DNA of 64,000 nucleotides from Norana najaformis (taxonomy: Eukaryota > Annelida > Clitellata > Crassiclitellata > Hormogastridae). Location of the stretch: NCBI GenBank assembly GCA_964023275.1, contig OZ029929.1:310001-374000 (forward strand), given 5' to 3'. Below, one piece after another: positions 1-64,000 of the stretch. How positions within the stretch are numbered: the stretch's first letter is position 1; each line of letters begins with the position of its first letter. Made by a program: the position numbers and the translations under genes. Below the pieces are notes generated by a model, which saw nothing but the letters and a program-made list of their open reading frames with translations, made no database searches and was not told the origin of the DNA.

Positions 1-119
1 TTACAGGCAGGGATAATAGGCACATTAATATTAAGTCTAACTGAAGACAGTTATTAAGCTGACTTAAATCATTTGGCCTGATTTACTGACGTGGTTTGCT
101 AATTAAACCCAGTTATTAT

Positions 120-200
120 TATCTATTTATTAAATCGATTGATTGATTGATTTATGTATTTATTTATTCATTCATTCTTTCTTTCTTTCATTCATTCATT
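120..200. repeat. ATTT/ATTC-type microsatellite
   Basis: Degenerate tetranucleotide tracts (TTGATTGA, TTTATTTATTCATTCATTC, CTTTCTTTC) lie just downstream of the basic-region exon in the minus-strand gene direction. They code for nothing. Confidence 0.8.
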
Positions 201-277
201 AAGGAGGAGTAGACGTATGAGGAAGAGAAGAACAAGAACAACAAGAACAACAAAAAGTTAGAGTGTCGTAAACTGAC

Positions 278-373
278 GGTGGCGACATCTATGGCCGATG
301 CTTTGAGTTTCGTTCGGTATCTTTCCGCTGCTCTTCGATTGCTCTCCTGTCGCCTCCGCTTCCTCTCCTCCTC
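278..373 (-). CDS. bZIP transcription factor, basic-region exon (probable exon 2)
   Basis: A 32-codon stretch is rich in Arg and Lys and contains SNRRAAERYR. This fits the bZIP DNA-contact pattern N-x2-A-A-x-R-x-R with Arg eight residues after Asn, and it resembles the ATF4/ATF5 type (N-x-x-A-A-x-R-Y-R). The upstream border is a strong acceptor: a pyrimidine-rich run ending TTCTAAG, with AG at 375-374. The reading phase is 0, matching the donor of the exon at 2127-2649. The proposed donor GTCAGT (277-272) is weak. The leucine zipper is not seen and would lie in a further exon, probably beyond the left edge. The family binds DNA as nuclear dimers. The motif and splice acceptor are seen; ATF4-like membership is inferred. 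Confidence 0.6.
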
Positions 374-819
374 CTTAGAAGAACAGGATGAAGATGCAGA
401 CCATGTCGTCACCCTCCTCCCTCCACCACCGCCTCTGCTGCCCACCTTTACTCACAAAAACAACCAGATATCGCTAAACACTGGATGATGCAACACCTGA
501 TCTTAGGAAATTCATAACGCTTCCAACCGATGCCATAATTGTCCTGTATTCTTCAACTACGTTTAATCGAAAGATCGCGTTGAAACGGCTGTTAGGTAAG
601 TTGAGAGTTAAGGTGGACGTCATCTGGCAGCCACAAGATGCAAATAATAATAATTTTAATAATTTATTTTATTTCACGTATTAAAGCATTGAAACTGAGA
701 CGCGGTTTTAATAATAATAATAACAATAACAACAATAATAATTATAATGCTGTCGCCTTCCGAAGTACTTTCTCTATGCCAAAACTTGATTATAATCATA
801 ATAAAAAATAATAACAAAA

Positions 820-876
820 CGACACTAACAATAACAACAACAACAACAACAATAATAATAATAATAATAAAACAAA
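820..876. repeat. ACA/ATA trinucleotide microsatellite
   Basis: Runs of (AAC)n then (AAT)n sit immediately before the 21-bp minisatellite inside the proposed bZIP intron. Confidence 0.85.
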
Positions 877-884
877 TCGACACC

Positions 885-1140
885 GACTGCCAGCATCGAG
901 ACACAGACTGCCAGCATCGAGACACAGACTGCCAGCATCGAGACACAGACTGCCAGCATCGAGACACAGACTGCCAGCATCGAGACACAGACTGCCAGCA
1001 TCGAGACACAGACTGCCAGCATCGAGACACAGACTGCCAGCATCGAGACACAGACTGCCAGCATCGAGACACAGACTGCCAGCATCGAGACACAGACTGC
1101 CAGCATCGAGACACAGACTGCCAGCATCGAGACAGACTGC
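885..1140. repeat. 21-bp minisatellite, about 12 copies
   Basis: About 12 near-identical tandem copies of a unit containing ACTGCCAGCATCGAGACAC. The unit is 21 bp, so each frame repeats a 7-residue peptide (for example TDCQHRD on plus), and all six frames stay open. The last copies are degenerate (1120-1150). It lies in the intron of the bZIP-like gene and is flanked by trinucleotide repeats. Homogeneity of the copies suggests recent expansion. Confidence 0.95.
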
Positions 1141-1185
1141 CAACATCGACGCACAGAACCGAACAGCATCGACACACCGTCACAA

Positions 1186-1217
1186 AATTTATTATCATTA
1201 TTGTTATTATTATTATT

Positions 1218-1248
<31 letters not shown>

Positions 1249-1460
1249 ATGTTTGTAGTAGAGTTCCGGAGAAGCAGATGGCGTTCCCACGCTGGACAGC
1301 TACTGAGAGTCTTTGAAGCAGGTAGCTGGTCTCCAGTGAATTATTATTATTATTATTATTTTTATTTTTATTATTATTGTTATTACTATTAATATTAATA
1401 ACAATTATAATTATATATATATTAATATTATTATTATTTTATTATTATTATTATTGTTTT
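1186..1460. repeat. ATT/CAT trinucleotide microsatellite cluster
   Basis: (ATT)n and (CAT)n at 1186-1245, then (ATT)n and TTTTTA tracts at 1338-1460, interrupted by about 90 bp of ordinary sequence at 1247-1337. Confidence 0.85.
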
Positions 1461-1499
1461 TGTTTTTGAAATTTAGCGCCCCGAGGTTCATATGATCCC

Positions 1500-2095
1500 G
1501 TGTGGCGTGTGAATCGTCGACATTAATCGTATGCTGATGATGTCCAGGCTTCTGTTCAGGGACCTCCGTCTGCGCAGCTTGCTCTTGGTAAGATTGATGC
1601 CTTGACTCATGATATTCAACATTGGATGCCCTGCAATCGTCTTCTCCTTAATCCTGCTAAGACTGAGTTGATCTGGTTTGGTTCTAAATACCGTCTTGCT
1701 CAGCTTGACTACTCCCCCTATCCAATCCCTTATATATTCAGTTGTCACTGGTAATTAGAGCTCGCATGGGAGGCTCCAAAATATCTTTGTGATCTTATTC
1801 GGCCTCCACACTTCTAGTACCTCATCCCGTCCTTTACGTTCTCTAGATCGTATGGATCTATTTGTTCCTCGTGTTAAGTCCTCCTTTGCTCAGCAGAGGG
1901 CTTTTGCTATTGTTGGCCCATCTCTACGGCATGAACTTCGGCTATCGTTTCGTGTAAGGGTCACTGTTGGTGATGGAGTTCAGTCAGCTCGTTGTTTAAA
2001 GACGTTCTTATTTCCCAGTGGCTCTCATGCTGGAAGCGCCTCTGAGTAGTTTATTCGGTAAGAAGCGCTATATAAGTTATCAAATACAATACAAT
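1500..2095 (+). mobile_element. CR1/L2-like LINE remnant (RT core piece plus C-terminus and 3' tail)
   Basis: The plus-strand frame from 1530 reads YADDVQ, then DIQHWMPCNRLLLNPAKTELIWFG. This is the reverse-transcriptase catalytic YADD box followed by the usual N-rLkLNp-KTE segment. After an internal deletion near 1750, sequence from about 1840 encodes the LINE C-terminal pattern (LFVPR...QQRAFAIVGPSL). The copy ends with AAGCGCTATATAAG and an A/CAAT-rich tail. Several internal breaks and deletions make it a dead copy. It lies antisense within the intron of the bZIP-like gene. Confidence 0.85.
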
Positions 2096-2126
2096 TAAGG
2101 TGTGCTGCGCATGTATCTCTGGTTAC

Positions 2127-2649
2127 CTTAGTTACGCCGGCGTTCTTCTTCTGCGTCTTGCTGGCCATAACCTTTTGCTTTAGCTTGACCTTTGCCTCGT
2201 TTGAACTGTAATTGACCTTCGCCCCTTCGTCGTCCATATGGACCGGCACCGTTATGCCTGACTGCGTCCAAGAGGAGTCGGGATCCGTCAGAAAACCTCG
2301 CCTGTTTTCCGCTTGACTGATTCCGTCCAAGTTAAACAACCAGAGACTGGAGGTCAAGGGGTCATAGGACTCCTGCTTCGCGATCGAATCCTCCTCCTGC
2401 ATCATCAGGGTCTTCACAGGGTTCGGACTTTCGTCCGGTGGTCTCCACTGAGCAGGCGAGAGGACCAGCGAAGGACAGAGGTCCTGATAATTCTCCATTT
2501 CATCCTTTAGTCCTAGGCCGACCGACGGAGGTGGGTCGATGCTGAGTGGATAGGAGTTCAGATCGGAGACGGATGGGTTGTAACTGGTTGGCTGGAAAAG
2601 GTCGCCCAGGGAGATCTCGCTCAAATCGTCCGACATTAAGTTAGGCTCC
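2127..2649 (-). CDS. Acidic N-terminal exon of the probable bZIP factor
   Basis: Translation starts at ATG 2636-2634 and runs 170 codons to AAG, followed by a consensus donor GTAACC (2126-2121). The exon probably begins near 2649, after the acceptor TTTGTTCTAG. The product opens MSDDLSEISLGDLF, an acidic and hydrophobic segment typical of transactivation domains. It is rich in Asp, Ser and Pro and ends in a Lys-rich stretch (KLKQKVMASKTQKKN) leading into the basic region encoded at 278-373 in matching phase 0. Reading through the donor gives 203 codons, but the last 33 are intronic and include a LINE tail. Borders and composition are seen; function as activator is inferred from the downstream bZIP motif. 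Confidence 0.6.
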
Positions 2650-2689
2650 CTAGAACAAAGAATTTAACCTAATCATTAGTCGCTTTTTG

Positions 2690-3065
2690 TATCCCTAATC
2701 TACTCTAATCTAATCTAAAAACTTCTATCGTGCCGTTATCATAATGCCCAACGCATCAGTCGATAGTCGCTTCAATTCAAAATCACAATCCAAAATCATA
2801 GTCCGTTGGAGAAGCTGGGTCGAATTCCGGTTGGTCGGAGAACATTAAAATAACGGCACTATAGAAGCAGTTGGGTGGATAAGCAAGTTGAAAAAAGATT
2901 CGTCTGTATTTTGGGCCTGAATGACGTCAACAGAAATGAGAGAACGAACTGAAACGGGCATTGAATTCCGAAGCTTTGGACCGGCTGCCGAGAGGCTCCG
3001 AGGGCCCAACAGTGTTCGGGTGTGGGGCAGGGCACTGGTCACAGTGTCCATTGATCGAGTGCAAT
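2690..3065 (-). mobile_element. CR1-like LINE 3' end
   Basis: The minus strand encodes LGPRSLSAAGPKLRNSMPVSVRS, the LINE C-terminal pattern R-x-F/L-S-x-x-G-P-x-x-x-N-S-x-P. This is followed by the family tail (ATGCGTTGGGCATTATGATAACGGCACGATAG). It is 5'-truncated and lies upstream of the bZIP-like N-terminal exon. Confidence 0.75.
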
Positions 3066-3112
3066 ATCTGTTAGTGTGAGGGGTGAGCATGTAGATAGGT
3101 CGGCTCATCGTC

Positions 3113-3300
3113 ATCATATCATCATCATCGTCGTCATCATCATTATTCGATTTCTCGCTCAGTGGAAGGACATATGGCGTGTTAACAAATGCAGTACTTA
3201 CTTTACTTACTTATTTACTATTTTCATTTGTTATTATTTATTATTATTTGTTGTTGTTGTTTTTGTTGTTGTTGTTGTTGTTGTCATCATTAAATATTCT
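3113..3300. repeat. CAT and TTG trinucleotide microsatellites
   Basis: (CAT)n at 3113-3145 and (TTG)n at 3249-3285, separated by AT-rich sequence. Confidence 0.8.
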
Positions 3301-3460
3301 GTTTTTTCTTAATTAATAGAAGCCGAGAATTGTCTGCAGCAGAAACCATCCATCGCTCGTAACAAGCTCCATCCCTCACTCCAATCATTTTTGATGCTAC
3401 ACGCAGCACGTGGCGCCACCTAATGAATGCAGGTAAGACATCAGAAGGTTTCGTTACATT

Positions 3461-3474
3461 CGCTAGAGGGCAAC
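3461..3474 (+). promoter_or_regulatory. Isolated CTCF-like motif
   Basis: CGCTAGAGGGCAAC, preceded by CATT, matches the YAGRKGGC core. It is the same ATTCGCTAG sequence that recurs in the tandem units at 17.9-55 kb. Confidence 0.35.
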
Positions 3475-3504
3475 AGAATGAATCCGGTCTGTTTGTCTGC
3501 CTGG

Positions 3505-3572
3505 CTGACTGTCTGCCTGCTTGTGTGTCTATCTGTCTGTTTGTCTGTCTGTCTATCTGTCTGTCTGTCTAA
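3505..3572. repeat. TGTC tetranucleotide microsatellite
   Basis: Near-perfect (TGTC)n with minor variants. The Cys/Leu/Ser-rich frames through it are artefacts. Confidence 0.85.
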
Positions 3573-3699
3573 TGTTTTACTTTCCCTTCTCAATCACAGA
3601 AATCCACGTTTTTATGCATTTTATGTCAATGAACAGCCAAGCAGAAATAAATATACTTTTATTAGTAACTTATGAAATATCAGTTGGAAAACGACGCCA

Positions 3700-4500
3700 G
3701 TGCCAGTGTCTAACTGGCGCTATATAAATCTCCTACTGCAATAAGTACACTGCTAATGTAACCGTACTTGGTCTATTGTTTGCTTGTCATGAGTCAGACG
3801 GACCACTGACAACTTGCGTCCCTTGCTTACTCACTAACCCATCCCAAAAGACGGCGGAGGGGGTTTGGGTGGGGGGTTGTGATGACGAACACCCAGGTAT
3901 ATGCCCAGGTAGCTCACTCTCAAGTGACGAAGGTCGTTCTTCTTCGATGCGTCATGGCAGATGACCGCCTGTGATCAGACATCGATTGCACAATCGACTT
4001 CTAATAATCCTCTGCAGATCAGGCAAGACGGTTCACAGCGCTGACCAAATCAGATCCAATTATATAGCGCCTCTAAGAAACCAGTTCTTCCACGAATCTC
4101 TCCAGCATAAACAGAACAGTTGTTAAATAACCATCTGTTTAGAAATGACCGCGATAAGCAATTATACTCTGTACAAACGCAGTTTTCCAATTGTAAACAA
4201 GTTCTTCTAAAATGGCTGTTACGTTCGAAAAGAGCATGGCTAAAAATATCCGTCGATTACTCAGCAGACCAAACATGAAGCTCTGAATCGTCGTTGACTG
4301 TAAATAAAGCCGAGACAAAAGCTACTTTAAAACGATGGCCTAAAGATGACTTTAAGCAATAAAAAGATGACGCCATAATATCAACACAGATATCTCTGTT
4401 TACAAAGCACAGAATTCGAGGCCAGTCTGAACAGCCTGGACGAAAACTGGTCCTTGCGCTGAGAGATCATCATAAGCCATATATGGCAGAATGGAAACCA
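3700..4500. other. Intergenic, retroposon scraps only
   Basis: A LINE/SINE-type tail (GGCGCTATATAAATCTCC, 3717-3734) and an antisense tail (TTATATAGCGCCTCT, 4060-4074) are visible. No gene is supported in the rest. Confidence 0.6.
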
Positions 4501-4514
4501 ACACTAGTCATAGG

Positions 4515-4835
4515 GGACTACACAACTCATAACATAACACAACACAACATAACATAACAACATAACATATAACATATAACATACCATAATATAGCATAAC
4601 ATACCATACTACCATGACATAACATACATACTCTAACCACGTACCGTAACATACCATAACAGCATAACAACATATAACATAACATATATATAACACACCT
4701 TAACATATAACATACCATAACATAGAACATGCCATAATATAACATGATACAACGTACAATATTATGACGTTTAACATAACATATCATAACATAATATAAC
4801 ATCTCAGACCACAGCATAACATAACTAACATAAGA
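4515..4835. repeat. Degenerate ACATA-type satellite
   Basis: About 320 bp of imperfect AACATAACATACC-like units. Long frames with Cys/Tyr/Met bias on the minus strand are by-products. Confidence 0.85.
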
Positions 4836-4884
4836 TAGAATCTAAGTGGTTTAGGAGCTTGTTCATCCGTTTTAGGACCATTGT

Positions 4885-4995
4885 AAGCTACTTAACTAGC
4901 AACTTCTATAGCGCCGTTGGATAATTCACAAGGCATCAACCGATGGCACGCCAAAACCAGGCTGCAATCAGGTTAATAGCCAGTCCACTATGACG
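4885..4995 (-). mobile_element. LINE 3' tail fragment
   Basis: Antisense copy of the tail family GGTTGATGCCTTGTG...GGCGCTATAGAAGT, also seen at 10366-10430, 29520-29570 and 38980-39040. Confidence 0.6.
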
Positions 4996-5029
4996 GTGAA
5001 AAATCTCTCCTTTCACATCACTGCTGTTC

Positions 5030-5680
<651 letters not shown>

Positions 5681-5825
5681 GTGTGGAATAGCCTGGAAGA
5701 CAGTGTTGTCGTCAGGACTGTAGCATTCAGAAATTTCCCAGCACAGCCATCCTTCTTACACTGAAGAAGAAGAACTCCCCATTCCAGTCGGGGTCTTAAG
5801 CAATCGGCAGTTGTATGTACCCAGC

Positions 5826-5836
5826 ATGCCTCTCTC

Positions 5837-5869
<33 letters not shown>

Positions 5870-5882
5870 GTCTCTGTCTCTC

Positions 5883-5917
<35 letters not shown>

Positions 5918-5925
5918 TTCTCTGA
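5826..5925. repeat. CT / CTGT microsatellite
   Basis: Compound (CT)n and (CTGT)n array. Confidence 0.9.
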
Positions 5926-6445
5926 TCGTCTGAAACATTGCTTATCTAAGCCCCGAATCCAGAGGACAAAGGGGTGTTTGCCCCTCGCACCAAACGAGGC
6001 CAAGAAACAAAAAGAGAGGGTAAGTATATCCCGCCCGGTGGCTGCAAGAACTCCTTCCCACAACCCCACGTCGCATACCGGCCCCAAGTTATATGGAGCG
6101 AAAGGTCATGACCCTGTTGGGGAGGGAGGGATCAGGAAGGAAGAAAAGCCGATTCAGCATTTTCACCCAGGGCTATTTTTATCTCTCTCATCCTGATTGT
6201 TCGAAAGAGGCTCGAGTGTTTCCTCGCATTGTGAAGCTACGTATGGCCTAAATTACATTCACTGAATGTCATCGAATAAAACTCTAGAGATAAAGTTTAA
6301 AAGGACACATGTCCTGTTTAGTAAATATGAAACTCTATTAACAGAATCATAGCCATAATATATGACGTCGTGTGCAGTGTACTGTGTCCCAGACTACAGT
6401 GCACTTCTTCTAATCTCAAAAGCATCGAATTCACCCTAGATAAAG

Positions 6446-6515
6446 TAACTCCTCCTCCTCCTCTCTTCCTCCTCCTCCTCCTCCTCCTCCTCCTCCTCCT
6501 CCTCCTCCTCCTCCT
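6446..6515. repeat. (CCT)n microsatellite
   Basis: About 20 CTC/CCT trinucleotides with one interruption. Confidence 0.95.
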
Positions 6516-6559
6516 AACAATCAGAGGTTAACCGCTGTCCAAACCAACCACCTCCAGGA

Positions 6560-6865
6560 GTCGAACTCTGTACAACAGAACACAACACATCAGAACAGAA
6601 TAGAAAAGAACAGAATAGAACAGATGAGAATGGAACAGAATAGAACAGATAAAAATGGGAAAAAATAGAACAGAATAATGTAACAGAATAGAACATATAA
6701 GCACGGAACAGAACATCATATAAAAATGGAACACAATAGAACATATAAGAATGGAACAGATTAGAACTAAACACAGAATAGAACAGAACAGAACAGACTA
6801 GGATTTAGGTAATCATAAAGAAAACACAAAAGAACAAGAGTACAACGAGAATAGAACAGGATAGA
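6560..6865. repeat. Degenerate GAACAGAATA satellite
   Basis: Imperfect repeats of GAACAGAATA / GAACATATAA over about 300 bp. The minus-strand Phe/Tyr/Ser-rich frames here are by-products. Confidence 0.85.
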
Positions 6866-7089
6866 AATGTTTTAATTAAAAAAATTAAAAATTAAAATCA
6901 ATATGAAACATTTAGAATCTACCACTTCAACTGATTCAGCTCACCACGCTCTCACGGCGGCGCCATAGAAGCTATGAGAAAACGAACATGCTTACATTTT
7001 GTTAGCTGATGCTGTACTATAGGAAAATTTCGTTCTCCTTTCGTCTCTGTATCAAAGGTTCGACTCCTGGGTCGTCGTATGATCGTAAT

Positions 7090-7235
7090 TGTAATTGTAA
7101 TCGTAAGCTCGAGATTTCTACAGCGCCCAACGAAAGCAAAGTCACGGGAACCAGCTTATTCACAGGCGCTCAGTCAAAACCAAATCGATAGGCAGGAAGG
7201 ATTCGATTCCAGGTCAAAATCCAAGATCCGGGAAG
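7090..7235 (-). mobile_element. LINE 3'UTR tail, GAATAAGCTGG family
   Basis: Antisense copy: simple tail GTAATTGTAATTGTAATCG, then CTCGAGATTTCTACAGCGCCCAACG, GAACCAGCTTATTCAC and AAATCGATAGGCAGGAAGG. Confidence 0.8.
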
Positions 7236-7239
7236 CCGA

Positions 7240-8345
7240 GCCCCTTAGGAAGATTTGCTCTTTCTTTCACTTGCGTCCGTCTTCTCTGCGCTTAAGTCAA
7301 AATATTTTCAAAACAAAGGTAGCATGCCTCTCTCTCTCTGATCGCCACTGTAGATAATGGTAGGTAAGAGAACCAATACTTTACCTAACAGGTGCTAATT
7401 CTGAAACTGCGCGTTTCGTCACAATACAATCACGTCTCATTGTGCAAGAACCAGGATGACAGGATCTGCCTAGGTCAAATTGAACGCAATATTTCAGTCG
7501 AAAAATTCCCTCTAATATTCCGTTAGCTGGTGATCTACTTACATCGTTTTCTTATTGAAATATAACTCTTTCTCGGTATTTTGGAATCTGACGAAACGCG
7601 TTTTCTGCCTCTTATCTTAAGATGTCCCCATCCGTTGAAAGACTTTTGCCGACTGTGCAGATTCGCTGCAGCTACCATGATGCAGAGTAGCGCTATAAAA
7701 TAACCAACGCAGTAACCACGCATTCGGCCACGCTGGAGGGGATTTCCCAGCGTCAGCCTCCAGTTGCCATGCGTCAGCATTTTCGTCTCACTGTTTTTAA
7801 ACAACAGTCTGCCAATAGTTCACCAAAAAGTCCAATTATTAACTGAAAGGGACAACCTTTAATGGGTGGACTACGCATTCTAGGATTTAGATGCTGTATG
7901 TGCTGTTCTTTTCACTACCCGCTTAAAATATCTCGATGAATCTCCAAACCTAAACCCCCTCTGGTGACTTATGATAATGGACTAGTCCAAACATGTCGGG
8001 ACCTGCCCGCCTTCGGCTGTCAATCAAACCTTGATCAGCTGGTTTAGTATTAATAGTTAACCAATTGTCTGACCACTTGGGAAATTAGGTATTTTTCGAT
8101 ACAAACTTTGTTCAGATTAACCATTCAAAAGGAAAACACTTTTAGTACAGATCATCTCACTCTTCAACCATTTAGGGTTATTTAAAAAAAAACAAATGTA
8201 CGCCAAGGCTGACATCAGAGAAGAGGAAACGGACAGACAGGTACACACACAGACAGACACACAGACGCAGACGGACAGATCACATGATAACCACTTAAAA
8301 CTCATGTTGTATTAAACAAATTGGGTTAAAGCTTTCAAACAAGGT
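7240..8345. other. No gene recognised
   Basis: About 1.1 kb of ordinary complexity. A small ACAG-type microsatellite lies at 8229-8280. No frame has recognisable similarity or convincing splice borders. Confidence 0.5.
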
Positions 8346-8349
8346 CATT

Positions 8350-8580
8350 CTTCTTCTACCCCTTATCTCACTTTCCGCTCCAATTCCAAAAACCATCCAC
8401 CGTAGCCGTTTGACTGTGCATGCCTGACTCTTGGATCGTACCTGGAACCGAACATTTTCTGCCATTCGATTTTGTTTTGACTGAACGCGTGTGAATAAGG
8501 TGGTTCCCGCGATTTAGCTTTCTTTTGGCGCTGTCAATATCTTGAGTTTACGATTACAATTACGATCCCCAGTTTACGAT
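8350..8580 (+). mobile_element. LINE 3'UTR tail, GAATAAGCTGG family
   Basis: Contains CCATCCACCGTAGCCG, ACTCTTGGATCGTACCTGG, CGTGTGAATAAGGTGG and the tail ATCTTGAGTTTACGATTACAATTACG. Confidence 0.8.
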
Positions 8581-8767
8581 TACTATTTGGCCGCAGTGTT
8601 TAACCTGGTTACAACTGCATTCGCTAGGGCGCCACGCGCTCTCTAGTGCCGCGCTACCTTGTGAATGCAGTCTTATAACTTACGAGACGACCTCTGGCGA
8701 GTATTACGGACAAAATTCCTTCTCGCATCGGCATTTCTGGAGGATATCTTGTGACCTGTCTGCCTCG

Positions 8768-8778
8768 ATGTTTGTATG

Positions 8779-8812
<34 letters not shown>

Positions 8813-8838
8813 TGTATATATGTATGTATGTATATATG

Positions 8839-8870
<32 letters not shown>

Positions 8871-8942
8871 TGTATGTATGTATATATGTATGCCTGCCTG
8901 CCTGCCTGCCTGCCTGCCTGGCCACCTGATTGCCTGCCTGTC
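8768..8942. repeat. TATG and CCTG microsatellites
   Basis: (TATG)n at 8772-8892, then (CCTG)n at 8892-8942. Open frames here reflect the repeat. Confidence 0.95.
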
Positions 8943-9094
8943 TGTAACAGCAACCCGGATTCGATCCCCCTTTAGACCAAGGTTTAATCAATTGCTGTGT
9001 GGCATGGTGAGGGGTCGTTCCTCACCGATGTTTTACGGTTTCGAATATCAATGCATCAGAGGATGTCGATCTCCACCCCACACTCCGAAACGAA

Positions 9095-9096
<2 letters not shown>

Positions 9097-9165
<69 letters not shown>
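9097..9165. repeat. (CT)n microsatellite
   Basis: About 34 CT dinucleotides. Confidence 0.98.
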
Positions 9166-9166
<1 letters not shown>

Positions 9167-9224
9167 AGCTGGATGGATTGAATAGCAACTGATGTCCCTT
9201 AATAAGCGACATAAATATAAGTGG

Positions 9225-9480
9225 AAACGTTTTTCCATAGCGACCGTATGAACTTGACCTTGCTCATTTTACATGGAATTGATCGGATGAGATCCTTCAC
9301 CACCGCTGCCCGTTTGAAGGGTGCCACGCCATTTAAGGTCCCCGTTTACGAACCGTGATAGCCCGATATTAAAATCTCAGAAATAAGCCACTATCGGTAT
9401 ACGAACCGACATCTTCATGTCCCCTATGGGTGCCTTAACGTACGCTGTAAACAACGATCTAACCAGCATAGACTATATAG
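9225..9480 (-). mobile_element. SINE, GGTCGCTATA tail family
   Basis: Antisense copy of a SINE whose body includes CTGCCCGTTTGAAGGGTGCCACGCC and GGTCCCCGT and whose 3' end reads CATACGGTCGCTAT...ACATTTAC. Relatives lie at 30.2, 40.45, 46.7, 54.2, 58.7 and 61.6 kb. Confidence 0.7.
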
Positions 9481-9975
9481 CAATGAGATGTATTTTAAGC
9501 AGTGTATGGTGCCACTATCAGCCACAGTTACTGCTACATGAATTACATGAGTAGGCCGCATGACAAATGAACCGAGCGGGGGTCAGATGTGAGGAGGTCC
9601 TTTGACCGGAGATGAAACGCTATTGGTTGCAATTTCAGACCGTATCTACCAAGTGTGAAACGCACGTATGCGATGACCCATCACGCAGAGATATCTAGGT
9701 CAAACATTACAGGTAGAATCCAGGTAAATTTACAGAGGACTCGTTGATTGCTAGCGCAGATAAATAATGAAATAGGCCGAAATTTAAATCCGGACTAAAA
9801 GTATTTCGAGCGAAAGTAGATTTTTATAAGGCAGTTGAGTCTAAGACAATGTTGTAAGACAGTCGATCAGGGAGGGAAGTACAGGTGACTGGCGGTGCCA
9901 CCGATTGCAGGTAAGCATAGGTGAAAATTTTTCCATAAGGGCTGACTTAAAGTGAATAGAAATTTGACTGCATGA
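9481..9975. other. No gene recognised
   Basis: Ordinary-complexity intergenic sequence. No frame or motif stands out. Confidence 0.5.
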
Positions 9976-9979
9976 TTTC

Positions 9980-10180
9980 GAATCGTAATCGTAATAGTAA
10001 TCTCGAGACTTCTACAGCGCCCAACGAAAGCTAAACCGAGGGAAGCAGCTTATTCACAGGCGCTCAGTCAAAACAAAAATCGATAGGCAAAAGGGTTCGG
10101 TTCCAGATCAAGATCCAGGCGTCAGACAGTGGGACGGCTACGGTGGATGGTGTTTGAAATTGAGTGAGAAGAAAGATAAG
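9980..10180 (-). mobile_element. LINE 3'UTR tail, GAATAAGCTGG family
   Basis: Antisense: TCGTAATCGTAATAGTAATC tail, then TCGAGACTTCTACAGCGCCCAACG, AGCAGCTTATTCACAGGCGC, GTTCGGTTCCAGATCAAGATCCAG and GGCTACGGTGGATGGTGTTTG. Confidence 0.8.
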
Positions 10181-10254
10181 TGGAAGAGAAAGAATCAGGA
10201 TAAGAATGATTTCGAACTGAAGTAATAACTGACTGTTTTAAATGTTGTGCATAA

Positions 10255-10445
10255 AACTGATCAACGATTGGCTGATAGCAAGAACAGTGAACCTATCCAC
10301 CGTAAGCTGCCTCTCAGTCTGGGTGGAGTCATCTTCTGGATATTGACCTGGTTGACGCTTGGCTTTGGTGCGCCATCGGTTGATGCCTTGTGCATTAGAC
10401 ACCGGCGCGATAGAACTAATTACCGTTACAATTTATGTCGAATTC
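10255..10445 (+). mobile_element. LINE 3' tail, GGTTGATGCCTTGTG family
   Basis: Ends GGTTGATGCCTTGTGCATTAG then ACACCGGCGCGATAGAACTAATTACC. This is a second LINE tail family, distinct from the GAATAAGCTGG family but also closing with a GCGC-ATAGAA box. Confidence 0.65.
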
Positions 10446-10469
10446 TTAACCCCGAACGTACAGACTTTG

Positions 10470-10760
10470 TTATATTGTATCATATTATATTGCATTGTAT
10501 CATATCGTATCGTATCATATCATATATCATATTACAGTGCTCAACGTCGTTGTTATCATATCATCGTCATCTTCTTCTTCATCATCAGCAGCAAACAGCA
10601 GCAGCATCATAATGGAACATCTGAAGAGTTAAACTGCTTTGGGGAATTTCTTTTGAAGTGGCAAATCTGCTATTACAGTTAACAAATTGCAAAGTAATCG
10701 TCATCATTATCAGTCATCGTCAGCATGATGACGAAGATGGTGATGGTGTCGATGATGATG
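10470..10760. repeat. ATATC / CAT simple-sequence region
   Basis: TATC/TATCG pentamer-like repeats at 10470-10535 and scattered CATCAT / GATGATG tracts to 10760, in the 5' flank of the LRR gene. Confidence 0.7.
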
Positions 10761-11024
10761 ATACGACGATGATTATGATAATGACGGGAGCATTGATTTA
10801 CTCCACCTTTAGAGTTCATCTTTTTGGTTTTAAAATGATGCTTTAGTCATCATCATCAGTATCTTCAAAAAACTAGAACAGAAATAAGAAACATGTAGCA
10901 TTGTCCTCCTCCTCCTCATCGTCCTCATCCTCGTCATCTCCAAGAGCAACGCATCCTCATAACAGTGATTAATGGGTGTAGTTGCAGCTGTGTTCTCCTC
11001 TCCTACACTGGAACTGTTCCCAGA

Positions 11025-13601
11025 ATGGATCCATTGTTCTTGGCGCGTTCGTTTGGCAACGTCTTCGTCGCCTGCATTGTCGCGTTGCTATGGCGACCGC
11101 CGGATGCCGCCGTCGGTACGTGCCTCGGGGTCACTCATTGCGACTGCGAAGTGCCCCCTGGCGGAGGCGATCCAATCATCAACTGCAAATCGAGGCAGCT
11201 GTCGGCTGTTCCGGTCTTCACTTCGAGCAGTAACCAGTACTCGGAGCTGACGCTCGCCGACAACAACATCCAGACCATCTCCGACCGGGCATTCGAAGGT
11301 CTCTACTTCACCCGACTGGATCTGTCCGGGAACCCGATCACCACCGTCTCGAACCTTGCCTTCAACGGGGTCGAGGCCGTCCTTAAGGAGCTCATCTTGT
11401 CTCTTGCCCCGACGGCAGATTTCCCCACAGTACCCATCTCCGGACTCCTGATGCTGGAGCTGCTGGAGGTGAGGAACTTCAGCAAGAACTCTCTTCCGAC
11501 AGATGCTCTTCTGAGAGTGACGACGCTTCAAGAACTACGGCTCGTGTCCGGTCAACTTAAGAACCTGACGAGCGAGACGTTCAAGGGCCAGCGAGCCAGT
11601 CTCAGGAAACTGAGTCTGACACAGAACCAGCTGGGTCAAGTGCCAACTTCTGCTCTGGCCCCTCTGCTCAGTCTCCAAGACCTCGACCTCTCAGCCAATC
11701 AGATCTCGCGGCTTCCGGCCAACGCGTTTTCTGGCTCCGCTTCTCTTCAGTCGATCGTTTTCGACTCCAATCCTCTGCAGGGCAACGTCGACCCCAGAGC
11801 GTTTGCTGACCTCACCCTGACCCTGCGATCCCTCTCTTTCCTCTCCTGCCAACTGGGAGACCGATCCCTCGAAGCGATCAGACCCCTCGAGCAACTGACG
11901 ACCTTGAATCTGCGCCAGAACAGCCTGACCAACATCCCGAACGACCTCTTCACCCATACGAACCTCCTGCACTATCTTATCCTCGACTCCAACCGACTGA
12001 CCTCCATCAACCGAGCCATCTTCCAGAACGTCTCCAGCTCCCTCCTGACCCTTGATCTTCGCGACAACCCCATCTCCAACGTCCCCTCGGACGCCTTCTC
12101 CACCCTTACCTCACTCGTGGAACTCGCCCTCGAAGGGGTGACCTCTCTACGACTATCCCCCGACATCTTCGCTCAGCAGAAGCGCTCTCTCAAGGTCCTG
12201 AACCTCGACCGCAGTGGAGTGGCCGACTCCGTCTGGCCAGCCATAACCCCTCTCAGCCTACTCGAGACCCTGACCTTGAGTTCGACGTCCCTGTCTTCCG
12301 TACCGGACTACGCGTTCCAGTACAACAATCACCTACAGACGATCGATCTGAGTTCGAACCAGATCAGTTCGATCACCCAGCTAACTCTGGTTGGCCTTGA
12401 GAACAGCCTGGTCAGTCTGAAGCTCAACAAAAACCCAATCACTACGCTGGACCACTGCGTCTTCCACGATATCAAATCCGTCGACTACACAAAGCTTGGG
12501 CTGACGGGGATCAAATTGCAGTGCGACTGCTCCCTTCGCTGGCTCTTCCTGAAGACGCAAGCCCTCGACCAGTTCAAACGGTCGGCGCTCAGGTGGAACT
12601 GTTCCAATGGAAAGATGCTGACACAGATGAGCGAATCCGACTTCGGATGCCCTTCAGTGACCGACGCGCCCTGCGTAACGCTTCAGCTACCGACAACTCC
12701 GATCATTCTTACCATCTCAGATAAGACTTCTGATACGATGAGGCTCAACTGGACGGTCGACCCTTCCATCGCATCTTCCATCCGCGGTTTTACCATCTCA
12801 CAAGAGTCGACAACCGATGGTAAAGTGCAGACGTTCGCGGTAGAGGGCACCTCGAGGGATTACACCCTCAGGGATCTAACGCCGTCGACCGGGTACAAGA
12901 TATGCGTTGTGATGGATGCCGGTCCGGGCTACAAGCGGGAGAACAAGTCTTGTGGGACTGGATGGACAATGGCTGGAATGGGTTCGTCGGGGTCAGGGGT
13001 TCCAGGCGAACTGTCCAAGGAGAGTCTGATAGGGATAATCGTTGGATCGGTCGTCGGGGGGATCGTTCTGATAGCAGGCGTCGTCATCGGCGTCGTCTTC
13101 TTCAGCCGCCATAAGAGGGACAAGGAGGAGCAGAAGGAGAGGGAGCTGCGTCGACAGAGCTCCAGAGAGACGGGGGCGGCTACGTTCGCCGCCTACTCAG
13201 CCGCTGCCAGCCGATTCTCTGAGCCCGATATGCCGCAAGTCGGACACGGATCGAAACGCTACACTCGCAATAATCAGACGAGACCCGGTTCCACTGGAAC
13301 ATCGTCGCCTCTGTACGACAACTTCACCCCAGGTCCTCGCCATGCGACGCCGAACGGGAGACCCGAGATCGCGAGGACCTTCAGCCGAGAGGAAACGGAT
13401 AAGATACTCACAATCCTCACCGCAATGCGAGCGTCCAACTCCAACGATCCACGATACGTAACCAAGCCCTACGCAACAGGGTACCAGAACACGTCCTTTG
13501 TAAACGACGAACGAAAGAACAGCGTAGCAGGGAACCACCATTATGACGTCATACCAGGAGAACAAGACTATTACAACGAACCGCTCGATTCGGTCGTCTG
13601 A
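11025..13601 (+). CDS. LRR and fibronectin III single-pass membrane receptor, complete in one exon
   Basis: An 858-residue protein starting MDPLFLARSF. An ATG 60 bases upstream in frame also exists, but 11025 is preferred: a signal-peptide-like core (residues 11-24) follows it, and a pyrimidine tract plus CAG just before it looks like a 5'UTR splice acceptor. Domains: Cys-containing LRR N-cap (about 31-52), some 16 leucine-rich repeats (about 58-495), LRR C-cap beginning CDCSLRWLF (about 498-546), one FN3 domain (about 555-652), one membrane helix (about 668-693), and a 165-residue cytoplasmic tail. The tail starts with basic residues and carries tyrosine motifs YDNF (Y763), YDVIP (Y840), YYNEP (Y849/Y850) and a terminal DSVV fitting a class I PDZ ligand. 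Several N-x-S/T sequons lie outside the membrane. The architecture matches neuronal LRR adhesion receptors (LRFN or AMIGO-like groups in general), probably at the cell surface. The ortholog is not assigned. It is the most GC-rich coding block in the window. Confidence 0.95.
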   Translation: MDPLFLARSFGNVFVACIVALLWRPPDAAVGTCLGVTHCDCEVPPGGGDPIINCKSRQLSAVPVFTSSSNQYSELTLADNNIQTISDRAFEGLYFTRLDLSGNPITTVSNLAFNGVEAVLKELILSLAPTADFPTVPISGLLMLELLEVRNFSKNSLPTDALLRVTTLQELRLVSGQLKNLTSETFKGQRASLRKLSLTQNQLGQVPTSALAPLLSLQDLDLSANQISRLPANAFSGSASLQSIVFDSNPLQGNVDPRAFADLTLTLRSLSFLSCQLGDRSLEAIRPLEQLTTLNLRQNSLTNIPNDLFTHTNLLHYLILDSNRLTSINRAIFQNVSSSLLTLDLRDNPISNVPSDAFSTLTSLVELALEGVTSLRLSPDIFAQQKRSLKVLNLDRSGVADSVWPAITPLSLLETLTLSSTSLSSVPDYAFQYNNHLQTIDLSSNQISSITQLTLVGLENSLVSLKLNKNPITTLDHCVFHDIKSVDYTKLGLTGIKLQCDCSLRWLFLKTQALDQFKRSALRWNCSNGKMLTQMSESDFGCPSVTDAPCVTLQLPTTPIILTISDKTSDTMRLNWTVDPSIASSIRGFTISQESTTDGKVQTFAVEGTSRDYTLRDLTPSTGYKICVVMDAGPGYKRENKSCGTGWTMAGMGSSGSGVPGELSKESLIGIIVGSVVGGIVLIAGVVIGVVFFSRHKRDKEEQKERELRRQSSRETGAATFAAYSAAASRFSEPDMPQVGHGSKRYTRNNQTRPGSTGTSSPLYDNFTPGPRHATPNGRPEIARTFSREETDKILTILTAMRASNSNDPRYVTKPYATGYQNTSFVNDERKNSVAGNHHYDVIPGEQDYYNEPLDSVV

Positions 13602-14521
13602 TTGCGACTAGATTTTCGTCAGAACGATGAAACTGGTTTCGGAAAAGTTTCAAAAACCGACGATATTCAAAATGCAGCATTTCGGAAACTGGTTTCCAGC
13701 GGGAGCCGGTGAAACCAACTTGGGTTCCGGTTGTGTTAGATTCGCTGTACACGGCGCTGTTGACCCTTATTATCGCTCAACGGCGTCAACTTCTTAAAAT
13801 GGAGGAATGTTGGGTAACACCGGGTTAGAATATTGTAAGAAACAGCTGCGTTTAAGATTGAGATGTAATATACCTCGTAGCTTTAACATTTCGTTCTTCA
13901 GAAGAAAGAAGATCGTCAAGTATCAAAGGTTTCGCGAGATTCAACTGTAGAAGCTGTTTTAGATATAGACTGTAACAATGTATTACTCGCCAAAAGCATT
14001 TCAGACAGTATGTAGGCATAAAGTAAAGCCGACATTTGATCAAAATGTCGCAAGGAAGGCTTCGTTAAACAGCAGTCGTTAAACAGTGCACAACTACACG
14101 CTCAATCCTTGCGGTGCCTTGAATTTAATGACGTGAGGCTTATGAATAGATGCGCTATATTAATCGACATCGCGATCTGCCATCATTAATACTCAGTTTC
14201 ATTTGCACTGTAACATTTCCACCTCAGTTTTGCTAACTTCTTTCTTAGAAATTTTCTCGTACAATTGACGAGACTTTGAATTGATTGCAACTTTGTAAAC
14301 GGCATTAAACTCCAGTTCTTAAAACTTCAAACACTATCAGTTAATACGCATAAATTCTGTTGTTTCACTGCAATGTTTGACTTTAAGTGTTTAAGTTAAA
14401 CCCAAATTGAGAGAAAACAAAGATGATCAGTAAATGCGAAGGTAAAAGAACAACCTTTTAGTCGATGATACAAAAATTGAACAAGTCTACCAGTTCTGTT
14501 ATCTTCGAAGTTTAGTATCAG
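13602..14521 (+). other. 3' flank / probable 3'UTR of the LRR gene
   Basis: AT-rich with no repeats recognised. ATTAAA occurs near 14302 but no strong polyadenylation context was found. Confidence 0.4.
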
Positions 14522-15664
14522 ATGACTGCAGATGCAGTGCCGAGATCAAGAGAGGAACAGCACTGGGAAAAGAAGCACTCTGGAAGAGACTCCTCCTCCT
14601 CCACATTCTCGAACTCTGTTGTTGCTTCGAAGGCTTCGCTTTCAGACAAGCAACAGAAACAACAGCGACAACAACAACTGTTGGTCGGAGCAACAACGAT
14701 GACAGTCAGTCACGTGGATAGAGAGAAGGCAACATTGAGAGATGAGGAGACAAGGAAGAGCGTCGAAGAGCAAAAGAAGCCGCATTCAGCTGCTGGAGCG
14801 AAGACCACAGGACAGACGAATGCCAAGGAAACAGCGGCGCTCAGGCAAGAACGCGACCAAGAGAACTGTCGTCTTGGAAACGGCGCTGATGTCATGGCCC
14901 GCGTTCCCATGACAACGGCCTCTGTCAAGAAATGTCTAGAGGACAGTAGACTTGGACCAGTTGATGCCAAGATGTCGCTGAAGACACCCGAGGCTGAGAA
15001 AATTGCGGAGAATGAGTTGAATGTCGCACAGTGGAAGAAGCAGAAGGAGAAAGATGGCAAATATGAGTCACGTGAGAGGTCAGACAAAGGTCAGGGGCTA
15101 ATGCCCCTTGGAAGAACTCGAAACGACGGAGTTATTCGCTCTGCTTCAGTCACTCCCGCTGCTTCTGTCTCTGCTTCTCCCTCTGCCACTGTCGCTCCCT
15201 TCGTAACTGCGGCTGTCGCTCCCTCACCCTCTCTCTCTCCGTCTATCTCTCAGTCAGCCTCTGTACCGCCATCTTCCTCTGTCAGTCCGTCTCTTCCTGT
15301 TCTTCCTTCTACCTCTTCATCCTCTTCTTCCTCCGTCGCTCTGACGAGTCTGAGGGGAGATCAGCAAACGACGAGCGATGAGGAAAAGAGGAAGATGTTC
15401 TCCCTGACCGACGACGAAAAGAACTCTTCTCGTTTCCAGCAGACACACCAAAACATTTCTTCGCCATCATCATTACAGTCATCAGCATCGGCATCGCCAG
15501 CTGCTGCTGCTGCTTCTTCGATGCTCTTGGAAACGACGGACTATGGCAAAGCAGATGGAAAGTCATCGGCTGCAGCTGAGGCAGCTGAAGACTTGTCGAC
15601 GAAGAAGACTGAATCGCAGATGCGAAGCTTTCATTCCAGTTTACACCCATACATCGTTTTCTGA
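14522..15664 (+). CDS. Ser/Ala-rich disordered protein exon, hypothetical
   Basis: A 380-codon open frame ending in TGA before a retroposon tail. The product is low complexity: a Gln run (residues about 44-52), a charged Lys/Glu/Arg central part (about 65-195), a Ser/Pro/Ala/Val-rich block (about 205-285) and further Ser/Ala runs. No domain, signal peptide or membrane segment is seen. The ATG directly follows ...GTATCAG, so it may be an internal exon entered from an acceptor rather than a true start. Length without stops on this strand is unusual for the neighbourhood, but codon-biased simple sequence could keep a frame open by chance. Same strand as the LRR gene, 920 bp downstream. Confidence 0.4.
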   Translation: MTADAVPRSREEQHWEKKHSGRDSSSSTFSNSVVASKASLSDKQQKQQRQQQLLVGATTMTVSHVDREKATLRDEETRKSVEEQKKPHSAAGAKTTGQTNAKETAALRQERDQENCRLGNGADVMARVPMTTASVKKCLEDSRLGPVDAKMSLKTPEAEKIAENELNVAQWKKQKEKDGKYESRERSDKGQGLMPLGRTRNDGVIRSASVTPAASVSASPSATVAPFVTAAVAPSPSLSPSISQSASVPPSSSVSPSLPVLPSTSSSSSSSVALTSLRGDQQTTSDEEKRKMFSLTDDEKNSSRFQQTHQNISSPSSLQSSASASPAAAAASSMLLETTDYGKADGKSSAAAEAAEDLSTKKTESQMRSFHSSLHPYIVF

Positions 15665-15694
15665 ACGATCAACGGCGAACGCCTCTGATGAGTT

Positions 15695-15748
15695 ACCTGG
15701 AAGTGGCGCTTTATAAATTTCTGATTACGATTACGAAACGGCTGAAGC
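15695..15748 (+). mobile_element. LINE/SINE 3' tail scrap
   Basis: GTGGCGCTTTATAAATTTC followed by the simple tail TGATTACGATTACG. Confidence 0.6.
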
Positions 15749-15789
15749 GCACTGTTCTCTCTGACAAGGAATGACTTACGTCCACAGGG

Positions 15790-15930
15790 TCGTCTTCTTC
15801 TTCCTCTTCTTCATGTTATTCCTCTTCCTGCCATCCTCCTCCTCTTTCTCCTCCTCCCCCTCCTCCTCTTTCTTCTTCTTCTCCTCCTTTTTCTCCTCCT
15901 ATTCCTCTTCCGGCTCCTCCTGTTTCTCTT
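15790..15930. repeat. Pyrimidine-rich CTC/TTC tract
   Basis: Polypyrimidine (TCC, TTC) repeats. The Ser/Phe-rich frames through it are by-products. Confidence 0.85.
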
Positions 15931-15975
15931 TTCGGACGGTGAACGAGAAGCCATTGGCTCTGTGCCAAAGGCTGC

Positions 15976-16222
15976 TCGTCTGTGTCTGTCTGTATATCTA
16001 TGTCTTTCTCTTTCTGTGTGTGTGTTTCTGTCTGTCTGTGTCTCTCTTGCTGTCTGTGTCTTTCTGTATGCCTGCTTGTGTGTCTGTCTGCGTGTCTGTG
16101 TGACTGTCTGTCGGTCTGTGTCTGCCTGTCTGTCTGCTGTCTGTATGTCGGTCTGTCTGTGTGTCTGTCTGCTGTCTGTGTGTCTGTCTGTGTGTCTGTC
16201 TGCGTGTCTGTGTGTCTGTCTG
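15976..16222. repeat. TGTC microsatellite
   Basis: About 250 bp of degenerate (TGTC)n with TGTG variants, open on both strands. Confidence 0.9.
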
Positions 16223-16224
16223 AA

Positions 16225-16740
16225 AAGGAGAAGAAGAAAGATGTTGCAGTCATTTTATTCAAGACTTGCTTGAAGCAACTTCGATGTGGAATGATGCGTC
16301 GTTGACTGTGTCGCATAAGCCATCCCCTATAGTAGCAACAGACGACTGCATCTCCTATGGATAAGACACCTAAAGGGTTACGGTTGGGCAGTCAACCCTG
16401 CAATGAAGTCGACCATAGACGTCGCTTGGGCTTTGCACCTTTAGACGGGCGTGGGGCTGTGGGTACAGCGCTGGCAGGTGCAGTGAAGGTAGCAACGCTT
16501 CTACTGTTCGTTTAACTGAGTCGTGACTTCTCATGGAATCTCATGAAATCTGGTGCCAGCTGACAGAGTTGCTCGTTTCGAGGCCTGTGTGAGACCAATA
16601 CAAGGTGGGATGTTGCAAAATATCCTCTCGTTGCATCTCTATTGTTGCGTTGGTTCCTCAAATTAATCCTTTAAGACCAAATTAACCCTTTATTTCTATT
16701 GTCAGGTCATCATGAAGCGGTGCTGTACAGAGTTCTAATT
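16225..16740. other. No gene recognised
   Basis: Ordinary sequence with no supported feature. Confidence 0.45.
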
Positions 16741-16757
16741 CTAATTTATATTGTAAT

Positions 16758-16815
16758 TATAATCGAAGACTTATATAGCGCTTCTTTAACAGAGACTCTT
16801 CAGAGGCGCTTTTGC
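16758..16815 (-). mobile_element. Retroposon tail scrap
   Basis: Antisense tail TTATATAGCGCTTCTTTAAC followed by AGAGACTCTTCAGAGGCGC. Confidence 0.5.
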
Positions 16816-16837
16816 AGTCACAGCGAGCCTGGAAGGA

Positions 16838-16925
16838 GCAGCAGGAGGAGGAGAAGGAGGAGGAGGAGGAAGAGAAGGAGGAGGAGGAGGAGGAGGAAGA
16901 GAAGGAGGAGGAGGAGAAGGAGAAG
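16838..16925. repeat. (GGA)n microsatellite
   Basis: About 28 GGA/GAA trinucleotides. Poly-Arg and poly-Pro frames are by-products. Confidence 0.95.
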
Positions 16926-17079
16926 GGGTTTTGGTCGGACGCTTTCGCATATGGATAAGAGTCTGGTTAGAATAGTTCATATGCAATCGCACGTGTTTTA
17001 AAAGCCCAGTACATCGAATTCTGATTTGTGTTCCTTCTGTCGGTGTGAATGCAGTCGGTATGTCGTTAATTTGTATGTA

Positions 17080-17175
17080 TGCATCCATGCATGTGTCTGT
17101 CTGTGCGTCTGTCTGTGCGTCCATCTGTCTGTCTGTCTGTGTCTGTCTGTCTGTATACGTATATCCGTATGTGTG
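17080..17175. repeat. TGTC / TGCA microsatellite
   Basis: Short (TGTC)n with TGCG variants. Confidence 0.85.
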
Positions 17176-17539
17176 TTTCAGGACACTTATCATGGCTCAT
17201 TTTGTGCCTTACAAAAGCGCTAAGTAAAATTGTTAGCAACTTAGCAAGTCATGTTTTCAGCTTTAGAGGGCTTCGCCTCTGACTCCTTTGGTGCTTTGCC
17301 CCATACCCCGTTATAGGCTCGCGCCCCGTTTTCACCTTTGTTTGCTCCCCAATCTTCACAGCGGACCAGTGCCAATAAAATTTCAGGAACTGAAGATCTC
17401 AAAAAATCATTCTTTTACTGAAATTTGCAAAACCCCCATATTGCTGATGTTGGGGTCCCGTGTCCAGAACCTTCGGGGTCGTCCACTGCCAGCTCAAGAG
17501 CCGAAGAGCGTGATTAAGCAGTGTGTGTCGAAGGCTCTT

Positions 17540-17645
17540 TAGTTATAGTTGTAGTGGTTCCTCAGTTTAACGACATCTTATGGCATCAAAGGCCGTTGAC
17601 GTCGCCCTCTTCCTTTATCCAGGCTTGGGACTGGCACCACCAGGG
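17540..17645 (+). repeat. About 105-bp dispersed repeat (AACGACATCTTATGG)
   Basis: Contains AACGACATCTTATGGCATC, then AAAGGCCGTTGACGTCGCCC and a GGCTTGG-ACTGGCAC end. Same element at 28965-29065 (+) and 47895-47995 (-). Confidence 0.7.
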
Positions 17646-18299
17646 TGAGGCAGTGGCAGAGTTTCTTCTTTAACTACACAAAAAAAACCAGAGAGGTCAG
17701 CGTTTTTTACTGGATAAATAGAGCTGCCTATCGATTAGCAACATTGAATATAGGCATCGTTCCATTTTTCACTTTCCCTTCTTACGTTTAAGTAGTTTTA
17801 TGTCACAATTTTTGCAAGTGAAAATGGGGCTTCACCTGAAGAAAATGCTTTGAACATGTGTGCAAGCGAGTGGGTAATTCTATTGCGATCTTTCTGTCGA
17901 AAACAGCCTGGCGCTTATTGAAAATGTTTCCTTTACATTCGCTAGATGGCAAAACGGGTTTTAAAAGCTCCTTGGATTAAATTCTGGCATTCGTCTCAGA
18001 GTCCTTTACACGTGTTGACCACTCCTTCAGGTTCTTTCTGTCTGTATGTCTCGCTGTCTCTGTGCTTGTCCGTCTCTTTGTCTGTGTTGATGGCGGATTA
18101 GGCAGCGGGAACGTGGGCTGATTGCAGGTGCGAAAGACTGGTGGCGGTTTTTCTAAATTTAGTACGCTTGAATAATTCCCTGTATGCATATTTAAATTAA
18201 ATCATGTATCTTACTTTCTGCCCATTCCACAAAGCACCTGTGTTCAGATTTCGATATGCGTGTGGCGATGCCAGCTGCGTAATGTAATGCATCTGCACC

Positions 18300-18545
18300 C
18301 TTGCAATAGTTTTTCCATCTTTCCCTTTTCTATCCTTCTGATCGAATTCCGAACACCAGCCACCATTGCCCTCTACGTGCCTGCCTGCCTGACTCTTGGA
18401 TTTTAACCTGGAACCGAACCCCGATGTTTCTACAGCGCCCAACGAAAGTTAAGCCTAAGGAACCAGCTTATTCACGCGCTCAGTCAAAACAAAATCGACA
18501 GGCAGGAAGGGGTTTCGAGGTCAGGATCCAAGAGTCAGACACTCA
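18300..18545. mobile_element. Two LINE 3'UTR tails in head-to-head inverted arrangement
   Basis: Plus-strand UTR sequence to ACCTGGAACCGAACCCC (18404-18421) is followed at once by an antisense tail (TTTCTACAGCGCCCAACG to CCAAGAGTCAG). The two halves share about 35 bp in inverted orientation, giving a fold-back. Confidence 0.75.
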
Positions 18546-18706
18546 ATGTAATCTATGCGATCTGCTTCATTGACAGTCCACCCCACAGCGTCTCTGCTTT
18601 AAGATTTTGATGTACATTGACGACGACAGTTGGCTAATTAATGCATCTGACTATTTCTGTCCTGCCAATGAATTATCAATGATGTCGTCACTCATAAGGA
18701 TTCTGT

Positions 18707-18826
18707 ATGTAAGTACGTATGTAAGTACGTATGTATGTAAGTATGTATGTACGCACGTGCGTATGCATGTACTTATGTATATATGTACGCATGTATGTAT
18801 GTATGTATGAATGTATGTATGTGTTC
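18707..18826. repeat. TATG microsatellite
   Basis: Degenerate (TATG)n with TACG variants inside an array unit. Equivalent TATG tracts occur at 20415-20490 and 24905-24955. Confidence 0.9.
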
Positions 18827-21749
18827 CCTTTCCAGTGGACTAGTTATGATTACATACTACTGTTGCATTTGTGTCACATAAATTTCCAAAACCAGCGGAT
18901 ACTGTAATCTATGAAATTGCCCTGCATGAAGTTTTCCAAAAAGAGGTGTCAATCCAGAGCCCATATTTAGTGAACGCATTTTCTCTCTTCTTATAAAATT
19001 ACTTCAGGTAATGTATGCCCCAAGTTTTATAAATTTATTTACGAAAAAACGGGGTTTGACTCGAAGAGAGACTTCTGCACAAGTGAAGCCATAATTATTT
19101 TACGATTGCTGTGGTAATTGCACGCATGCGTTTTTGAAAATGTTTCATTTGTATTCGCTAGGTGGCAGCGCAGATTGAAAAAGCGTCAGATCAAATCGCG
19201 CGGTGGTTACACGACTTCCATGCACGTGTTGGCCACTCCTTTACAATCTGTATGTCTGCATTTCTGTTTGTCTCTGTGTTTTTTTCGTCTGTCTAATGCA
19301 CAAGGCATCAACCGACGGTGCTCGTGAAAAAGCTAGTGCTCTGCGCTTGGCTTTTAACTAAACAGTAATCGGGTCAGTATCCAGAAGATATAAATCCATG
19401 TAAAACCATAATTAATTTGCTATCGTTTTCGTAAATAGAGGAGTCTGTTGAAACTATTTTCATTTGCATTTGCACAGTTTTTAAAAGCCCGATTTCTGTG
19501 ATATGTTGTATGACTCCATGGAGAGACAGTCAGCCGGCTTTGGTGGATGGTGTTTGGAAAAGAACCGGAAAGTGAGCTAAGGGGAAGAGGAGGGCTCAGG
19601 ATTGGATTTGTGGAAGAGGAGTGAACACGTCTTTCCCTTTACCACTTTCGCTTCTTATGAAATTAATTGATTTTATGTTCCAATGTTTTACTCATAAAAT
19701 CAGGGTTTAACCCGAAGAAATATCTTTTAAATTAAGTACAACTGAAACTGTGAAAATAAAACTGGGTACATTTACATTAACCCTAACTTCTCCTCTTCCT
19801 CTTGTCTCTCTGGTCTTCTTGAAACCGGACCTGGTTCTTGACATGGCGTCTTTGGACAACCCCATTGACTTGACACAGCGCTCGTGAATAAGCTAGTGCC
19901 CTGCGCTTGGTTTTTATGTAGTGCTTTAGAAATTTCGAGTTTACGATCATAATTTATTACGAGTACAGTGGCGGTTGTAAATGTTTCATTCGCATTCGCT
20001 AGGTGGCAGCAGTTTGAAAGCGACCCATTAGATCAAATTCTGGCAATCTTTACCCGAATCCGGTGCACGTATTGACCACTAGTTTACATTGTTTCTGTGC
20101 CTGGATGTCTGCCTGTCTCTGTGCATGTCTTCCTGTTTGTCTGTGTGTATGGTGCATTATGCAGCTGGAACGTCTAAGCCGTTTTCAGGTGCAAAGGTCT
20201 TGTTGGCTGTACTTCTAAATTTACTAAATTTTCCCTTAGCATGTAATCTATCTACGTGATCTGCTTCACTGACCGTCCATCCCACAGAACCTGTGTTTTA
20301 AGATTTTGATGTGCATCTGGCGATGACAGCTGAGTAATCAATGCACCCGACTATTTCACGAGCTTTGTCACCTGTTTCTGACTACTCGTCCATTCGTGGC
20401 GATTTGTTTTGCATATGTATGTGTGTATGTGTATGTATGTATGTATGTATGTGTGTATGTATGTATGTATGTGTATGTATGTATGCACGTGTACCCTTTC
20501 CCGTGGCCTAGTTATTATTGCGTCACATTTCCCAAAAAACAGTGGATAGTGCAATGTAATATAGAGTAATTCTTGTAGAAGGCGCAGCACGAAATCTGTG
20601 TAAGGAAGACCAGCCTATTTACTTTCAAAAAAGAGGTGTCTATCCAGAACCCATATTTAGTGAACATTTTCACTTTCTCTTGTGTTATAAAATTACTTTT
20701 GCTAATTTTATGACACAATTTTTATTTATAAAAAATGTGATTTGACTCAAAGAGAGACACCTGCACAAGTAAAGCCTTTATTATTTTACGATCGCTGTCG
20801 TAATTAAACGGGTAAGATATTGAAAATGTTTCATTTGCATTCGCTAGGTGGCAGCACAGTTTTGAAAAAGACCATTAGATCAAATCGCGCTCTGGAAACA
20901 CGACTTCCATACACGTGTTGACCACTCCTTTACATTCTACATGTCTGCATGTCTGTTTGTCTCTGTGTTTATCCGTCTGTCTGTCGTCTTGATTTGGGTC
21001 GGATTAGGCAGGTCACACGTGTGCTGCATCTAGGTGCGATTACACTTGTTGGCGCCATTTCTAAATTTAGTAAGCTTAGGTTCTCGGTTTGCATATAATT
21101 CTGTCGTTTGATGCCCATCCTACAGCGCATCTGCTCTCAGCTTTTGGCGCGAGTCCGCCAAAGCCAGGTGCGTTATACACCGGCCTACATACACTAATTT
21201 TACCGCTCTGTCTCAGTTGGATGACCGCCGATCAGTTTTTAAGTGAGGGGGTAGTCTAAAGCAGTGGGAGATATGCAAATGTAAATGTAAACTTTCGAAA
21301 TTTTTCAGCGCCACACAAAAGCCGAGTCAGGGAGACCAAAACAGACCCAATGAGAGAAGCGAAATGTATGAGGAAGATGCATATTTGTTGTGGGTGGTCT
21401 CATCAGTAAAGTAACATTTCCCACATATGAGATATAGGGGAGGGCTCATTTCCTTTTATTTAGACCCTTGATCCGGCAGTGGACGAATCCCAAGGTCCTG
21501 GACACGGGGCCAGTGCATTGCAGGACTTGCCGTTTACCTTTCAGCTAGGTGGCAGCACAGTTTCGAAAAAGACCATTAGATCAAATCGCGCGCTGGTAAC
21601 ACCACTTCCATACACGTGTTGACCACTCATTTATATTCTACATGTCTGCATATCTTTTTGTCTCTGTGCATATCCGTCTGTGTGTCTGTGTTGGTGCAGA
21701 TTAAGCGCGTATCCTGTATGCATGTGCGAATAGACCTTTTGGCGGTTGG

Positions 21750-22137
21750 AGAAAATGATTTGTTGTATGTAATCAACACCTTGGTTAGTGATTCCCAAAT
21801 ATTTCTCCACTGCTGCATATTTGAACTTGCTTTCTTACATCCTTCAACCCAAATGCAGTTTCATGTGTGGAGTTTTGTGCTTGCCAGGATTGTATCCTCA
21901 GAACCACACTTATAATACCAGATCAAAGGGTAATTATCATACAAGTTTTGCCCGTACAAACACTCGTCTATTTTCTATTAAATGCGTTATGGAACAATTT
22001 ATCTCATGATATTCGTATTCTGCCCAATATAAAATTATTTAAACATTATATACGCGCATATTTGAATGAACTCAATAAGTGAATTCATGTGAATTAATTC
22101 ATTTTTGTTCTTGTTACAAAGGGTTAGGGTTAGGGTT
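21750..22137 (+). mobile_element. LINE C-terminal remnant ending in a TTAGGG tract
   Basis: Plus-strand frames encode HTYNTRSKGNYHTSFARTN then, after a frameshift, LWNNLSHDIRILPNIKLFK. This is the YNTR...R-T...WN-L-x-x-x-I...LFK-x-L pattern of non-LTR retrotransposon C-termini. A stop, about 45 bp of UTR and GGGTTAGGGTTAGGGTT (22121-22137) follow. It interrupts an array unit near 21750 and is 5'-truncated and frameshifted. Confidence 0.75.
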
Positions 22138-22174
22138 GCGTGCAGGACACCAGAATCAAACCGACGACGACGAA

Positions 22175-22440
22175 GATGAGATGATGATGATGATGATGAT
22201 GTGAATCATGATCGTGTAGTAGTAGTAGTAGTGGTAGTGGTAGTGGTAGTAGTGGTAGTGGTAGTAGTGGTAGTAGTAGTAGTAGCAGCAGCAGAATTGA
22301 ATAATAATTGAACAATAATTTTAATAATAATGTTAACAATAATTTTAATCATAACCTTAATCGTAATATTCTTAATATGTAGAAGGAGCAGGAGGAGGAG
22401 GAGGAGGAGGAGGAGGAGGAGGAGGAGGAGAGCATTTTGT
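22175..22440. repeat. GATG, GTA and GGA microsatellites
   Basis: (GATG/ATG)n at 22176-22202, (GTA/GTG)n at 22216-22290, AAT-rich sequence, and (GGA)n at 22388-22432. Confidence 0.9.
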
Positions 22441-22493
22441 GATGAAAGTTTTATGCAGTTAATTAGAAAGTCTGTGTAGTGTCTAGTGGCACT

Positions 22494-22870
22494 GTGGCCG
22501 ATTTGCTTGAGCGCTCCTGCTCACTCAAAGCCTCTTAAATGGGGTCACAGTTCACTGACCACACACAAGTTCAAGACTCGTCTACAGCAAATCATTTGAA
22601 AACAGACAATTGTAATGGCGGCCGATTCCTTTGAGCGCTCCTCACTCCATACCTGGCGAACCATACACAATCAAGACCTGTGTACAGTATGCAAATCGTT
22701 TGAAAACAGGCAAGTGTGAGTGAGTCTTGTGGCAGGCGGCAGATTGGTTTGAGCGCCTCTTCTCCCTACTCTACTCCACGCCTGTTAAAGGCGGTCAAGG
22801 TTCGCTGACCACACACAAGTTCAAGGCCCATCTACAATATGCTAACTGGCTGAAAACTAGAATCAACCTT
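22494..22870 (+). repeat. About 120-bp tandem repeat, 3 diverged copies
   Basis: Copies begin GGCCGATTTGCTTGAGCGC (22496), GGCCGATTCCTTTGAGCGC (22619) and GGCAGATTGGTTTGAGCGC (22738). Each has a CACACACAAGTTCAAG-like block and a TTTGAAAAC-like end. Confidence 0.75.
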
Positions 22871-23197
22871 AACGTCACAGTCACACGACACCTTTGAGCG
22901 GTTACTGACTGAAAGGGCACTATAGAAAATGCTCAGCTACATACGTAATTATGTATAGTTATAAACACGTGGTTATAAACACTTTGGCCCAGGCACAGAC
23001 CAAGTACAACTTTTGGATATAACTTTCGCTTTGTTTGCTTTTGATTGATGCCTTTGATCTTGCGAACAAACTTTGCTAACTATTTCTGTTCTGCCAATGA
23101 ATAATCAATAATGTCCTCGTTCATAAAGATTCTATACAGAGATACTTAGACAAGTATGTATATATGTATGTATCTTCTTGTAGTAATAATAATAATG

Positions 23198-23302
<105 letters not shown>

Positions 23303-23579
23303 TCCCGTGGCAACACCAATGGATAGTATCATGTAATGAAGTATAAATCTGTGAGATACGCTGCAAGGAATCCATGAGGCAGATCAGCCAATTAACTTTC
23401 TAAATAGGGATGTCGATCCATAGCCCACATTCAGTGAACACATTTTCCCTTTTCACTTTCTCCTCTTTTAAAATTACTTTAGCTAATTTTATGCCACAAT
23501 TTTTATTTATGAAAAATGAGGTTTGATTCGGAGAGACATGTGCACAATTGAAAACAATTTTTTACGATCGCTATCGTAA

Positions 23580-23805
23580 TCGTGGGACTCGGTTGTGTAG
23601 TGGTATGGACTCTGCCTCAATTGCAAGATCGCGGGTTCGAATCAGCCTCAAGCCACTGCGAAGCGACTTTGGACAAGTTGCTCACCCACAATTGTCTGTG
23701 AGGAAGGCAACGGAAAACCACCTCACTCATCTCATCCCCGCGTGGCATAACGCCAATGGACCTGCCTTCAGGCAGAAACCCATGATCATCATCGTAATTA
23801 TAAAA
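23580..23805 (+). mobile_element. tRNA-derived SINE (GGAAAACCACCTC family)
   Basis: The head has an A-box-like TGTGTAGTGGTATGG and a B box GGTTCGAATC (23634-23643), spaced as in pol III tRNA promoters. The body includes GGAAGGCAACGGAAAACCACC and ends GAAACCCATGATCATCATCG. It is not a functional tRNA: the acceptor stem does not pair. Relatives at 25303-25515 (+) and 52805-53040 (-). Confidence 0.8.
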
Positions 23806-23819
23806 GTGCGCTATTGAAA

Positions 23820-26800
23820 ATTATTCATATGCATTCGCTAGATGGCAGCACAGTTTTGAAACAGACCATTAGATCAAATCTCGCGCCTGTTACACGAATC
23901 CCAAACACGTGCTGACCACTCCTTTACAATCTGTATGTCTACGTGTATTTTTGTCTCTGTGTTTGTTCGTCTGTGTGTCTGTCTGCAATTGTGCCGGATT
24001 AGGCAGGTGGCATGCAGGTGCGAATGGACTTGTTGACACCTTTTAAAGCCTCTGTTTGCATAACTTACAGGTCATTTCTTGCCCATCCTATAACGCACCT
24101 GCTCTCAGATTTCGGCGCGAGTCCACTAAAGCCAGCTGCTCTGTGAACCTGCCTAACAACACTAGTTTTGCCGCCCTCTCTCAGTTGGATGAGCGCCAAT
24201 CCGTTTTTAATTGAGCGCGAGTCTAAAGCAGTGGGAGATATGTAAATGTAATCTCCGAAATTTCTCAGCGGCACACAAAAGCCTCGCCAGAGAGACCAAC
24301 TTCTACACGACCCATTGGGAAGCGAAATGTATGAGGAAAATGTGTATTTTCTGGGGATAGTCTGAACACTAAAGTAGAGTTTCCGATATCCCATAAGTTA
24401 GACGTAGAGGAGGCCCTCATTTACTTTTCTTTCGGCTCTTGGACTAAAACAATGGACGAATCCCAAAGTCCTAGACACGGGGCCAGTGAATCGCAGGACT
24501 TGTCATTTACTTTCCAGCTAGGTGCCAGCACAGCATTGAAACAGTCCATTAGATCAAATTGCGCGCTCTTTACACGAATTCCATACACGTGTTGACCACT
24601 CTTTTGCATTCTGTATGTCTGTGTGTATCTGTTTGTCACCTGTCTGGAGTTGGGTTGGATTAGGCAGGTGCGCTGCATACAGGTGCGAATAGACACTTGT
24701 TGGCGCCATTTACAATTTATGAGCGAAAGTTCTCTGCATATAATTATCTTTCTTTGCTGTCCATCCCACATCGCCTATGTTTCAAGATTTTGGTACGCAT
24801 CTGGCGGCGACAACTGACTAATGCACCGGCCTATTTCTTTTCTGCCAGTGAATTAATTATCAATGATGCCCTCGCTCTTAATGATTCTATAAAAGAGAGA
24901 CAGACATGCATGCATGCATACATATATGTACGCATGCATGTATGTATGTATATATACCTATTACCGTGGCCTAGTTATGGTTACATACTATAGTTGCATT
25001 TGCGTCACATTTCTCAACACCAGTGGATAATATCTTGTAATGAAGTGTAAATGTGTGAGATGGCGCTGCAAGGAATCTGTGAGTCAGTTCAGCCAATTAA
25101 CTTTTAAAATAGAAATGTCGATCCATGGCCCACACTCAGTGAACACATTTTGCATTTTCACTTTCTCCTCTTTAAAAATTACTTTAGCTAATTTTGTGCC
25201 CTAATTATTATTTTTAAAAAATATGAGGTTTGTTTGACTCGAAGAGAGACAGACATGTGCACCAATGAAACCAAAGTTGTTTTACTATCGGTATCATAAT
25301 CGTGGGACATGGTTTTTTAGTGGTATAATCGGTGCCTCGTAATCGGAGGATCGCAGGTTCCAATCTGCCTTAAGCCTCTGCGTAGCGACCTTGGAAAAGT
25401 TGCTCACCAACAACTGTCTACGAGGAAGGCAGCGGAAAACCACCTCATTCATCTCATGCCCGGGGGGGGGGGCAATTGACCTGCCTTGAGGCAGAAACTC
25501 ATGATCATCATCGTGATTATACGAGTGCGCTATTGAAATTAATCATGTGCATTCGCTAGATTGCAGCACAGTTTTGAAACAGACCATTAGATCAAATCCC
25601 GCGTGTTTTACACGAATCCCTTACACGTGTTGACCACTCCTTTGCAATCTGTAGGTCTATGGGTCTGTTTGTCTTTGTGTTTGTCCGTCTGTCTACTGTC
25701 TAGAGTTGGCCGAATTAGGCAGCTGGCATGCAGGTGCGAACAGACTTGTTGACATTATTTCTAAATTTGGTAGTCTTAAGTCTCTGCTTGCATAAATTTC
25801 CTATAATTTCCTGCCCATCCTACAGCGCACCTGCTTTTAGATTTCGGCTCGAGTCCACCAAAGTGAGCTGCGCTATGCACCTGTCTACACACATTAGTTT
25901 TGCCGCCCTCTCTCAGTTAGATGACCGCCGATCCCTTTTAATTGAGGGGGAGTCCAAAGCAGTAGGTTGATGCCTTGTGCATTAGACACTGGCGCATTAG
26001 AAGTTGCTAATTATTATTATATGTAAATGTAAATGTAAACCTCCGAAACATCCCAACCCACACAAAAGTCTCGTCAGAGAGACCAACTTCTATAATGGAG
26101 CTATAAGACACATTGGGAGAAGCGAAATGTATGAGGAAGACGTGTACTTTATGAGGATAGTCTCAGCATAGTTTCCAATATCCCATCCAATATCCCATGG
26201 GGATGCCCTCAATTCCTTTTCTTCAGAAAATTGAGCCGACAATGGACGAATCTCAATTTCCTGAACACGGGACCAGCGCATAGCAGGACTTGGCATTTAC
26301 TTTCCACCTAGGTGGCAGCACAGTTTTCAGACAGATCACGAATTCCATACACGTGTCGACCACTCCTTTACAAACTGTATGTCTGTGTATTTGTTTGTCT
26401 CTGTGTTTGTTCATCTGTCTGGAGTTGGGTCGTATTAGGCAGGTGCGATGCATACAGCTGCGAATAAACTTGTTGGCGCCATTTCTAAATTGAGTAGCTT
26501 AAGTTTTCTGCTTATAATTATCTGTCATTTGCTGCCCTTCCTACAGCGCACCTGTTTTCAGATTTAGGCGCGAGTCTGCCAAAGCCAGATGCGTTAAGGA
26601 CCATCATACTTACAATAGTTTTGCCTCCCTGTCTCAGTTGGATGACCGTCGACCCCTTTTTAATTGAGGGGGTAGTCTAAAGCAGTGGGAGATATGTAAA
26701 TGTAAACCTCCGAAATTCCTCAGTGCCAAACAAAAGCCGTCTAAGGGAGACCAAATTATACAATGGCGCTAAAAGCCCCATTGGGAGAAGCGAAATGTAG

Positions 26801-28220
26801 GAGAAAGATATGTATTTTATGGGGATAGACTCAGCAGTAAAGTGTCCCATAGCTCATAAGTCAGACGTAGGGGAAGCGCTCATTTCCTTTTCTTTTGGCC
26901 CCTGTGCCGAAATAGGCGAATCCCATGGTCCTGAACACGGGGCCAGCGCAACGCAGGACTTGTCATTTAATTTTCAGCTAGATGGCAGCACAGTTTTGAA
27001 AAACACCATTAGATCAATTTGCGCGTCGTTTGCGTAAATCTCATACACGTGTTGTATCTGCGTATCTGTTTGTCTCCGTGTTTGTTCGTCTGTGTGTCCG
27101 GAGTTGGTTCGGATTAAGGCAAGTAGCACGTTTGCTGTGTAGGGGTGCGAATAGAATTGTTGGCGCGATTTCTAAATTTAGTAGCTTCAGTTCTCTGCAT
27201 ATTGTTATACTCTGCCCATCCTATAGCGCACCTGTTTCCAGATATGTAGATGCTCGCCAATCCCTTGTTAATGGGAAATAGCCTGAAGCAGAAAGATATA
27301 TCAGTGGCGGCTACAGGATTGTTTACGTGGGGGGACATGAGCATTCCAGAGGGCGCCACAGTCCACCGTGCATGGGTCCGGTCTTAGGCGCGCCTGCATA
27401 TAACCAAGAGGGGCGTCTCTATTAAATTCGCCGCTAGGATAAGTGTAAATGTAAACCTCCAAAATTTCTCAGCACCACACAAAAGCCGCAGGTGTAGGGG
27501 AGACCAACTTATACAATGGCGCTACACGACCCACTGGGAGAAGCGAAATGTATGAGGAATATGTTTATTTTTATGAAAATAGTATCAGCAGTAAAGTAAT
27601 GTTTCCCATATCCCATAAGTGAGACATAGACGAGGCGCTCATTCGTTTTCTTTAGACCCTTGAGCTGAGAATGGACGAATCCCAACGTTCTTGACAGGGG
27701 GCCAGAGCATCGTAGGACTTGCCGTTTACTTTCCAGCTAGGTGGCAGCACAGTTTCGAAAAAGACCATTAGATCAAATTGTGCGCTGGTAACACGACTTC
27801 CACACACCTGTTGACCACTCCTTTGCATTCTGTACGCCTGTGTGTATGTGTGTCTGTCTGTCTGGGGTTGGGTCGGATTAGACAGGTGGCAAGTGTTTTC
27901 CATGCAGGTGCGAATAGACTTGTTGGCGCTATTTCTATATTTAGTACATTATATTTAGTATTGTTTGCATATAATCATATCTGCCATATGCTGCCGATCC
28001 TACAGCACCGCTGCTCTCAGGTTTCGGTTGCGTTATGCCTCTGCTAACTTAAAATAGCTTTGTCGCCCTGTCTCAGCCCTGAATGCCCGCCGAGTCCTTG
28101 CTAATGGGAAGAAAGTAGCCTGAACAAGAGGGATATATGAGTGGCGGCTCCAGGATTGTTTGCATAGGGGAAGAGCAATTCCAAGGGGCGCCATAGTCTG
28201 GCATTGGGTCTGCTCTGAGG
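23820..28220 (+). repeat. Tandem composite-unit array, left-arm part (about 6 units)
   Basis: Unit starts are marked by the CGCTAG/CAGCTAG-TGGCAG motif at 23834, 24516 (mutated), 25551 (mutated), 26304, 26974 and 27733, giving spacings of 670-1035 bp. After the E-box and GCAGGTGCGAATAGACTTG blocks, each unit continues with CGGCGCGAGTCC, TCTCAGTTGGATGACCGCC, TAAAGCAGTGGGAGATATG, CCTCCGAAATTTCTCAGCG, GGAGAAGCGAAATGTATGAG, CCCATATCCCATAAG and CAATGGACGAATCCCAAGG. The last block leads directly into the next motif. Confidence 0.88.
25303..25515 (+). mobile_element. tRNA-derived SINE, second copy
   Basis: Diverged relative of the 23.6-kb SINE; B box reads GGTTCCAATC; contains a G-run (25461-25470). 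In the right arm most of this copy is replaced by TACA repeats near 51555. Confidence 0.75.
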
Positions 28221-28227
28221 GGCACAC

Positions 28228-28382
28228 ATACATACATACATACATACATATACACATGCATACATGCATACATACGTATATGCATACATACATGCATTCA
28301 TGTATACATACGTACATACATATGTACATACATACATACATACTTCCATACATACGTTCGTACATGCATATACACATACATA
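28228..28382. repeat. TACA/TGCA microsatellite
   Basis: Degenerate (ATAC)n. Right-arm counterpart at 48583-48760 differs in length and motif detail. Confidence 0.95.
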
Positions 28383-28384
28383 GT

Positions 28385-28960
28385 CAGTAGGAAAAGTATT
28401 ATGTGCACGGTAGGCCTATTGGTTTCGCACAGATAGTAGGGTCTCTGAGGTCCTCCAGCGAATCCTATTTTGTATTCAAATATTTATTTACACGCATTCT
28501 GTCAACTGTTACATCTCGATGGTACTCGGTCGGTTGGGCTCGTCGTGTGTGCGGGGGCCCTCAGGTGATGCCCCTTCTAGCTATCTAAGCATTGCTTGCA
28601 TATTGACATCAGTTAGGCAAGCGTAGACGGCGCTCTTATGAGGTACTCAATATGCGATAAATTAAATGTTTCGAAAACTAACTAACACGATGAGCTTCCC
28701 AGATAGCTATCAATAAATAGGAAAATAAATTTTGTACAGTATTTTGTAAAGTATATACTTTGTACTAATTGAATTCTGTCAGAATTTAATTTTAGTTTAA
28801 AATCTGCCATATCTCAGTATCTTTGAGAGGTTCGTTTAAATAAGAAGAAGAGCGGACCCTTGAGCCCCAAGGGGCAATCATGGGTATCAGATGTTATCAA
28901 CTTCCTTTCTTAGCCTTGGCATGTGATGGTGGGCTCTCTCTCGCACTCTGATCTTCCCAT
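28385..28960. other. Duplicated unique-looking sequence, no gene recognised
   Basis: Present in both arms (right: 48050-48580). From about 28850 it resembles, in reverse, the SINE body at 62050-62200 (TTCTTAGCCTTGG). No coding evidence. Confidence 0.5.
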
Positions 28961-28964
28961 CGAC

Positions 28965-29070
28965 AGTGTAGTAGTAGTTCCAGTGTTTAACGACATCTTA
29001 TGGCATCAAAGGCCGTTGACGTCGCCCTCCTCCTCTTCCTGGCTTGGAACTGGCACTACCAGTTTAAAGG
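28965..29070 (+). repeat. About 105-bp dispersed repeat, left-arm copy
   Basis: Same AACGACATCTTATGGCATC element as at 17.55 kb; right-arm copy at 47895-47995. Confidence 0.7.
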
Positions 29071-29269
29071 CAGTCATTGTATTCTTTTTATGGCTTAGTT
29101 TGCTAAGTGGGGCAGAATCTTGAACTCTGGTTACAGCTATAACAGATACGTGAAAATATAAGCATATAACCCCTGTACGTGAATCTTCCCATTTATTTCA
29201 AATTGGGGCTTGTAAAACATTAAACTCTGGTCAACCACAATACTTAAAACCAATCCTCATTCCCAGGTC

Positions 29270-29572
29270 TGTCTTTATCCAACCAGGTCTCTATTTGTGC
29301 CAAAAACTGAAACCATTCTTGGTGAGCGAGGTTTTAAGGTTGTTGGATCTAAATATTGGAACTCTCTTCCTGCTTCCGTTTGTTCTGCTCGGTCGCTTAT
29401 ATCATTTCAGTCTCAACCTAAGACTGACCTTTCTCAGTTGGCTTATTCCCCGATATAGGTTGTCTCTCTGTTTCAATAACTGACTTTCTGATTAATAGGT
29501 CATTAATTTAGCTTAATTTTGGTGTGCCGTTGGTTACTGCCTTTTGCATTAGACACCGGCGCCATAGAAATT
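29270..29572 (+). mobile_element. CR1-like LINE 3' end
   Basis: Plus-strand frame reads ERGFKVVGSKYWNSLPASVCS followed by SLISFQSQPKTDL, the LINE C-terminal signature. The tail is GTGTGCCGTTGGTTACTGCC, then ACACCGGCGCCATAGAAATT. Mirrored at 47385-47690 (-). Confidence 0.8.
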
Positions 29573-29574
29573 TC

Positions 29575-29690
29575 TCATTGACATTAACAATCTAACCAAC
29601 CTGGCGAGGATTTGAGCCCCTGGCGTCTGGATTGATAGTCCAGCACGCTGAGCACTAGGCTGTCACATACCCAATTCGTATATGTTAGGG
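29575..29690 (-). mobile_element. tRNA-headed SINE fragment abutting a LINE tail
   Basis: Antisense head: B box complement GGATTTGAGCCCC, and GCACGCTGAGCACTAGGCTG containing the A-box complement. It touches the LINE tail at 29572. Mirrored at 47288-47385 (+), where the head reads CAGCCTAGTGTTCAGCGTGC. Confidence 0.7.
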
Positions 29691-30049
29691 TCAACTTTCT
29701 TTGAATTCTACAGGCAGTGGTATAAGGCCACCCTGTTGATAAAATATGGCCATCTTGCCGTTCAGTTCATTGCAGTTTATTAGTAAATTTCTATAGAGTC
29801 TATTGCCGAGCTAGTGTAGTTATATCAGGTCATGTTACTTGGACGGTTTGTTTCCTACGCCGGCTTTGTATGTCTGTAAATGTCTCTTCATGGCGTTGCT
29901 TATCTTTGTGTGAGATATGTAGCTTTCATTTTCTTGACAGCCTTTGCGTCATCTTATGGGTTAATCTGCATCATCCTTTGTCACCTTTCTCTTCTGTCTC
30001 AGCAGAGGTTTCTCTGTCTTTGTGTGCATTTGTTTCTCTATCTCTGTCT

Positions 30050-30190
30050 CTGAGGCTTGACTTTTTGCCTGATGGAATTGAACAGTGGTTGGTATTCGGA
30101 ATTGAACCGGAAAGTGAGGTAATGGGAAGAGGAGGAATCTGGATAGTATTTGTAGTAAGAGGAGTATTTTCAGTTTTGAGTGAGTGACAC
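30050..30190 (-). mobile_element. LINE C-terminus/3'UTR fragment, GAATAAGCTGG family
   Basis: The minus strand reads HSLKTENTPLT and then ATACCAACCACTGTTCAATTCC, as in the GAATAAGCTGG-family UTR. Mirrored at 46765-46930 (+). Confidence 0.55.
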
Positions 30191-30194
30191 CCAT

Positions 30195-30312
30195 TCAAAC
30201 CGGCGTCGGTAATGAGGGATTATCTGGGATCTCACCCGATAAACTCATTGAAAAATGAGCAGGATCGGCGCAATATGATCGCTATAGAAAAACGTGTACA
30301 TTACATTTGTTT
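30195..30312 (+). mobile_element. SINE 3' part, GGTCGCTATA tail family
   Basis: ACCCGATAAACTCATTGAAAAATG, GATCGCTATAGAAAAACGTGTACATTACA. Mirrored at 46650-46755 (-). Confidence 0.65.
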
Positions 30313-30659
30313 GAAAAACTTACACCCCAATATATTGGACAGACGAATGTCATTGAAGGTACGGACTGTTGTAGGCTGTCTCGATTGATTACTTTTGTGT
30401 ACACAACATCGTCATTTAGAAATACGTTGTATAGTTGGATTATGCAAACACTGACGCGTATTTAACTAATAGCATTTTGTAGGTGACCTAAATGCCGACG
30501 CTTAGGCTGCATACGATAGTCGGTCTACGGATAGCGAGGGAGTGCCGGGGTCACAGGGTCATTAGAGAGAAGACTCAATGAAGGGAAGGTCTTTAAAGAA
30601 TTCAGTCAGAGAAGTTTAAGGACCATTCAGAGTCGAAGAACGATGCAGCCAGTCAGTAG

Positions 30660-30845
30660 AGCGACGAGGCAGGTTTAAATGTAACTGTAATTTAACTAAG
30701 TATGAAATTAATTGCATTGATTTTTATTAAATTTTTTTATTGAAATTAAATTTTATTCTTATTGATATCTAGTTTAATTTTTCATTTTAGTTGATATTTA
30801 CTTCAATTTTTATTTATATTTTAATTTTTATTGAAAGTTAGGCCT
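30660..30845. repeat. AT-rich TTAATTTTTATT tract
   Basis: Nearly pure A/T with imperfect TTAATTTTTATTGAAA repeats. Mirrored at 46115-46290. Confidence 0.8.
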
Positions 30846-30935
30846 ACTTTAATTTTATCGATCTTATTTACCAGACCTGGAAGCGCCAATGAGCAGATGT
30901 GTCCGGTCAACCGCCAGTCGAAGAACGCTGCCAGT

Positions 30936-31118
30936 CTAGGTGAACAGCCACCGTCTGAAGGCGACCTTGGGCGCCAAAGGGGGCGTGTCAAACTCGTCTA
31001 CCTTCGCGGGTGCAACGAGGTACCAACCATTTGGAGGCGGAGGACGCAGTTTTCGCTCCTTCATGACTCTTCTGACGACGGGAACAGACGCAACGCCAAC
31101 TGAACTGTGAGTTTTCAT
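30936..31118 (-). CDS. Short duplicated ORF, hypothetical (left copy)
   Basis: A 60-codon minus-strand frame opening MKTHSSVGVASVPVVRRVMK and containing LRPPPPNGWYLVAP. The predicted product is identical in the right-arm copy at 45841-46023. The stretch is more GC-rich than its surroundings and contains no recognised retroposon. An AAG-GTAGAC donor-like site follows PAK, so it may be an exon fragment. The opposite strand is also open (90 codons), so coding is not proven. A tRNA-like SINE head lies about 20 bp away. Confidence 0.25.
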   Translation of the reverse strand: MKTHSSVGVASVPVVRRVMKERKLRPPPPNGWYLVAPAKVDEFDTPPLAPKVAFRRWLFT

Positions 31119-31138
31119 TGAGTTTTATCTTTGCTGTG

Positions 31139-31215
31139 GATGAGCGATATTCTTCTAGTCAGCGTGTTTTGAAGGTCAACTTCGACGTTGGGGGTTCAAA
31201 TCCCTGCCAGCGCAG
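31139..31215 (+). mobile_element. tRNA-like SINE head
   Basis: A-box-like TCTAGTCAGCGTG and B box GGGTTCAAATCCC; the end reads TGCCAGCGCAG. Mirrored at 45744-45820 (-). Confidence 0.65.
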
Positions 31216-31224
31216 AAATTATTT

Positions 31225-31560
31225 AAAGATTTAACTTCCGCTAGCCCCCTCTAAAGAGACACTTGGAGTGGGACCATATCGACCGTACTTTGCGCCCTTA
31301 TACTTGTTCTTGATGGATGAGCTTTCAGTTGCTGGACTTGTAGAATTCTCTTCTGGCGTCTGTTCGTTTTCGTCCATCTCGTGATGTAATTTCGGCCACA
31401 ACTTAAGACTTGCACCTCTCTTATCCACCACAGGCTGCCTCGCTGTCTCTGTAGACTGACTCTGTCCTACTGACCATGCTTTCCTTGGTTTGGGTGCACC
31501 TCCGGTTGATGTTTTGAGCATTAGACTCTGGCGCTATAGAAGTTGCTTGTTATAATTGTG
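31225..31560 (+). mobile_element. CR1-like LINE 3' end
   Basis: The plus strand carries a frame-broken LINE C-terminus (VRSFSSIS-like and QLKT-like peptides), the TTATCCACC block and a tail CACCTCCGGTTGATGTTTTG...GGCGCTATAGAAGTTGC. The 96-codon antisense frame through it is identical in the right arm (45438-45728) but is not taken as a gene. Confidence 0.65.
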
Positions 31561-31617
31561 AGATTCTTTATACCCTTTGTCAACTGCTTCTTAGAAGATG
31601 CTGTATACAGTGAATAA

Positions 31618-32058
31618 CCAGATACATGCATTCATGCATGCATATGTGCATACCTACTATGCATGCATGCTTGCTTACTTGCTTACACCAAGCTTACACA
31701 TACACACACATGCTTGTACGCTTACATGTTTACATGCTTACATGCATAAATGCATACATGCATACATATATGCACACATGTATGCATACATGGATAGGCA
31801 TATACATATACATACATACATACATGCATACATACATACATACATAGTTCTATATATGTGTACATACATGCATGCATTCGTACATGGATATGTACACATG
31901 CATGCATACATGCATACACATACATACATGAATATATACAAACATGCTTGCATGCATGCATACATATATACATACATACATACATGGTTATATACAGACA
32001 TGCATACATGCATTCATAAAAGCACACATATATACATCCACACATACATATACACTAT
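31618..32058. repeat. TACA/TGCA microsatellite
   Basis: About 440 bp of degenerate (TACA)n. Right-arm counterpart 44902-45340. Confidence 0.97.
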
Positions 32059-32369
32059 TTTACTTTCTTAAATTTTAATCACCTTTTCATTCGTTGCCAG
32101 TTTTTGACTTCTAGTTTTCCAGTTTTATTGGGTAGGCCACACCTAGACGAGTTTTCGGGCGACTCAATGCTGTGAATCCACTATCGTGTGTGAATTATCT
32201 GAGCAATTATGTCGCACCTTTTGGGGATCTCTCAAAGATTGTGGCTCATGTTTTTTAAGTGGTTGACTTCTCTGGACGCAGAAGTATTTCGTTGCTTTTG
32301 GATCATTCATTCGATCATTCGTTCGATCATTCGATGCAGTTGTCAGGTTGCACTGAAGAGACAACCAAA

Positions 32370-32590
32370 CCTCCTCTTTCCTTCATTCCATCATTCTTTA
32401 TTCTTTTTCTGTTTGTTGTTCCATCATTCACTCACTCTTTTTGCTTATCCTTCCATCCTTCAATCATCTCCTGATTTCATTCTTCCATTTTCATTTCATT
32501 CCATCTTTTGCTCTTTCTGCCTTTTCATCCCTTCATCATTCTCTTCGCTCTTTCCATCCTTCTGTCATTTGATTTTTCTGTCATTCAATT
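32370..32590. repeat. TTCATTCC-like pyrimidine-rich tract
   Basis: Imperfect CATTC/CCATC repeats. Mirrored at 44370-44590. Confidence 0.75.
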
Positions 32591-32765
32591 ACATACATAC
32601 ATACATACATACACACACACATACATACATACATACATACACACATACACACATACATACACATGCACACTTACATACATATATACATACATATATACAT
32701 ACATACATACATATGCACACATACATACACATGCACACATACATATATATATATGCATATTTGAC
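32590..32765. repeat. TACA microsatellite
   Basis: (ACAT)n with CACA variants. Mirrored at 44198-44373. Confidence 0.97.
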
Positions 32766-32789
32766 TACGGGTCTTTTCTGACAGGTTAC

Positions 32790-32985
32790 GAGCGCTACTG
32801 ATGAGTCTGTTCTTGAAGTTGCGCTTTATAAATCTTAATTTGTTATGTTATGTTTCACATATATACACTCATATGTATATACACACATATATATGCATAC
32901 ATACACATAAATACATATACACACACCCATATGTATATACACACATACACCCATATGTAAATACACACAAACACATGTTGCGCAG
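32790..32985. repeat. Retroposon tail plus ATACAC microsatellite
   Basis: GAGTCTGTTCTTGAAGTTGCG, then CTTTATAAATCTTAATTTG, followed by an ATACACACATAC-type repeat. Mirrored at 43975-44165. Confidence 0.8.
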
Positions 32986-33039
32986 TTCCTGTGGAAGTCA
33001 TGGCAGGAAACAGCAGACAAAAATTAAGTTCAGATTTCA

Positions 33040-33405
33040 ATGGCTAGTCTATTCTAATCTAATCTAAGAACTTCTATAGCGCCACTGTAATAATGCTCGA
33101 GGCATCAGTCGATGGTCGCTGCTAAACAAAATCATTGTCCAAGCCAAAGTTCATGGTGAGTCCGGGTCGAAAAGCCAGACATGAGTCCAGAAGTCACAGA
33201 GACATCCTACGGAGGAAATGAGTTCGGGAAAGATAAGTTTTCAGTCGAGATCTGAAGGTAGAAACAGAATTTGCCGAGCGAAGAGAGTTTGCCGGAAGAG
33301 AATTTGCCGGAAGAGAGTTCCAGAGTCTAGGGCCAGAAACAGAGAAGGCACGCCTGCCAAGAGCTGTTGTTGTCCTCGAAATAGTCAGATTTAAACATAT
33401 ACATA
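33040..33405 (-). mobile_element. CR1-like LINE 3' end
   Basis: The minus strand encodes GRRAFSVSGPRLWNSLPANS followed by FRSRLKTYLSRTHF, a well-preserved LINE C-terminus. The tail has CTTGGACAATGAT...CAGTGGCGCTATAGAAGTTC. A NSLPA tandem triplication is visible. In the right arm (43800-43965) the tail half is deleted. Confidence 0.88.
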
Positions 33406-33499
33406 TGCATTCTTTAAATCTTTCCATCCTACTGTCGTTGGATTAATGGGTCGTCTGCGCCTCGACGTAGCTACCACGGAGGCGTGTAAAAAGTCTGTT

Positions 33500-33775
33500 A
33501 CACTTTACCTTTGTGCCTCTGAAACTTATGAAGACCTTTTCATGAAAATTCGGGATCTGCGGTTGACTGATCATGTGGCACAATTGTGTCATTCAGGTCT
33601 AAACTTAAGACTCGTCTGGCTGAACTTCCTTACCAACCGTAACCAGATCTCTGCTTTCCCTGACCGATCGGATTTTGACAGGGGTTGATCCCATGTGCAC
33701 ATTAGTATAATGGCGCTATAGAAAACATTGCATTCGATTATTGTTTCTGCATTTATTAAGCGCCATTTTCAAACG
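33500..33775 (+). mobile_element. LINE 3' tail plus SINE tail fragment
   Basis: TCATTCAGGTCTAAACTTAAG, AATGGCGCTATAGAAAACATTGC, followed by GCATTTATTAAGCGCC (tail of the SINE family seen at 36.3 and 56.2 kb). Mirrored at 43435-43740. Confidence 0.65.
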
Positions 33776-33819
33776 ACTAAGCTTCAATTGATTGTGGTGA
33801 GCAATTGTGAATGAAGACA

Positions 33820-34185
33820 CGCATGCATGCATGCATACCTGTATATATACATATATACACATACATGTATCCATACATGCATACACTCATAATTATATAC
33901 ATGCATGCATACATGCACACATACATACACACATACATACATAGATGCATACATAGATACATACATACACGTACATACATATGCACACAACATTGTTTGA
34001 TCACGGGTCTTTTCCGACTTGTCAAAAGCACTACAGATGAGTCTCTTCTTGAAGTTGTGCTTTATAAATCTTAATTTGTTATTCTATGTTATACATATAT
34101 ACACTCATACACACATATATATGCATAGATACACACATACACACATACACCCATATGTATATACACACATACACATATTGCACAG
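33820..34185. repeat. TACA microsatellites around a retroposon tail
   Basis: TACA/TGCA tracts at 33820-33985 and 34090-34180, with GATGAGTCTCTTCTTGAAG and CTTTATAAATCTTAATTTG between them. Mirrored at 43035-43400. Confidence 0.9.
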
Positions 34186-34389
34186 TGCACGTGTATGATG
34201 TTAGCAGACATTAATAGTGTAATACGAACGTAATTTTGTGAAAAACACGCTTTTTTACAAAATGACGAGAACACCTTGTTTGGGTTTGTTTGTCAGCTTG
34301 TTTGCCCACTTTACTTAGTTCAAACTATCTTAAAACGCACTTGTTTAGATTAGTTTGACATTGCATCGCTTTTGAGAGGTAGGCCTACT

Positions 34390-34932
34390 TAAATATACAC
34401 ACATACATACACACATGCATGCATACATACATACACATGCATACATGCATGCATACATGCATGTATACATAAACACGTGCATGCATACATACATAAATAC
34501 ATACACACATGCTTATATACATGCATACATACACACGTGCATATATACATGCATACTCACATACGTGCATGAATACATACGTGCATGCACACATACATAC
34601 ATGCATACATACATACACACATGCTTATATAAATGCGTACTCACATACGTGCATGCATACATACGTGCATGCGTACATGCACACACACGTACATACATGC
34701 ATGCGTGCATACATACACACATGCTTATATACATGCATACTCACATACGTGCATGCATACATACGTGCATGCATACATGCACACATACATACATGCATGC
34801 ATGCATACATGCATGCATGCATACATGCATACATACATACATGCATGCATACATACATACATGCTTATATACTTGCATACACACATGCACACATACATAC
34901 ATGCGTGCATGCATGCATACATACATACTTGC
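34390..34932. repeat. TACA/TGCA microsatellite (longest)
   Basis: About 540 bp of degenerate (TACA)n. The right-arm counterpart is only about 180 bp (42715-42895). Confidence 0.97.
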
Positions 34933-35157
34933 ACAAGGGTACTTCCTTGCGATATAGAATCGACAGAAGTTTGAGGTGATTACTGAATAAGGATAAACTT
35001 GTAAACTCCACCTTCTAGATACGTTAGGTTCAATGGCCTTTGATAGGGTTTTTGAGATAAATGGCCAGATACAAACTTACAGGCCTATACAAATTGTTGT
35101 GGTTGGCATTTAAAGCAACCATTGTTAAATGATTTGGTTGTGTTGTGGTGTTGAACA

Positions 35158-35228
35158 GGCGTTTCAGTTCAAGAAGGAAGTGACGCACGACTGCGCTGAC
35201 GAAGCTGTTTATTCCCCGGGACGAAGAG
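35158..35228 (+). CDS. Possible orphan exon in the palindrome centre
   Basis: Acceptor-like TGTGGTGTTGAACAG precedes an open segment encoding AFQFKKEVTHDCADEAVYSP, ending at a donor-like GAG-GTCAGT. Only one frame is open. No domain is recognised, and its phase does not match the next candidate exon at 36004, so a gene is not established. Confidence 0.25.
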
Positions 35229-35419
35229 GTCAGTGCTGCCATCTGTTAACGAGACCAGGAATTATACTTCCTCAAGTTATTACATCTTACCAACGGTGGC
35301 TGTCGTCATTCATTCGTCGCTTTTACGTAGCTTTCCTGTTTGCTTATTTCTTTCTATCTGTGTCGCCGTTTTTGTCTTTTGCAAGTGCAAATAAATACCA
35401 CTAAGTGGCCTAACGGCTT

Positions 35420-35905
35420 TTGTGCCTGGAACTGTGTTGCGGGCGGCTGCATGGCTTATTGGTGGCATCTCTAGGTTTGGTCATGTCTCTGATTTCATGC
35501 TGGATGAGCTGCACTGGCTTCCTATGAGTCAGCGCATCCACTATAGGGTTATCGCCTTTGTTTGGAACTCCTTGTTGGGTATTGCCCCCTCTTACTTGAG
35601 GGAGCTTTGCCTACCTGTCCGGTCCAATTTGGGACGTGCTTCTCTTCGCTCCGCTGCTAGTGATAATCTATTAGTGCCTCGCGCTCGCAGCTCGACCATG
35701 CAGCGTCGTGCTTTTCTCTGTTGCTGGCCCAACCCTCTGGAATGGACTTCCTGTTACTCTGCGTCTTCTACCCCGGGACTTTACTTCTATCTTCTATTCT
35801 TCTCTTAAGACTGTTCTCTTTCGCCGAGGTTGGTTTGGGAGCGCTTCTGAGTAGTTTTCTTGAAGGGGCGTTATATAAGTGTTCCGTATAAATAAATAAA
35901 TAAAT
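35420..35905 (+). mobile_element. CR1/L2-like LINE 3' end
   Basis: The frame encodes LDELHWLPMSQRIHYRVIAF, then RSNLGRASLRS and LVPRARSSTMQRRAFL. LHWLP-x-x-x-R and R-x-F are hallmarks of this LINE C-terminus. The tail is AGGGGCGTTATATAAGTGTTC followed by (TAAA)n. The frame breaks near the WN motif. Confidence 0.88.
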
Positions 35906-36003
35906 AACCACGGAAACTGGCTCCTGTTTGAGGAGAAACTCCTACTATAGTTTAGCATCTGATGTGTGGCTCTATTGTATCTCGTCGTTTGTTTTTCATT
36001 TAG

Positions 36004-36170
36004 CGGCAGATGGAATGCCTTAAAGGACGCGCATCAAACGCAACACTGATACCCAGTTGTCGTCGACTGTATGCGGAAGAACTGGCCAAGCATTTCGAGA
36101 AAATGACTGAAGGATCAACGACGGGAAAAGCACGTCAGATCGGACTACATTTGTCGGTTAACGAGGTCCG
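36004..36170 (+). CDS. Possible orphan exon in the palindrome centre
   Basis: Strong acceptor context TTTGTTTTTCATTTAG at 35988-36003 precedes an open frame encoding RQMECLKGRASNATLIPSC and then RRLYAEELAKHFEKM. The charged, helix-prone product is not recognised. The frame continues into a Thr-rich simple repeat, so it should end near a weak donor (GAG-GTCCGA). No partner exon in phase was found. Confidence 0.3.
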
Positions 36171-36269
36171 AGCACCCCCCCCCAGGAGGACGGGGAATGG
36201 ATGTGAAAAGTGGGCTACTAGAACCACAATTACCGCTACCACTACCACTACTACAGTACTTCCACTGTA

Positions 36270-36445
36270 GGTCACGGTAGTCTGTTGGTTAAAGCGCTTG
36301 GCTTGTAACCTCAGACTACGGGTTTGAGCCTCACCTGAGACGGTTCCTGTGGTCCCTAGCCTCACTTGGCAAGTCCTTCACTCACAATTGCCTAGCGCCA
36401 TTGATGCTTAGTCATTAGATAATGACGCTTAATAAATGCACAATA
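36270..36445 (+). mobile_element. tRNA-derived SINE, full length
   Basis: A-box-like TAGTCTGTTGGTTAAAGCGC and B box GGGTTTGAGCC (36330-36340), body CACTCACAATTGCCTAG, and tail AATGACGCTTAATAAATGC with an ATA-rich end. Relatives: 33740-33775 and 43435-43485 (tail only) and 56186-56365. Confidence 0.8.
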
Positions 36446-36484
36446 ATACTGTTACTGCTATTACTCTACTAAGGCTGGTATAAC

Positions 36485-37225
36485 AGGGAAGCAGTTCAGA
36501 TTGCTGCATGTATGACCTGAAATGGCCTTCGAGCGCAGCAGGCCAAATGACTAATATTTATGGTCATGTTAACAACGTCTCTCGCTCTTGTTTTTATCAT
36601 CTTGGTCAGCTCCGTACCATTCGCCGTACTCTTTCCTTTCACGCTATCTCCACGCTGGTCCATGCCCTCATTTGCACCAGGGTTGACTTTGGGAACGCCA
36701 TATTTACCGGCCTATCGCTTGCCAACACAGCTAAGCTACTGTCTGTGCTCAACTCTGCTGCTCGTCTCATAGGGGGCATTCCAAAGTATGGCCACATCTC
36801 GTCTTATATTCGTGACACTTCACTGGCTCCCCGTCCAGCAGCGTGTCCACTTTAAGATCCTCTCCCTCGTGCGCAATTGTGTTCTTGGCTCTCCTCCCCT
36901 TTACCTCATTGACTTCTGCACTTTGGTCTCCTCGTTGCCGGGCCGTAGCAACCTTCACTCGGCCACTCAAGATCTCCTGTTTGTCCCTCGCATGCGTACC
37001 GCTGCAGCCCAGTCGAGAAGCTTTGCCTACGTTGGTCCCACTTGCTGGAATCGTCTCCCTCGAGAATTGCGACTTGAGCTCCTTTCTCTCCCCCTCTCAG
37101 TGTTCCACAGGCGCCTGAAGACTGTACTGTTCAACAGCGATTTTACTTTTTCGGGTCGGAAGCACCTCTGTTGAGTTTATCCTCTAAGAGGCGCTTTATA
37201 AATCTCCAATTACAATTACAATTAC
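36485..37225 (+). mobile_element. CR1/L2-like LINE 3' region, longest copy
   Basis: Encodes VNNVSRSCFYHLGQLRTIRR, then LVHALICTRVDFGNAIFTGL and LLSVLNSAARLIGGI. After one frameshift near 36790 it encodes LHWLPVQQRVHFKILSLV, LFVPRMRTAAAQSRSFAYVG and FHRRLKTVLF. This is the contiguous RT-thumb and C-terminal region of CR1/L2-type LINEs. The tail is AGAGGCGCTTTATAAATCTCC with (AATTAC)n. It is missing its 5' part and has at least one frameshift. Confidence 0.92.
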
Positions 37226-37554
37226 AATGGTCCGTTTTAGCTCAATATTAATTAACTCGTCTGTCTTCGTGTGTTTTTCTGTCTAAGCAGAGAGTAAAAG
37301 GAAATGAACCAAGATGCATTAGGGAAAAGCAGTGAGAGTTGAAGGCCCGTTCATGACCTTCAGTTGTAAATAATGGGACATTGAACGCTTTCTATTTTTT
37401 TTTTGCCAATTTATATGTCTGCTTAGGTCTATTTCTTTCGTTTTTCTTCTCTCTCATTTTTCCTTTTATCTCCTTGTATTTCTGCATCTGTACCTTTCTT
37501 TATTAGCGATCTTGTTTATTAGCTTTTTTCTACATGTTTAACTTGTATTTCTAA

Positions 37555-37912
37555 ATGTTTACCTTTCTTATTAGCTTTTTTCTCCTTGTTAGGTATTTCT
37601 ATTTATTTTCTTTACTTATTAGCTTTTTCTCCTTATATTTCTTGTCTTTCTACATCTGCACCTTGTCTTTGTACATCTGCACCTTTCTTATTGGCTTTTC
37701 TCCTTGTCTTTCTACATCTGCACCTTTCTTATTGGCTTTTTCTCCTTGTCTTTCTACATCTGCACCTTTCTTATTGGCTTTTTCTCCTTGTCTTTGTACA
37801 TCTGCACCTTTCTTATTTAGCTTTTTCTCCTTGTCTTTTTCTCCTCTTTCTCCTCTTTCTACATCCTTGCCTTTCTTATCTTTCTTATCTTTCTTATTAT
37901 CTTTTCCCCCAT
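37555..37912. repeat. 42-bp pyrimidine-rich tandem repeat
   Basis: Three to four good copies of a unit containing CTCCTTGTCTTTCTACATC and TGCACCTTTCTTATTGGC (37640-37810), grading into degenerate TTTCTTATC repeats. The peptide FLLAFSPCLSTSAP repeats every 14 codons. Confidence 0.88.
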
Positions 37913-37925
37913 TTTTGTGAAATTC

Positions 37926-38380
37926 GGTAGGAATTTAGTAGGCCTAGGAAATTTAGTAGGCCTTTAGGCCTAGGAAATTTAGTAGGCCTTTAGGCCTAAA
38001 TAGGCCTAGGAAATTTTTAATTTTTTTGAATTTTTAGTAGGCCTTTAGGCCTAGGAAATTTCGTAGGCCTTTAGGCCTAAATAGGCCTTTAGGCCTAGGA
38101 AATTTTTAATATTTTTGAATTTTTAGTAGGCCTTTAGGCCTAAATAGGCCTTTAGGCCTAGGAAATTTCCTAGGCCTTTAGGCCTAGGAAATTTTTAACT
38201 TTTTTTGAATTTTAGTAGGCCTTTAGGCCTAAATAGGCCTTTAGGCCTAGGAGTTCGTAGGCCTAAATAGGCCTTTAGGCCTAGGAAATTTTAATTTTTT
38301 TGAATTTAGTAGCCTAAAATTTTAGTAGGCCGGCCTAAGAAATATATATAATAATATTTTAGGCCTAATGCCTAGGAAAT
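37926..38380. repeat. AGGCCT satellite near the palindrome centre
   Basis: About 26 copies of the palindromic hexamer AGGCCT, mostly in pairs (TAGGCCTTTAGGCCTA) joined by AAATTTTTAATTTTTTTGAA spacers. There is a loose higher-order period of about 90 bp. Confidence 0.92.
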
Positions 38381-38480
38381 AAATATATAAATAAAAAATA
38401 TTTAAATATAAAAATAAATATTTAATTATAGAAATATAAAGAAATATAAAAATAAATATTTAATTATAGAAATAAATAAT
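38380..38480. repeat. AAATATTTAATTATAG AT-rich repeat
   Basis: Two near-exact copies of AAATAAATATTTAATTATAG plus flanking A/T sequence. Confidence 0.8.
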
Positions 38481-38494
38481 TAGACTCATTCCCG

Positions 38495-38560
38495 TAGTTG
38501 CGAATAAGCGGATTCCCGTGACTTAGCTTTCGTTGGGCGCTGTATAATCTCAACCTTGTG
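38495..38560 (+). mobile_element. LINE 3'UTR scrap, GAATAAGCTGG family
   Basis: GCGAATAAGCGGATTCCCGTG, ACTTAGCTTTCGTTGGGCGC, TGTATAATCTC. Confidence 0.7.
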
Positions 38561-38959
38561 ATCAACTATTCGCAGACGTAAGCTTCTTAAGAGTAACATT
38601 ACATTACGTTAATTAATATTACTTATATAGCATTGCATCAAACTTTTTGAACATGCTACCTAAACCTAAAATGAATTTTGTCAAGTAACCCGAACCCTTT
38701 AGAAATACGGTCAGGGTTAAAAACGGTAGGCGCTATAGGCAGTGGTGGAAAACTCTATTCGAGACGTTAGCGAGGCGTAAGATAAGGGCGGCTCGAAGTC
38801 TACGTAACGTAAACAATAAATACTTCTGCATTCTACTTATAAACACAAACAATAAATACTTCTAATTGTATACACGAAGGCATTTTCCTTGGTTTCTTAG
38901 ACGACTGTGATAGCTTTTTGCTTTCTTGGGCGCCCGCACAATTGCGTGTAGTAATACTA

Positions 38960-39300
38960 TAATAATAATTATTAACTTCTAATGCGCCGGTGTCTAATGC
39001 ACAAGGCATCAACCGCTGGCGCATCAAAGCCAATCCTCACAATCAGGCTAATAATATCAAGAAGGTCAGTCCACTAAGACAAAGAGGCAGCCTACGGTGG
39101 ATAAACAATCTGAAAAAGGTAAGTTTTAAGTCGAGCACGAAATGAGAGAAGCGACTGAGCAAAAATGAACAGACTCATAGATACAGTTCCATAATTTAGG
39201 TCCAACAACCGAAAAAGCCCATTCACCAGGAACAGCTCTAGTCTTAGTATGACCAGAGAAAGAGAAGGTGGATAAACGGGACACGTCATGAACCAATCTA
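38960..39300 (-). mobile_element. CR1-like LINE 3' end
   Basis: The minus strand encodes, across frames, FSVVGPKLWN-like and RARLKTYLFQIVYPP peptides. The tail has GGTTGATGCCTTGTGCATTA and ACACCGGCGCATTAGAAG with (ATT)n. Confidence 0.78.
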
Positions 39301-39329
39301 CTTCATGAAATGATTATGCGCTCAAGATC

Positions 39330-39475
39330 AGTAAATCTGATCCCCAGGCGCCAGACAATTGTGTGTGCAAGCAACTTGTCTAAGTTTGTTACACAGAGTT
39401 CCCTTAGCAGGTTCGAACCCACAATCGTTGGATTACAGACCCAGCGCGCTACCGCATCATTGATGGGTTTGAAGA
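39330..39475 (-). mobile_element. tRNA-derived SINE
   Basis: On the minus strand: A-box-like TGCGGTAGCGCGCTGGG, then B box GGGTTCGAACC (complement at 39412-39422), and the downstream ACACAATTGTCTGGCGCC body. Confidence 0.7.
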
Positions 39476-39479
39476 CCAA

Positions 39480-39840
39480 TTCAGATCTTTGGGCAGTTCA
39501 CGGACATCGATGACGTCGCTGGCTGTTCTTCTTCAAGAAGGAGATGCCTTTCTTCAGCAACTGGGTACCGAGGACGATCAGAAGTTATGTGGAGAGCAGA
39601 CAGACAGATGACCTCGAGACGTCGAACGCGTGACTCTCGAATAGGAAGCTTTTCTGATCCGAAGTAGGAGCAGAACAGACAGAAGGATATGACTTTCGAA
39701 TATAGGAAGTCTCTCTGGCAGGAAGCGGATCTTCTTCCAAAGTCTCTATGTGCGTTTCTAAAACAGTTTAGAGACCTTTATGAAACATATTAGATGGATC
39801 TAATAGTGATCTAATCTGGCGCTAGATTTAAGCTTATGGA
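39480..39840. other. No gene recognised
   Basis: Ordinary sequence in the palindrome centre; nothing supported. Confidence 0.45.
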
Positions 39841-39849
39841 TGCTTCTTT

Positions 39850-40185
39850 AAACTGTAATCGTAATCAATCATTTATATAGCGCCTCTTCAAGAGAAACTA
39901 ATCTAGCCTTAAGAATGTTAAATGTTATTAAGAATAGAACATTCATTCAGTAATTCTTTGATGTCATTCAGGTCTAAACTAAAGGCGCATGTCTTCCAAC
40001 TTGCTTACCCACTGTAGCCTGGCTTCTGGTTTCTCTGATCTATCGGAATTCGACCCAGTTTCTCCAACGGATTATGATATTGACTGCTATTCTGACTTGA
40101 AGCGACCATCGATTCATGTCCTGGGCATTATGATAACGGCGCTATAAAATTCATCAGATTAGATTAGAATAGATTTAGTAAACAT
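39850..40185. mobile_element. LINE tail fragments
   Basis: An antisense tail (TTTATATAGCGCCTCTTC, 39871-39888) is followed by a plus-strand LINE end at 39955-40185. The latter encodes FRSKLKAHVFQLAYPL with tail ATGATAACGGCGCTATAAAATTC and an AGATT-type simple end. Confidence 0.7.
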
Positions 40186-40434
40186 TGCTGAGATAATTAG
40201 AAGAGTAAACAGTGGCAAGGTCGCACACACACGCAGAGCCCTACTAACAGATTTCCAACTAGAGTTGAAAGATGTTCAGAGTTTCTAAAGCACGAAGCAT
40301 CGAGGAGGAACGAATCCATAGATGTACACACCACTGTGTGTTATATAGATCTTTAGATTTAAATAAAGTATAGAGTAGGCCTTATACCCCCACAGTCTGA
40401 TATGATGTGCTGCTATATAACTGGCCTAGTTAGC

Positions 40435-40690
40435 TATAGCGGGAAATGCGTATGCCAAGGAGCCTCTATGCATGAGGAACCCCGGTTCGCGTCCCGATCG
40501 TGGCGTATTTCAGAGATTTAAATCTCGGGCTAGTACGGTCCGTGCACAGGGACCTTAAAGGGCATAGCACCCTTTCAAGCGGGCAGCGATGATGAAGCAG
40601 CTCACCCAATAAATTCATCGCAAAATCAGCAGAGTCGAGGCCATACGGTCGCTATATAAAACCGTGTATATTTACATTTACAGTAGATCA
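40435..40690 (+). mobile_element. tRNA-headed SINE, GGTCGCTATA tail family (reference copy)
   Basis: The head has GTATGCCAAGGAGCCTC and B box GGTTCGCGTCCC (40486-40497). The body has ATCTCGGGCTAGTACGGTCC and GGGACCTTAAAGGGC. The tail has GGCCATACGGTCGCTATATA...ACATTTACA. It is the most complete copy of this family here. Confidence 0.78.
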
Positions 40691-41095
40691 GAGACCATCA
40701 ACAACCATTACAGGAGTTGTTTATAGGTCGAAAGTTCTACAAGAAACTCTCGTTTAAACCTCCAGAAACTCTGTTTACAAAGAACCCAATATTCTCCATC
40801 ATATTCTTTCGGACTTCTGTCGAAGATCTATGATAAAATCTATTTATATCTCCCAAAACTAACTCTACAGCGATACTTCAAGCTGCCAAGATCAACTGTT
40901 ACTGCGTTCATTCTACGTCATACGCCCTCGAAATGCCTCACCCTAATTTCTGTTGCTCCATTGCTGAGGCGCATACACGACAATAGCAACCTCTGTCTGG
41001 CACCGAAGCTGAACAAACTACCTGGTTCTTGTGGAATTCACTGATACAGCGCTGGTGTTGGTCTGCCTGAGGGAGATTTGTGTAAAAAGTACTGT
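40691..41095. other. No gene recognised
   Basis: Ordinary sequence in the palindrome centre. Confidence 0.45.
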
Positions 41096-41380
41096 CCCAT
41101 ATCCTACAAGTGAGACGCAGGGGATGCGCTCAATTCCTTTTCTTTAGGCCCTTGAACCGGCAATGGACGAATCCCAAGGTCACGGACGCGGGGCCATTGC
41201 ATCGCAGGACTTGCCGTTTACTTCCCAGCTTACGCCGGTACCAAGTTATACTGCTTGGCGACAGAGGCACAATGTGCGCAAACAACTTGCCTAGGGTCGT
41301 TACACGAAGTCGAACTCACAACCGCATGATCATTGACCAAACGCGTTACCGATAGACCACTGTGCCGCACAGTGGCGCTG
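41095..41380 (-). mobile_element. tRNA-derived SINE related to the array unit
   Basis: Minus strand: A-box-like TGGTCTATCGGTAACGCG and B-box-like GAGTTCGACTTC head. Its body, read on plus, is CAATGGACGAATCCCAAGG, GGGGCCATTGCATCGCAGG, ACTTGCCGTTTAC and GGTACCAAGTTATACTGCTTGG. The same block closes every tandem-array unit, linking the array to this SINE. Second copy at 61190-61500. Confidence 0.75.
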
Positions 41381-41939
41381 ATATATGTTATGGAGACTTA
41401 TGCTGAGACATGCAACAAGTTAAAGGTAAAGATAACGCACTGCTTTACGCGTCTCCATAGAGGTCAGACTTACTATCTTCAGCCTTGGTCGAATAATAAG
41501 CGACCACAGCAATCCATCGACAGGATACCTTTTAGCCTCCAAAGTCGCGTTGCGCATACTCATCTACCTATCCCGAAAGGAGGGAAGGCTGAGTGGTATT
41601 TGACAAACATCCATCCATCTCCAAGTGCTAACCATCTCGTGCACATCATCGCTCAAATGAGGCATCAATAATAAGAATTACTGCAATCATACTGTGTTCT
41701 GAAGTTTTAGGCATATGGAGCTCAACCGCAGGTTCGCCTGTGCCATGCTAAGTCCGAAGCCTGGATAAAAGAGGAGGATGGTTAGGTGGTAGGATTCAGG
41801 TACTAATCACAGGCGTTTTGCAATAAACTAGATTCAGAACAATGTGCTGGCCAAACAAGTCGGATGATGGACAGAAAGTAACTGAGAAACGAAGCCCGGA
41901 GTGCAAGCGACACCAACAGCAAAGGCAGCGAATCATGTA

Positions 41940-42275
41940 TGCACTTAATTATGAACCCCTTGCTATCTCTGCGCAAGTCTCTCATTCAATACTGAGAAAT
42001 TCCTCTTCAACAAATCCTGATCTGATTTCTCCCCTACCTCTTGTGCAGATCTCTCTCGCCGCTCCAATTCTAAGCATCACCCACCGTATCCGTCTGATCG
42101 TCTATGGCCTCACCCTTGCATACTGACCAGGATTCGAATTTTGAATAGAAGAGTCAGTCGAGCGTAGAACTGTGGTTTTCTACCGATTTTGTGGTGAATG
42201 AGCGCCTGTGAATAAGCTGGTTCCCGCGACTTAGCTTTCTTTGGCGCTGTAGATATGAAAGTACGATAACGATTA
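41940..42275 (+). mobile_element. LINE 3' end, GAATAAGCTGG family
   Basis: CTTGCTATCTCTGCGCAAGTC, CATCACCCACCGTATCC, GCGCCTGTGAATAAGCTGG, TTCCCGCGACTTAGC, TGTAGATATGAAAGTACGATAACG. Confidence 0.78.
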
Positions 42276-42714
42276 AGAATATATGGAAGAGGAAGGAGTT
42301 ACATACGACTAGAGAGTGTTACTGAGGCTGCCATCTTCCAAAGTCATTGACCTTCGTGATTGTCGACGTAGCCCCGTCCGTTAGAAACCGTTCCGCGCTC
42401 GACTGGCTCTTCTATTAGTAGGTGTAGAACATCAACGGAACACAGTTCACCTCTGAACAGACAGAAACAGAAATACTAGAAGCTAAACTAATAAAAGTGA
42501 ATTTCTCATCTACACGGTGTACAAAAAAGGAAGCTCAAGATTAATTATAAGAACTGAATAGTACTTTCAAAAATTCATTGGCCATTTATCTCAAAAACCG
42601 CATCAAAGGCCATTGAACCTAACGTATCTAGAAGGTGGAGTTTACAAGTTTATCCTTATTCAGTAATCACCTCAAACTTCTGTCGATTCTATATCGTAAG
42701 GAAGTACCCTTGTG

Positions 42715-42895
42715 CAAGTATGTATGTATGTATGCATGTATGCATGCATGTGTGTATGTATGCATGTATGTATGTGTGCATGTATGCATGCATGTACGTA
42801 TGTATGTATGTATGTATGTATGTATGTATGTATGTATGCATACATATGTGTATGTATGTGTGTATGTAAGTAAGCATATATATGTGTATGTATGA
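42715..42895. repeat. TATG microsatellite (right arm)
   Basis: Counterpart of the 34390-34932 tract, strongly contracted or never expanded. Confidence 0.95.
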
Positions 42896-43034
42896 ACTAA
42901 GTAAATTGGCAAACAAGCTGACAAACAAATCCAAACAAGGTGTTCTCGTCATTTTGTAAAAAGCGTGTTTTTCACAAAATTACGTTCGTATTACACTATA
43001 AATGTCTGCTAACATCATACACGTGCACTGTGCA

Positions 43035-43400
43035 ATATGTGTATGTGTGTATATACATATGAATGTATGTGTGCATGTGTGTATCTATGCATATATATGT
43101 GTGTATGAGTGTATATATGTATAACATAGAATAACAAATTAAGATTTATAAAGCACAACTTCAAGAAGAGACTCATCTGTAGTGCTCTTGACAAGTCAGA
43201 AAAGACCCGTGATCAAACAATGTATGTGTGCATATGTATGTACGTGTATGTATGTATCTATGTATGTATCTATGTATGTGTGTATGTATGTATGCATGCA
43301 TGCATGCATGTATGTATATAATTATGAGTGTATGCATGTATGGATACATGTATATGTATATATGTATATATACAGGTATGCATGCATGCATGCGTGTATG
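43035..43400. repeat. TATG microsatellites around a retroposon tail (right arm)
   Basis: Mirror of 33820-34185. Confidence 0.9.
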
Positions 43401-43434
43401 TCTTCATTCACAATTGCTCATCACAATCAATTGA

Positions 43435-43740
43435 TGCTTAGTCGTTATAAAATGGCGCTTAATAAATGCAGAAACAATAATCGAATGCAATGTTTTCTAT
43501 AGCGCCATTATACTAATGTGCACATGGGATCAACCCCTGTCAAAATCCGATCGGTCAGGGAAAGCAGAGATCTGGTTACGGTTGGTAAGGAAGTTCAACC
43601 AGACGAGTCTTAAGTTTAGACCTGAATGACACAATTGTGCCACATGATCAGTCAACCGCAGATCCCGAATTTTCATGAAAAGGTCTTCAGAAGTTTCAGA
43701 GGCAGAAAGGTAAAGTGTAACAGACTTGTTTACACGCCTC
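43435..43740 (-). mobile_element. LINE 3' tail plus SINE tail fragment (right arm)
   Basis: Mirror of 33500-33775. Confidence 0.65.
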
Positions 43741-43799
43741 CATGGTAGCTACGTCGAGGCGCAGACGACCCATTAATCCAACGACAGTAGGATGGAAAG

Positions 43800-43965
43800 A
43801 TTTAAAGAATGCATATGTATATGTTTAAATCTGACTATTTCGAGGACAACAACAGCTCTTGGCAGGCGTGCCTTCTCTGTTTCTGGCCCTAGACTCTGGA
43901 ACTCTCTTCCGGCAAATTCTCTTCCGGCAAACTCTCTTCGCTCGGCAAATTCGCCATGACTTCCA
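43800..43965 (+). mobile_element. CR1-like LINE C-terminus, truncated (right arm)
   Basis: AGVPSLFLALDSGTLFRQI and related frames mirror 33260-33405. The copy then jumps straight to CGCCATGACTTCCACAGG, so the rest of the tail is missing. Confidence 0.8.
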
Positions 43966-43974
43966 CAGGAACTG

Positions 43975-44375
43975 CGCAATATGTGTATGTGTGTATATAC
44001 ATATGGGTGTATGTGTGTATATACATATTGGTGTATGTGTGTATATGTATTTATGTGTATGTATGCATATATGTGTGTGTATATACATATGAGTGTATAT
44101 ATGTAAAACATAACATAACAAATTAAGATTTATAAAGCGCAACTTCAAGAACAGACTCATCAGTAGCGCTCGTAACCTGTCAGAAAAGACCCGTAGTCAA
44201 ATATGCATATATATATATGTATGTGTGCATGTGTATGTATGTGTGCATATGTATGTATGTATGTATATATGTATGTATATATGTATGTAAGTGTGCATGT
44301 GTATGTATGTGTGTATGTGTGTATGTATGTATGTATGTATGTGTGTGTGTATGTATGTATGTATGTATGTAATTG
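43975..44375. repeat. TATG/TGTA microsatellites (right arm)
   Basis: Mirror of 32590-32985, including the CTTTATAAATCTTAATTTG tail in reverse. Confidence 0.9.
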
Positions 44376-44901
44376 AATGACAGAAAAATCAAATGACAGA
44401 AGGATGGAAAGAGCGAAGAGAATGATGAAGGGATGAAAAGGCAGAAAGAGCAAAAGATGGAATGAAATGAAAATGGAAGAATGAAATCAGGAGATGATTG
44501 AAGGATGGAAGGATAAGCAAAAAGAGTGAGTGAATGATGGAACAACAAACAGAAAAAGAATAAAGAATGATGGAATGAAGGAAAGAGGAGGTTTGGTTGT
44601 CTCTTCAGTGCAACCTGACAACTGCATCGAATGATCGAACGAATGATCGAATGAATGATCCAAAAGCAACGAAATACTTCTGCGTCCAGAGAAGTCAACC
44701 ACTTAAAAAACATGAGCCACAATCTTTGAGAGATTCCCAAAAGGTGCGACATAATTGCTCAGATAATTCACACACGATAGTGGATTCACAGCATTGAGTC
44801 GCCCGAAAACTCGTCTAGGTGTGGCCTACCCAATAAAACTGGAAAACTAGAAGTCAAAAACTGGCAACGAATGAAAAGGTGATTAAAATTTAAGAAAGTA
44901 A

Positions 44902-45340
44902 AATAGTGTATATGTATGTGTGGATATATATATGTGTGCTTTTATGAATGCATGTATGCATGTCTGTATATAACCATGTATGTATGTATGTATGTATGTA
45001 TGCATGCAGGCATGTTTGTATATATTCATGTATGTATGTGTGTATGCATGTATGCATGCATGTGTACATATCCATGTACGAATGCATGCATGTATGTACA
45101 CATATATAGAACTATGTATGTATGTATGTATGTATGCATGTATGTATGTATATGTATATGCCTATCCATGTATGCATACATGTGTGCATATATGTATGCA
45201 TGTATGCATTTATGCATGTAAGCATGTAAACATGTAAGCGTACAAGCATGTGTGTGTATGTGTAAGCTTGGTGTAAGCAAGTAAGCAAGCATGCATGCAT
45301 AGTAGGTATGCACATATGCATGCATGAATGCATGTATCTG
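44902..45340. repeat. TATG/TGCA microsatellite (right arm)
   Basis: Mirror of 31618-32058. Confidence 0.95.
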
Positions 45341-45399
45341 GTTATTCACTGTATACAGCATCTTCTAAGAAGCAGTTGACAAAGGGTATAAAGAATCTC

Positions 45400-45735
45400 A
45401 CAATTATAACAAGCAACTTCTATAGCGCCAGAGTCTAATGCTCAAAACATCAACCGGAGGTGCACCCAAACCAAGGAAAGCATGGTCAGTAGGACAGAGT
45501 CAGTCTACAGAGACAGCGAGGCAGCCTGTGGTGGATAAGAGAGGTGCAAGTCTTAAGTTGTGGCCGAAATTACATCACGAGATGGACGAAAACGAACAGA
45601 CGCCAGAAGAGAATTCTACAAGTCCAGCAACTGAAAGCTCATCCATCAAGAACAAGTATAAGGGCGCAAAGTACGGTCGATATGGTCCCACTCCAAGTGT
45701 CTCTTTAGAGGGGGCTAGCGGAAGTTAAATCTTTA
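45400..45735 (-). mobile_element. CR1-like LINE 3' end (right arm)
   Basis: Mirror of 31225-31560. The plus-strand 96-codon frame (45438-45728) is antisense to the element. Confidence 0.65.
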
Positions 45736-45743
45736 AATAATTT

Positions 45744-45820
45744 CTGCGCTGGCAGGGATTTGAACCCCCAACGTCGAAGTTGACCTTCAAAACACGCTGA
45801 CTAGAAGAATATCGCTCATC
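45744..45820 (-). mobile_element. tRNA-like SINE head (right arm)
   Basis: Mirror of 31139-31215. Confidence 0.6.
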
Positions 45821-45840
45821 CACAGCAAAGATAAAACTCA

Positions 45841-46023
45841 ATGAAAACTCACAGTTCAGTTGGCGTTGCGTCTGTTCCCGTCGTCAGAAGAGTCATGAAG
45901 GAGCGAAAACTGCGTCCTCCGCCTCCAAATGGTTGGTACCTCGTTGCACCCGCGAAGGTAGACGAGTTTGACACGCCCCCTTTGGCGCCCAAGGTCGCCT
46001 TCAGACGGTGGCTGTTCACCTAG
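45841..46023 (+). CDS. Short duplicated ORF, hypothetical (right copy)
   Basis: The predicted 60-residue product is the same as at 30936-31118 (contains LRPPPPNGWYLVAP). Perfect protein identity is expected if the arms are young or converted and does not by itself prove coding. No domain is recognised. Confidence 0.25.
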   Translation: MKTHSSVGVASVPVVRRVMKERKLRPPPPNGWYLVAPAKVDEFDTPPLAPKVAFRRWLFT

Positions 46024-46649
46024 ACTGGCAGCGTTCTTCGACTGGCGGTTGACCGGACACATCTGCTCATTGGCGCTTCCAGGTCTGGTAAATAAGATCG
46101 ATAAAATTAAAGTAGGCCTAACTTTCAATAAAAATTAAAATATAAATAAAAATTGAAGTAAATATCAACTAAAATGAAAAATTAAACTAGATATCAATAA
46201 GAATTAAATTTAATTTCAATAAAAAAAATTAATAAAAATCAATGCAATTAATTTCATACTTAGTTAAATTACAGTTACATTTAAACCTGCCTCGTCGCTC
46301 TACTGACTGGCTGCATCGTTCTTCGACTCTGAATGGTCCTTAAACTTCTCTGACTGAATTCTTTAAAGACCTTCCCTTCATTGAGTCTTCTCTCTAATGA
46401 CCCTGTGACCCCGGCACTCCCTCGCTATCCGTAGACCGACTATCGTATGCAGCCTAAGTGTCGGCATTTAGGTCACCTACAAAAGGCTATTAGTTAAATA
46501 CACGTCAGTGTTTGCATAATCCAACTCTACAACGTATTTCTAAATGATGATTCCGTGTACACAAAAGCAACCAATCGAGACAGCCTACAACAGCCCGTAC
46601 CCTCAATGACATTCGTCTGTCCAATATATTGGGGTGTAAGTTTCTCAAA

Positions 46650-46930
46650 CAAATGTAATGTACACGTTTTTCTATAGCGATCATATTGCGCCGACCCTGC
46701 TCATTTTTCAATGAGTTTATCGGGTGAGATCCCTGATAATCCCTCATTACCGACGTCGGTTTGAATGGGTGTCACTCACTCAAAACTGAAAATACTCCTC
46801 TTCTACAAATCCTATCCAGATTCCTCCTCTTCCCATTACCTCACTTTCCGGTTCAATTCCGAATACCATCCACTGTTCAATTCCATCAGGCAAAAAGTCA
46901 AGCCTCAGAGAAAGAGATAGAGAAGCAAAT
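46650..46930. mobile_element. SINE and LINE 3' fragments (right arm)
   Basis: Mirror of 30050-30312. Left reads TCTTCCAT-type differences, and several substitutions separate the arms here. Confidence 0.6.
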
Positions 46931-47287
46931 GCATACAAAGACAGAGAAACCTCTGTTGAGACAGAAGAGGAAGTTGACAAAGGATGATGCAGATTAACCC
47001 ATAAGATGACGCAAAGGCTGTCAAGAAAATGAAAGCTACATATCTCACACAAAGATAAGCAACGCCATGAAGAGACATTTACAGACATACAAAGCCGGCG
47101 TAGGAAACAAACCGTCCAAGTAACATGACCTGATATAACTACACTATCTCGGTAATAGATACACTCTATAGAAATTTACTAATAAACTGCAATGAACTGA
47201 ACGGCAAGATGGCCATATTTTATCAACAGGGTGGCCTTATACCACTGCCTGTAGAATTCAAAGAAAGTTGACCCTAACATATACGAA

Positions 47288-47690
47288 TTGGGTATGTGAC
47301 AGCCTAGTGTTCAGCGTGCTGGACTATCAATCCAGACGCCAGGGGTTCAAATCCTCGCCAGGTTGGTTAGATAGTTAATGTCAATGAGAAATTTCTATGG
47401 CGCCGGTGTCTAATGCAAAAGGCAGTAACCAACGGCACACCAAAATTAAGCTAAATTAATGACCTATTAATCAGAAAGTCAGTCTCTTGAAACAGAGAGA
47501 CAACCTATATCGGGGAATAAGCCAACTGAGAAAGGTCAGTCTTAGGTTGAGAGTGAATTGATATAAGCTACCGAGCAGAACAAACAGAAGCAGGAAGAGA
47601 GTTCCAATATTTAGATCCAACAACCTTAAAACCTCGCTCACCAAGAATGGTTTCAGTTTTTGGCACAAATAGAGACCTGGTTGGATAAAG
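47288..47690. mobile_element. tRNA-headed SINE (+) abutting CR1-like LINE end (-), right arm
   Basis: SINE head 47288-47385 has B box GGGGTTCAAATCC. The LINE end 47385-47690 mirrors 29270-29572. Confidence 0.7.
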
Positions 47691-47894
47691 ACAGACCTGG
47701 TAATGGCGATTGGTTTTAAGTATTGTGGTTGACCAGAGTTTGATGTTTTACAAGCCCCAATTTGAAATAAATGGGAAGATTCACGTACAGGGGTTATATG
47801 CTTATATTTTCACGTATCTGTTATAGCTGTAACCAGAGTTCAAGATTCTGCCCCACTTAGCAAACTAAGCCATAAAAAGAATACAATGACTGCC

Positions 47895-47995
47895 TTTAAA
47901 CTGGTAGTGCCAGTTCCAAGCCAGGAAGAGGAGGAGGGCGACGTCAACGGCCTTTGATGCCATAAGATGTCGTTAAACACTGGAACTACTACTAC
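47895..47995 (-). repeat. About 105-bp dispersed repeat, right-arm copy
   Basis: Mirror of 28965-29070. Confidence 0.7.
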
Positions 47996-48582
47996 ACTGT
48001 CGATGGGAAGATCAGAGTGCGAGGGAGAGCCCACCATCACATGCCAAGGCTAAGAAAGGAAGTTGATAACATCTGATACCCATGATTGCCCCTTGGGGCT
48101 CAAGGGTCCGCTCTTCTTCTTATTTAAACGAACCTCTCAATGATACTGAGATATGGCAGATTTTAAACTAAAATTGAATTCTGACAGAATTCAATTAGTA
48201 CAAAGTATATACTTAACAAAATATTGTACAAAATTTATTTTCCTATTTATTGATAGCTATCTGGGAAGCTCATCGTGTTAGTTAGTTTTCGAAACATTTA
48301 ATTTATCGCCTTTTGAGTACCTCATAAGAGCGCCGTCTACGCTAGCCTAACTGATGTCAATATGCAAGCAATGCTTAGATAGCTAGAAGGGGCATCACCT
48401 GAGGGCCCCCGCACACACGACGAGCCCAACCGACCGAGTACCATCGAGATGTAACAGTTGACAGAATGCGTGTAAATAAATATTTGAATACAAGATAGGA
48501 TTCGCTGGAGAACCTCAGAGACCCTACTATCTGTGCGAAACCAATAGGCCTACCGTGCATATAATACTTTTCCTACTGACTA

Positions 48583-48760
48583 TGTATGTGTATATGTATG
48601 TATGTATGTATGCATGTATGTATGCATATACGTATGTATGCATGTATGCATGTTTATATATGTATGTATGTATATATGTATGTATGTATGTATGTACTTA
48701 CGTACCTACGGAAGTACGTACGTACGTACTTATGTATGTGTATGTATGTATGTATCTAAT
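48583..48760. repeat. TATG/TACG microsatellite (right arm)
   Basis: Mirror of 28228-28382. It is followed at 48757-48800 by an antisense tail TTTTATATAGCGCATTTTAAG that the left arm lacks. Confidence 0.9.
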
Positions 48761-51559
48761 CTTTTATATAGCGCATTTTAAGAACCTCTCAAAAGCGCTG
48801 TGAACATGTGTGTATGTATGTATGTATGTGTGCCCCTCAGAGCAGACCCAATGCCAGACTGTGGCGCCCCTTGGAATTGCTCTTCCCCTATGCAAACAAT
48901 CCTGGAGCCGCCACTCATATATCGCTCTTGTTCAGGCTACTTTCTTCCCATTAGCAAGGACTCGGCGGGCATTCAGGGCTGAGACAGGGCGACAAAGCTA
49001 TTTTAAGTTAGCAGAGGCATAACGCAACCGAAACCTGAGAGCAGCGGTGCTGTAGGATCGGCAGCATATGGCAGATATGATTATATGCAAACAATACTAA
49101 ATATAATGTACTAAATATAGAAATAGCGCCAACAAGTCTATTCGCACCTGCATGGAAAACACTTGCCACCTGTCTAATCCGACCCAACCCCAGACAGACA
49201 GACAGACACACATACACACAGGCGTACAGAATGCAAAGGAGTGGTCAACAGGTGTGTGGAAGTCGTGTTACCAGCGCACAATTTGATCTAATGGTCTTTT
49301 TCGAAACTTTGCTGCCATCTAGCTGAGAAGTAAACGGCAAGTCCTACGATGCCCTGGCCCTCTGTCAAGAACGTTGGGATTCGTCCATTCTCAGCTCAAG
49401 GGTCTAAAGAAAACGAATGAGCGCCTCGTCTATGTCTCACTTATGGGATATGGGAAACATTACTTTACTGCTGATACTATTTTCATAAAAATAAACATAT
49501 TCCTCATACATTTCGCTTCTCCCAGTGGGTCGTGTAGCGCCATTGTATAAGTTGGTCTCCCCTACACCTGCGGCTTTTGTGTGGTGCTGAGAAATTTTGG
49601 AGGTTTACATTTACACTTATCCTAGCGGCGAATTTAATAGAGACGCCCCTCTTGGTTATATGCAGGCGCGCCTAAGACCGGACCCATGCACGGTGGACTG
49701 TGGCGCCCTCTGGAATGCTCATGTCCCCCCACGTAAACAATCCTGTAGCCGCCACTGATATATCTTTCTGCTTCAGGCTATTTCCCATTAACAAGGGATT
49801 GGCGAGCATCTACATATCTGGAAACAGGTGCGCTATAGGATGGGCAGAGTATAACAATATGCAGAGAACTGAAGCTACTAAATTTAGAAATCGCGCCAAC
49901 AATTCTATTCGCACCCCTACACAGCAAACGTGCTACTTGCCTTAATCCGAACCAACTCCGGACACACAGACGAACAAACACGGAGACAAACAGATACGCA
50001 GATACAACACGTGTATGAGATTTACGCAAACGACGCGCAAATTGATCTAATGGTGTTTTTCAAAACTGTGCTGCCATCTAGCTGAAAATTAAATGACAAG
50101 TCCTGCGTTGCGCTGGCCCCGTGTTCAGGACCATGGGATTCGCCTATTTCGGCACAGGGGCCAAAAGAAAAGGAAATGAGCGCTTCCCCTACGTCTGACT
50201 TATGAGCTATGGGACACTTTACTGCTGAGTCTATCCCCATAAAATACATATCTTTCTCCTACATTTCGCTTCTCCCAATGGGGCTTTTAGCGCCATTGTA
50301 TAATTTGGTCTCCCTTAGACGGCTTTTGTTTGGCACTGAGGAATTTCGGAGGTTTACATTTACATATCTCCCACTGCTTTAGACTACCCCCTCAATTAAA
50401 AAGGGGTCGACGGTCATCCAACTGAGACAGGGAGGCAAAACTATTGTAAGTATGATGGTCCTTAACGCATCTGGCTTTGGCAGACTCGCGCCTAAATCTG
50501 AAAACAGGTGCGCTGTAGGAAGGGCAGCAAATGACAGATAATTATAAGCAGAAAACTTAAGCTACTCAATTTAGAAATGGCGCCAACAAGTTTATTCGCA
50601 GCTGTATGCATCGCACCTGCCTAATACGACCCAACTCCAGACAGATGAACAAACACAGAGACAAACAAATACACAGACATACAGTTTGTAAAGGAGTGGT
50701 CGACACGTGTATGGAATTCGTGATCTGTCTGAAAACTGTGCTGCCACCTAGGTGGAAAGTAAATGCCAAGTCCTGCTATGCGCTGGTCCCGTGTTCAGGA
50801 AATTGAGATTCGTCCATTGTCGGCTCAATTTTCTGAAGAAAAGGAATTGAGGGCATCCCCATGGGATATTGGATGGGATATTGGAAACTATGCTGAGACT
50901 ATCCTCATAAAGTACACGTCTTCCTCATACATTTCGCTTCTCCCAATGTGTCTTATAGCTCCATTATAGAAGTTGGTCTCTCTGACGAGACTTTTGTGTG
51001 GGTTGGGATGTTTCGGAGGTTTACATTTACATTTACATATAATAATAATTAGCAACTTCTAATGCGCCAGTGTCTAATGCACAAGGCATCAACCTACTGC
51101 TTTGGACTCCCCCTCAATTAAAAGGGATCGGCGGTCATCTAACTGAGAGAGGGCGGCAAAACTAATGTGTGTAGACAGGTGCATAGCGCAGCTCACTTTG
51201 GTGGACTCGAGCCGAAATCTAAAAGCAGGTGCGCTGTAGGATGGGCAGGAAATTATAGGAAATTTATGCAAACAGAGACTTAAGACTACCAAATTTAGAA
51301 ATAATGTCAACAAGTCTGTTCGCACCTGCATGCCTGCTGCCTAATCCGCCCAACTCTAGACAGTAGACAGACGGACAAACACAAAGACAAACAGACCCAT
51401 AGACCTACAGATTGCAAAGGAGTGGTCAACACGTGTAAGGGATTCGTGTAAAACGCGCGGGATTTGATCTAATGGTCTGTTTCAAAACTGTGCTGCAATC
51501 TAGCGAATGCACATGATTAATTTAAATAGCGCACTCGTATAATCACGATGACGATCATG

Positions 51560-51650
51560 AGTTATACATACATACATACATACTACATATACCGGCATAC
51601 ATACATATATACATAATTACATACATACATGCGTACATATATGTATGCAT
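51560..51650. repeat. TACA microsatellite replacing a SINE (right arm)
   Basis: GATCATGAGTTATACATACATAC occurs here and again near 51852. The left arm has a full SINE at the matching place. Confidence 0.8.
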
Positions 51651-52804
51651 GTCTGTCTCTCTTTTATAGAATCATTAAGAGCGAGGGCATCATTGATAAT
51701 TAATTCATGGGCAGAATAGAAATAGGCCGGTGCATTAGTCAGTTGTCACCGCCAGATGCGTACCAAAATCTTGAAACATAGGCGATGTGGGATGGATAGC
51801 AAATGAAAGATTACAGGAAATTTATGCAACAGAGACTTAAGAGTACCATGTTCATGAGTTATACATACATACATACATACATATGCAGAGAACTTTCGCT
51901 CATAAATTGTAAATGGCGCCAACAAGTGTCTGTTCGCACCTGTATGCAGCGCACCTGCCTAATCCAACCCAACTCCAGACAGGTGACAAACAGATACACA
52001 CAGACATACAGAATGCAAAGGAGTGGTCAACACGTGTATTGAATTCGTGTAAAGAGCGCGCAATTTGATCTAATGGTCTGTTTCAATACTGTGCTGCCAC
52101 CTAGCTGGAAAGTAAATGACAAGTCCTGCGATTCACTGGCCCCGTGTCTAGGACTTTGGGATTCGTCGATTGTCGGTTGAAGGGCCTAAAGAAAAGTAAG
52201 TGATAGCCTCCCCTTCGTCTCACTTATGGAACCTGGGAAACTGTACTTTAGTGTTAAAACTATCCCCACAAAATACACATCTTCCTCATACATTTCGCTT
52301 CACAATTGGTCGTGTAGAAGTTGGTCACTCTGACGAGGCTTTTGTGTGCCGCTGAGAAATTTCGGAGATTACATTTACATATCTCCCACTGCTTTAGACT
52401 CTCGCTCAATTAAAAACGGATTGGCGCTCATCCAACTGAGAGAGGGCGGCAAAACTAGTGTTGTTAGGCAGGTTCACAGAGCAGCTGGCTTTAGTGGACT
52501 CGCGCCGAAATCTGAGAGCAGGTGCGTTATAGGATGGGCAAGAAATGACCTGTAAGTTATGCAAACAGAGGCTTTAAAAGGTGTCAACAAGTCCATTCGC
52601 ACCTGCATGCCACCTGCCTAATCCGGCACAATTGCAGACAGACACACAGACGAACAAACACAGAGACAAAAATACACGTAGACATACAGATTGTAAAGGA
52701 GTGGTCAGCACGTGTTTGGGATTCGTGTAACAGGCGCGAGATTTGATCTAATGGTCTGTTTCAAAACTGTGCTGCCATCTAGCGAATGCATATGAATAAT
52801 TTTC

Positions 52805-53040
52805 AATAGCGCATTTTTATAATTACGATGATGATCATGGGTTTCTGCCTGAAGGCAGGTCCATTGGCTTTATGCCACGCGGGGATGAGATGAGTGAGGT
52901 GGTTTTCCGTTGCCTTCCTCACAGACAATTGTGGGTGAGCAACTTGTCCAAAGTCGCTTCGCAGTGGCTTGAGGCTGATTCGAACCCGCGATCTTGCAGT
53001 TGAGGCAGAGTCCATACCACTACACAACCGAGTCCCACAA
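52805..53040 (-). mobile_element. tRNA-derived SINE (right arm)
   Basis: Mirror of 23580-23805; B-box complement GATTCGAACCCG at 52977-52988. Confidence 0.8.
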
Positions 53041-53889
53041 TTACTATGGCGATCGTAAAAATTTATGGTTTCACTTGTGCACATGTCTCCGAATCAAACC
53101 TCATTTTTCATAAATAAAAATTGTGACATAAAATTAGATAAAGTAATTTTAAAAGAAGAGAAAGTGAAAAGGGAAAATGTGTTCACTGAATGTGGGCTAT
53201 GGATCGACATCTCTATTTAGAAAGTTAATTGGCTGATCTGCCTCATGGATTCCTTGCAGCGTATCTCACAGATTTATACTTCATTACATGATACTATCCA
53301 TTGGTGTTGCCATGGGAAAAGGTATACATACATACCTATATACATACATACATTCAATATTATTATTACTGCAAGAAGATACATACATACATACGTGCAT
53401 GTATACATCCATGCATACATATATACATACTTGTCTAAGTATCTCTGTATAGAATCCTTATGAACGAGGACATTATTGATTATTCATTGGCAGAACAGAA
53501 ATAGTCCGAAGCATTAGTCAGTTGTTATCGCCAGATGCGTACCAAAATCTTGATAGGCGAAGTGGGATGGGCAGTCAGTGAAGTAGATCACGTAGCTTAC
53601 ATGGAAAGGGAAAATTTATTAAATATAGAAACACAGATAACAAAGCCTTGCACCTGTACACAGCATACGTTTCAGCTGCCTAATGCACCATAGACACAGA
53701 CAAACAGACAGGCACAGAGACAGGCAGCCACTCAGAGAGAGAAATAATGTAAAGAAGTGGTCAGTAGGCCTACATGCACAGGATTCGTGTAGACGGAATT
53801 GAACTAATGGGACGCTTTCAAAATGTGCTGCCACCTAGCGAATTCGAATGAAACATTTTCAAGAGATATGTCTATCTAACTGTAATTGT

Positions 53890-54110
53890 AATCGTAAAAC
53901 TCGAAATTTCTAAAGCGCCAATTTTCGCCTTATCTCACTTTCCGGTTCAATTCCAAACACCATCCATCATGGCTCTCTGTCTGCCTGCGTTACCCTTGAA
54001 TCTTCATCTGGAACCGAACCCTTCATCCCAATCGTATTTTGTTCTTGCCTGGGCGCCAGATTTAGCCTTCGTTGGACGAAATCTCGTGGTTGGACGATTA
54101 CGATTCATTT
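53890..54110 (+). mobile_element. LINE 3'UTR, GAATAAGCTGG family (rearranged)
   Basis: Begins with an antisense scrap GTAATCGTAAAACTCGAAATTTC, then plus-strand CTCACTTTCCGGTTCAATTCC, CATCTGGAACCGAACCC and CTTCGTTGGACGAAATCTCG. Two tails appear fused head to head, as at 18.4 kb. Confidence 0.65.
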
Positions 54111-54154
54111 CAATGTCGGATACAAAACGACACCTAAATGTCACTACAAATTGT

Positions 54155-54305
54155 ACATGGTTTTACATAGCGACCGTATGGCCTCGACCCTGTTCATTCA
54201 TTTCAATGAATTGATCGGGTGATATCCTTTACCAACGCTGCCCGTTTGAATGGGCGCCACGCCAATTCCGGTCCCCGTGCACGGACCGTGCCAGCCCCAC
54301 TAGTT
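54155..54305 (-). mobile_element. SINE, GGTCGCTATA tail family
   Basis: TTTTACATAGCGACCGTATGG, then GCCCGTTTGAATGGGCGCCACG and GGTCCCCGTGCACGGACCG. Confidence 0.75.
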
Positions 54306-55075
54306 TACTATTGAGGGAAGTCAGCTAGATCACTATAAAATAGAGGAGTCATTTCCAAACATTTCGTTCCTACCCAATGCGTGTGCTTGCACTGTCTCAC
54401 AGTGGCAGATTTTGCCATAGGCGTGGGGGGATGGCGGTTGATCACTTTGGTTATTTGCCGGCGCTCCTCAGACCAGAACCGGGCATGGTGGACTGCCATG
54501 ACATGGTGCCCCTCTGAAAATGCTTTCCCCCTCCCACGCAATCAATCCTGGAGCCGCCACTGACTGTACAGACTATGTCCCATTGACGACACTTACGCAA
54601 TTCATTTCGCTCAGGCCTTTGGGTCTTCCTTATTGGTTCAGACTTTCCCTCATTTAGTAAGGGATCGGCAGCCAGCCGACCAGAAAACGGACGACAAAAC
54701 TACTGCTAGTGAGCAGGTGGATTTAACACCTGGCACCACATGACTCTTATTCGGAAACCTTTTAAACTAGATGTTCTGTGCAATGGGCAGAAAATAACAT
54801 ACATGACTTATTTATATGCAAACAGAGAAAATATTCAAGCGTACTAAATTTGGACATACCGTCACCAGTCTTTTGCACCTGTACACAGCATACGTTCCAG
54901 CTGCATAATCAGCTATAAACACGGACACGCACAGAGAAAGCCAGACGTACAGGCACAAAGAATCTAAAGGAGTGTTCAACACGTGCAAGCTTACAGGCGC
55001 GAGACGAATGCCAGAATTTAATCGAATGGGCTTTTGAAACCGTGCTGCCATCTAGCGAATGTAAAGAAAACATGT

Positions 55076-56185
55076 TGAATGACAGCGAATCTGTTGAGCT
55101 GAAAGATAGTATTAGAATTATGATGTCACTGGCATACTTGTCCGCAGAATTTTCTTCAAGTCAATCAATAATAAACGCCAGCCACTAACGAATCACTTAA
55201 ACGTCCAAATGAAATCTGCGAGCCGCCTGTTATCTACGAAAGTATTCCGAAACCCATTACCTTCGATCCCAAAACAGATATCCCCAAAACATCTGCCTCA
55301 AACAATGCCTACGCTAATATCAGCAAAAAAAGAAAGTGTACTCTATCGAAAGGCCATTATAACCCTTGCTTGTAGAATTAAGTTATCATCGCAAAGTTTT
55401 TACAGAATCCTTGAGATTACCTCAACAGCGAGGGATTCATATTATAAATATTATATTCTAAACTGAGTCTAAATATGAAACAACTTTATTGAGTTTCCTG
55501 GCGTCAAGTCCGGAGGCTAATGGGTCTAATACACAAAACACAAACTCTACTATTGCAAGAACTTTCTTTATATCGTTATTGCTGCGTCTGCGAGAGCTCG
55601 CTACTGGCGACTTGCCCGCTTATATCAGCATTATTTGCTTACAGATCTACTCTTCTCTTTAATCGACATTCCCAGTGCTAGCGAAGGCAGCTCTCTTGCA
55701 ACGTAATAGAAATGCGTTAAATTGAGTGTCTAGATAAAAATACATACACATACAATGGTTTTATTTAAAAATTTTGATATTATCGTTCTCATTATGTTTA
55801 AAATATTCACATATTAATTTTGTCCCAGACCGTGTTTATGGTGTCAAATTTTTAAATTTAATACTATGGCTGTAATTTATTTTGAAAAGCTTTTTTTACA
55901 AAACAAATTCATATATTATGTGATTATACTAGTTTGCACTGGCCAAACTCTGTGCTGTCAAAATAATTGTTAACAATTGATATCTTTATAAGAACCAATT
56001 AAGGCCTCCACTCTAAGCAAGCTTTTAAACAGACGGCAACGTGTGTTATTATTATTGCTAATAATTGCTAATTATAACTGCATGGCATTACAAGTAGTAA
56101 GTATAATTGTAGAAATGAACCTACTGCGTTTGTTGGAAAGAATGATTTTCATTTTGTTAATTGTCTGTCTATATTAATGTTAGTA
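55076..56185. other. AT-rich stretch without recognised features
   Basis: About 1.1 kb of AT-rich, low-repeat sequence. One 85-codon plus-strand frame (55209-55466) is not recognised. Confidence 0.5.
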
Positions 56186-56365
56186 TCATTTCTGCATTTA
56201 TTAAACGCCACTGTCTAATGACTAACCATCAATTGCGAGTGAAAAACTAAGTTAAGGTCCCTAATCGTCAGTAATCGTCTCAGGGGAAGCTGGAACCCGC
56301 ACAATCTGCATTACTAGTCGAGCGTTCTAACCGATCGGCTACCATGCCTCACGGTCCAATCGATA
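56186..56365 (-). mobile_element. tRNA-derived SINE
   Basis: Antisense copy of the 36.3-kb family: tail GCATTTATTAAACGCCACTG, body TCAATTGCGAGTGAAAAACT, B-box-like complement GCTGGAACCCGC, and head TCTAACCGATCGGCTACCATG. Confidence 0.75.
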
Positions 56366-56769
56366 CCATGGCCCACGACATGGACCAAGCGGCTACCGTT
56401 CCCCACACAGAAATTTGATTTATACTTCTTAGCAATAATCTTGGCCGATTCCCCTCCAACACCTCGCATCTAAATTCCTCTTTTTCTAGTGTGGCCAACT
56501 CTCCATATCTTTCGATTCCTTCTTGCACTACTCTGCACTCCTTTCTGAATCATCCTAAAATGTCGAGAATCTGTAAAGTAATCTAATACTGAAAAGTTCT
56601 AGTGCATAGTACTTAGCAAGCTCCGTCTATGGTGTATTACAATGTCAATTTTCAGTGCAAGTGCTAAGGGTTAAATAACAGTGCTGAAGTAGCCTTAGAT
56701 ACAGTACTCGAAACGTCAATATACAGTGTCCAAACGCAGGTATCTTTCAACGACATTTGTAACTCAACA

Positions 56770-57050
56770 TTACCAAAATCTCAGATTTGCGGATGATATA
56801 GACCTAGTAGCAGAGAGCAGGTTATATCTGCAGGACCTGACCAACAAGGTGGACTCCAGCAGCAGGAGGCTGGGACTCAGAATCAATGCACAGAAGACCA
56901 AGACGATGACAGTGGGGAAAAGAAATGAGGTACTGGATATTAGATTAGGAGGAGAAAAGTTAGAACAAGTGACAGAGTTTGTATATCTAGGAGGGCTTAT
57001 TACAGAAGACGCCAGATGTACAAAAGACATCAAGAGAAGAAGTCCGTGAC
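56770..57050 (+). mobile_element. RTE-like LINE reverse-transcriptase fragment
   Basis: The frame reads NLRFADDIDLVAES, GLRINAQKTKTM and VTEFVYLGGLITED. These are the FADD catalytic box and the conserved segments after it, as in RTE-type retrotransposons. It is truncated on both sides; a GAATAAGCTGG-family tail begins about 30 bp downstream. Confidence 0.88.
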
Positions 57051-57079
57051 ACACCTATCAGACACAACTATCAACCGAT

Positions 57080-57345
57080 ACTCTAATAGTGGAACACCTC
57101 TCTTCCACAAATCCTATCCTGATTCTTCTTCTTCTCCTTATCTCACTTACCTGTTCAATTTCAAGCACCATCCACCTTAGCCGTCGGATTGTCTGCTGCC
57201 TGACTCTTGGATCTTGACCTGGACCCAATCCTTCCTGCCTACCGATTTTGTTTTAACTGAGCGCCTGTGAATAAACTGGTTCCGGCGACTTGACTTTTGT
57301 TGAGCGCTGTAGAGATCTCGAACTTACGATTACGATACACGCAGT
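57080..57345 (+). mobile_element. LINE 3'UTR tail, GAATAAGCTGG family
   Basis: TTCCACAAATCCTATCCTG, CACCATCCACCTTAGCCG, ACTCTTGGATCTTGACCTGG, TGTGAATAAACTGGTTCC, GCGCTGTAGAGATCTCGAAC, TTACGATTACG. One of the cleaner copies. Confidence 0.85.
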
Positions 57346-57514
57346 CATGATCAGAATAAATATATCTGCTGGTGGTTCTCGTCTGCTGGCCACTCGGGTC
57401 GCGCCTGTACAGATTTATATTTCTGATATTCAGATTCTTCCATAATTTTGTACAATATTCCATTGCGATGAAAGAATTCATAAAAACACTAGAAGCTGGA
57501 TTGCAAAAATCAAC

Positions 57515-57840
57515 TACCATCTGGCGAATGCAATTTAACTAGAAGCATTAAAACAGATTAACGTTTTAAAATTATCTGCTGCCTTCTAGCGAATAAAATT
57601 AAACTACAATCATTAGCACAAGCGGATTTCCAAAAAATTATCTATTAACATGTAGCGAATACAATTTAACATAAAATGATCTATTAATATGACATATCGG
57701 TTAAGTAAAGCACACACTCCACTTTCAAACCAATCACCCACCGTCTAATTGAAGTAATTTTTGTACTAAAAATGTTTTGTCACTAGGCGTGGTTTTATAT
57801 TCCGCTTCTAGTTTAATTGTATTCGCTAGATGGCAGGAGA
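57515..57840. repeat. Dispersed GCGAAT/CTAGATGGCAG motif repeats
   Basis: Three minus-oriented copies (CCATCTGGCGAATGCAATTT at 57524, CTTCTAGCGAATAAAATT at 57581, ATGTAGCGAATACAATTT at 57651) and one plus copy (ATTCGCTAGATGGCAGG at 57821) carry the same CTCF-like sequence as the array. Confidence 0.6.
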
Positions 57841-57964
57841 TGACTTACCAATCCAGCTTCTAGTGTGCTTAATCATTCTTTCATCACTCGCCACTTGGCG
57901 AGGATTTGTTGAGGGTATCGGAATTTCAGGAAATTCGATTCGCATACAGACTAAAATGCATAAC

Positions 57965-58275
57965 AGGATCCACTGACTTTCACTCATCATGATCCATGGG
58001 CCAAGAGCCCGTAGGTGTCCACTGCATGCATGTCACTTGTCTCCACAGTTCCCGATCTTGTGCTGTTCTTATCAAGGCGTGAAAGTCTTGCTTATACCAA
58101 TCCCTTATATCATCTGTCCACTCCCTATTAGGTCTTCCTCGTTTCCCACTTCCGTCCATATTCCCATCATCACGCTTTTTATTTTTCTACTGTCATCCAT
58201 CCTGCATATATGTCCAAACAAGCGTAATTTCCTTCTCATTATTACTTGTATTAGACTTTCACTATTAGCTGTTTA
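57965..58275 (-). mobile_element. RTE-like LINE C-terminus
   Basis: The minus-strand frame reads ICRMDDSRKIKSVMMG, GKRGRPNREWTDDIRDWYKQ and ALIRTAQDRELWRQV. This is the GHI-R-D...G-x-R-G-R-P...W-D-D-I-x-x-W...A-x-DR-x-x-WR signature of RTE-type C-termini. It is convergent with the RT fragment at 56.8 kb, so probably a different insertion. Confidence 0.85.
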
Positions 58276-58674
58276 TGTTTGGGTCAAACCCACCGTCTTC
58301 TCGAAGTAGCTTCATCATCAAAAATAATAAATCAGAAAAATAATAAATTCTTACCAGTTTCGCTGTGCAAAACGAATTTCCTGATATTCAAATTCCTCCA
58401 TAACTCTCTACAAAATGGCGAGCGATGAAACTCATTGCTAAAAGTTAACAAAGTATATTTCTAGAAAACAAGTCTATTCAATGTTAGAGATTTCATCTGC
58501 ATTTGTTGAGTTCGGATTATATTATTAATTATTATTATTATTAGTAGTAGTAGTAGTATTAGTATTATTATATTAATATATCAGATTTGCATTTAGAGTT
58601 TCAAAATGGAGAAGCTTTCAAAGGATACACGTATATGACGGATATGACTAGAGATATTGTTACACCTCGAAGGT

Positions 58675-59042
58675 GGCTTATTTCAGAGATCTGAATCTCG
58701 GGCTATGTAATGTAATGTAACAAACACTTATATAGCGCTCTTCAAACACCTCTCAAAACGCTGACTATCCTACGGATCTAAACAAGTGCGTTTTCAAGTT
58801 AACAGAGAATGAACGTTGAGTTAAACTAAGTGGAAAAGTACGAATGTTTAAAGGGAGACTTTCTTTTAAAATATTCCGGAAACCTTGTTGACGAGTCGCG
58901 CTACTGACCCCGGCTAGTACGGTCCATGCACGAGGATCTTACATGGCGAGGCGCCCATTCATCTGGGCGGCGGTGTGAAGGATCTCCCCAGAGCAGGGTC
59001 GCGGCCATACGGTCGCTATAGAAGACCGTTTACACATTTACA
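58675..59042 (+). mobile_element. SINE (GGTCGCTATA tail family) split by a nested LINE end
   Basis: SINE body ATTTCAGAGATCTGAATCTCGGGCTA ends at about 58706 and resumes as GGCTAGTACGGTCCATGC at about 58911, through to GGCCATACGGTCGCTATAG. The uninterrupted copy at 40.5 kb shows the junction. Confidence 0.85.
58707..58910 (-). mobile_element. LINE 3' end nested in a SINE
   Basis: Antisense tail with a TGTAA simple end (TGTAATGTAATGTAAC), AAACACTTATATAGCGCTC, then the LINE C-terminal region. Flanked by a 5-bp duplication GGCTA. Confidence 0.8.
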
Positions 59043-59409
59043 TAAAATTCGATGTTTGACAGTAAAACAGAAGGGTATGAAAGCCACTTACTCGAAAGGG
59101 CATTCTTATCGTATCGTGGTCCAATGTTTCCATTAGAATGTGGGCTGTAAGGGGTTTATTCAGCAGGATGTGCAGCTCAATGATTATGGTCACATATCTG
59201 TTCAGAATTTTAATACTTTGTACGGCTTCTGGCACGGAAGGCACTGTAAATTAGCGTGGAGAATTTTCTTTCTTTGCAAATATTCTACAACGCTCAACTT
59301 ATCTTTGCAGATTTCACTTATCTCGTAGATATCCATTTTCCCAGTATATACTGAAACGACACTAAGTACTAACAACGCCAACAAGAGTCAGTAGAGAACT
59401 GGACACAAG

Positions 59410-59480
59410 TCGTGGGGCCAAGACAGCGTGGATGCAAGGTAGGGATGAGGCCGCAAGGTAGGCACGATGCAAGGTAGGCC
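59410..59480. repeat. GATGCAAGGTAGG short tandem repeat
   Basis: Three imperfect copies within 70 bp. Confidence 0.65.
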
Positions 59481-59709
59481 TCCCATGAAGCTGCAGCGGT
59501 CAGTACAGCGACCGCTAGTCTTTGCTGGACTGAAGTGCAGTGCATCCTACAGCATGAACTCGTACGCTTGCTGAGCTGACACGGCCTTGTGTGCAGCCCG
59601 GGCTGAGCCACGCCCACATGCTAATGGCAACATTGGACCACGATACTATAAGAATGCCCTCGAAAGACCTACAAATATTTCATCTCATTATCTGCAATAA
59701 TATTACAGA

Positions 59710-59895
59710 TGTAGGTCAGGATGGTGAGTTAAGGGTTCACTGTCCTGATCAGACTGTCATATAAAAATAGGTCAGGTCGCTTAGGTCATGCTTCACAGTC
59801 TTCATCTACAGCCAGTGTAGGTCAGGTCACCAAGCAGCCCTAGGCTCAATGCCTCGATGTTTCGTTTAGAAGTACATGTAGGTCAAGTCACAAGA
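59710..59895 (+). promoter_or_regulatory. Cluster of AGGTCA half-sites
   Basis: Five AGGTCA hexamers within about 180 bp (near 59714, 59770, 59783, 59819 and 59880), all on the plus strand, several preceded by GT. AGGTCA is the nuclear-receptor half-site. No gene start is recognised beside it, and the sequence may be part of the repeat element containing the 60-kb ORF. Confidence 0.3.
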
Positions 59896-59902
59896 TCAGG
59901 CT

Positions 59903-60018
59903 TCTTCACTTCAATCCTCTTCCAACTGAAAAGAAGAAAAATATATTGATTTGTTCAAGATCAGGCTTTTTCACTTCAATCCTCTTCCAACTGAAAAGAA
60001 GAAAATTATATTGATTAC
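59903..60018 (+). repeat. About 60-bp direct duplication upstream of the 60-kb ORF
   Basis: AAGATCAGGCTT...TTCACTTCAATCCTC with TTCCAACTGAAAAGAAG and TATTGATT occurs twice back to back. Confidence 0.9.
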
Positions 60019-60045
60019 ACTGGTCAACAAATAAGAAAAAAATTT

Positions 60046-60630
60046 TTGGCCAAGGATATTTTAGCAAATCTTTGGTATTTTGGGGTTGCTGAATTCAAAA
60101 ATGACAGTGGTTTTCTCAATTTGGCTCTAGTTCATGGCGATTGCTTCAAATACATTTGTAGATCGTTTCCTGGACTAAGTATGGAAAAAGTAAAAGCTGG
60201 AATCTTTGATGGCCCTCAGATTCGTAAACTTATCATGGATTCTGATTTCACCAAATGTATGAATGGTACTGAAGCTTCTGCGTGGTGCAGTTTTGTCTTA
60301 GTTGTGCAGAACTTCTTAGGTAACAAGAAAGCAGACAATTGCGAAGAACTGGTGCAAAACATGCTGACAAACATCCAAAATTTAGGTACTAATATGAGCA
60401 TAAAGGTACACTTTCTCCATAACCACTTAAATAGATTTCCATATAATCTTGGAGATTTTAGTGAGGAACAAGGTGAAAGGTTTCACCAAGACATCAAGGT
60501 CATGGAGGAAAGATATCAAGGTAGATGGGACAGACATATGATGGCAGACTATTGCTGGAGCCTCCAACGTGATTGTCCTGAAAACCGACATAAAAGGAAA
60601 TCGTACAAACAATGTTTTACTGCGCATTAA
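60046..60630 (+). CDS. Conserved repeat-associated protein fragment, function unknown
   Basis: A 195-codon frame without a proper ATG at its 5' end; it stays open upstream to at least 60001, so it is a fragment or 3' exon. Internal ATGs begin at 60181. The product contains GPQIRKLIMD, NFLGNKKADN, KVHFLHNHL, EEQGERFHQDI and MMADYCWSLQRD. From memory this pattern occurs in many near-identical hypothetical proteins of arthropods and other invertebrates, often multi-copy, which suggests a mobile-element origin. The biochemical role is not known to me. It ends at TAA with no frameshift in 195 codons, so the copy is young or under constraint. Confidence 0.6.
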   Translation: MAKDILANLWYFGVAEFKNDSGFLNLALVHGDCFKYICRSFPGLSMEKVKAGIFDGPQIRKLIMDSDFTKCMNGTEASAWCSFVLVVQNFLGNKKADNCEELVQNMLTNIQNLGTNMSIKVHFLHNHLNRFPYNLGDFSEEQGERFHQDIKVMEERYQGRWDRHMMADYCWSLQRDCPENRHKRKSYKQCFTAH

Positions 60631-61085
60631 TTGTGATTATCTCAACCACCTTACCATGTTTAAATGTTATTAGACGGAAGACAATGCCATTACATATTTT
60701 ATTTGTGCACTTTGGTACAAAATTTGAAATTTTTTCAATGCGATTTGCTAGTGTGCTCCACCTAACCACTACATTATCATAATTATTAGAATAACTCAAA
60801 AACTAGAGCCAATCCATCAAAACCGACTCCATATTCGGAATCAGCACCCCAGATTTACCCTAAAATAGGTCTAATATATCTGGCAACGAAATCAGTGTTG
60901 ACCAGTGTTATTTGTACTAATAAATCATAATATCAGTTAAACATCAGATTTCCTTTTTTTCAAAACCTGTTTAAAAAAAAAAACAAGAGATAAAAATTCT
61001 CAGAAAAGGGAACTGCTACAGCACAATCTGAACTTAACCACCAGAAACATTTCCAGCTGATCATAACTTAAATCACTTCGTTTTA
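60631..61085. other. No gene recognised
   Basis: AT-rich flank of the repeat-associated ORF; a poly(A)-like run lies near 60973. Confidence 0.45.
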
Positions 61086-61089
61086 ATCT

Positions 61090-61150
61090 AAAGACTTCTA
61101 TAGTGCCATTATCACAATGCTCAAGGCATCAGTCGATGGTCACTGGTTTT
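61090..61150 (-). mobile_element. LINE tail scrap
   Basis: AAGACTTCTATAGTGCCATT, ATGCTCAAGGCATCAGTCG, as at 33.07 kb. Confidence 0.6.
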
Positions 61151-61189
61151 AGTTTTAGTTGATCTGTTAACCAGCTGTGCTTCAGCACC

Positions 61190-61500
61190 TCTGACAGTAC
61201 AGTAAAGTATCCCATGTGATCCCACAAATGAGACATAAAGGAGGCAATCATCTCCATTTCTTAGGCCCTTGAGCCGGCAATGGACGAATCCCAAGGTCAT
61301 GGACACGGGGCCAGTGCATCGCAGGACTTACCATTTACTTTCAATCTTATGCCGGTACCAAATTCTACTGCTTGGCGACAGAGGCACAGGGCCCGGGGTC
61401 GTTACATGGAGTCGAACCCACAACTGCAAGATCATTGACTCAACACGTTACCAAACGACCACCATGCCACACAACTTTGACAGGAGGTTCCAAAAAGGCG
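61190..61500 (-). mobile_element. tRNA-derived SINE related to the array unit
   Basis: Second copy of the 41.1-kb SINE: CAATGGACGAATCCCAAGG, GGGCCAGTGCATCGCAGG, CTGCTTGGCGACAGAGGC, B-box complement GTCGAACCC. Confidence 0.75.
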
Positions 61501-61569
61501 CTATATAGGTAACTAGAATTTTACAAATCCACAGTACATTACAGAAGTCATTACTTTAAATACAAATGT

Positions 61570-61715
61570 AAATGTGCACAGTTTTACACAGTAACTGTGT
61601 GGCTTCGACCCTGCTAATTTTTACAATGAATTAATCAAGTGAGATCCTTCACCACCGCAGCCCATTCGAATGAGCACCACGTCACTGACCAGTTAAGGTC
61701 CCCTTGGACTGCACT
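61570..61715 (-). mobile_element. SINE, GGTCGCTATA tail family
   Basis: AAATGTAAATGTGCACAG tail, CCCTGCTAATTTTTACAATG, CACCGCAGCCCATTCGAATG, GTTAAGGTCCCC. Confidence 0.7.
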
Positions 61716-61859
61716 AGAGAATACATTACAAGTGAAAGTCTTACAAAGTGATTGTCTAAAGCTTTCATGTGAGCATAGAGGACGACTCCAATGTCGTGAT
61801 GGCCTTCCTCCATCGCTATTGACAGCGCAGTGCTGCCATCCTGTGACAAGAAAACAAAG

Positions 61860-62205
61860 CTTTTATACTACTGTGCATGCGATAGCCTACTGGTCAGCAT
61901 GCCAGACTGTCAACCCAGAGATTGGGTTTCAATTCAACCCAGAGATTGGGGTTCAAATTCCTGCCAGGGAAGAAAGATAACCCTAGATTTCGGTTTCTCT
62001 AGCGCCGCATAGCAAACTCGGCTGTAAAATGAGCACATTGACTCTACGTGTACTGTCGGTCAGAAGATAAGGAAGTGAGGGAGAGGATTAGCCACCACCC
62101 TCATAAGGCCAAGGCTAAGAACATTAAGTCGCTAACAGTTCGTACCCAATGATGCCTGGGTTAAGTCAAAGGGCTGATTGGAGTGTAACCATTCAGGAGA
62201 AAAAC
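61860..62205 (+). mobile_element. tRNA-derived SINE, probably full length
   Basis: Head GATAGCCTACTGGTCAGCATG with B box GGGTTCAAATTCC, partly duplicated (CAACCCAGAGATTGGG twice). The body has CTCTAGCGCCGCATAGC, CCAAGGCTAAGAA and CAATGATGCCTGGG. The reversed body is related to 28850-28960. Confidence 0.7.
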
Positions 62206-62221
62206 TGTCAAAAGAATATTA

Positions 62222-62375
62222 ATGGCAATCATCATCATCATCATTATTCCTCAGGATTTAAAAAAATTGCCAGAAAAAAATGATAAATCAACTGGAACAA
62301 ATTTATTATATTTTTATGGTTATTATTATTATTACTACTACTACTATTATTTTATCATTATTATTTTTTACCTGA
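62222..62375. repeat. CAT and ATT/ACT trinucleotide microsatellites
   Basis: (ATC)n near 62228-62250 and (TTA/CTA)n at 62320-62370. The flanking motif CAGGAGAAAAACT occurs on both sides (62192 and 62496). Confidence 0.8.
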
Positions 62376-62837
62376 CAAATACAAATTGCTCAAAAACAAG
62401 AAATTAGTGTAGGTGCAAAAAATGTTGGCCCTATACATTGTTACTGCTGCTCTTATAGTTATTTTGTTACCTGAGGTTAACAGTTGTAATCCCTCAGGAG
62501 AAAAACTATCCATAGTCTATTAATGACATCTTCAATGGCTACTTCTCATTTGGTAAATTGGCGATCCGGGAAACCTAATGATCCAACAGACAGAATACAG
62601 AAACAGATGACAATAGACGACAGAGTCTCTCTCTCTCTCAACTCCCAAGGTCATCTAAGTCTCCATCGACTGTCATCTGTTTCTGTCTACTGGTGTCCGT
62701 CTTCAGTTTTCGGTCTTAGTCTTCGTCAAAAGTCTTCGGTTTCTGTCTTCTCTGTCTCTTGGATCATTAGCTTCCTCGGTCTTAGCCGGGTACTGACGGG
62801 GAGCGCGACGAGAACGCTGATCCAGTGCTCCCCATTT

Positions 62838-62981
62838 TTAATAGATAAATTTAGTAAAATATTCTATCTATCTACTCCTTCTGAGAGAGAGAGTGAGACA
62901 GCCGAAATAAACTAAGTGTCTCAAGGTCATCGACACCGTCGATGTGTCGTCAATAAATATCTCTCTTCTCTCTATGCATGT

Positions 62982-63067
<86 letters not shown>

Positions 63068-63245
63068 AATTTAGTAAAATATTCTATCTATCTCTTTCTG
63101 AGAGTGAGAGAGCCGAAATAAACTAAGTGTCTCAAGGTCATCGACGGCGTCGATGTGTCGTCTATAAATATCTCTACTCTCTGATGTGGCATGTCTATCT
63201 CTCTATGCATGCTTAAATATATATATATATATATATATTCATATA
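62838..63245. repeat. Direct repeats of about 150 bp around (TA)n
   Basis: AAATTTAGTAAAATATTCTATC...AAGTGTCTCAAGGTCATCGAC...GTCGATGTGTCGTC...AAATATCTCT appears at 62848-62990 and 63065-63225. About 37 TA dinucleotides separate the copies; each copy leads into a TA tract. Confidence 0.92.
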
Positions 63246-63580
63246 TAAATTTCTACTCTCTGTCTCATGTATATCTCGATATATATATATACATTTCCAC
63301 TCTCTGGCTTAACTTAAATTGTGGAGGTTAGTTTTCGCCTTTAAAGTGACTGTATATCTCTCTTGCACCCAACATGTTCTGTCTATCTGTATTTATCTTT
63401 CTCGGGCTCTCTCTATCGCCCCATATATTTATATATCTGTCTCTCTATATATATACTATAAATATCTCTCGATATCTCTCTCCCTAGTTATTTCTCTCTC
63501 TCTCTGTATATATATATCTGTATATATATATATCTGTATATATATATATATATCTGTATATATATATATATATATGAAGT
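63220..63580. repeat. TA / TC compound microsatellites
   Basis: (TA)n with CTCTCTG and ATCTG interruptions to 63575. Confidence 0.92.
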
Positions 63581-63769
63581 CCACGATCTGCAGAGTAATA
63601 AAAATATTACAAGTTAATACTATGTGCGCTAATAATTAGAATATATTAACAATATAATGGATTGCAACGACTTAAAGAGTAACCACTAGTGTCGAATGCT
63701 GTAAGTTTTCCCTCTTTCTATAAAGATCGGTAAACGGCTGTGTATGTGTATGTGTCTATGTATGTATGT

Positions 63770-64000
63770 ACGTATCTGGTTTATATAGCGCCTTTTCAGA
63801 ACCTTCGAATCACTATCACGTGATTATCTAACAGATCTTAAGAGAATCCCTGCGCTGTTGAACCAGTAGGCCTATGAATTTTAGCGATAGTTCTACAATT
63901 AGGAACTGGCATCAAGGAACTGACAGAACGAACAGAACCGGGCAACAAATTCCAAAACGTTGGGCCAGTCACGGAGAAAGCCCTGGAGCCCAACCGATAC
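63770..64000 (-). mobile_element. CR1-like LINE 3' end, running off the window
   Basis: The minus strand encodes a LINE C-terminus (LGSRAFSVTGPTFWNLLPGSV) and tail TTCTGAAAAGGCGCTATATAAACC followed by a TACA-type simple end. Its 5' side lies beyond 64000. Confidence 0.8.

What the first reader, a model, noticed from the sequence alone, without database searches (positions are those of the whole stretch)
17920..55075. Arrays of CTCF-like motifs in convergent orientation, paired with CACGTG E-boxes
Most tandem units begin with CGCTAGRTGGCAG or CAGCTAGRTGGCAG. This matches 12 of 14 positions of the CTCF consensus CCASYAGRKGGCRS (core YAGRKGGCAG). I count nine intact forward sites on the left (17937, 19153, 19994, 20840, 21541, 23834, 26304, 26974, 27733) and seven intact reverse sites on the right (49308, 50081, 50741, 52093, 52772, 53826, 55043), plus three mutated ones. 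About 70 bp further on, most units have CACGTG, a perfect E-box of the USF/Myc type. The inversion leaves the two clusters facing each other, the orientation used by loop anchors in vertebrates. Mammalian SINEs are known to have spread CTCF sites; this would be an independent case with amplification in tandem.
Basis: partly seen in the sequence, partly recalled or inferred. Interest (0 to 1): 0.75.

Follow-up and report, generated by a model that had tools for sequence, protein, structure and literature searches.

The report
CTCF-like arrays in giant palindromic repeats
In an unnamed animal, tandem DNA repeats that each begin with a CTCF-like site, conserved better than most of the rest of the repeat, sit facing inward in the two arms of a large palindromic element that recurs around the genome, so the facing orientation comes from the element's architecture and is not by itself evidence of a chromatin loop.

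Summary
Nineteen unit copies (11 forward, 8 reverse) carry CTAGRTGGCAG with at most one mismatch; 15 of 19 have CACGTG downstream.

For it: across 98 copies (window plus 20 other stretches) the motif changes 1.7 times per site against 4.2 elsewhere in the unit. The genome encodes an 11-finger CTCF ortholog. CTCF-like words are enriched genome-wide, with a local preference for T at position 1 (TCRCTAGRTGGCAGYA) that A-type units match. The ortholog keeps nearly all human contact residues in fingers 3-5 but few in 6-7.

Against or beyond it: most of the right cluster mirrors the left inside a large palindromic repeat (a second copy matches over 34 kb). Convergent array pairs recur at 13 places, so convergence is built into the element, not selected here. 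The extended motif also lies in the inverted ends of a 370-bp element often found near arrays, so a transposase-type site is a live rival. The E-box is weakly constrained. Published echinoderm and annelid data show no CTCF orientation rule. Occupancy and looping are untested.

Best reading: a giant foldback-type repeat whose tandem units carry a constrained site, most likely for the animal's own CTCF.

The parts
17831..21744 (+). Outer forward array: four A-type units (17942, 19158, 19999, 20844) and one B-type (21545); four other arrays (C16, C17 twice, C7) stop matching at window 21741-21744
21745..23078 (.). Left end segment shared in pieces with other copies of the palindromic repeat, not part of the inverted arms in this copy
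23079..35067 (+). Left arm of the palindrome (pairs with 53505-42579, with gaps; 25496-33004 is 97.2% identical to 51563-43953)
35068..42578 (.). Spacer between the arms; 35068-39793 and 41239-42578 also match copy 2 on C17, 39794-41238 does not
42579..53505 (-). Right arm of the palindrome
53506..56778 (-). Outer right part with two more A-type units (53838, 55055); mirrored at the left end of the C12 1.22 Mb copy (to 56772)
17942..17952 (+). motif CTAGATGGCAA (1 mismatch), A-type unit
19158..19168 (+). motif CTAGGTGGCAG, A-type
19999..20009 (+). motif CTAGGTGGCAG, A-type
20844..20854 (+). motif CTAGGTGGCAG, A-type
21545..21555 (+). motif CTAGGTGGCAG, B-type
23838..23848 (+). motif CTAGATGGCAG, A-type
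24518..24528 (+). motif CTAGGTGCCAG (1 mismatch), B-type
25556..25566 (+). motif CTAGATTGCAG (1 mismatch), A-type
26308..26318 (+). motif CTAGGTGGCAG, B-type
26978..26988 (+). motif CTAGATGGCAG, B-type
27737..27747 (+). motif CTAGGTGGCAG, B-type
49312..49322 (-). motif CTAGATGGCAG, mirror of 27737
50071..50081 (-). motif CTAGATGGCAG, mirror of 26978
50741..50751 (-). motif CTAGGTGGCAG, mirror of 26308
51493..51503 (-). motif CTAGATTGCAG (1 mismatch), mirror of 25556
52094..52104 (-). motif CTAGGTGGCAG, mirror of 24518
52772..52782 (-). motif CTAGATGGCAG, mirror of 23838
53828..53838 (-). motif CTAGGTGGCAG, older relative of 19999
55045..55055 (-). motif CTAGATGGCAG, older relative of 17942
57480..57870 (.). 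About 370-bp element with inverted ends CACTAGAAGCTGGATTG (57487 and 57849) and four copies of the extended motif (three reverse, 65-66 bp apart, one forward at 57821; up to 4 mismatches of 16); 13 near-full and 4 three-quarter-length copies listed genome-wide, this one included, 10 of these 17 within 20 kb of a listed unit

Best explanation
The two clusters are mostly the internally repetitive arms of a large palindromic repeat of foldback type, at least about 35 kb, that is dispersed in this genome. Each tandem unit (mostly 600-1,200 bp apart) begins with CTAGRTGGCAG, a binding site kept by selection or by the amplification process. The protein is most likely the animal's own CTCF, whose recognition has shifted to about TCRCTAGRTGGCAGYA. 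The inward orientation of the two arrays is inherited from the palindrome. Shown: the dispersed palindrome, slower change of the motif, the CTCF gene, genome-wide enrichment of CTCF-like words. Inferred: that CTCF is the protein that binds, and that binding occurs. Not shown: any loop, insulation or effect on genes.
For: Palindrome: arm identity 97.2% over 7.6 kb. A second copy on C17 is collinear with window 22234-56778, interior included. An arm interior piece occurs at 24 places of at least 2.3 kb; 16 of these form eight + then - pairs 15-18 kb apart, and two more pair with a shorter partner. Among exact-core copies, 13 of 13 neighbouring array clusters under 100 kb apart are convergent. 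Constraint: 98 unit copies, 1.73 against 4.23 changes per site, p = 0.0006, 2 of 170 windows as low; YAGRKGGCRS intact in 75 of 86 genome copies. The genome copies were found with a query that excludes the motif. CTCF: 52% identity over 309 residues, E = 1e-100, 345 bits against 184 for the next hit; 11 fingers, contact residues 4/4, 4/4, 3/4 in fingers 3-5 and 1/4, 2/4 in fingers 6-7. Motif: TCASYAGRKGGCRS 1,222, CCASYAGRKGGCRS 569, ACASYAGRKGGCRS 532, against 122-215, 85-198 and 122-260 expected. On C1, 35 of 70 independent sites have C at -2; of these 25 have T at -3 and 22 have A at +12, against 8 and 16 of the 35 without.
Against: No occupancy data. The vertebrate matrix (counts recalled) scores intact A-type sites at p 0.8e-5 to 2.3e-5 and intact B-type at 2e-5 to 9e-5, moderate only. 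A-type units, which match the inferred extended motif, are not better conserved than B-type, which mostly do not: 36 of 44 against 37 of 39. Within A-type or B-type units of the window alone the motif is not unique: 9 of 182 and 10 of 189 windows are as conserved. On C1 the word CTAGRTGGCAG is only about twofold enriched (91 against 39-47 expected). The motif with its upstream ATTCG also lies in the inverted ends of a small element. The genome has many other C2H2 zinc-finger reading frames (336 matches to the query, several per frame), any of which could bind. No transposase was found and element ends are not pinned down.
Confidence: 0.5

Rival explanations
1. The motif is a transposase (or other element-encoded protein) binding site. 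Foldback and Galileo-type elements can carry secondary transposase sites in tandem repeats inside their long inverted ends; the resemblance to CTCF is partly coincidental.
For: The same extended motif, ATTCGCTAGRTGGCAG with a similar A/T-rich upstream stretch, is present four times (with up to 4 mismatches) in a 370-bp inverted-ended element at 57480-57870; 10 of its 17 longest listed copies lie within 20 kb of a listed unit. Tandem repeats in such inverted repeats have been proposed to hold secondary transposase sites (PMC3573991, passages). A-type units do not keep the core better than B-type units.
Against: No transposase domain in ten of the 40 ORFs listed for 36-64 kb, and no ORF over 163 aa in the 7.4-kb interior of a simple copy (no domain search there), though the search was partial. 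The core with CTCF-like flanks is enriched in mostly unrelated sequence on C1. 9 of 19 inferred changes in the motif fall at its R and Y positions, where CTCF tolerates change.
Confidence: 0.27
2. Neutral descent: the motif is simply part of an amplified repeat and nothing binds it; slow change reflects chance, conversion or alignment effects at the unit's edge.
For: All copies descend from few units; a second block with no CTCF resemblance (TGTTGACCACTCCTT) is nearly as conserved; 13 of 171 windows with an optimised degenerate consensus equal or beat the fixed CTCF core; columns are not independent under conversion.
Against: The 11 motif columns change 2.4 times more slowly than the others, p = 0.0006, while the next 11 columns do not (p = 0.37); the best of the 171 windows is the core itself.
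Confidence: 0.13
3. One reading: the arrays are working convergent CTCF loop anchors.
For: Convergent pairs 21-32 kb apart at 12 places plus one at 80 kb; CTCF gene present; tandem CTCF arrays do anchor long contacts in mammals (DXZ4; PMC6985041, passages).
Against: Orientation follows from the palindrome, so it carries no evidence of selection for looping. Orientation rules were absent in echinoderms and not clear in an annelid. No contact data.
Confidence: 0.1

Closest known systems
Foldback-type transposons with internally repetitive inverted ends (Tetris of Drosophila virilis; Galileo; FB)
   Same: Long inverted arms containing tandem repeats, dispersed copies, arrays of the internal repeat also found on their own, and a small element with a related sequence (as DAIBAM shares end portions with Tetris; abstract of PMC4079207)
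   Different: At least 35 kb with arms over 10 kb, against inverted ends of about 1.3 kb for the longest Galileo copies in the passages seen (PMC3573991); units of about 700 bp; no transposase or target-site duplication found; each unit has a CTCF-like site; shared ends between palindrome and small element not shown
DXZ4 / FIRRE / ICCE tandem arrays of mammals
   Same: Tandem repeat with CTCF-type sites of one polarity within an array (PMC6985041, passages; PMC3491370, search listing)
   Different: Those are single X-linked loci with proven CTCF binding; here many loci, divergent units, inverted pairs and no binding data
SINE-borne CTCF sites of mammals (B2 and others; recalled)
   Same: A repeat family spreading CTCF-like sites
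   Different: The carrier is a tandem unit in a large palindrome. Only the B-type units hold a SINE-like piece, which supplies the bases just upstream of the motif
CTCF motif use in other invertebrates (squid, sea star, sea urchin, annelid)
   Same: CTCF-like motif enriched at some genomic features
   Different: Those reports concern domain boundaries or open chromatin and promoters (PMC9023564, PMC13317027, PMC7854359, passages), not repeat arrays

Membership tests
CTCF binding site | Match to the vertebrate consensus CCASYAGRKGGCRS | tested here: not met
   12 of 14 positions at best; mismatches in the CCA part
CTCF binding site | Core YAGRKGGCRS | tested here: met
   15 of 19 units in the window; 75 of 86 genome copies
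CTCF binding site | CTCF protein with fingers 3-7 in the same genome | tested here: met
   C5:6403399-6404334, 11 fingers, contact residues kept in fingers 3-5 (one change), changed in 6-7
CTCF binding site | Motif more constrained than surrounding repeat | tested here: met
   1.73 against 4.23 changes per site, p 0.0006; within single unit types of the window it is among the top 10 windows, not alone
CTCF binding site | Occupied by CTCF in cells | not testable with these tools
   no ChIP or CUT&RUN data
Convergent CTCF loop anchor | Convergent motif pair | tested here: met
   13 of 13 neighbouring clusters of exact-core copies under 100 kb, but explained by the palindrome
Convergent CTCF loop anchor | Contact or cohesin signal | not testable with these tools
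   none
Foldback-type transposon | Long inverted arms with internal tandem repeats | tested here: met
Foldback-type transposon | Multiple dispersed copies of the whole structure | tested here: met
   one other copy compared over 34 kb, on C17; arm pairs on C2, C12 and C17; convergent array pairs also on C8 and C14
Foldback-type transposon | Defined ends with target-site duplication | tested here: inconclusive
   homology between copies continues beyond the arms; no clean end found
Foldback-type transposon | Transposase or a related autonomous element | tested here: inconclusive
   no Pfam transposase in ten of 40 listed ORFs of the window's 36-64 kb; longest ORF in L142 163 aa, not domain-searched
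DXZ4-like macrosatellite | One homogeneous array at one locus | tested here: not met
   units of the left array about 69-79% alike in the longer alignments and spread over many contigs

The most novel reading that the evidence does not exclude
A dispersed palindromic element in an invertebrate that delivers a ready-made pair of inward-facing CTCF arrays, mostly 21-32 kb apart, tuned to that animal's altered CTCF specificity: a portable insulator or loop cassette that could install domain boundaries wherever it lands.
Probability: 0.13. Interest if true: 0.85.

Novelty: new variant of a known kind. Interest (0 to 1): 0.6.

Why it matters
If CTCF binds these units, the genome holds many natural replicates of the same convergent CTCF array pair on at least five contigs. 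That would allow a direct test of whether convergence matters for looping outside vertebrates, where one paper says more lineages are needed (PMC13317027, passages). It would also show a dispersed repeat spreading CTCF sites in tandem in an animal with a diverged CTCF, and a matched shift of CTCF fingers 6-7 and of the genome's motif. If instead a transposase binds, it would show a transposon site that converged on the CTCF core. The animal is called an invertebrate here by inference only (diverged CTCF, no taxon identified).

Tried and rejected
Ascertainment bias as the cause of motif conservation: rejected, because units found without the motif all carry it within one mismatch in the window.

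Assembly artefact as the cause of the palindrome: unlikely, because the structure recurs at other places with its own divergence.

Known RNA family or tRNA gene in the window: none; the SINE-like pieces were recognised by eye from a box-B-like stretch, not by a tool.

First impression that the facing clusters came from one local inversion: abandoned.

Tool control for pattern counts (pattern read backwards; 152, 75, 78 and 160): it contains a CpG and overstates enrichment, so Markov expectations were used instead. Their training set is small (57-88 kb) and includes the window's flanks.

Reading the 370-bp element as an isolated MITE: weakened, because homology with one other copy runs about 70-80 bp past its ends and 10 of 17 copies sit within 20 kb of a listed unit.

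Finding a transposase or element ends: failed, on a partial search. Taxon: not identified. A literature search for CTCF with satellites, tandem and inverted repeats in invertebrates returned no paper, which is not proof of absence. Paper searches with sequence strings gave nothing useful.
Full report
What was checked. The motif CTAGRTGGCAG (up to one mismatch) occurs 21 times in the window against 1.76 expected. Nineteen are unit starts: 11 forward between 17942 and 27747, 8 reverse between 49312 and 55055; 15 are exact. An HMM made only from sequence downstream of the motif finds these 19 units and no others of comparable score. CACGTG follows in 15 of 19, in 13 of them 65-70 bp from the motif start. 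The vertebrate consensus is matched at 12 of 14 positions. With the recalled JASPAR matrix, intact A-type sites score p 0.8e-5 to 2.3e-5 and intact B-type sites 2e-5 to 9e-5; the single best match in the window is elsewhere, at 11149.

Unit anatomy. Units differ upstream of the motif. A-type units read about TTTCATTTGCATTCG|CTAG. B-type units read about TTTACTTTCCAG|CTAG, where the upstream 140 bp or so match stretches free of the motif at 41086-41230 and 61204-61342, parts of a SINE-like element. In B-type units the bases just 5' of the motif therefore come from that element. A second SINE-like insertion sits at the same place in two A-type units (23580-23800, 25300-25520; read by eye), so a larger duplication came after it.

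Palindrome. Most of the right cluster is the mirror of the left: 25496-33004 matches 51563-43953 at 97.2%, with 92.9% over 23079-24741 and 92.8% over 33267-34512. In the unit tree six right copies are sister to their left partners; 53838 and 55055 are older relatives of 19999 and 17942.

Genome context. The window is C17:310001-374000 of a 608-Mb, 17-contig genome. The unit without its motif is a dispersed family: 44 matches listed, with 40 of 912 candidates scored, on contigs C7-C9 and C11-C17. Eighty-two exact copies of a 32-bp core placed after the motif fall into 47 clusters, every one in a single orientation. All 13 neighbouring cluster pairs closer than 100 kb are convergent (12 at 21-32 kb, one at 80 kb). 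The 22 pairs farther apart are mixed: 12 divergent, 8 same-strand, 2 convergent. This count sees only exact-core copies: for example the reverse array at C17:76-81 kb has none and is not in it, although its nearest counted neighbour, at 40 kb, is on the same strand. An interior piece of the arm (28450-31600) is present at 24 places of at least 2.3 kb and 93-100% identity, both window arms included; 16 of these form eight + then - pairs 15-18 kb apart, two more pair with a shorter match, and six are unpaired in the list (40 of 9,438 candidates scored). Copy 2 on C17 is collinear with window 22234-56778 at 81-96% over the main pieces, arms, interior and about four fifths of the spacer included, with 6 forward and 8 reverse units. 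At two other copies the left end is the mirror of the window's right side: C12 1.22 Mb to window 56772, C17 0.98 Mb to at least 53954. The window's outer left array joins the palindrome at 21744|21745, a point where four other arrays also stop matching. Homology between copies runs beyond the arms, and no clean ends or target-site duplications were found.

Is the motif constrained? Twenty stretches from 10 contigs, chosen by similarity to the unit without its motif, cover 38 of the 44 listed matches (one other is the window, five were not fetched); they gave 99 HMM hits, 90 with the start mapped. Using 79 of these 90 (longer and better-scoring, all 20 stretches represented) plus the 19 window units, the 11 motif columns show 1.73 parsimony changes per site against 4.23 elsewhere (p = 0.0006 by random columns; 2 of 170 contiguous windows as low); the next 11 columns are ordinary (p = 0.37). 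The E-box hexamer gives p = 0.09, the 23-bp block around it p = 0.006; among the 19 window units alone the motif gives p = 0.0015, the hexamer 0.012 and the block 0.0003. Of 86 copies above 100 bits, 75 keep YAGRKGGCRS and 69 keep CTAGRTGGCAG. The fixed CTCF core is intact in 85 of the 98 aligned; 13 of 171 windows with a consensus fitted to the data do as well, the best being the core itself and others lying in TGTTGACCACTCCTT. The permutation treats columns as independent, which conversion between copies violates. Against a CTCF reading, within A-type or B-type units of the window alone 9 of 182 and 10 of 189 windows are as conserved as the motif, and A-type units (36 of 44 intact) are not better kept than B-type (37 of 39; Fisher p = 0.09).

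Is it CTCF-like in this genome? CTAGRTGGCAG occurs 1,786 times against 347-446 expected; on C1 alone, 91 against 39-47. Of those 91 sites, 81 were read; they form 70 flank clusters, 64 of them single sites. Half of the 70 have C at -2, and in that half T at -3 (25 of 35) and A at +12 (22 of 35) are common; in the other half less so (8 and 16 of 35). Genome-wide TCASYAGRKGGCRS counts 1,222, CCASYAGRKGGCRS 569 and ACASYAGRKGGCRS 532, that is 5.7-10 times, 2.9-6.7 times and 2.0-4.4 times expectation. The animal's preferred form is thus close to TCRCTAGRTGGCAGYA, which the A-type units match.

The CTCF gene. The best match to human CTCF fingers lies at C5:6403399-6404334 (345 bits; next 184). It has 11 fingers in order. 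The four contact positions equal human in finger 3 (4 of 4), finger 4 (4 of 4) and finger 5 (3 of 4), but less so in finger 6 (1 of 4) and finger 7 (2 of 4, V454 to N). In human CTCF, V454 of finger 7 contacts C2 and S364 of finger 4 contacts C12 (PMC10325916, passages), and finger 7 binds the CCA element (PMC12885311, passages). A changed 5' end of the motif with an unchanged 3' core fits these residues; this link is an inference.

Rival for the binding protein. A 370-bp element at 57480-57870 has inverted ends and four copies of the extended motif (up to 4 mismatches of 16), three of them 65-66 bp apart. Thirteen near-full and four three-quarter-length copies are listed, this one included; 10 of the 17 lie within 20 kb of a listed unit. 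Tandem repeats in long inverted ends have been proposed as secondary transposase sites (PMC3573991, passages), and in Tetris such repeats seeded satellite arrays (PMC4079207, abstract). A transposon-protein site therefore remains possible. No transposase was found, on a partial search.

Verdict. The convergent arrangement is real and recurrent but is a by-product of a palindromic, foldback-type repeat. Loop function is untested and, given published results from echinoderms and an annelid, should not be presumed.

Noticed in passing
window 57480-57870; C16:6488571-6508847: One inverted end of the 370-bp element recurs ten times on C16 at about 2.25-kb spacing, which looks like a tandem array of a related element.
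   Followed up: no
window 3428-3473 and 8619-8634: Further ATTCGCTAG-like sites outside the arrays: 3458(+) ATTCGCTAGAGGGCAA beside a reverse ATTCATTAGGTGGCGC at 3428, and 8619 ATTCGCTAGGGCGCCA.
   Followed up: no
C1, C11, C12, C15, C16: Many C2H2 zinc-finger reading frames, often several close together; on C12 some lie between the palindromic repeats.
   Followed up: no
window 10965-13601: Reading frame of 878 aa with leucine-rich repeats and an fn3 domain.
   Followed up: no
window 56699-57049: Reverse transcriptase fragment (RVT_1, E 8e-7, just under the curated cut-off); its sequence begins about where the window's match to copy 2 stops, near 56778.
   Followed up: partly
window 36484-37174: By eye, an RT-like reading frame in the spacer; Pfam gave no match.
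   Followed up: partly
C17 14 kb to 1.84 Mb and C12 0.49 to 2.77 Mb: Palindromes and arrays are frequent near the starts of these two contigs, often a few hundred kb apart.
   Followed up: no
C2:32091152-32118042: Runs of CCACTAGGTGGCAC spaced 28 bp apart in two small tandem groups.
   Followed up: no
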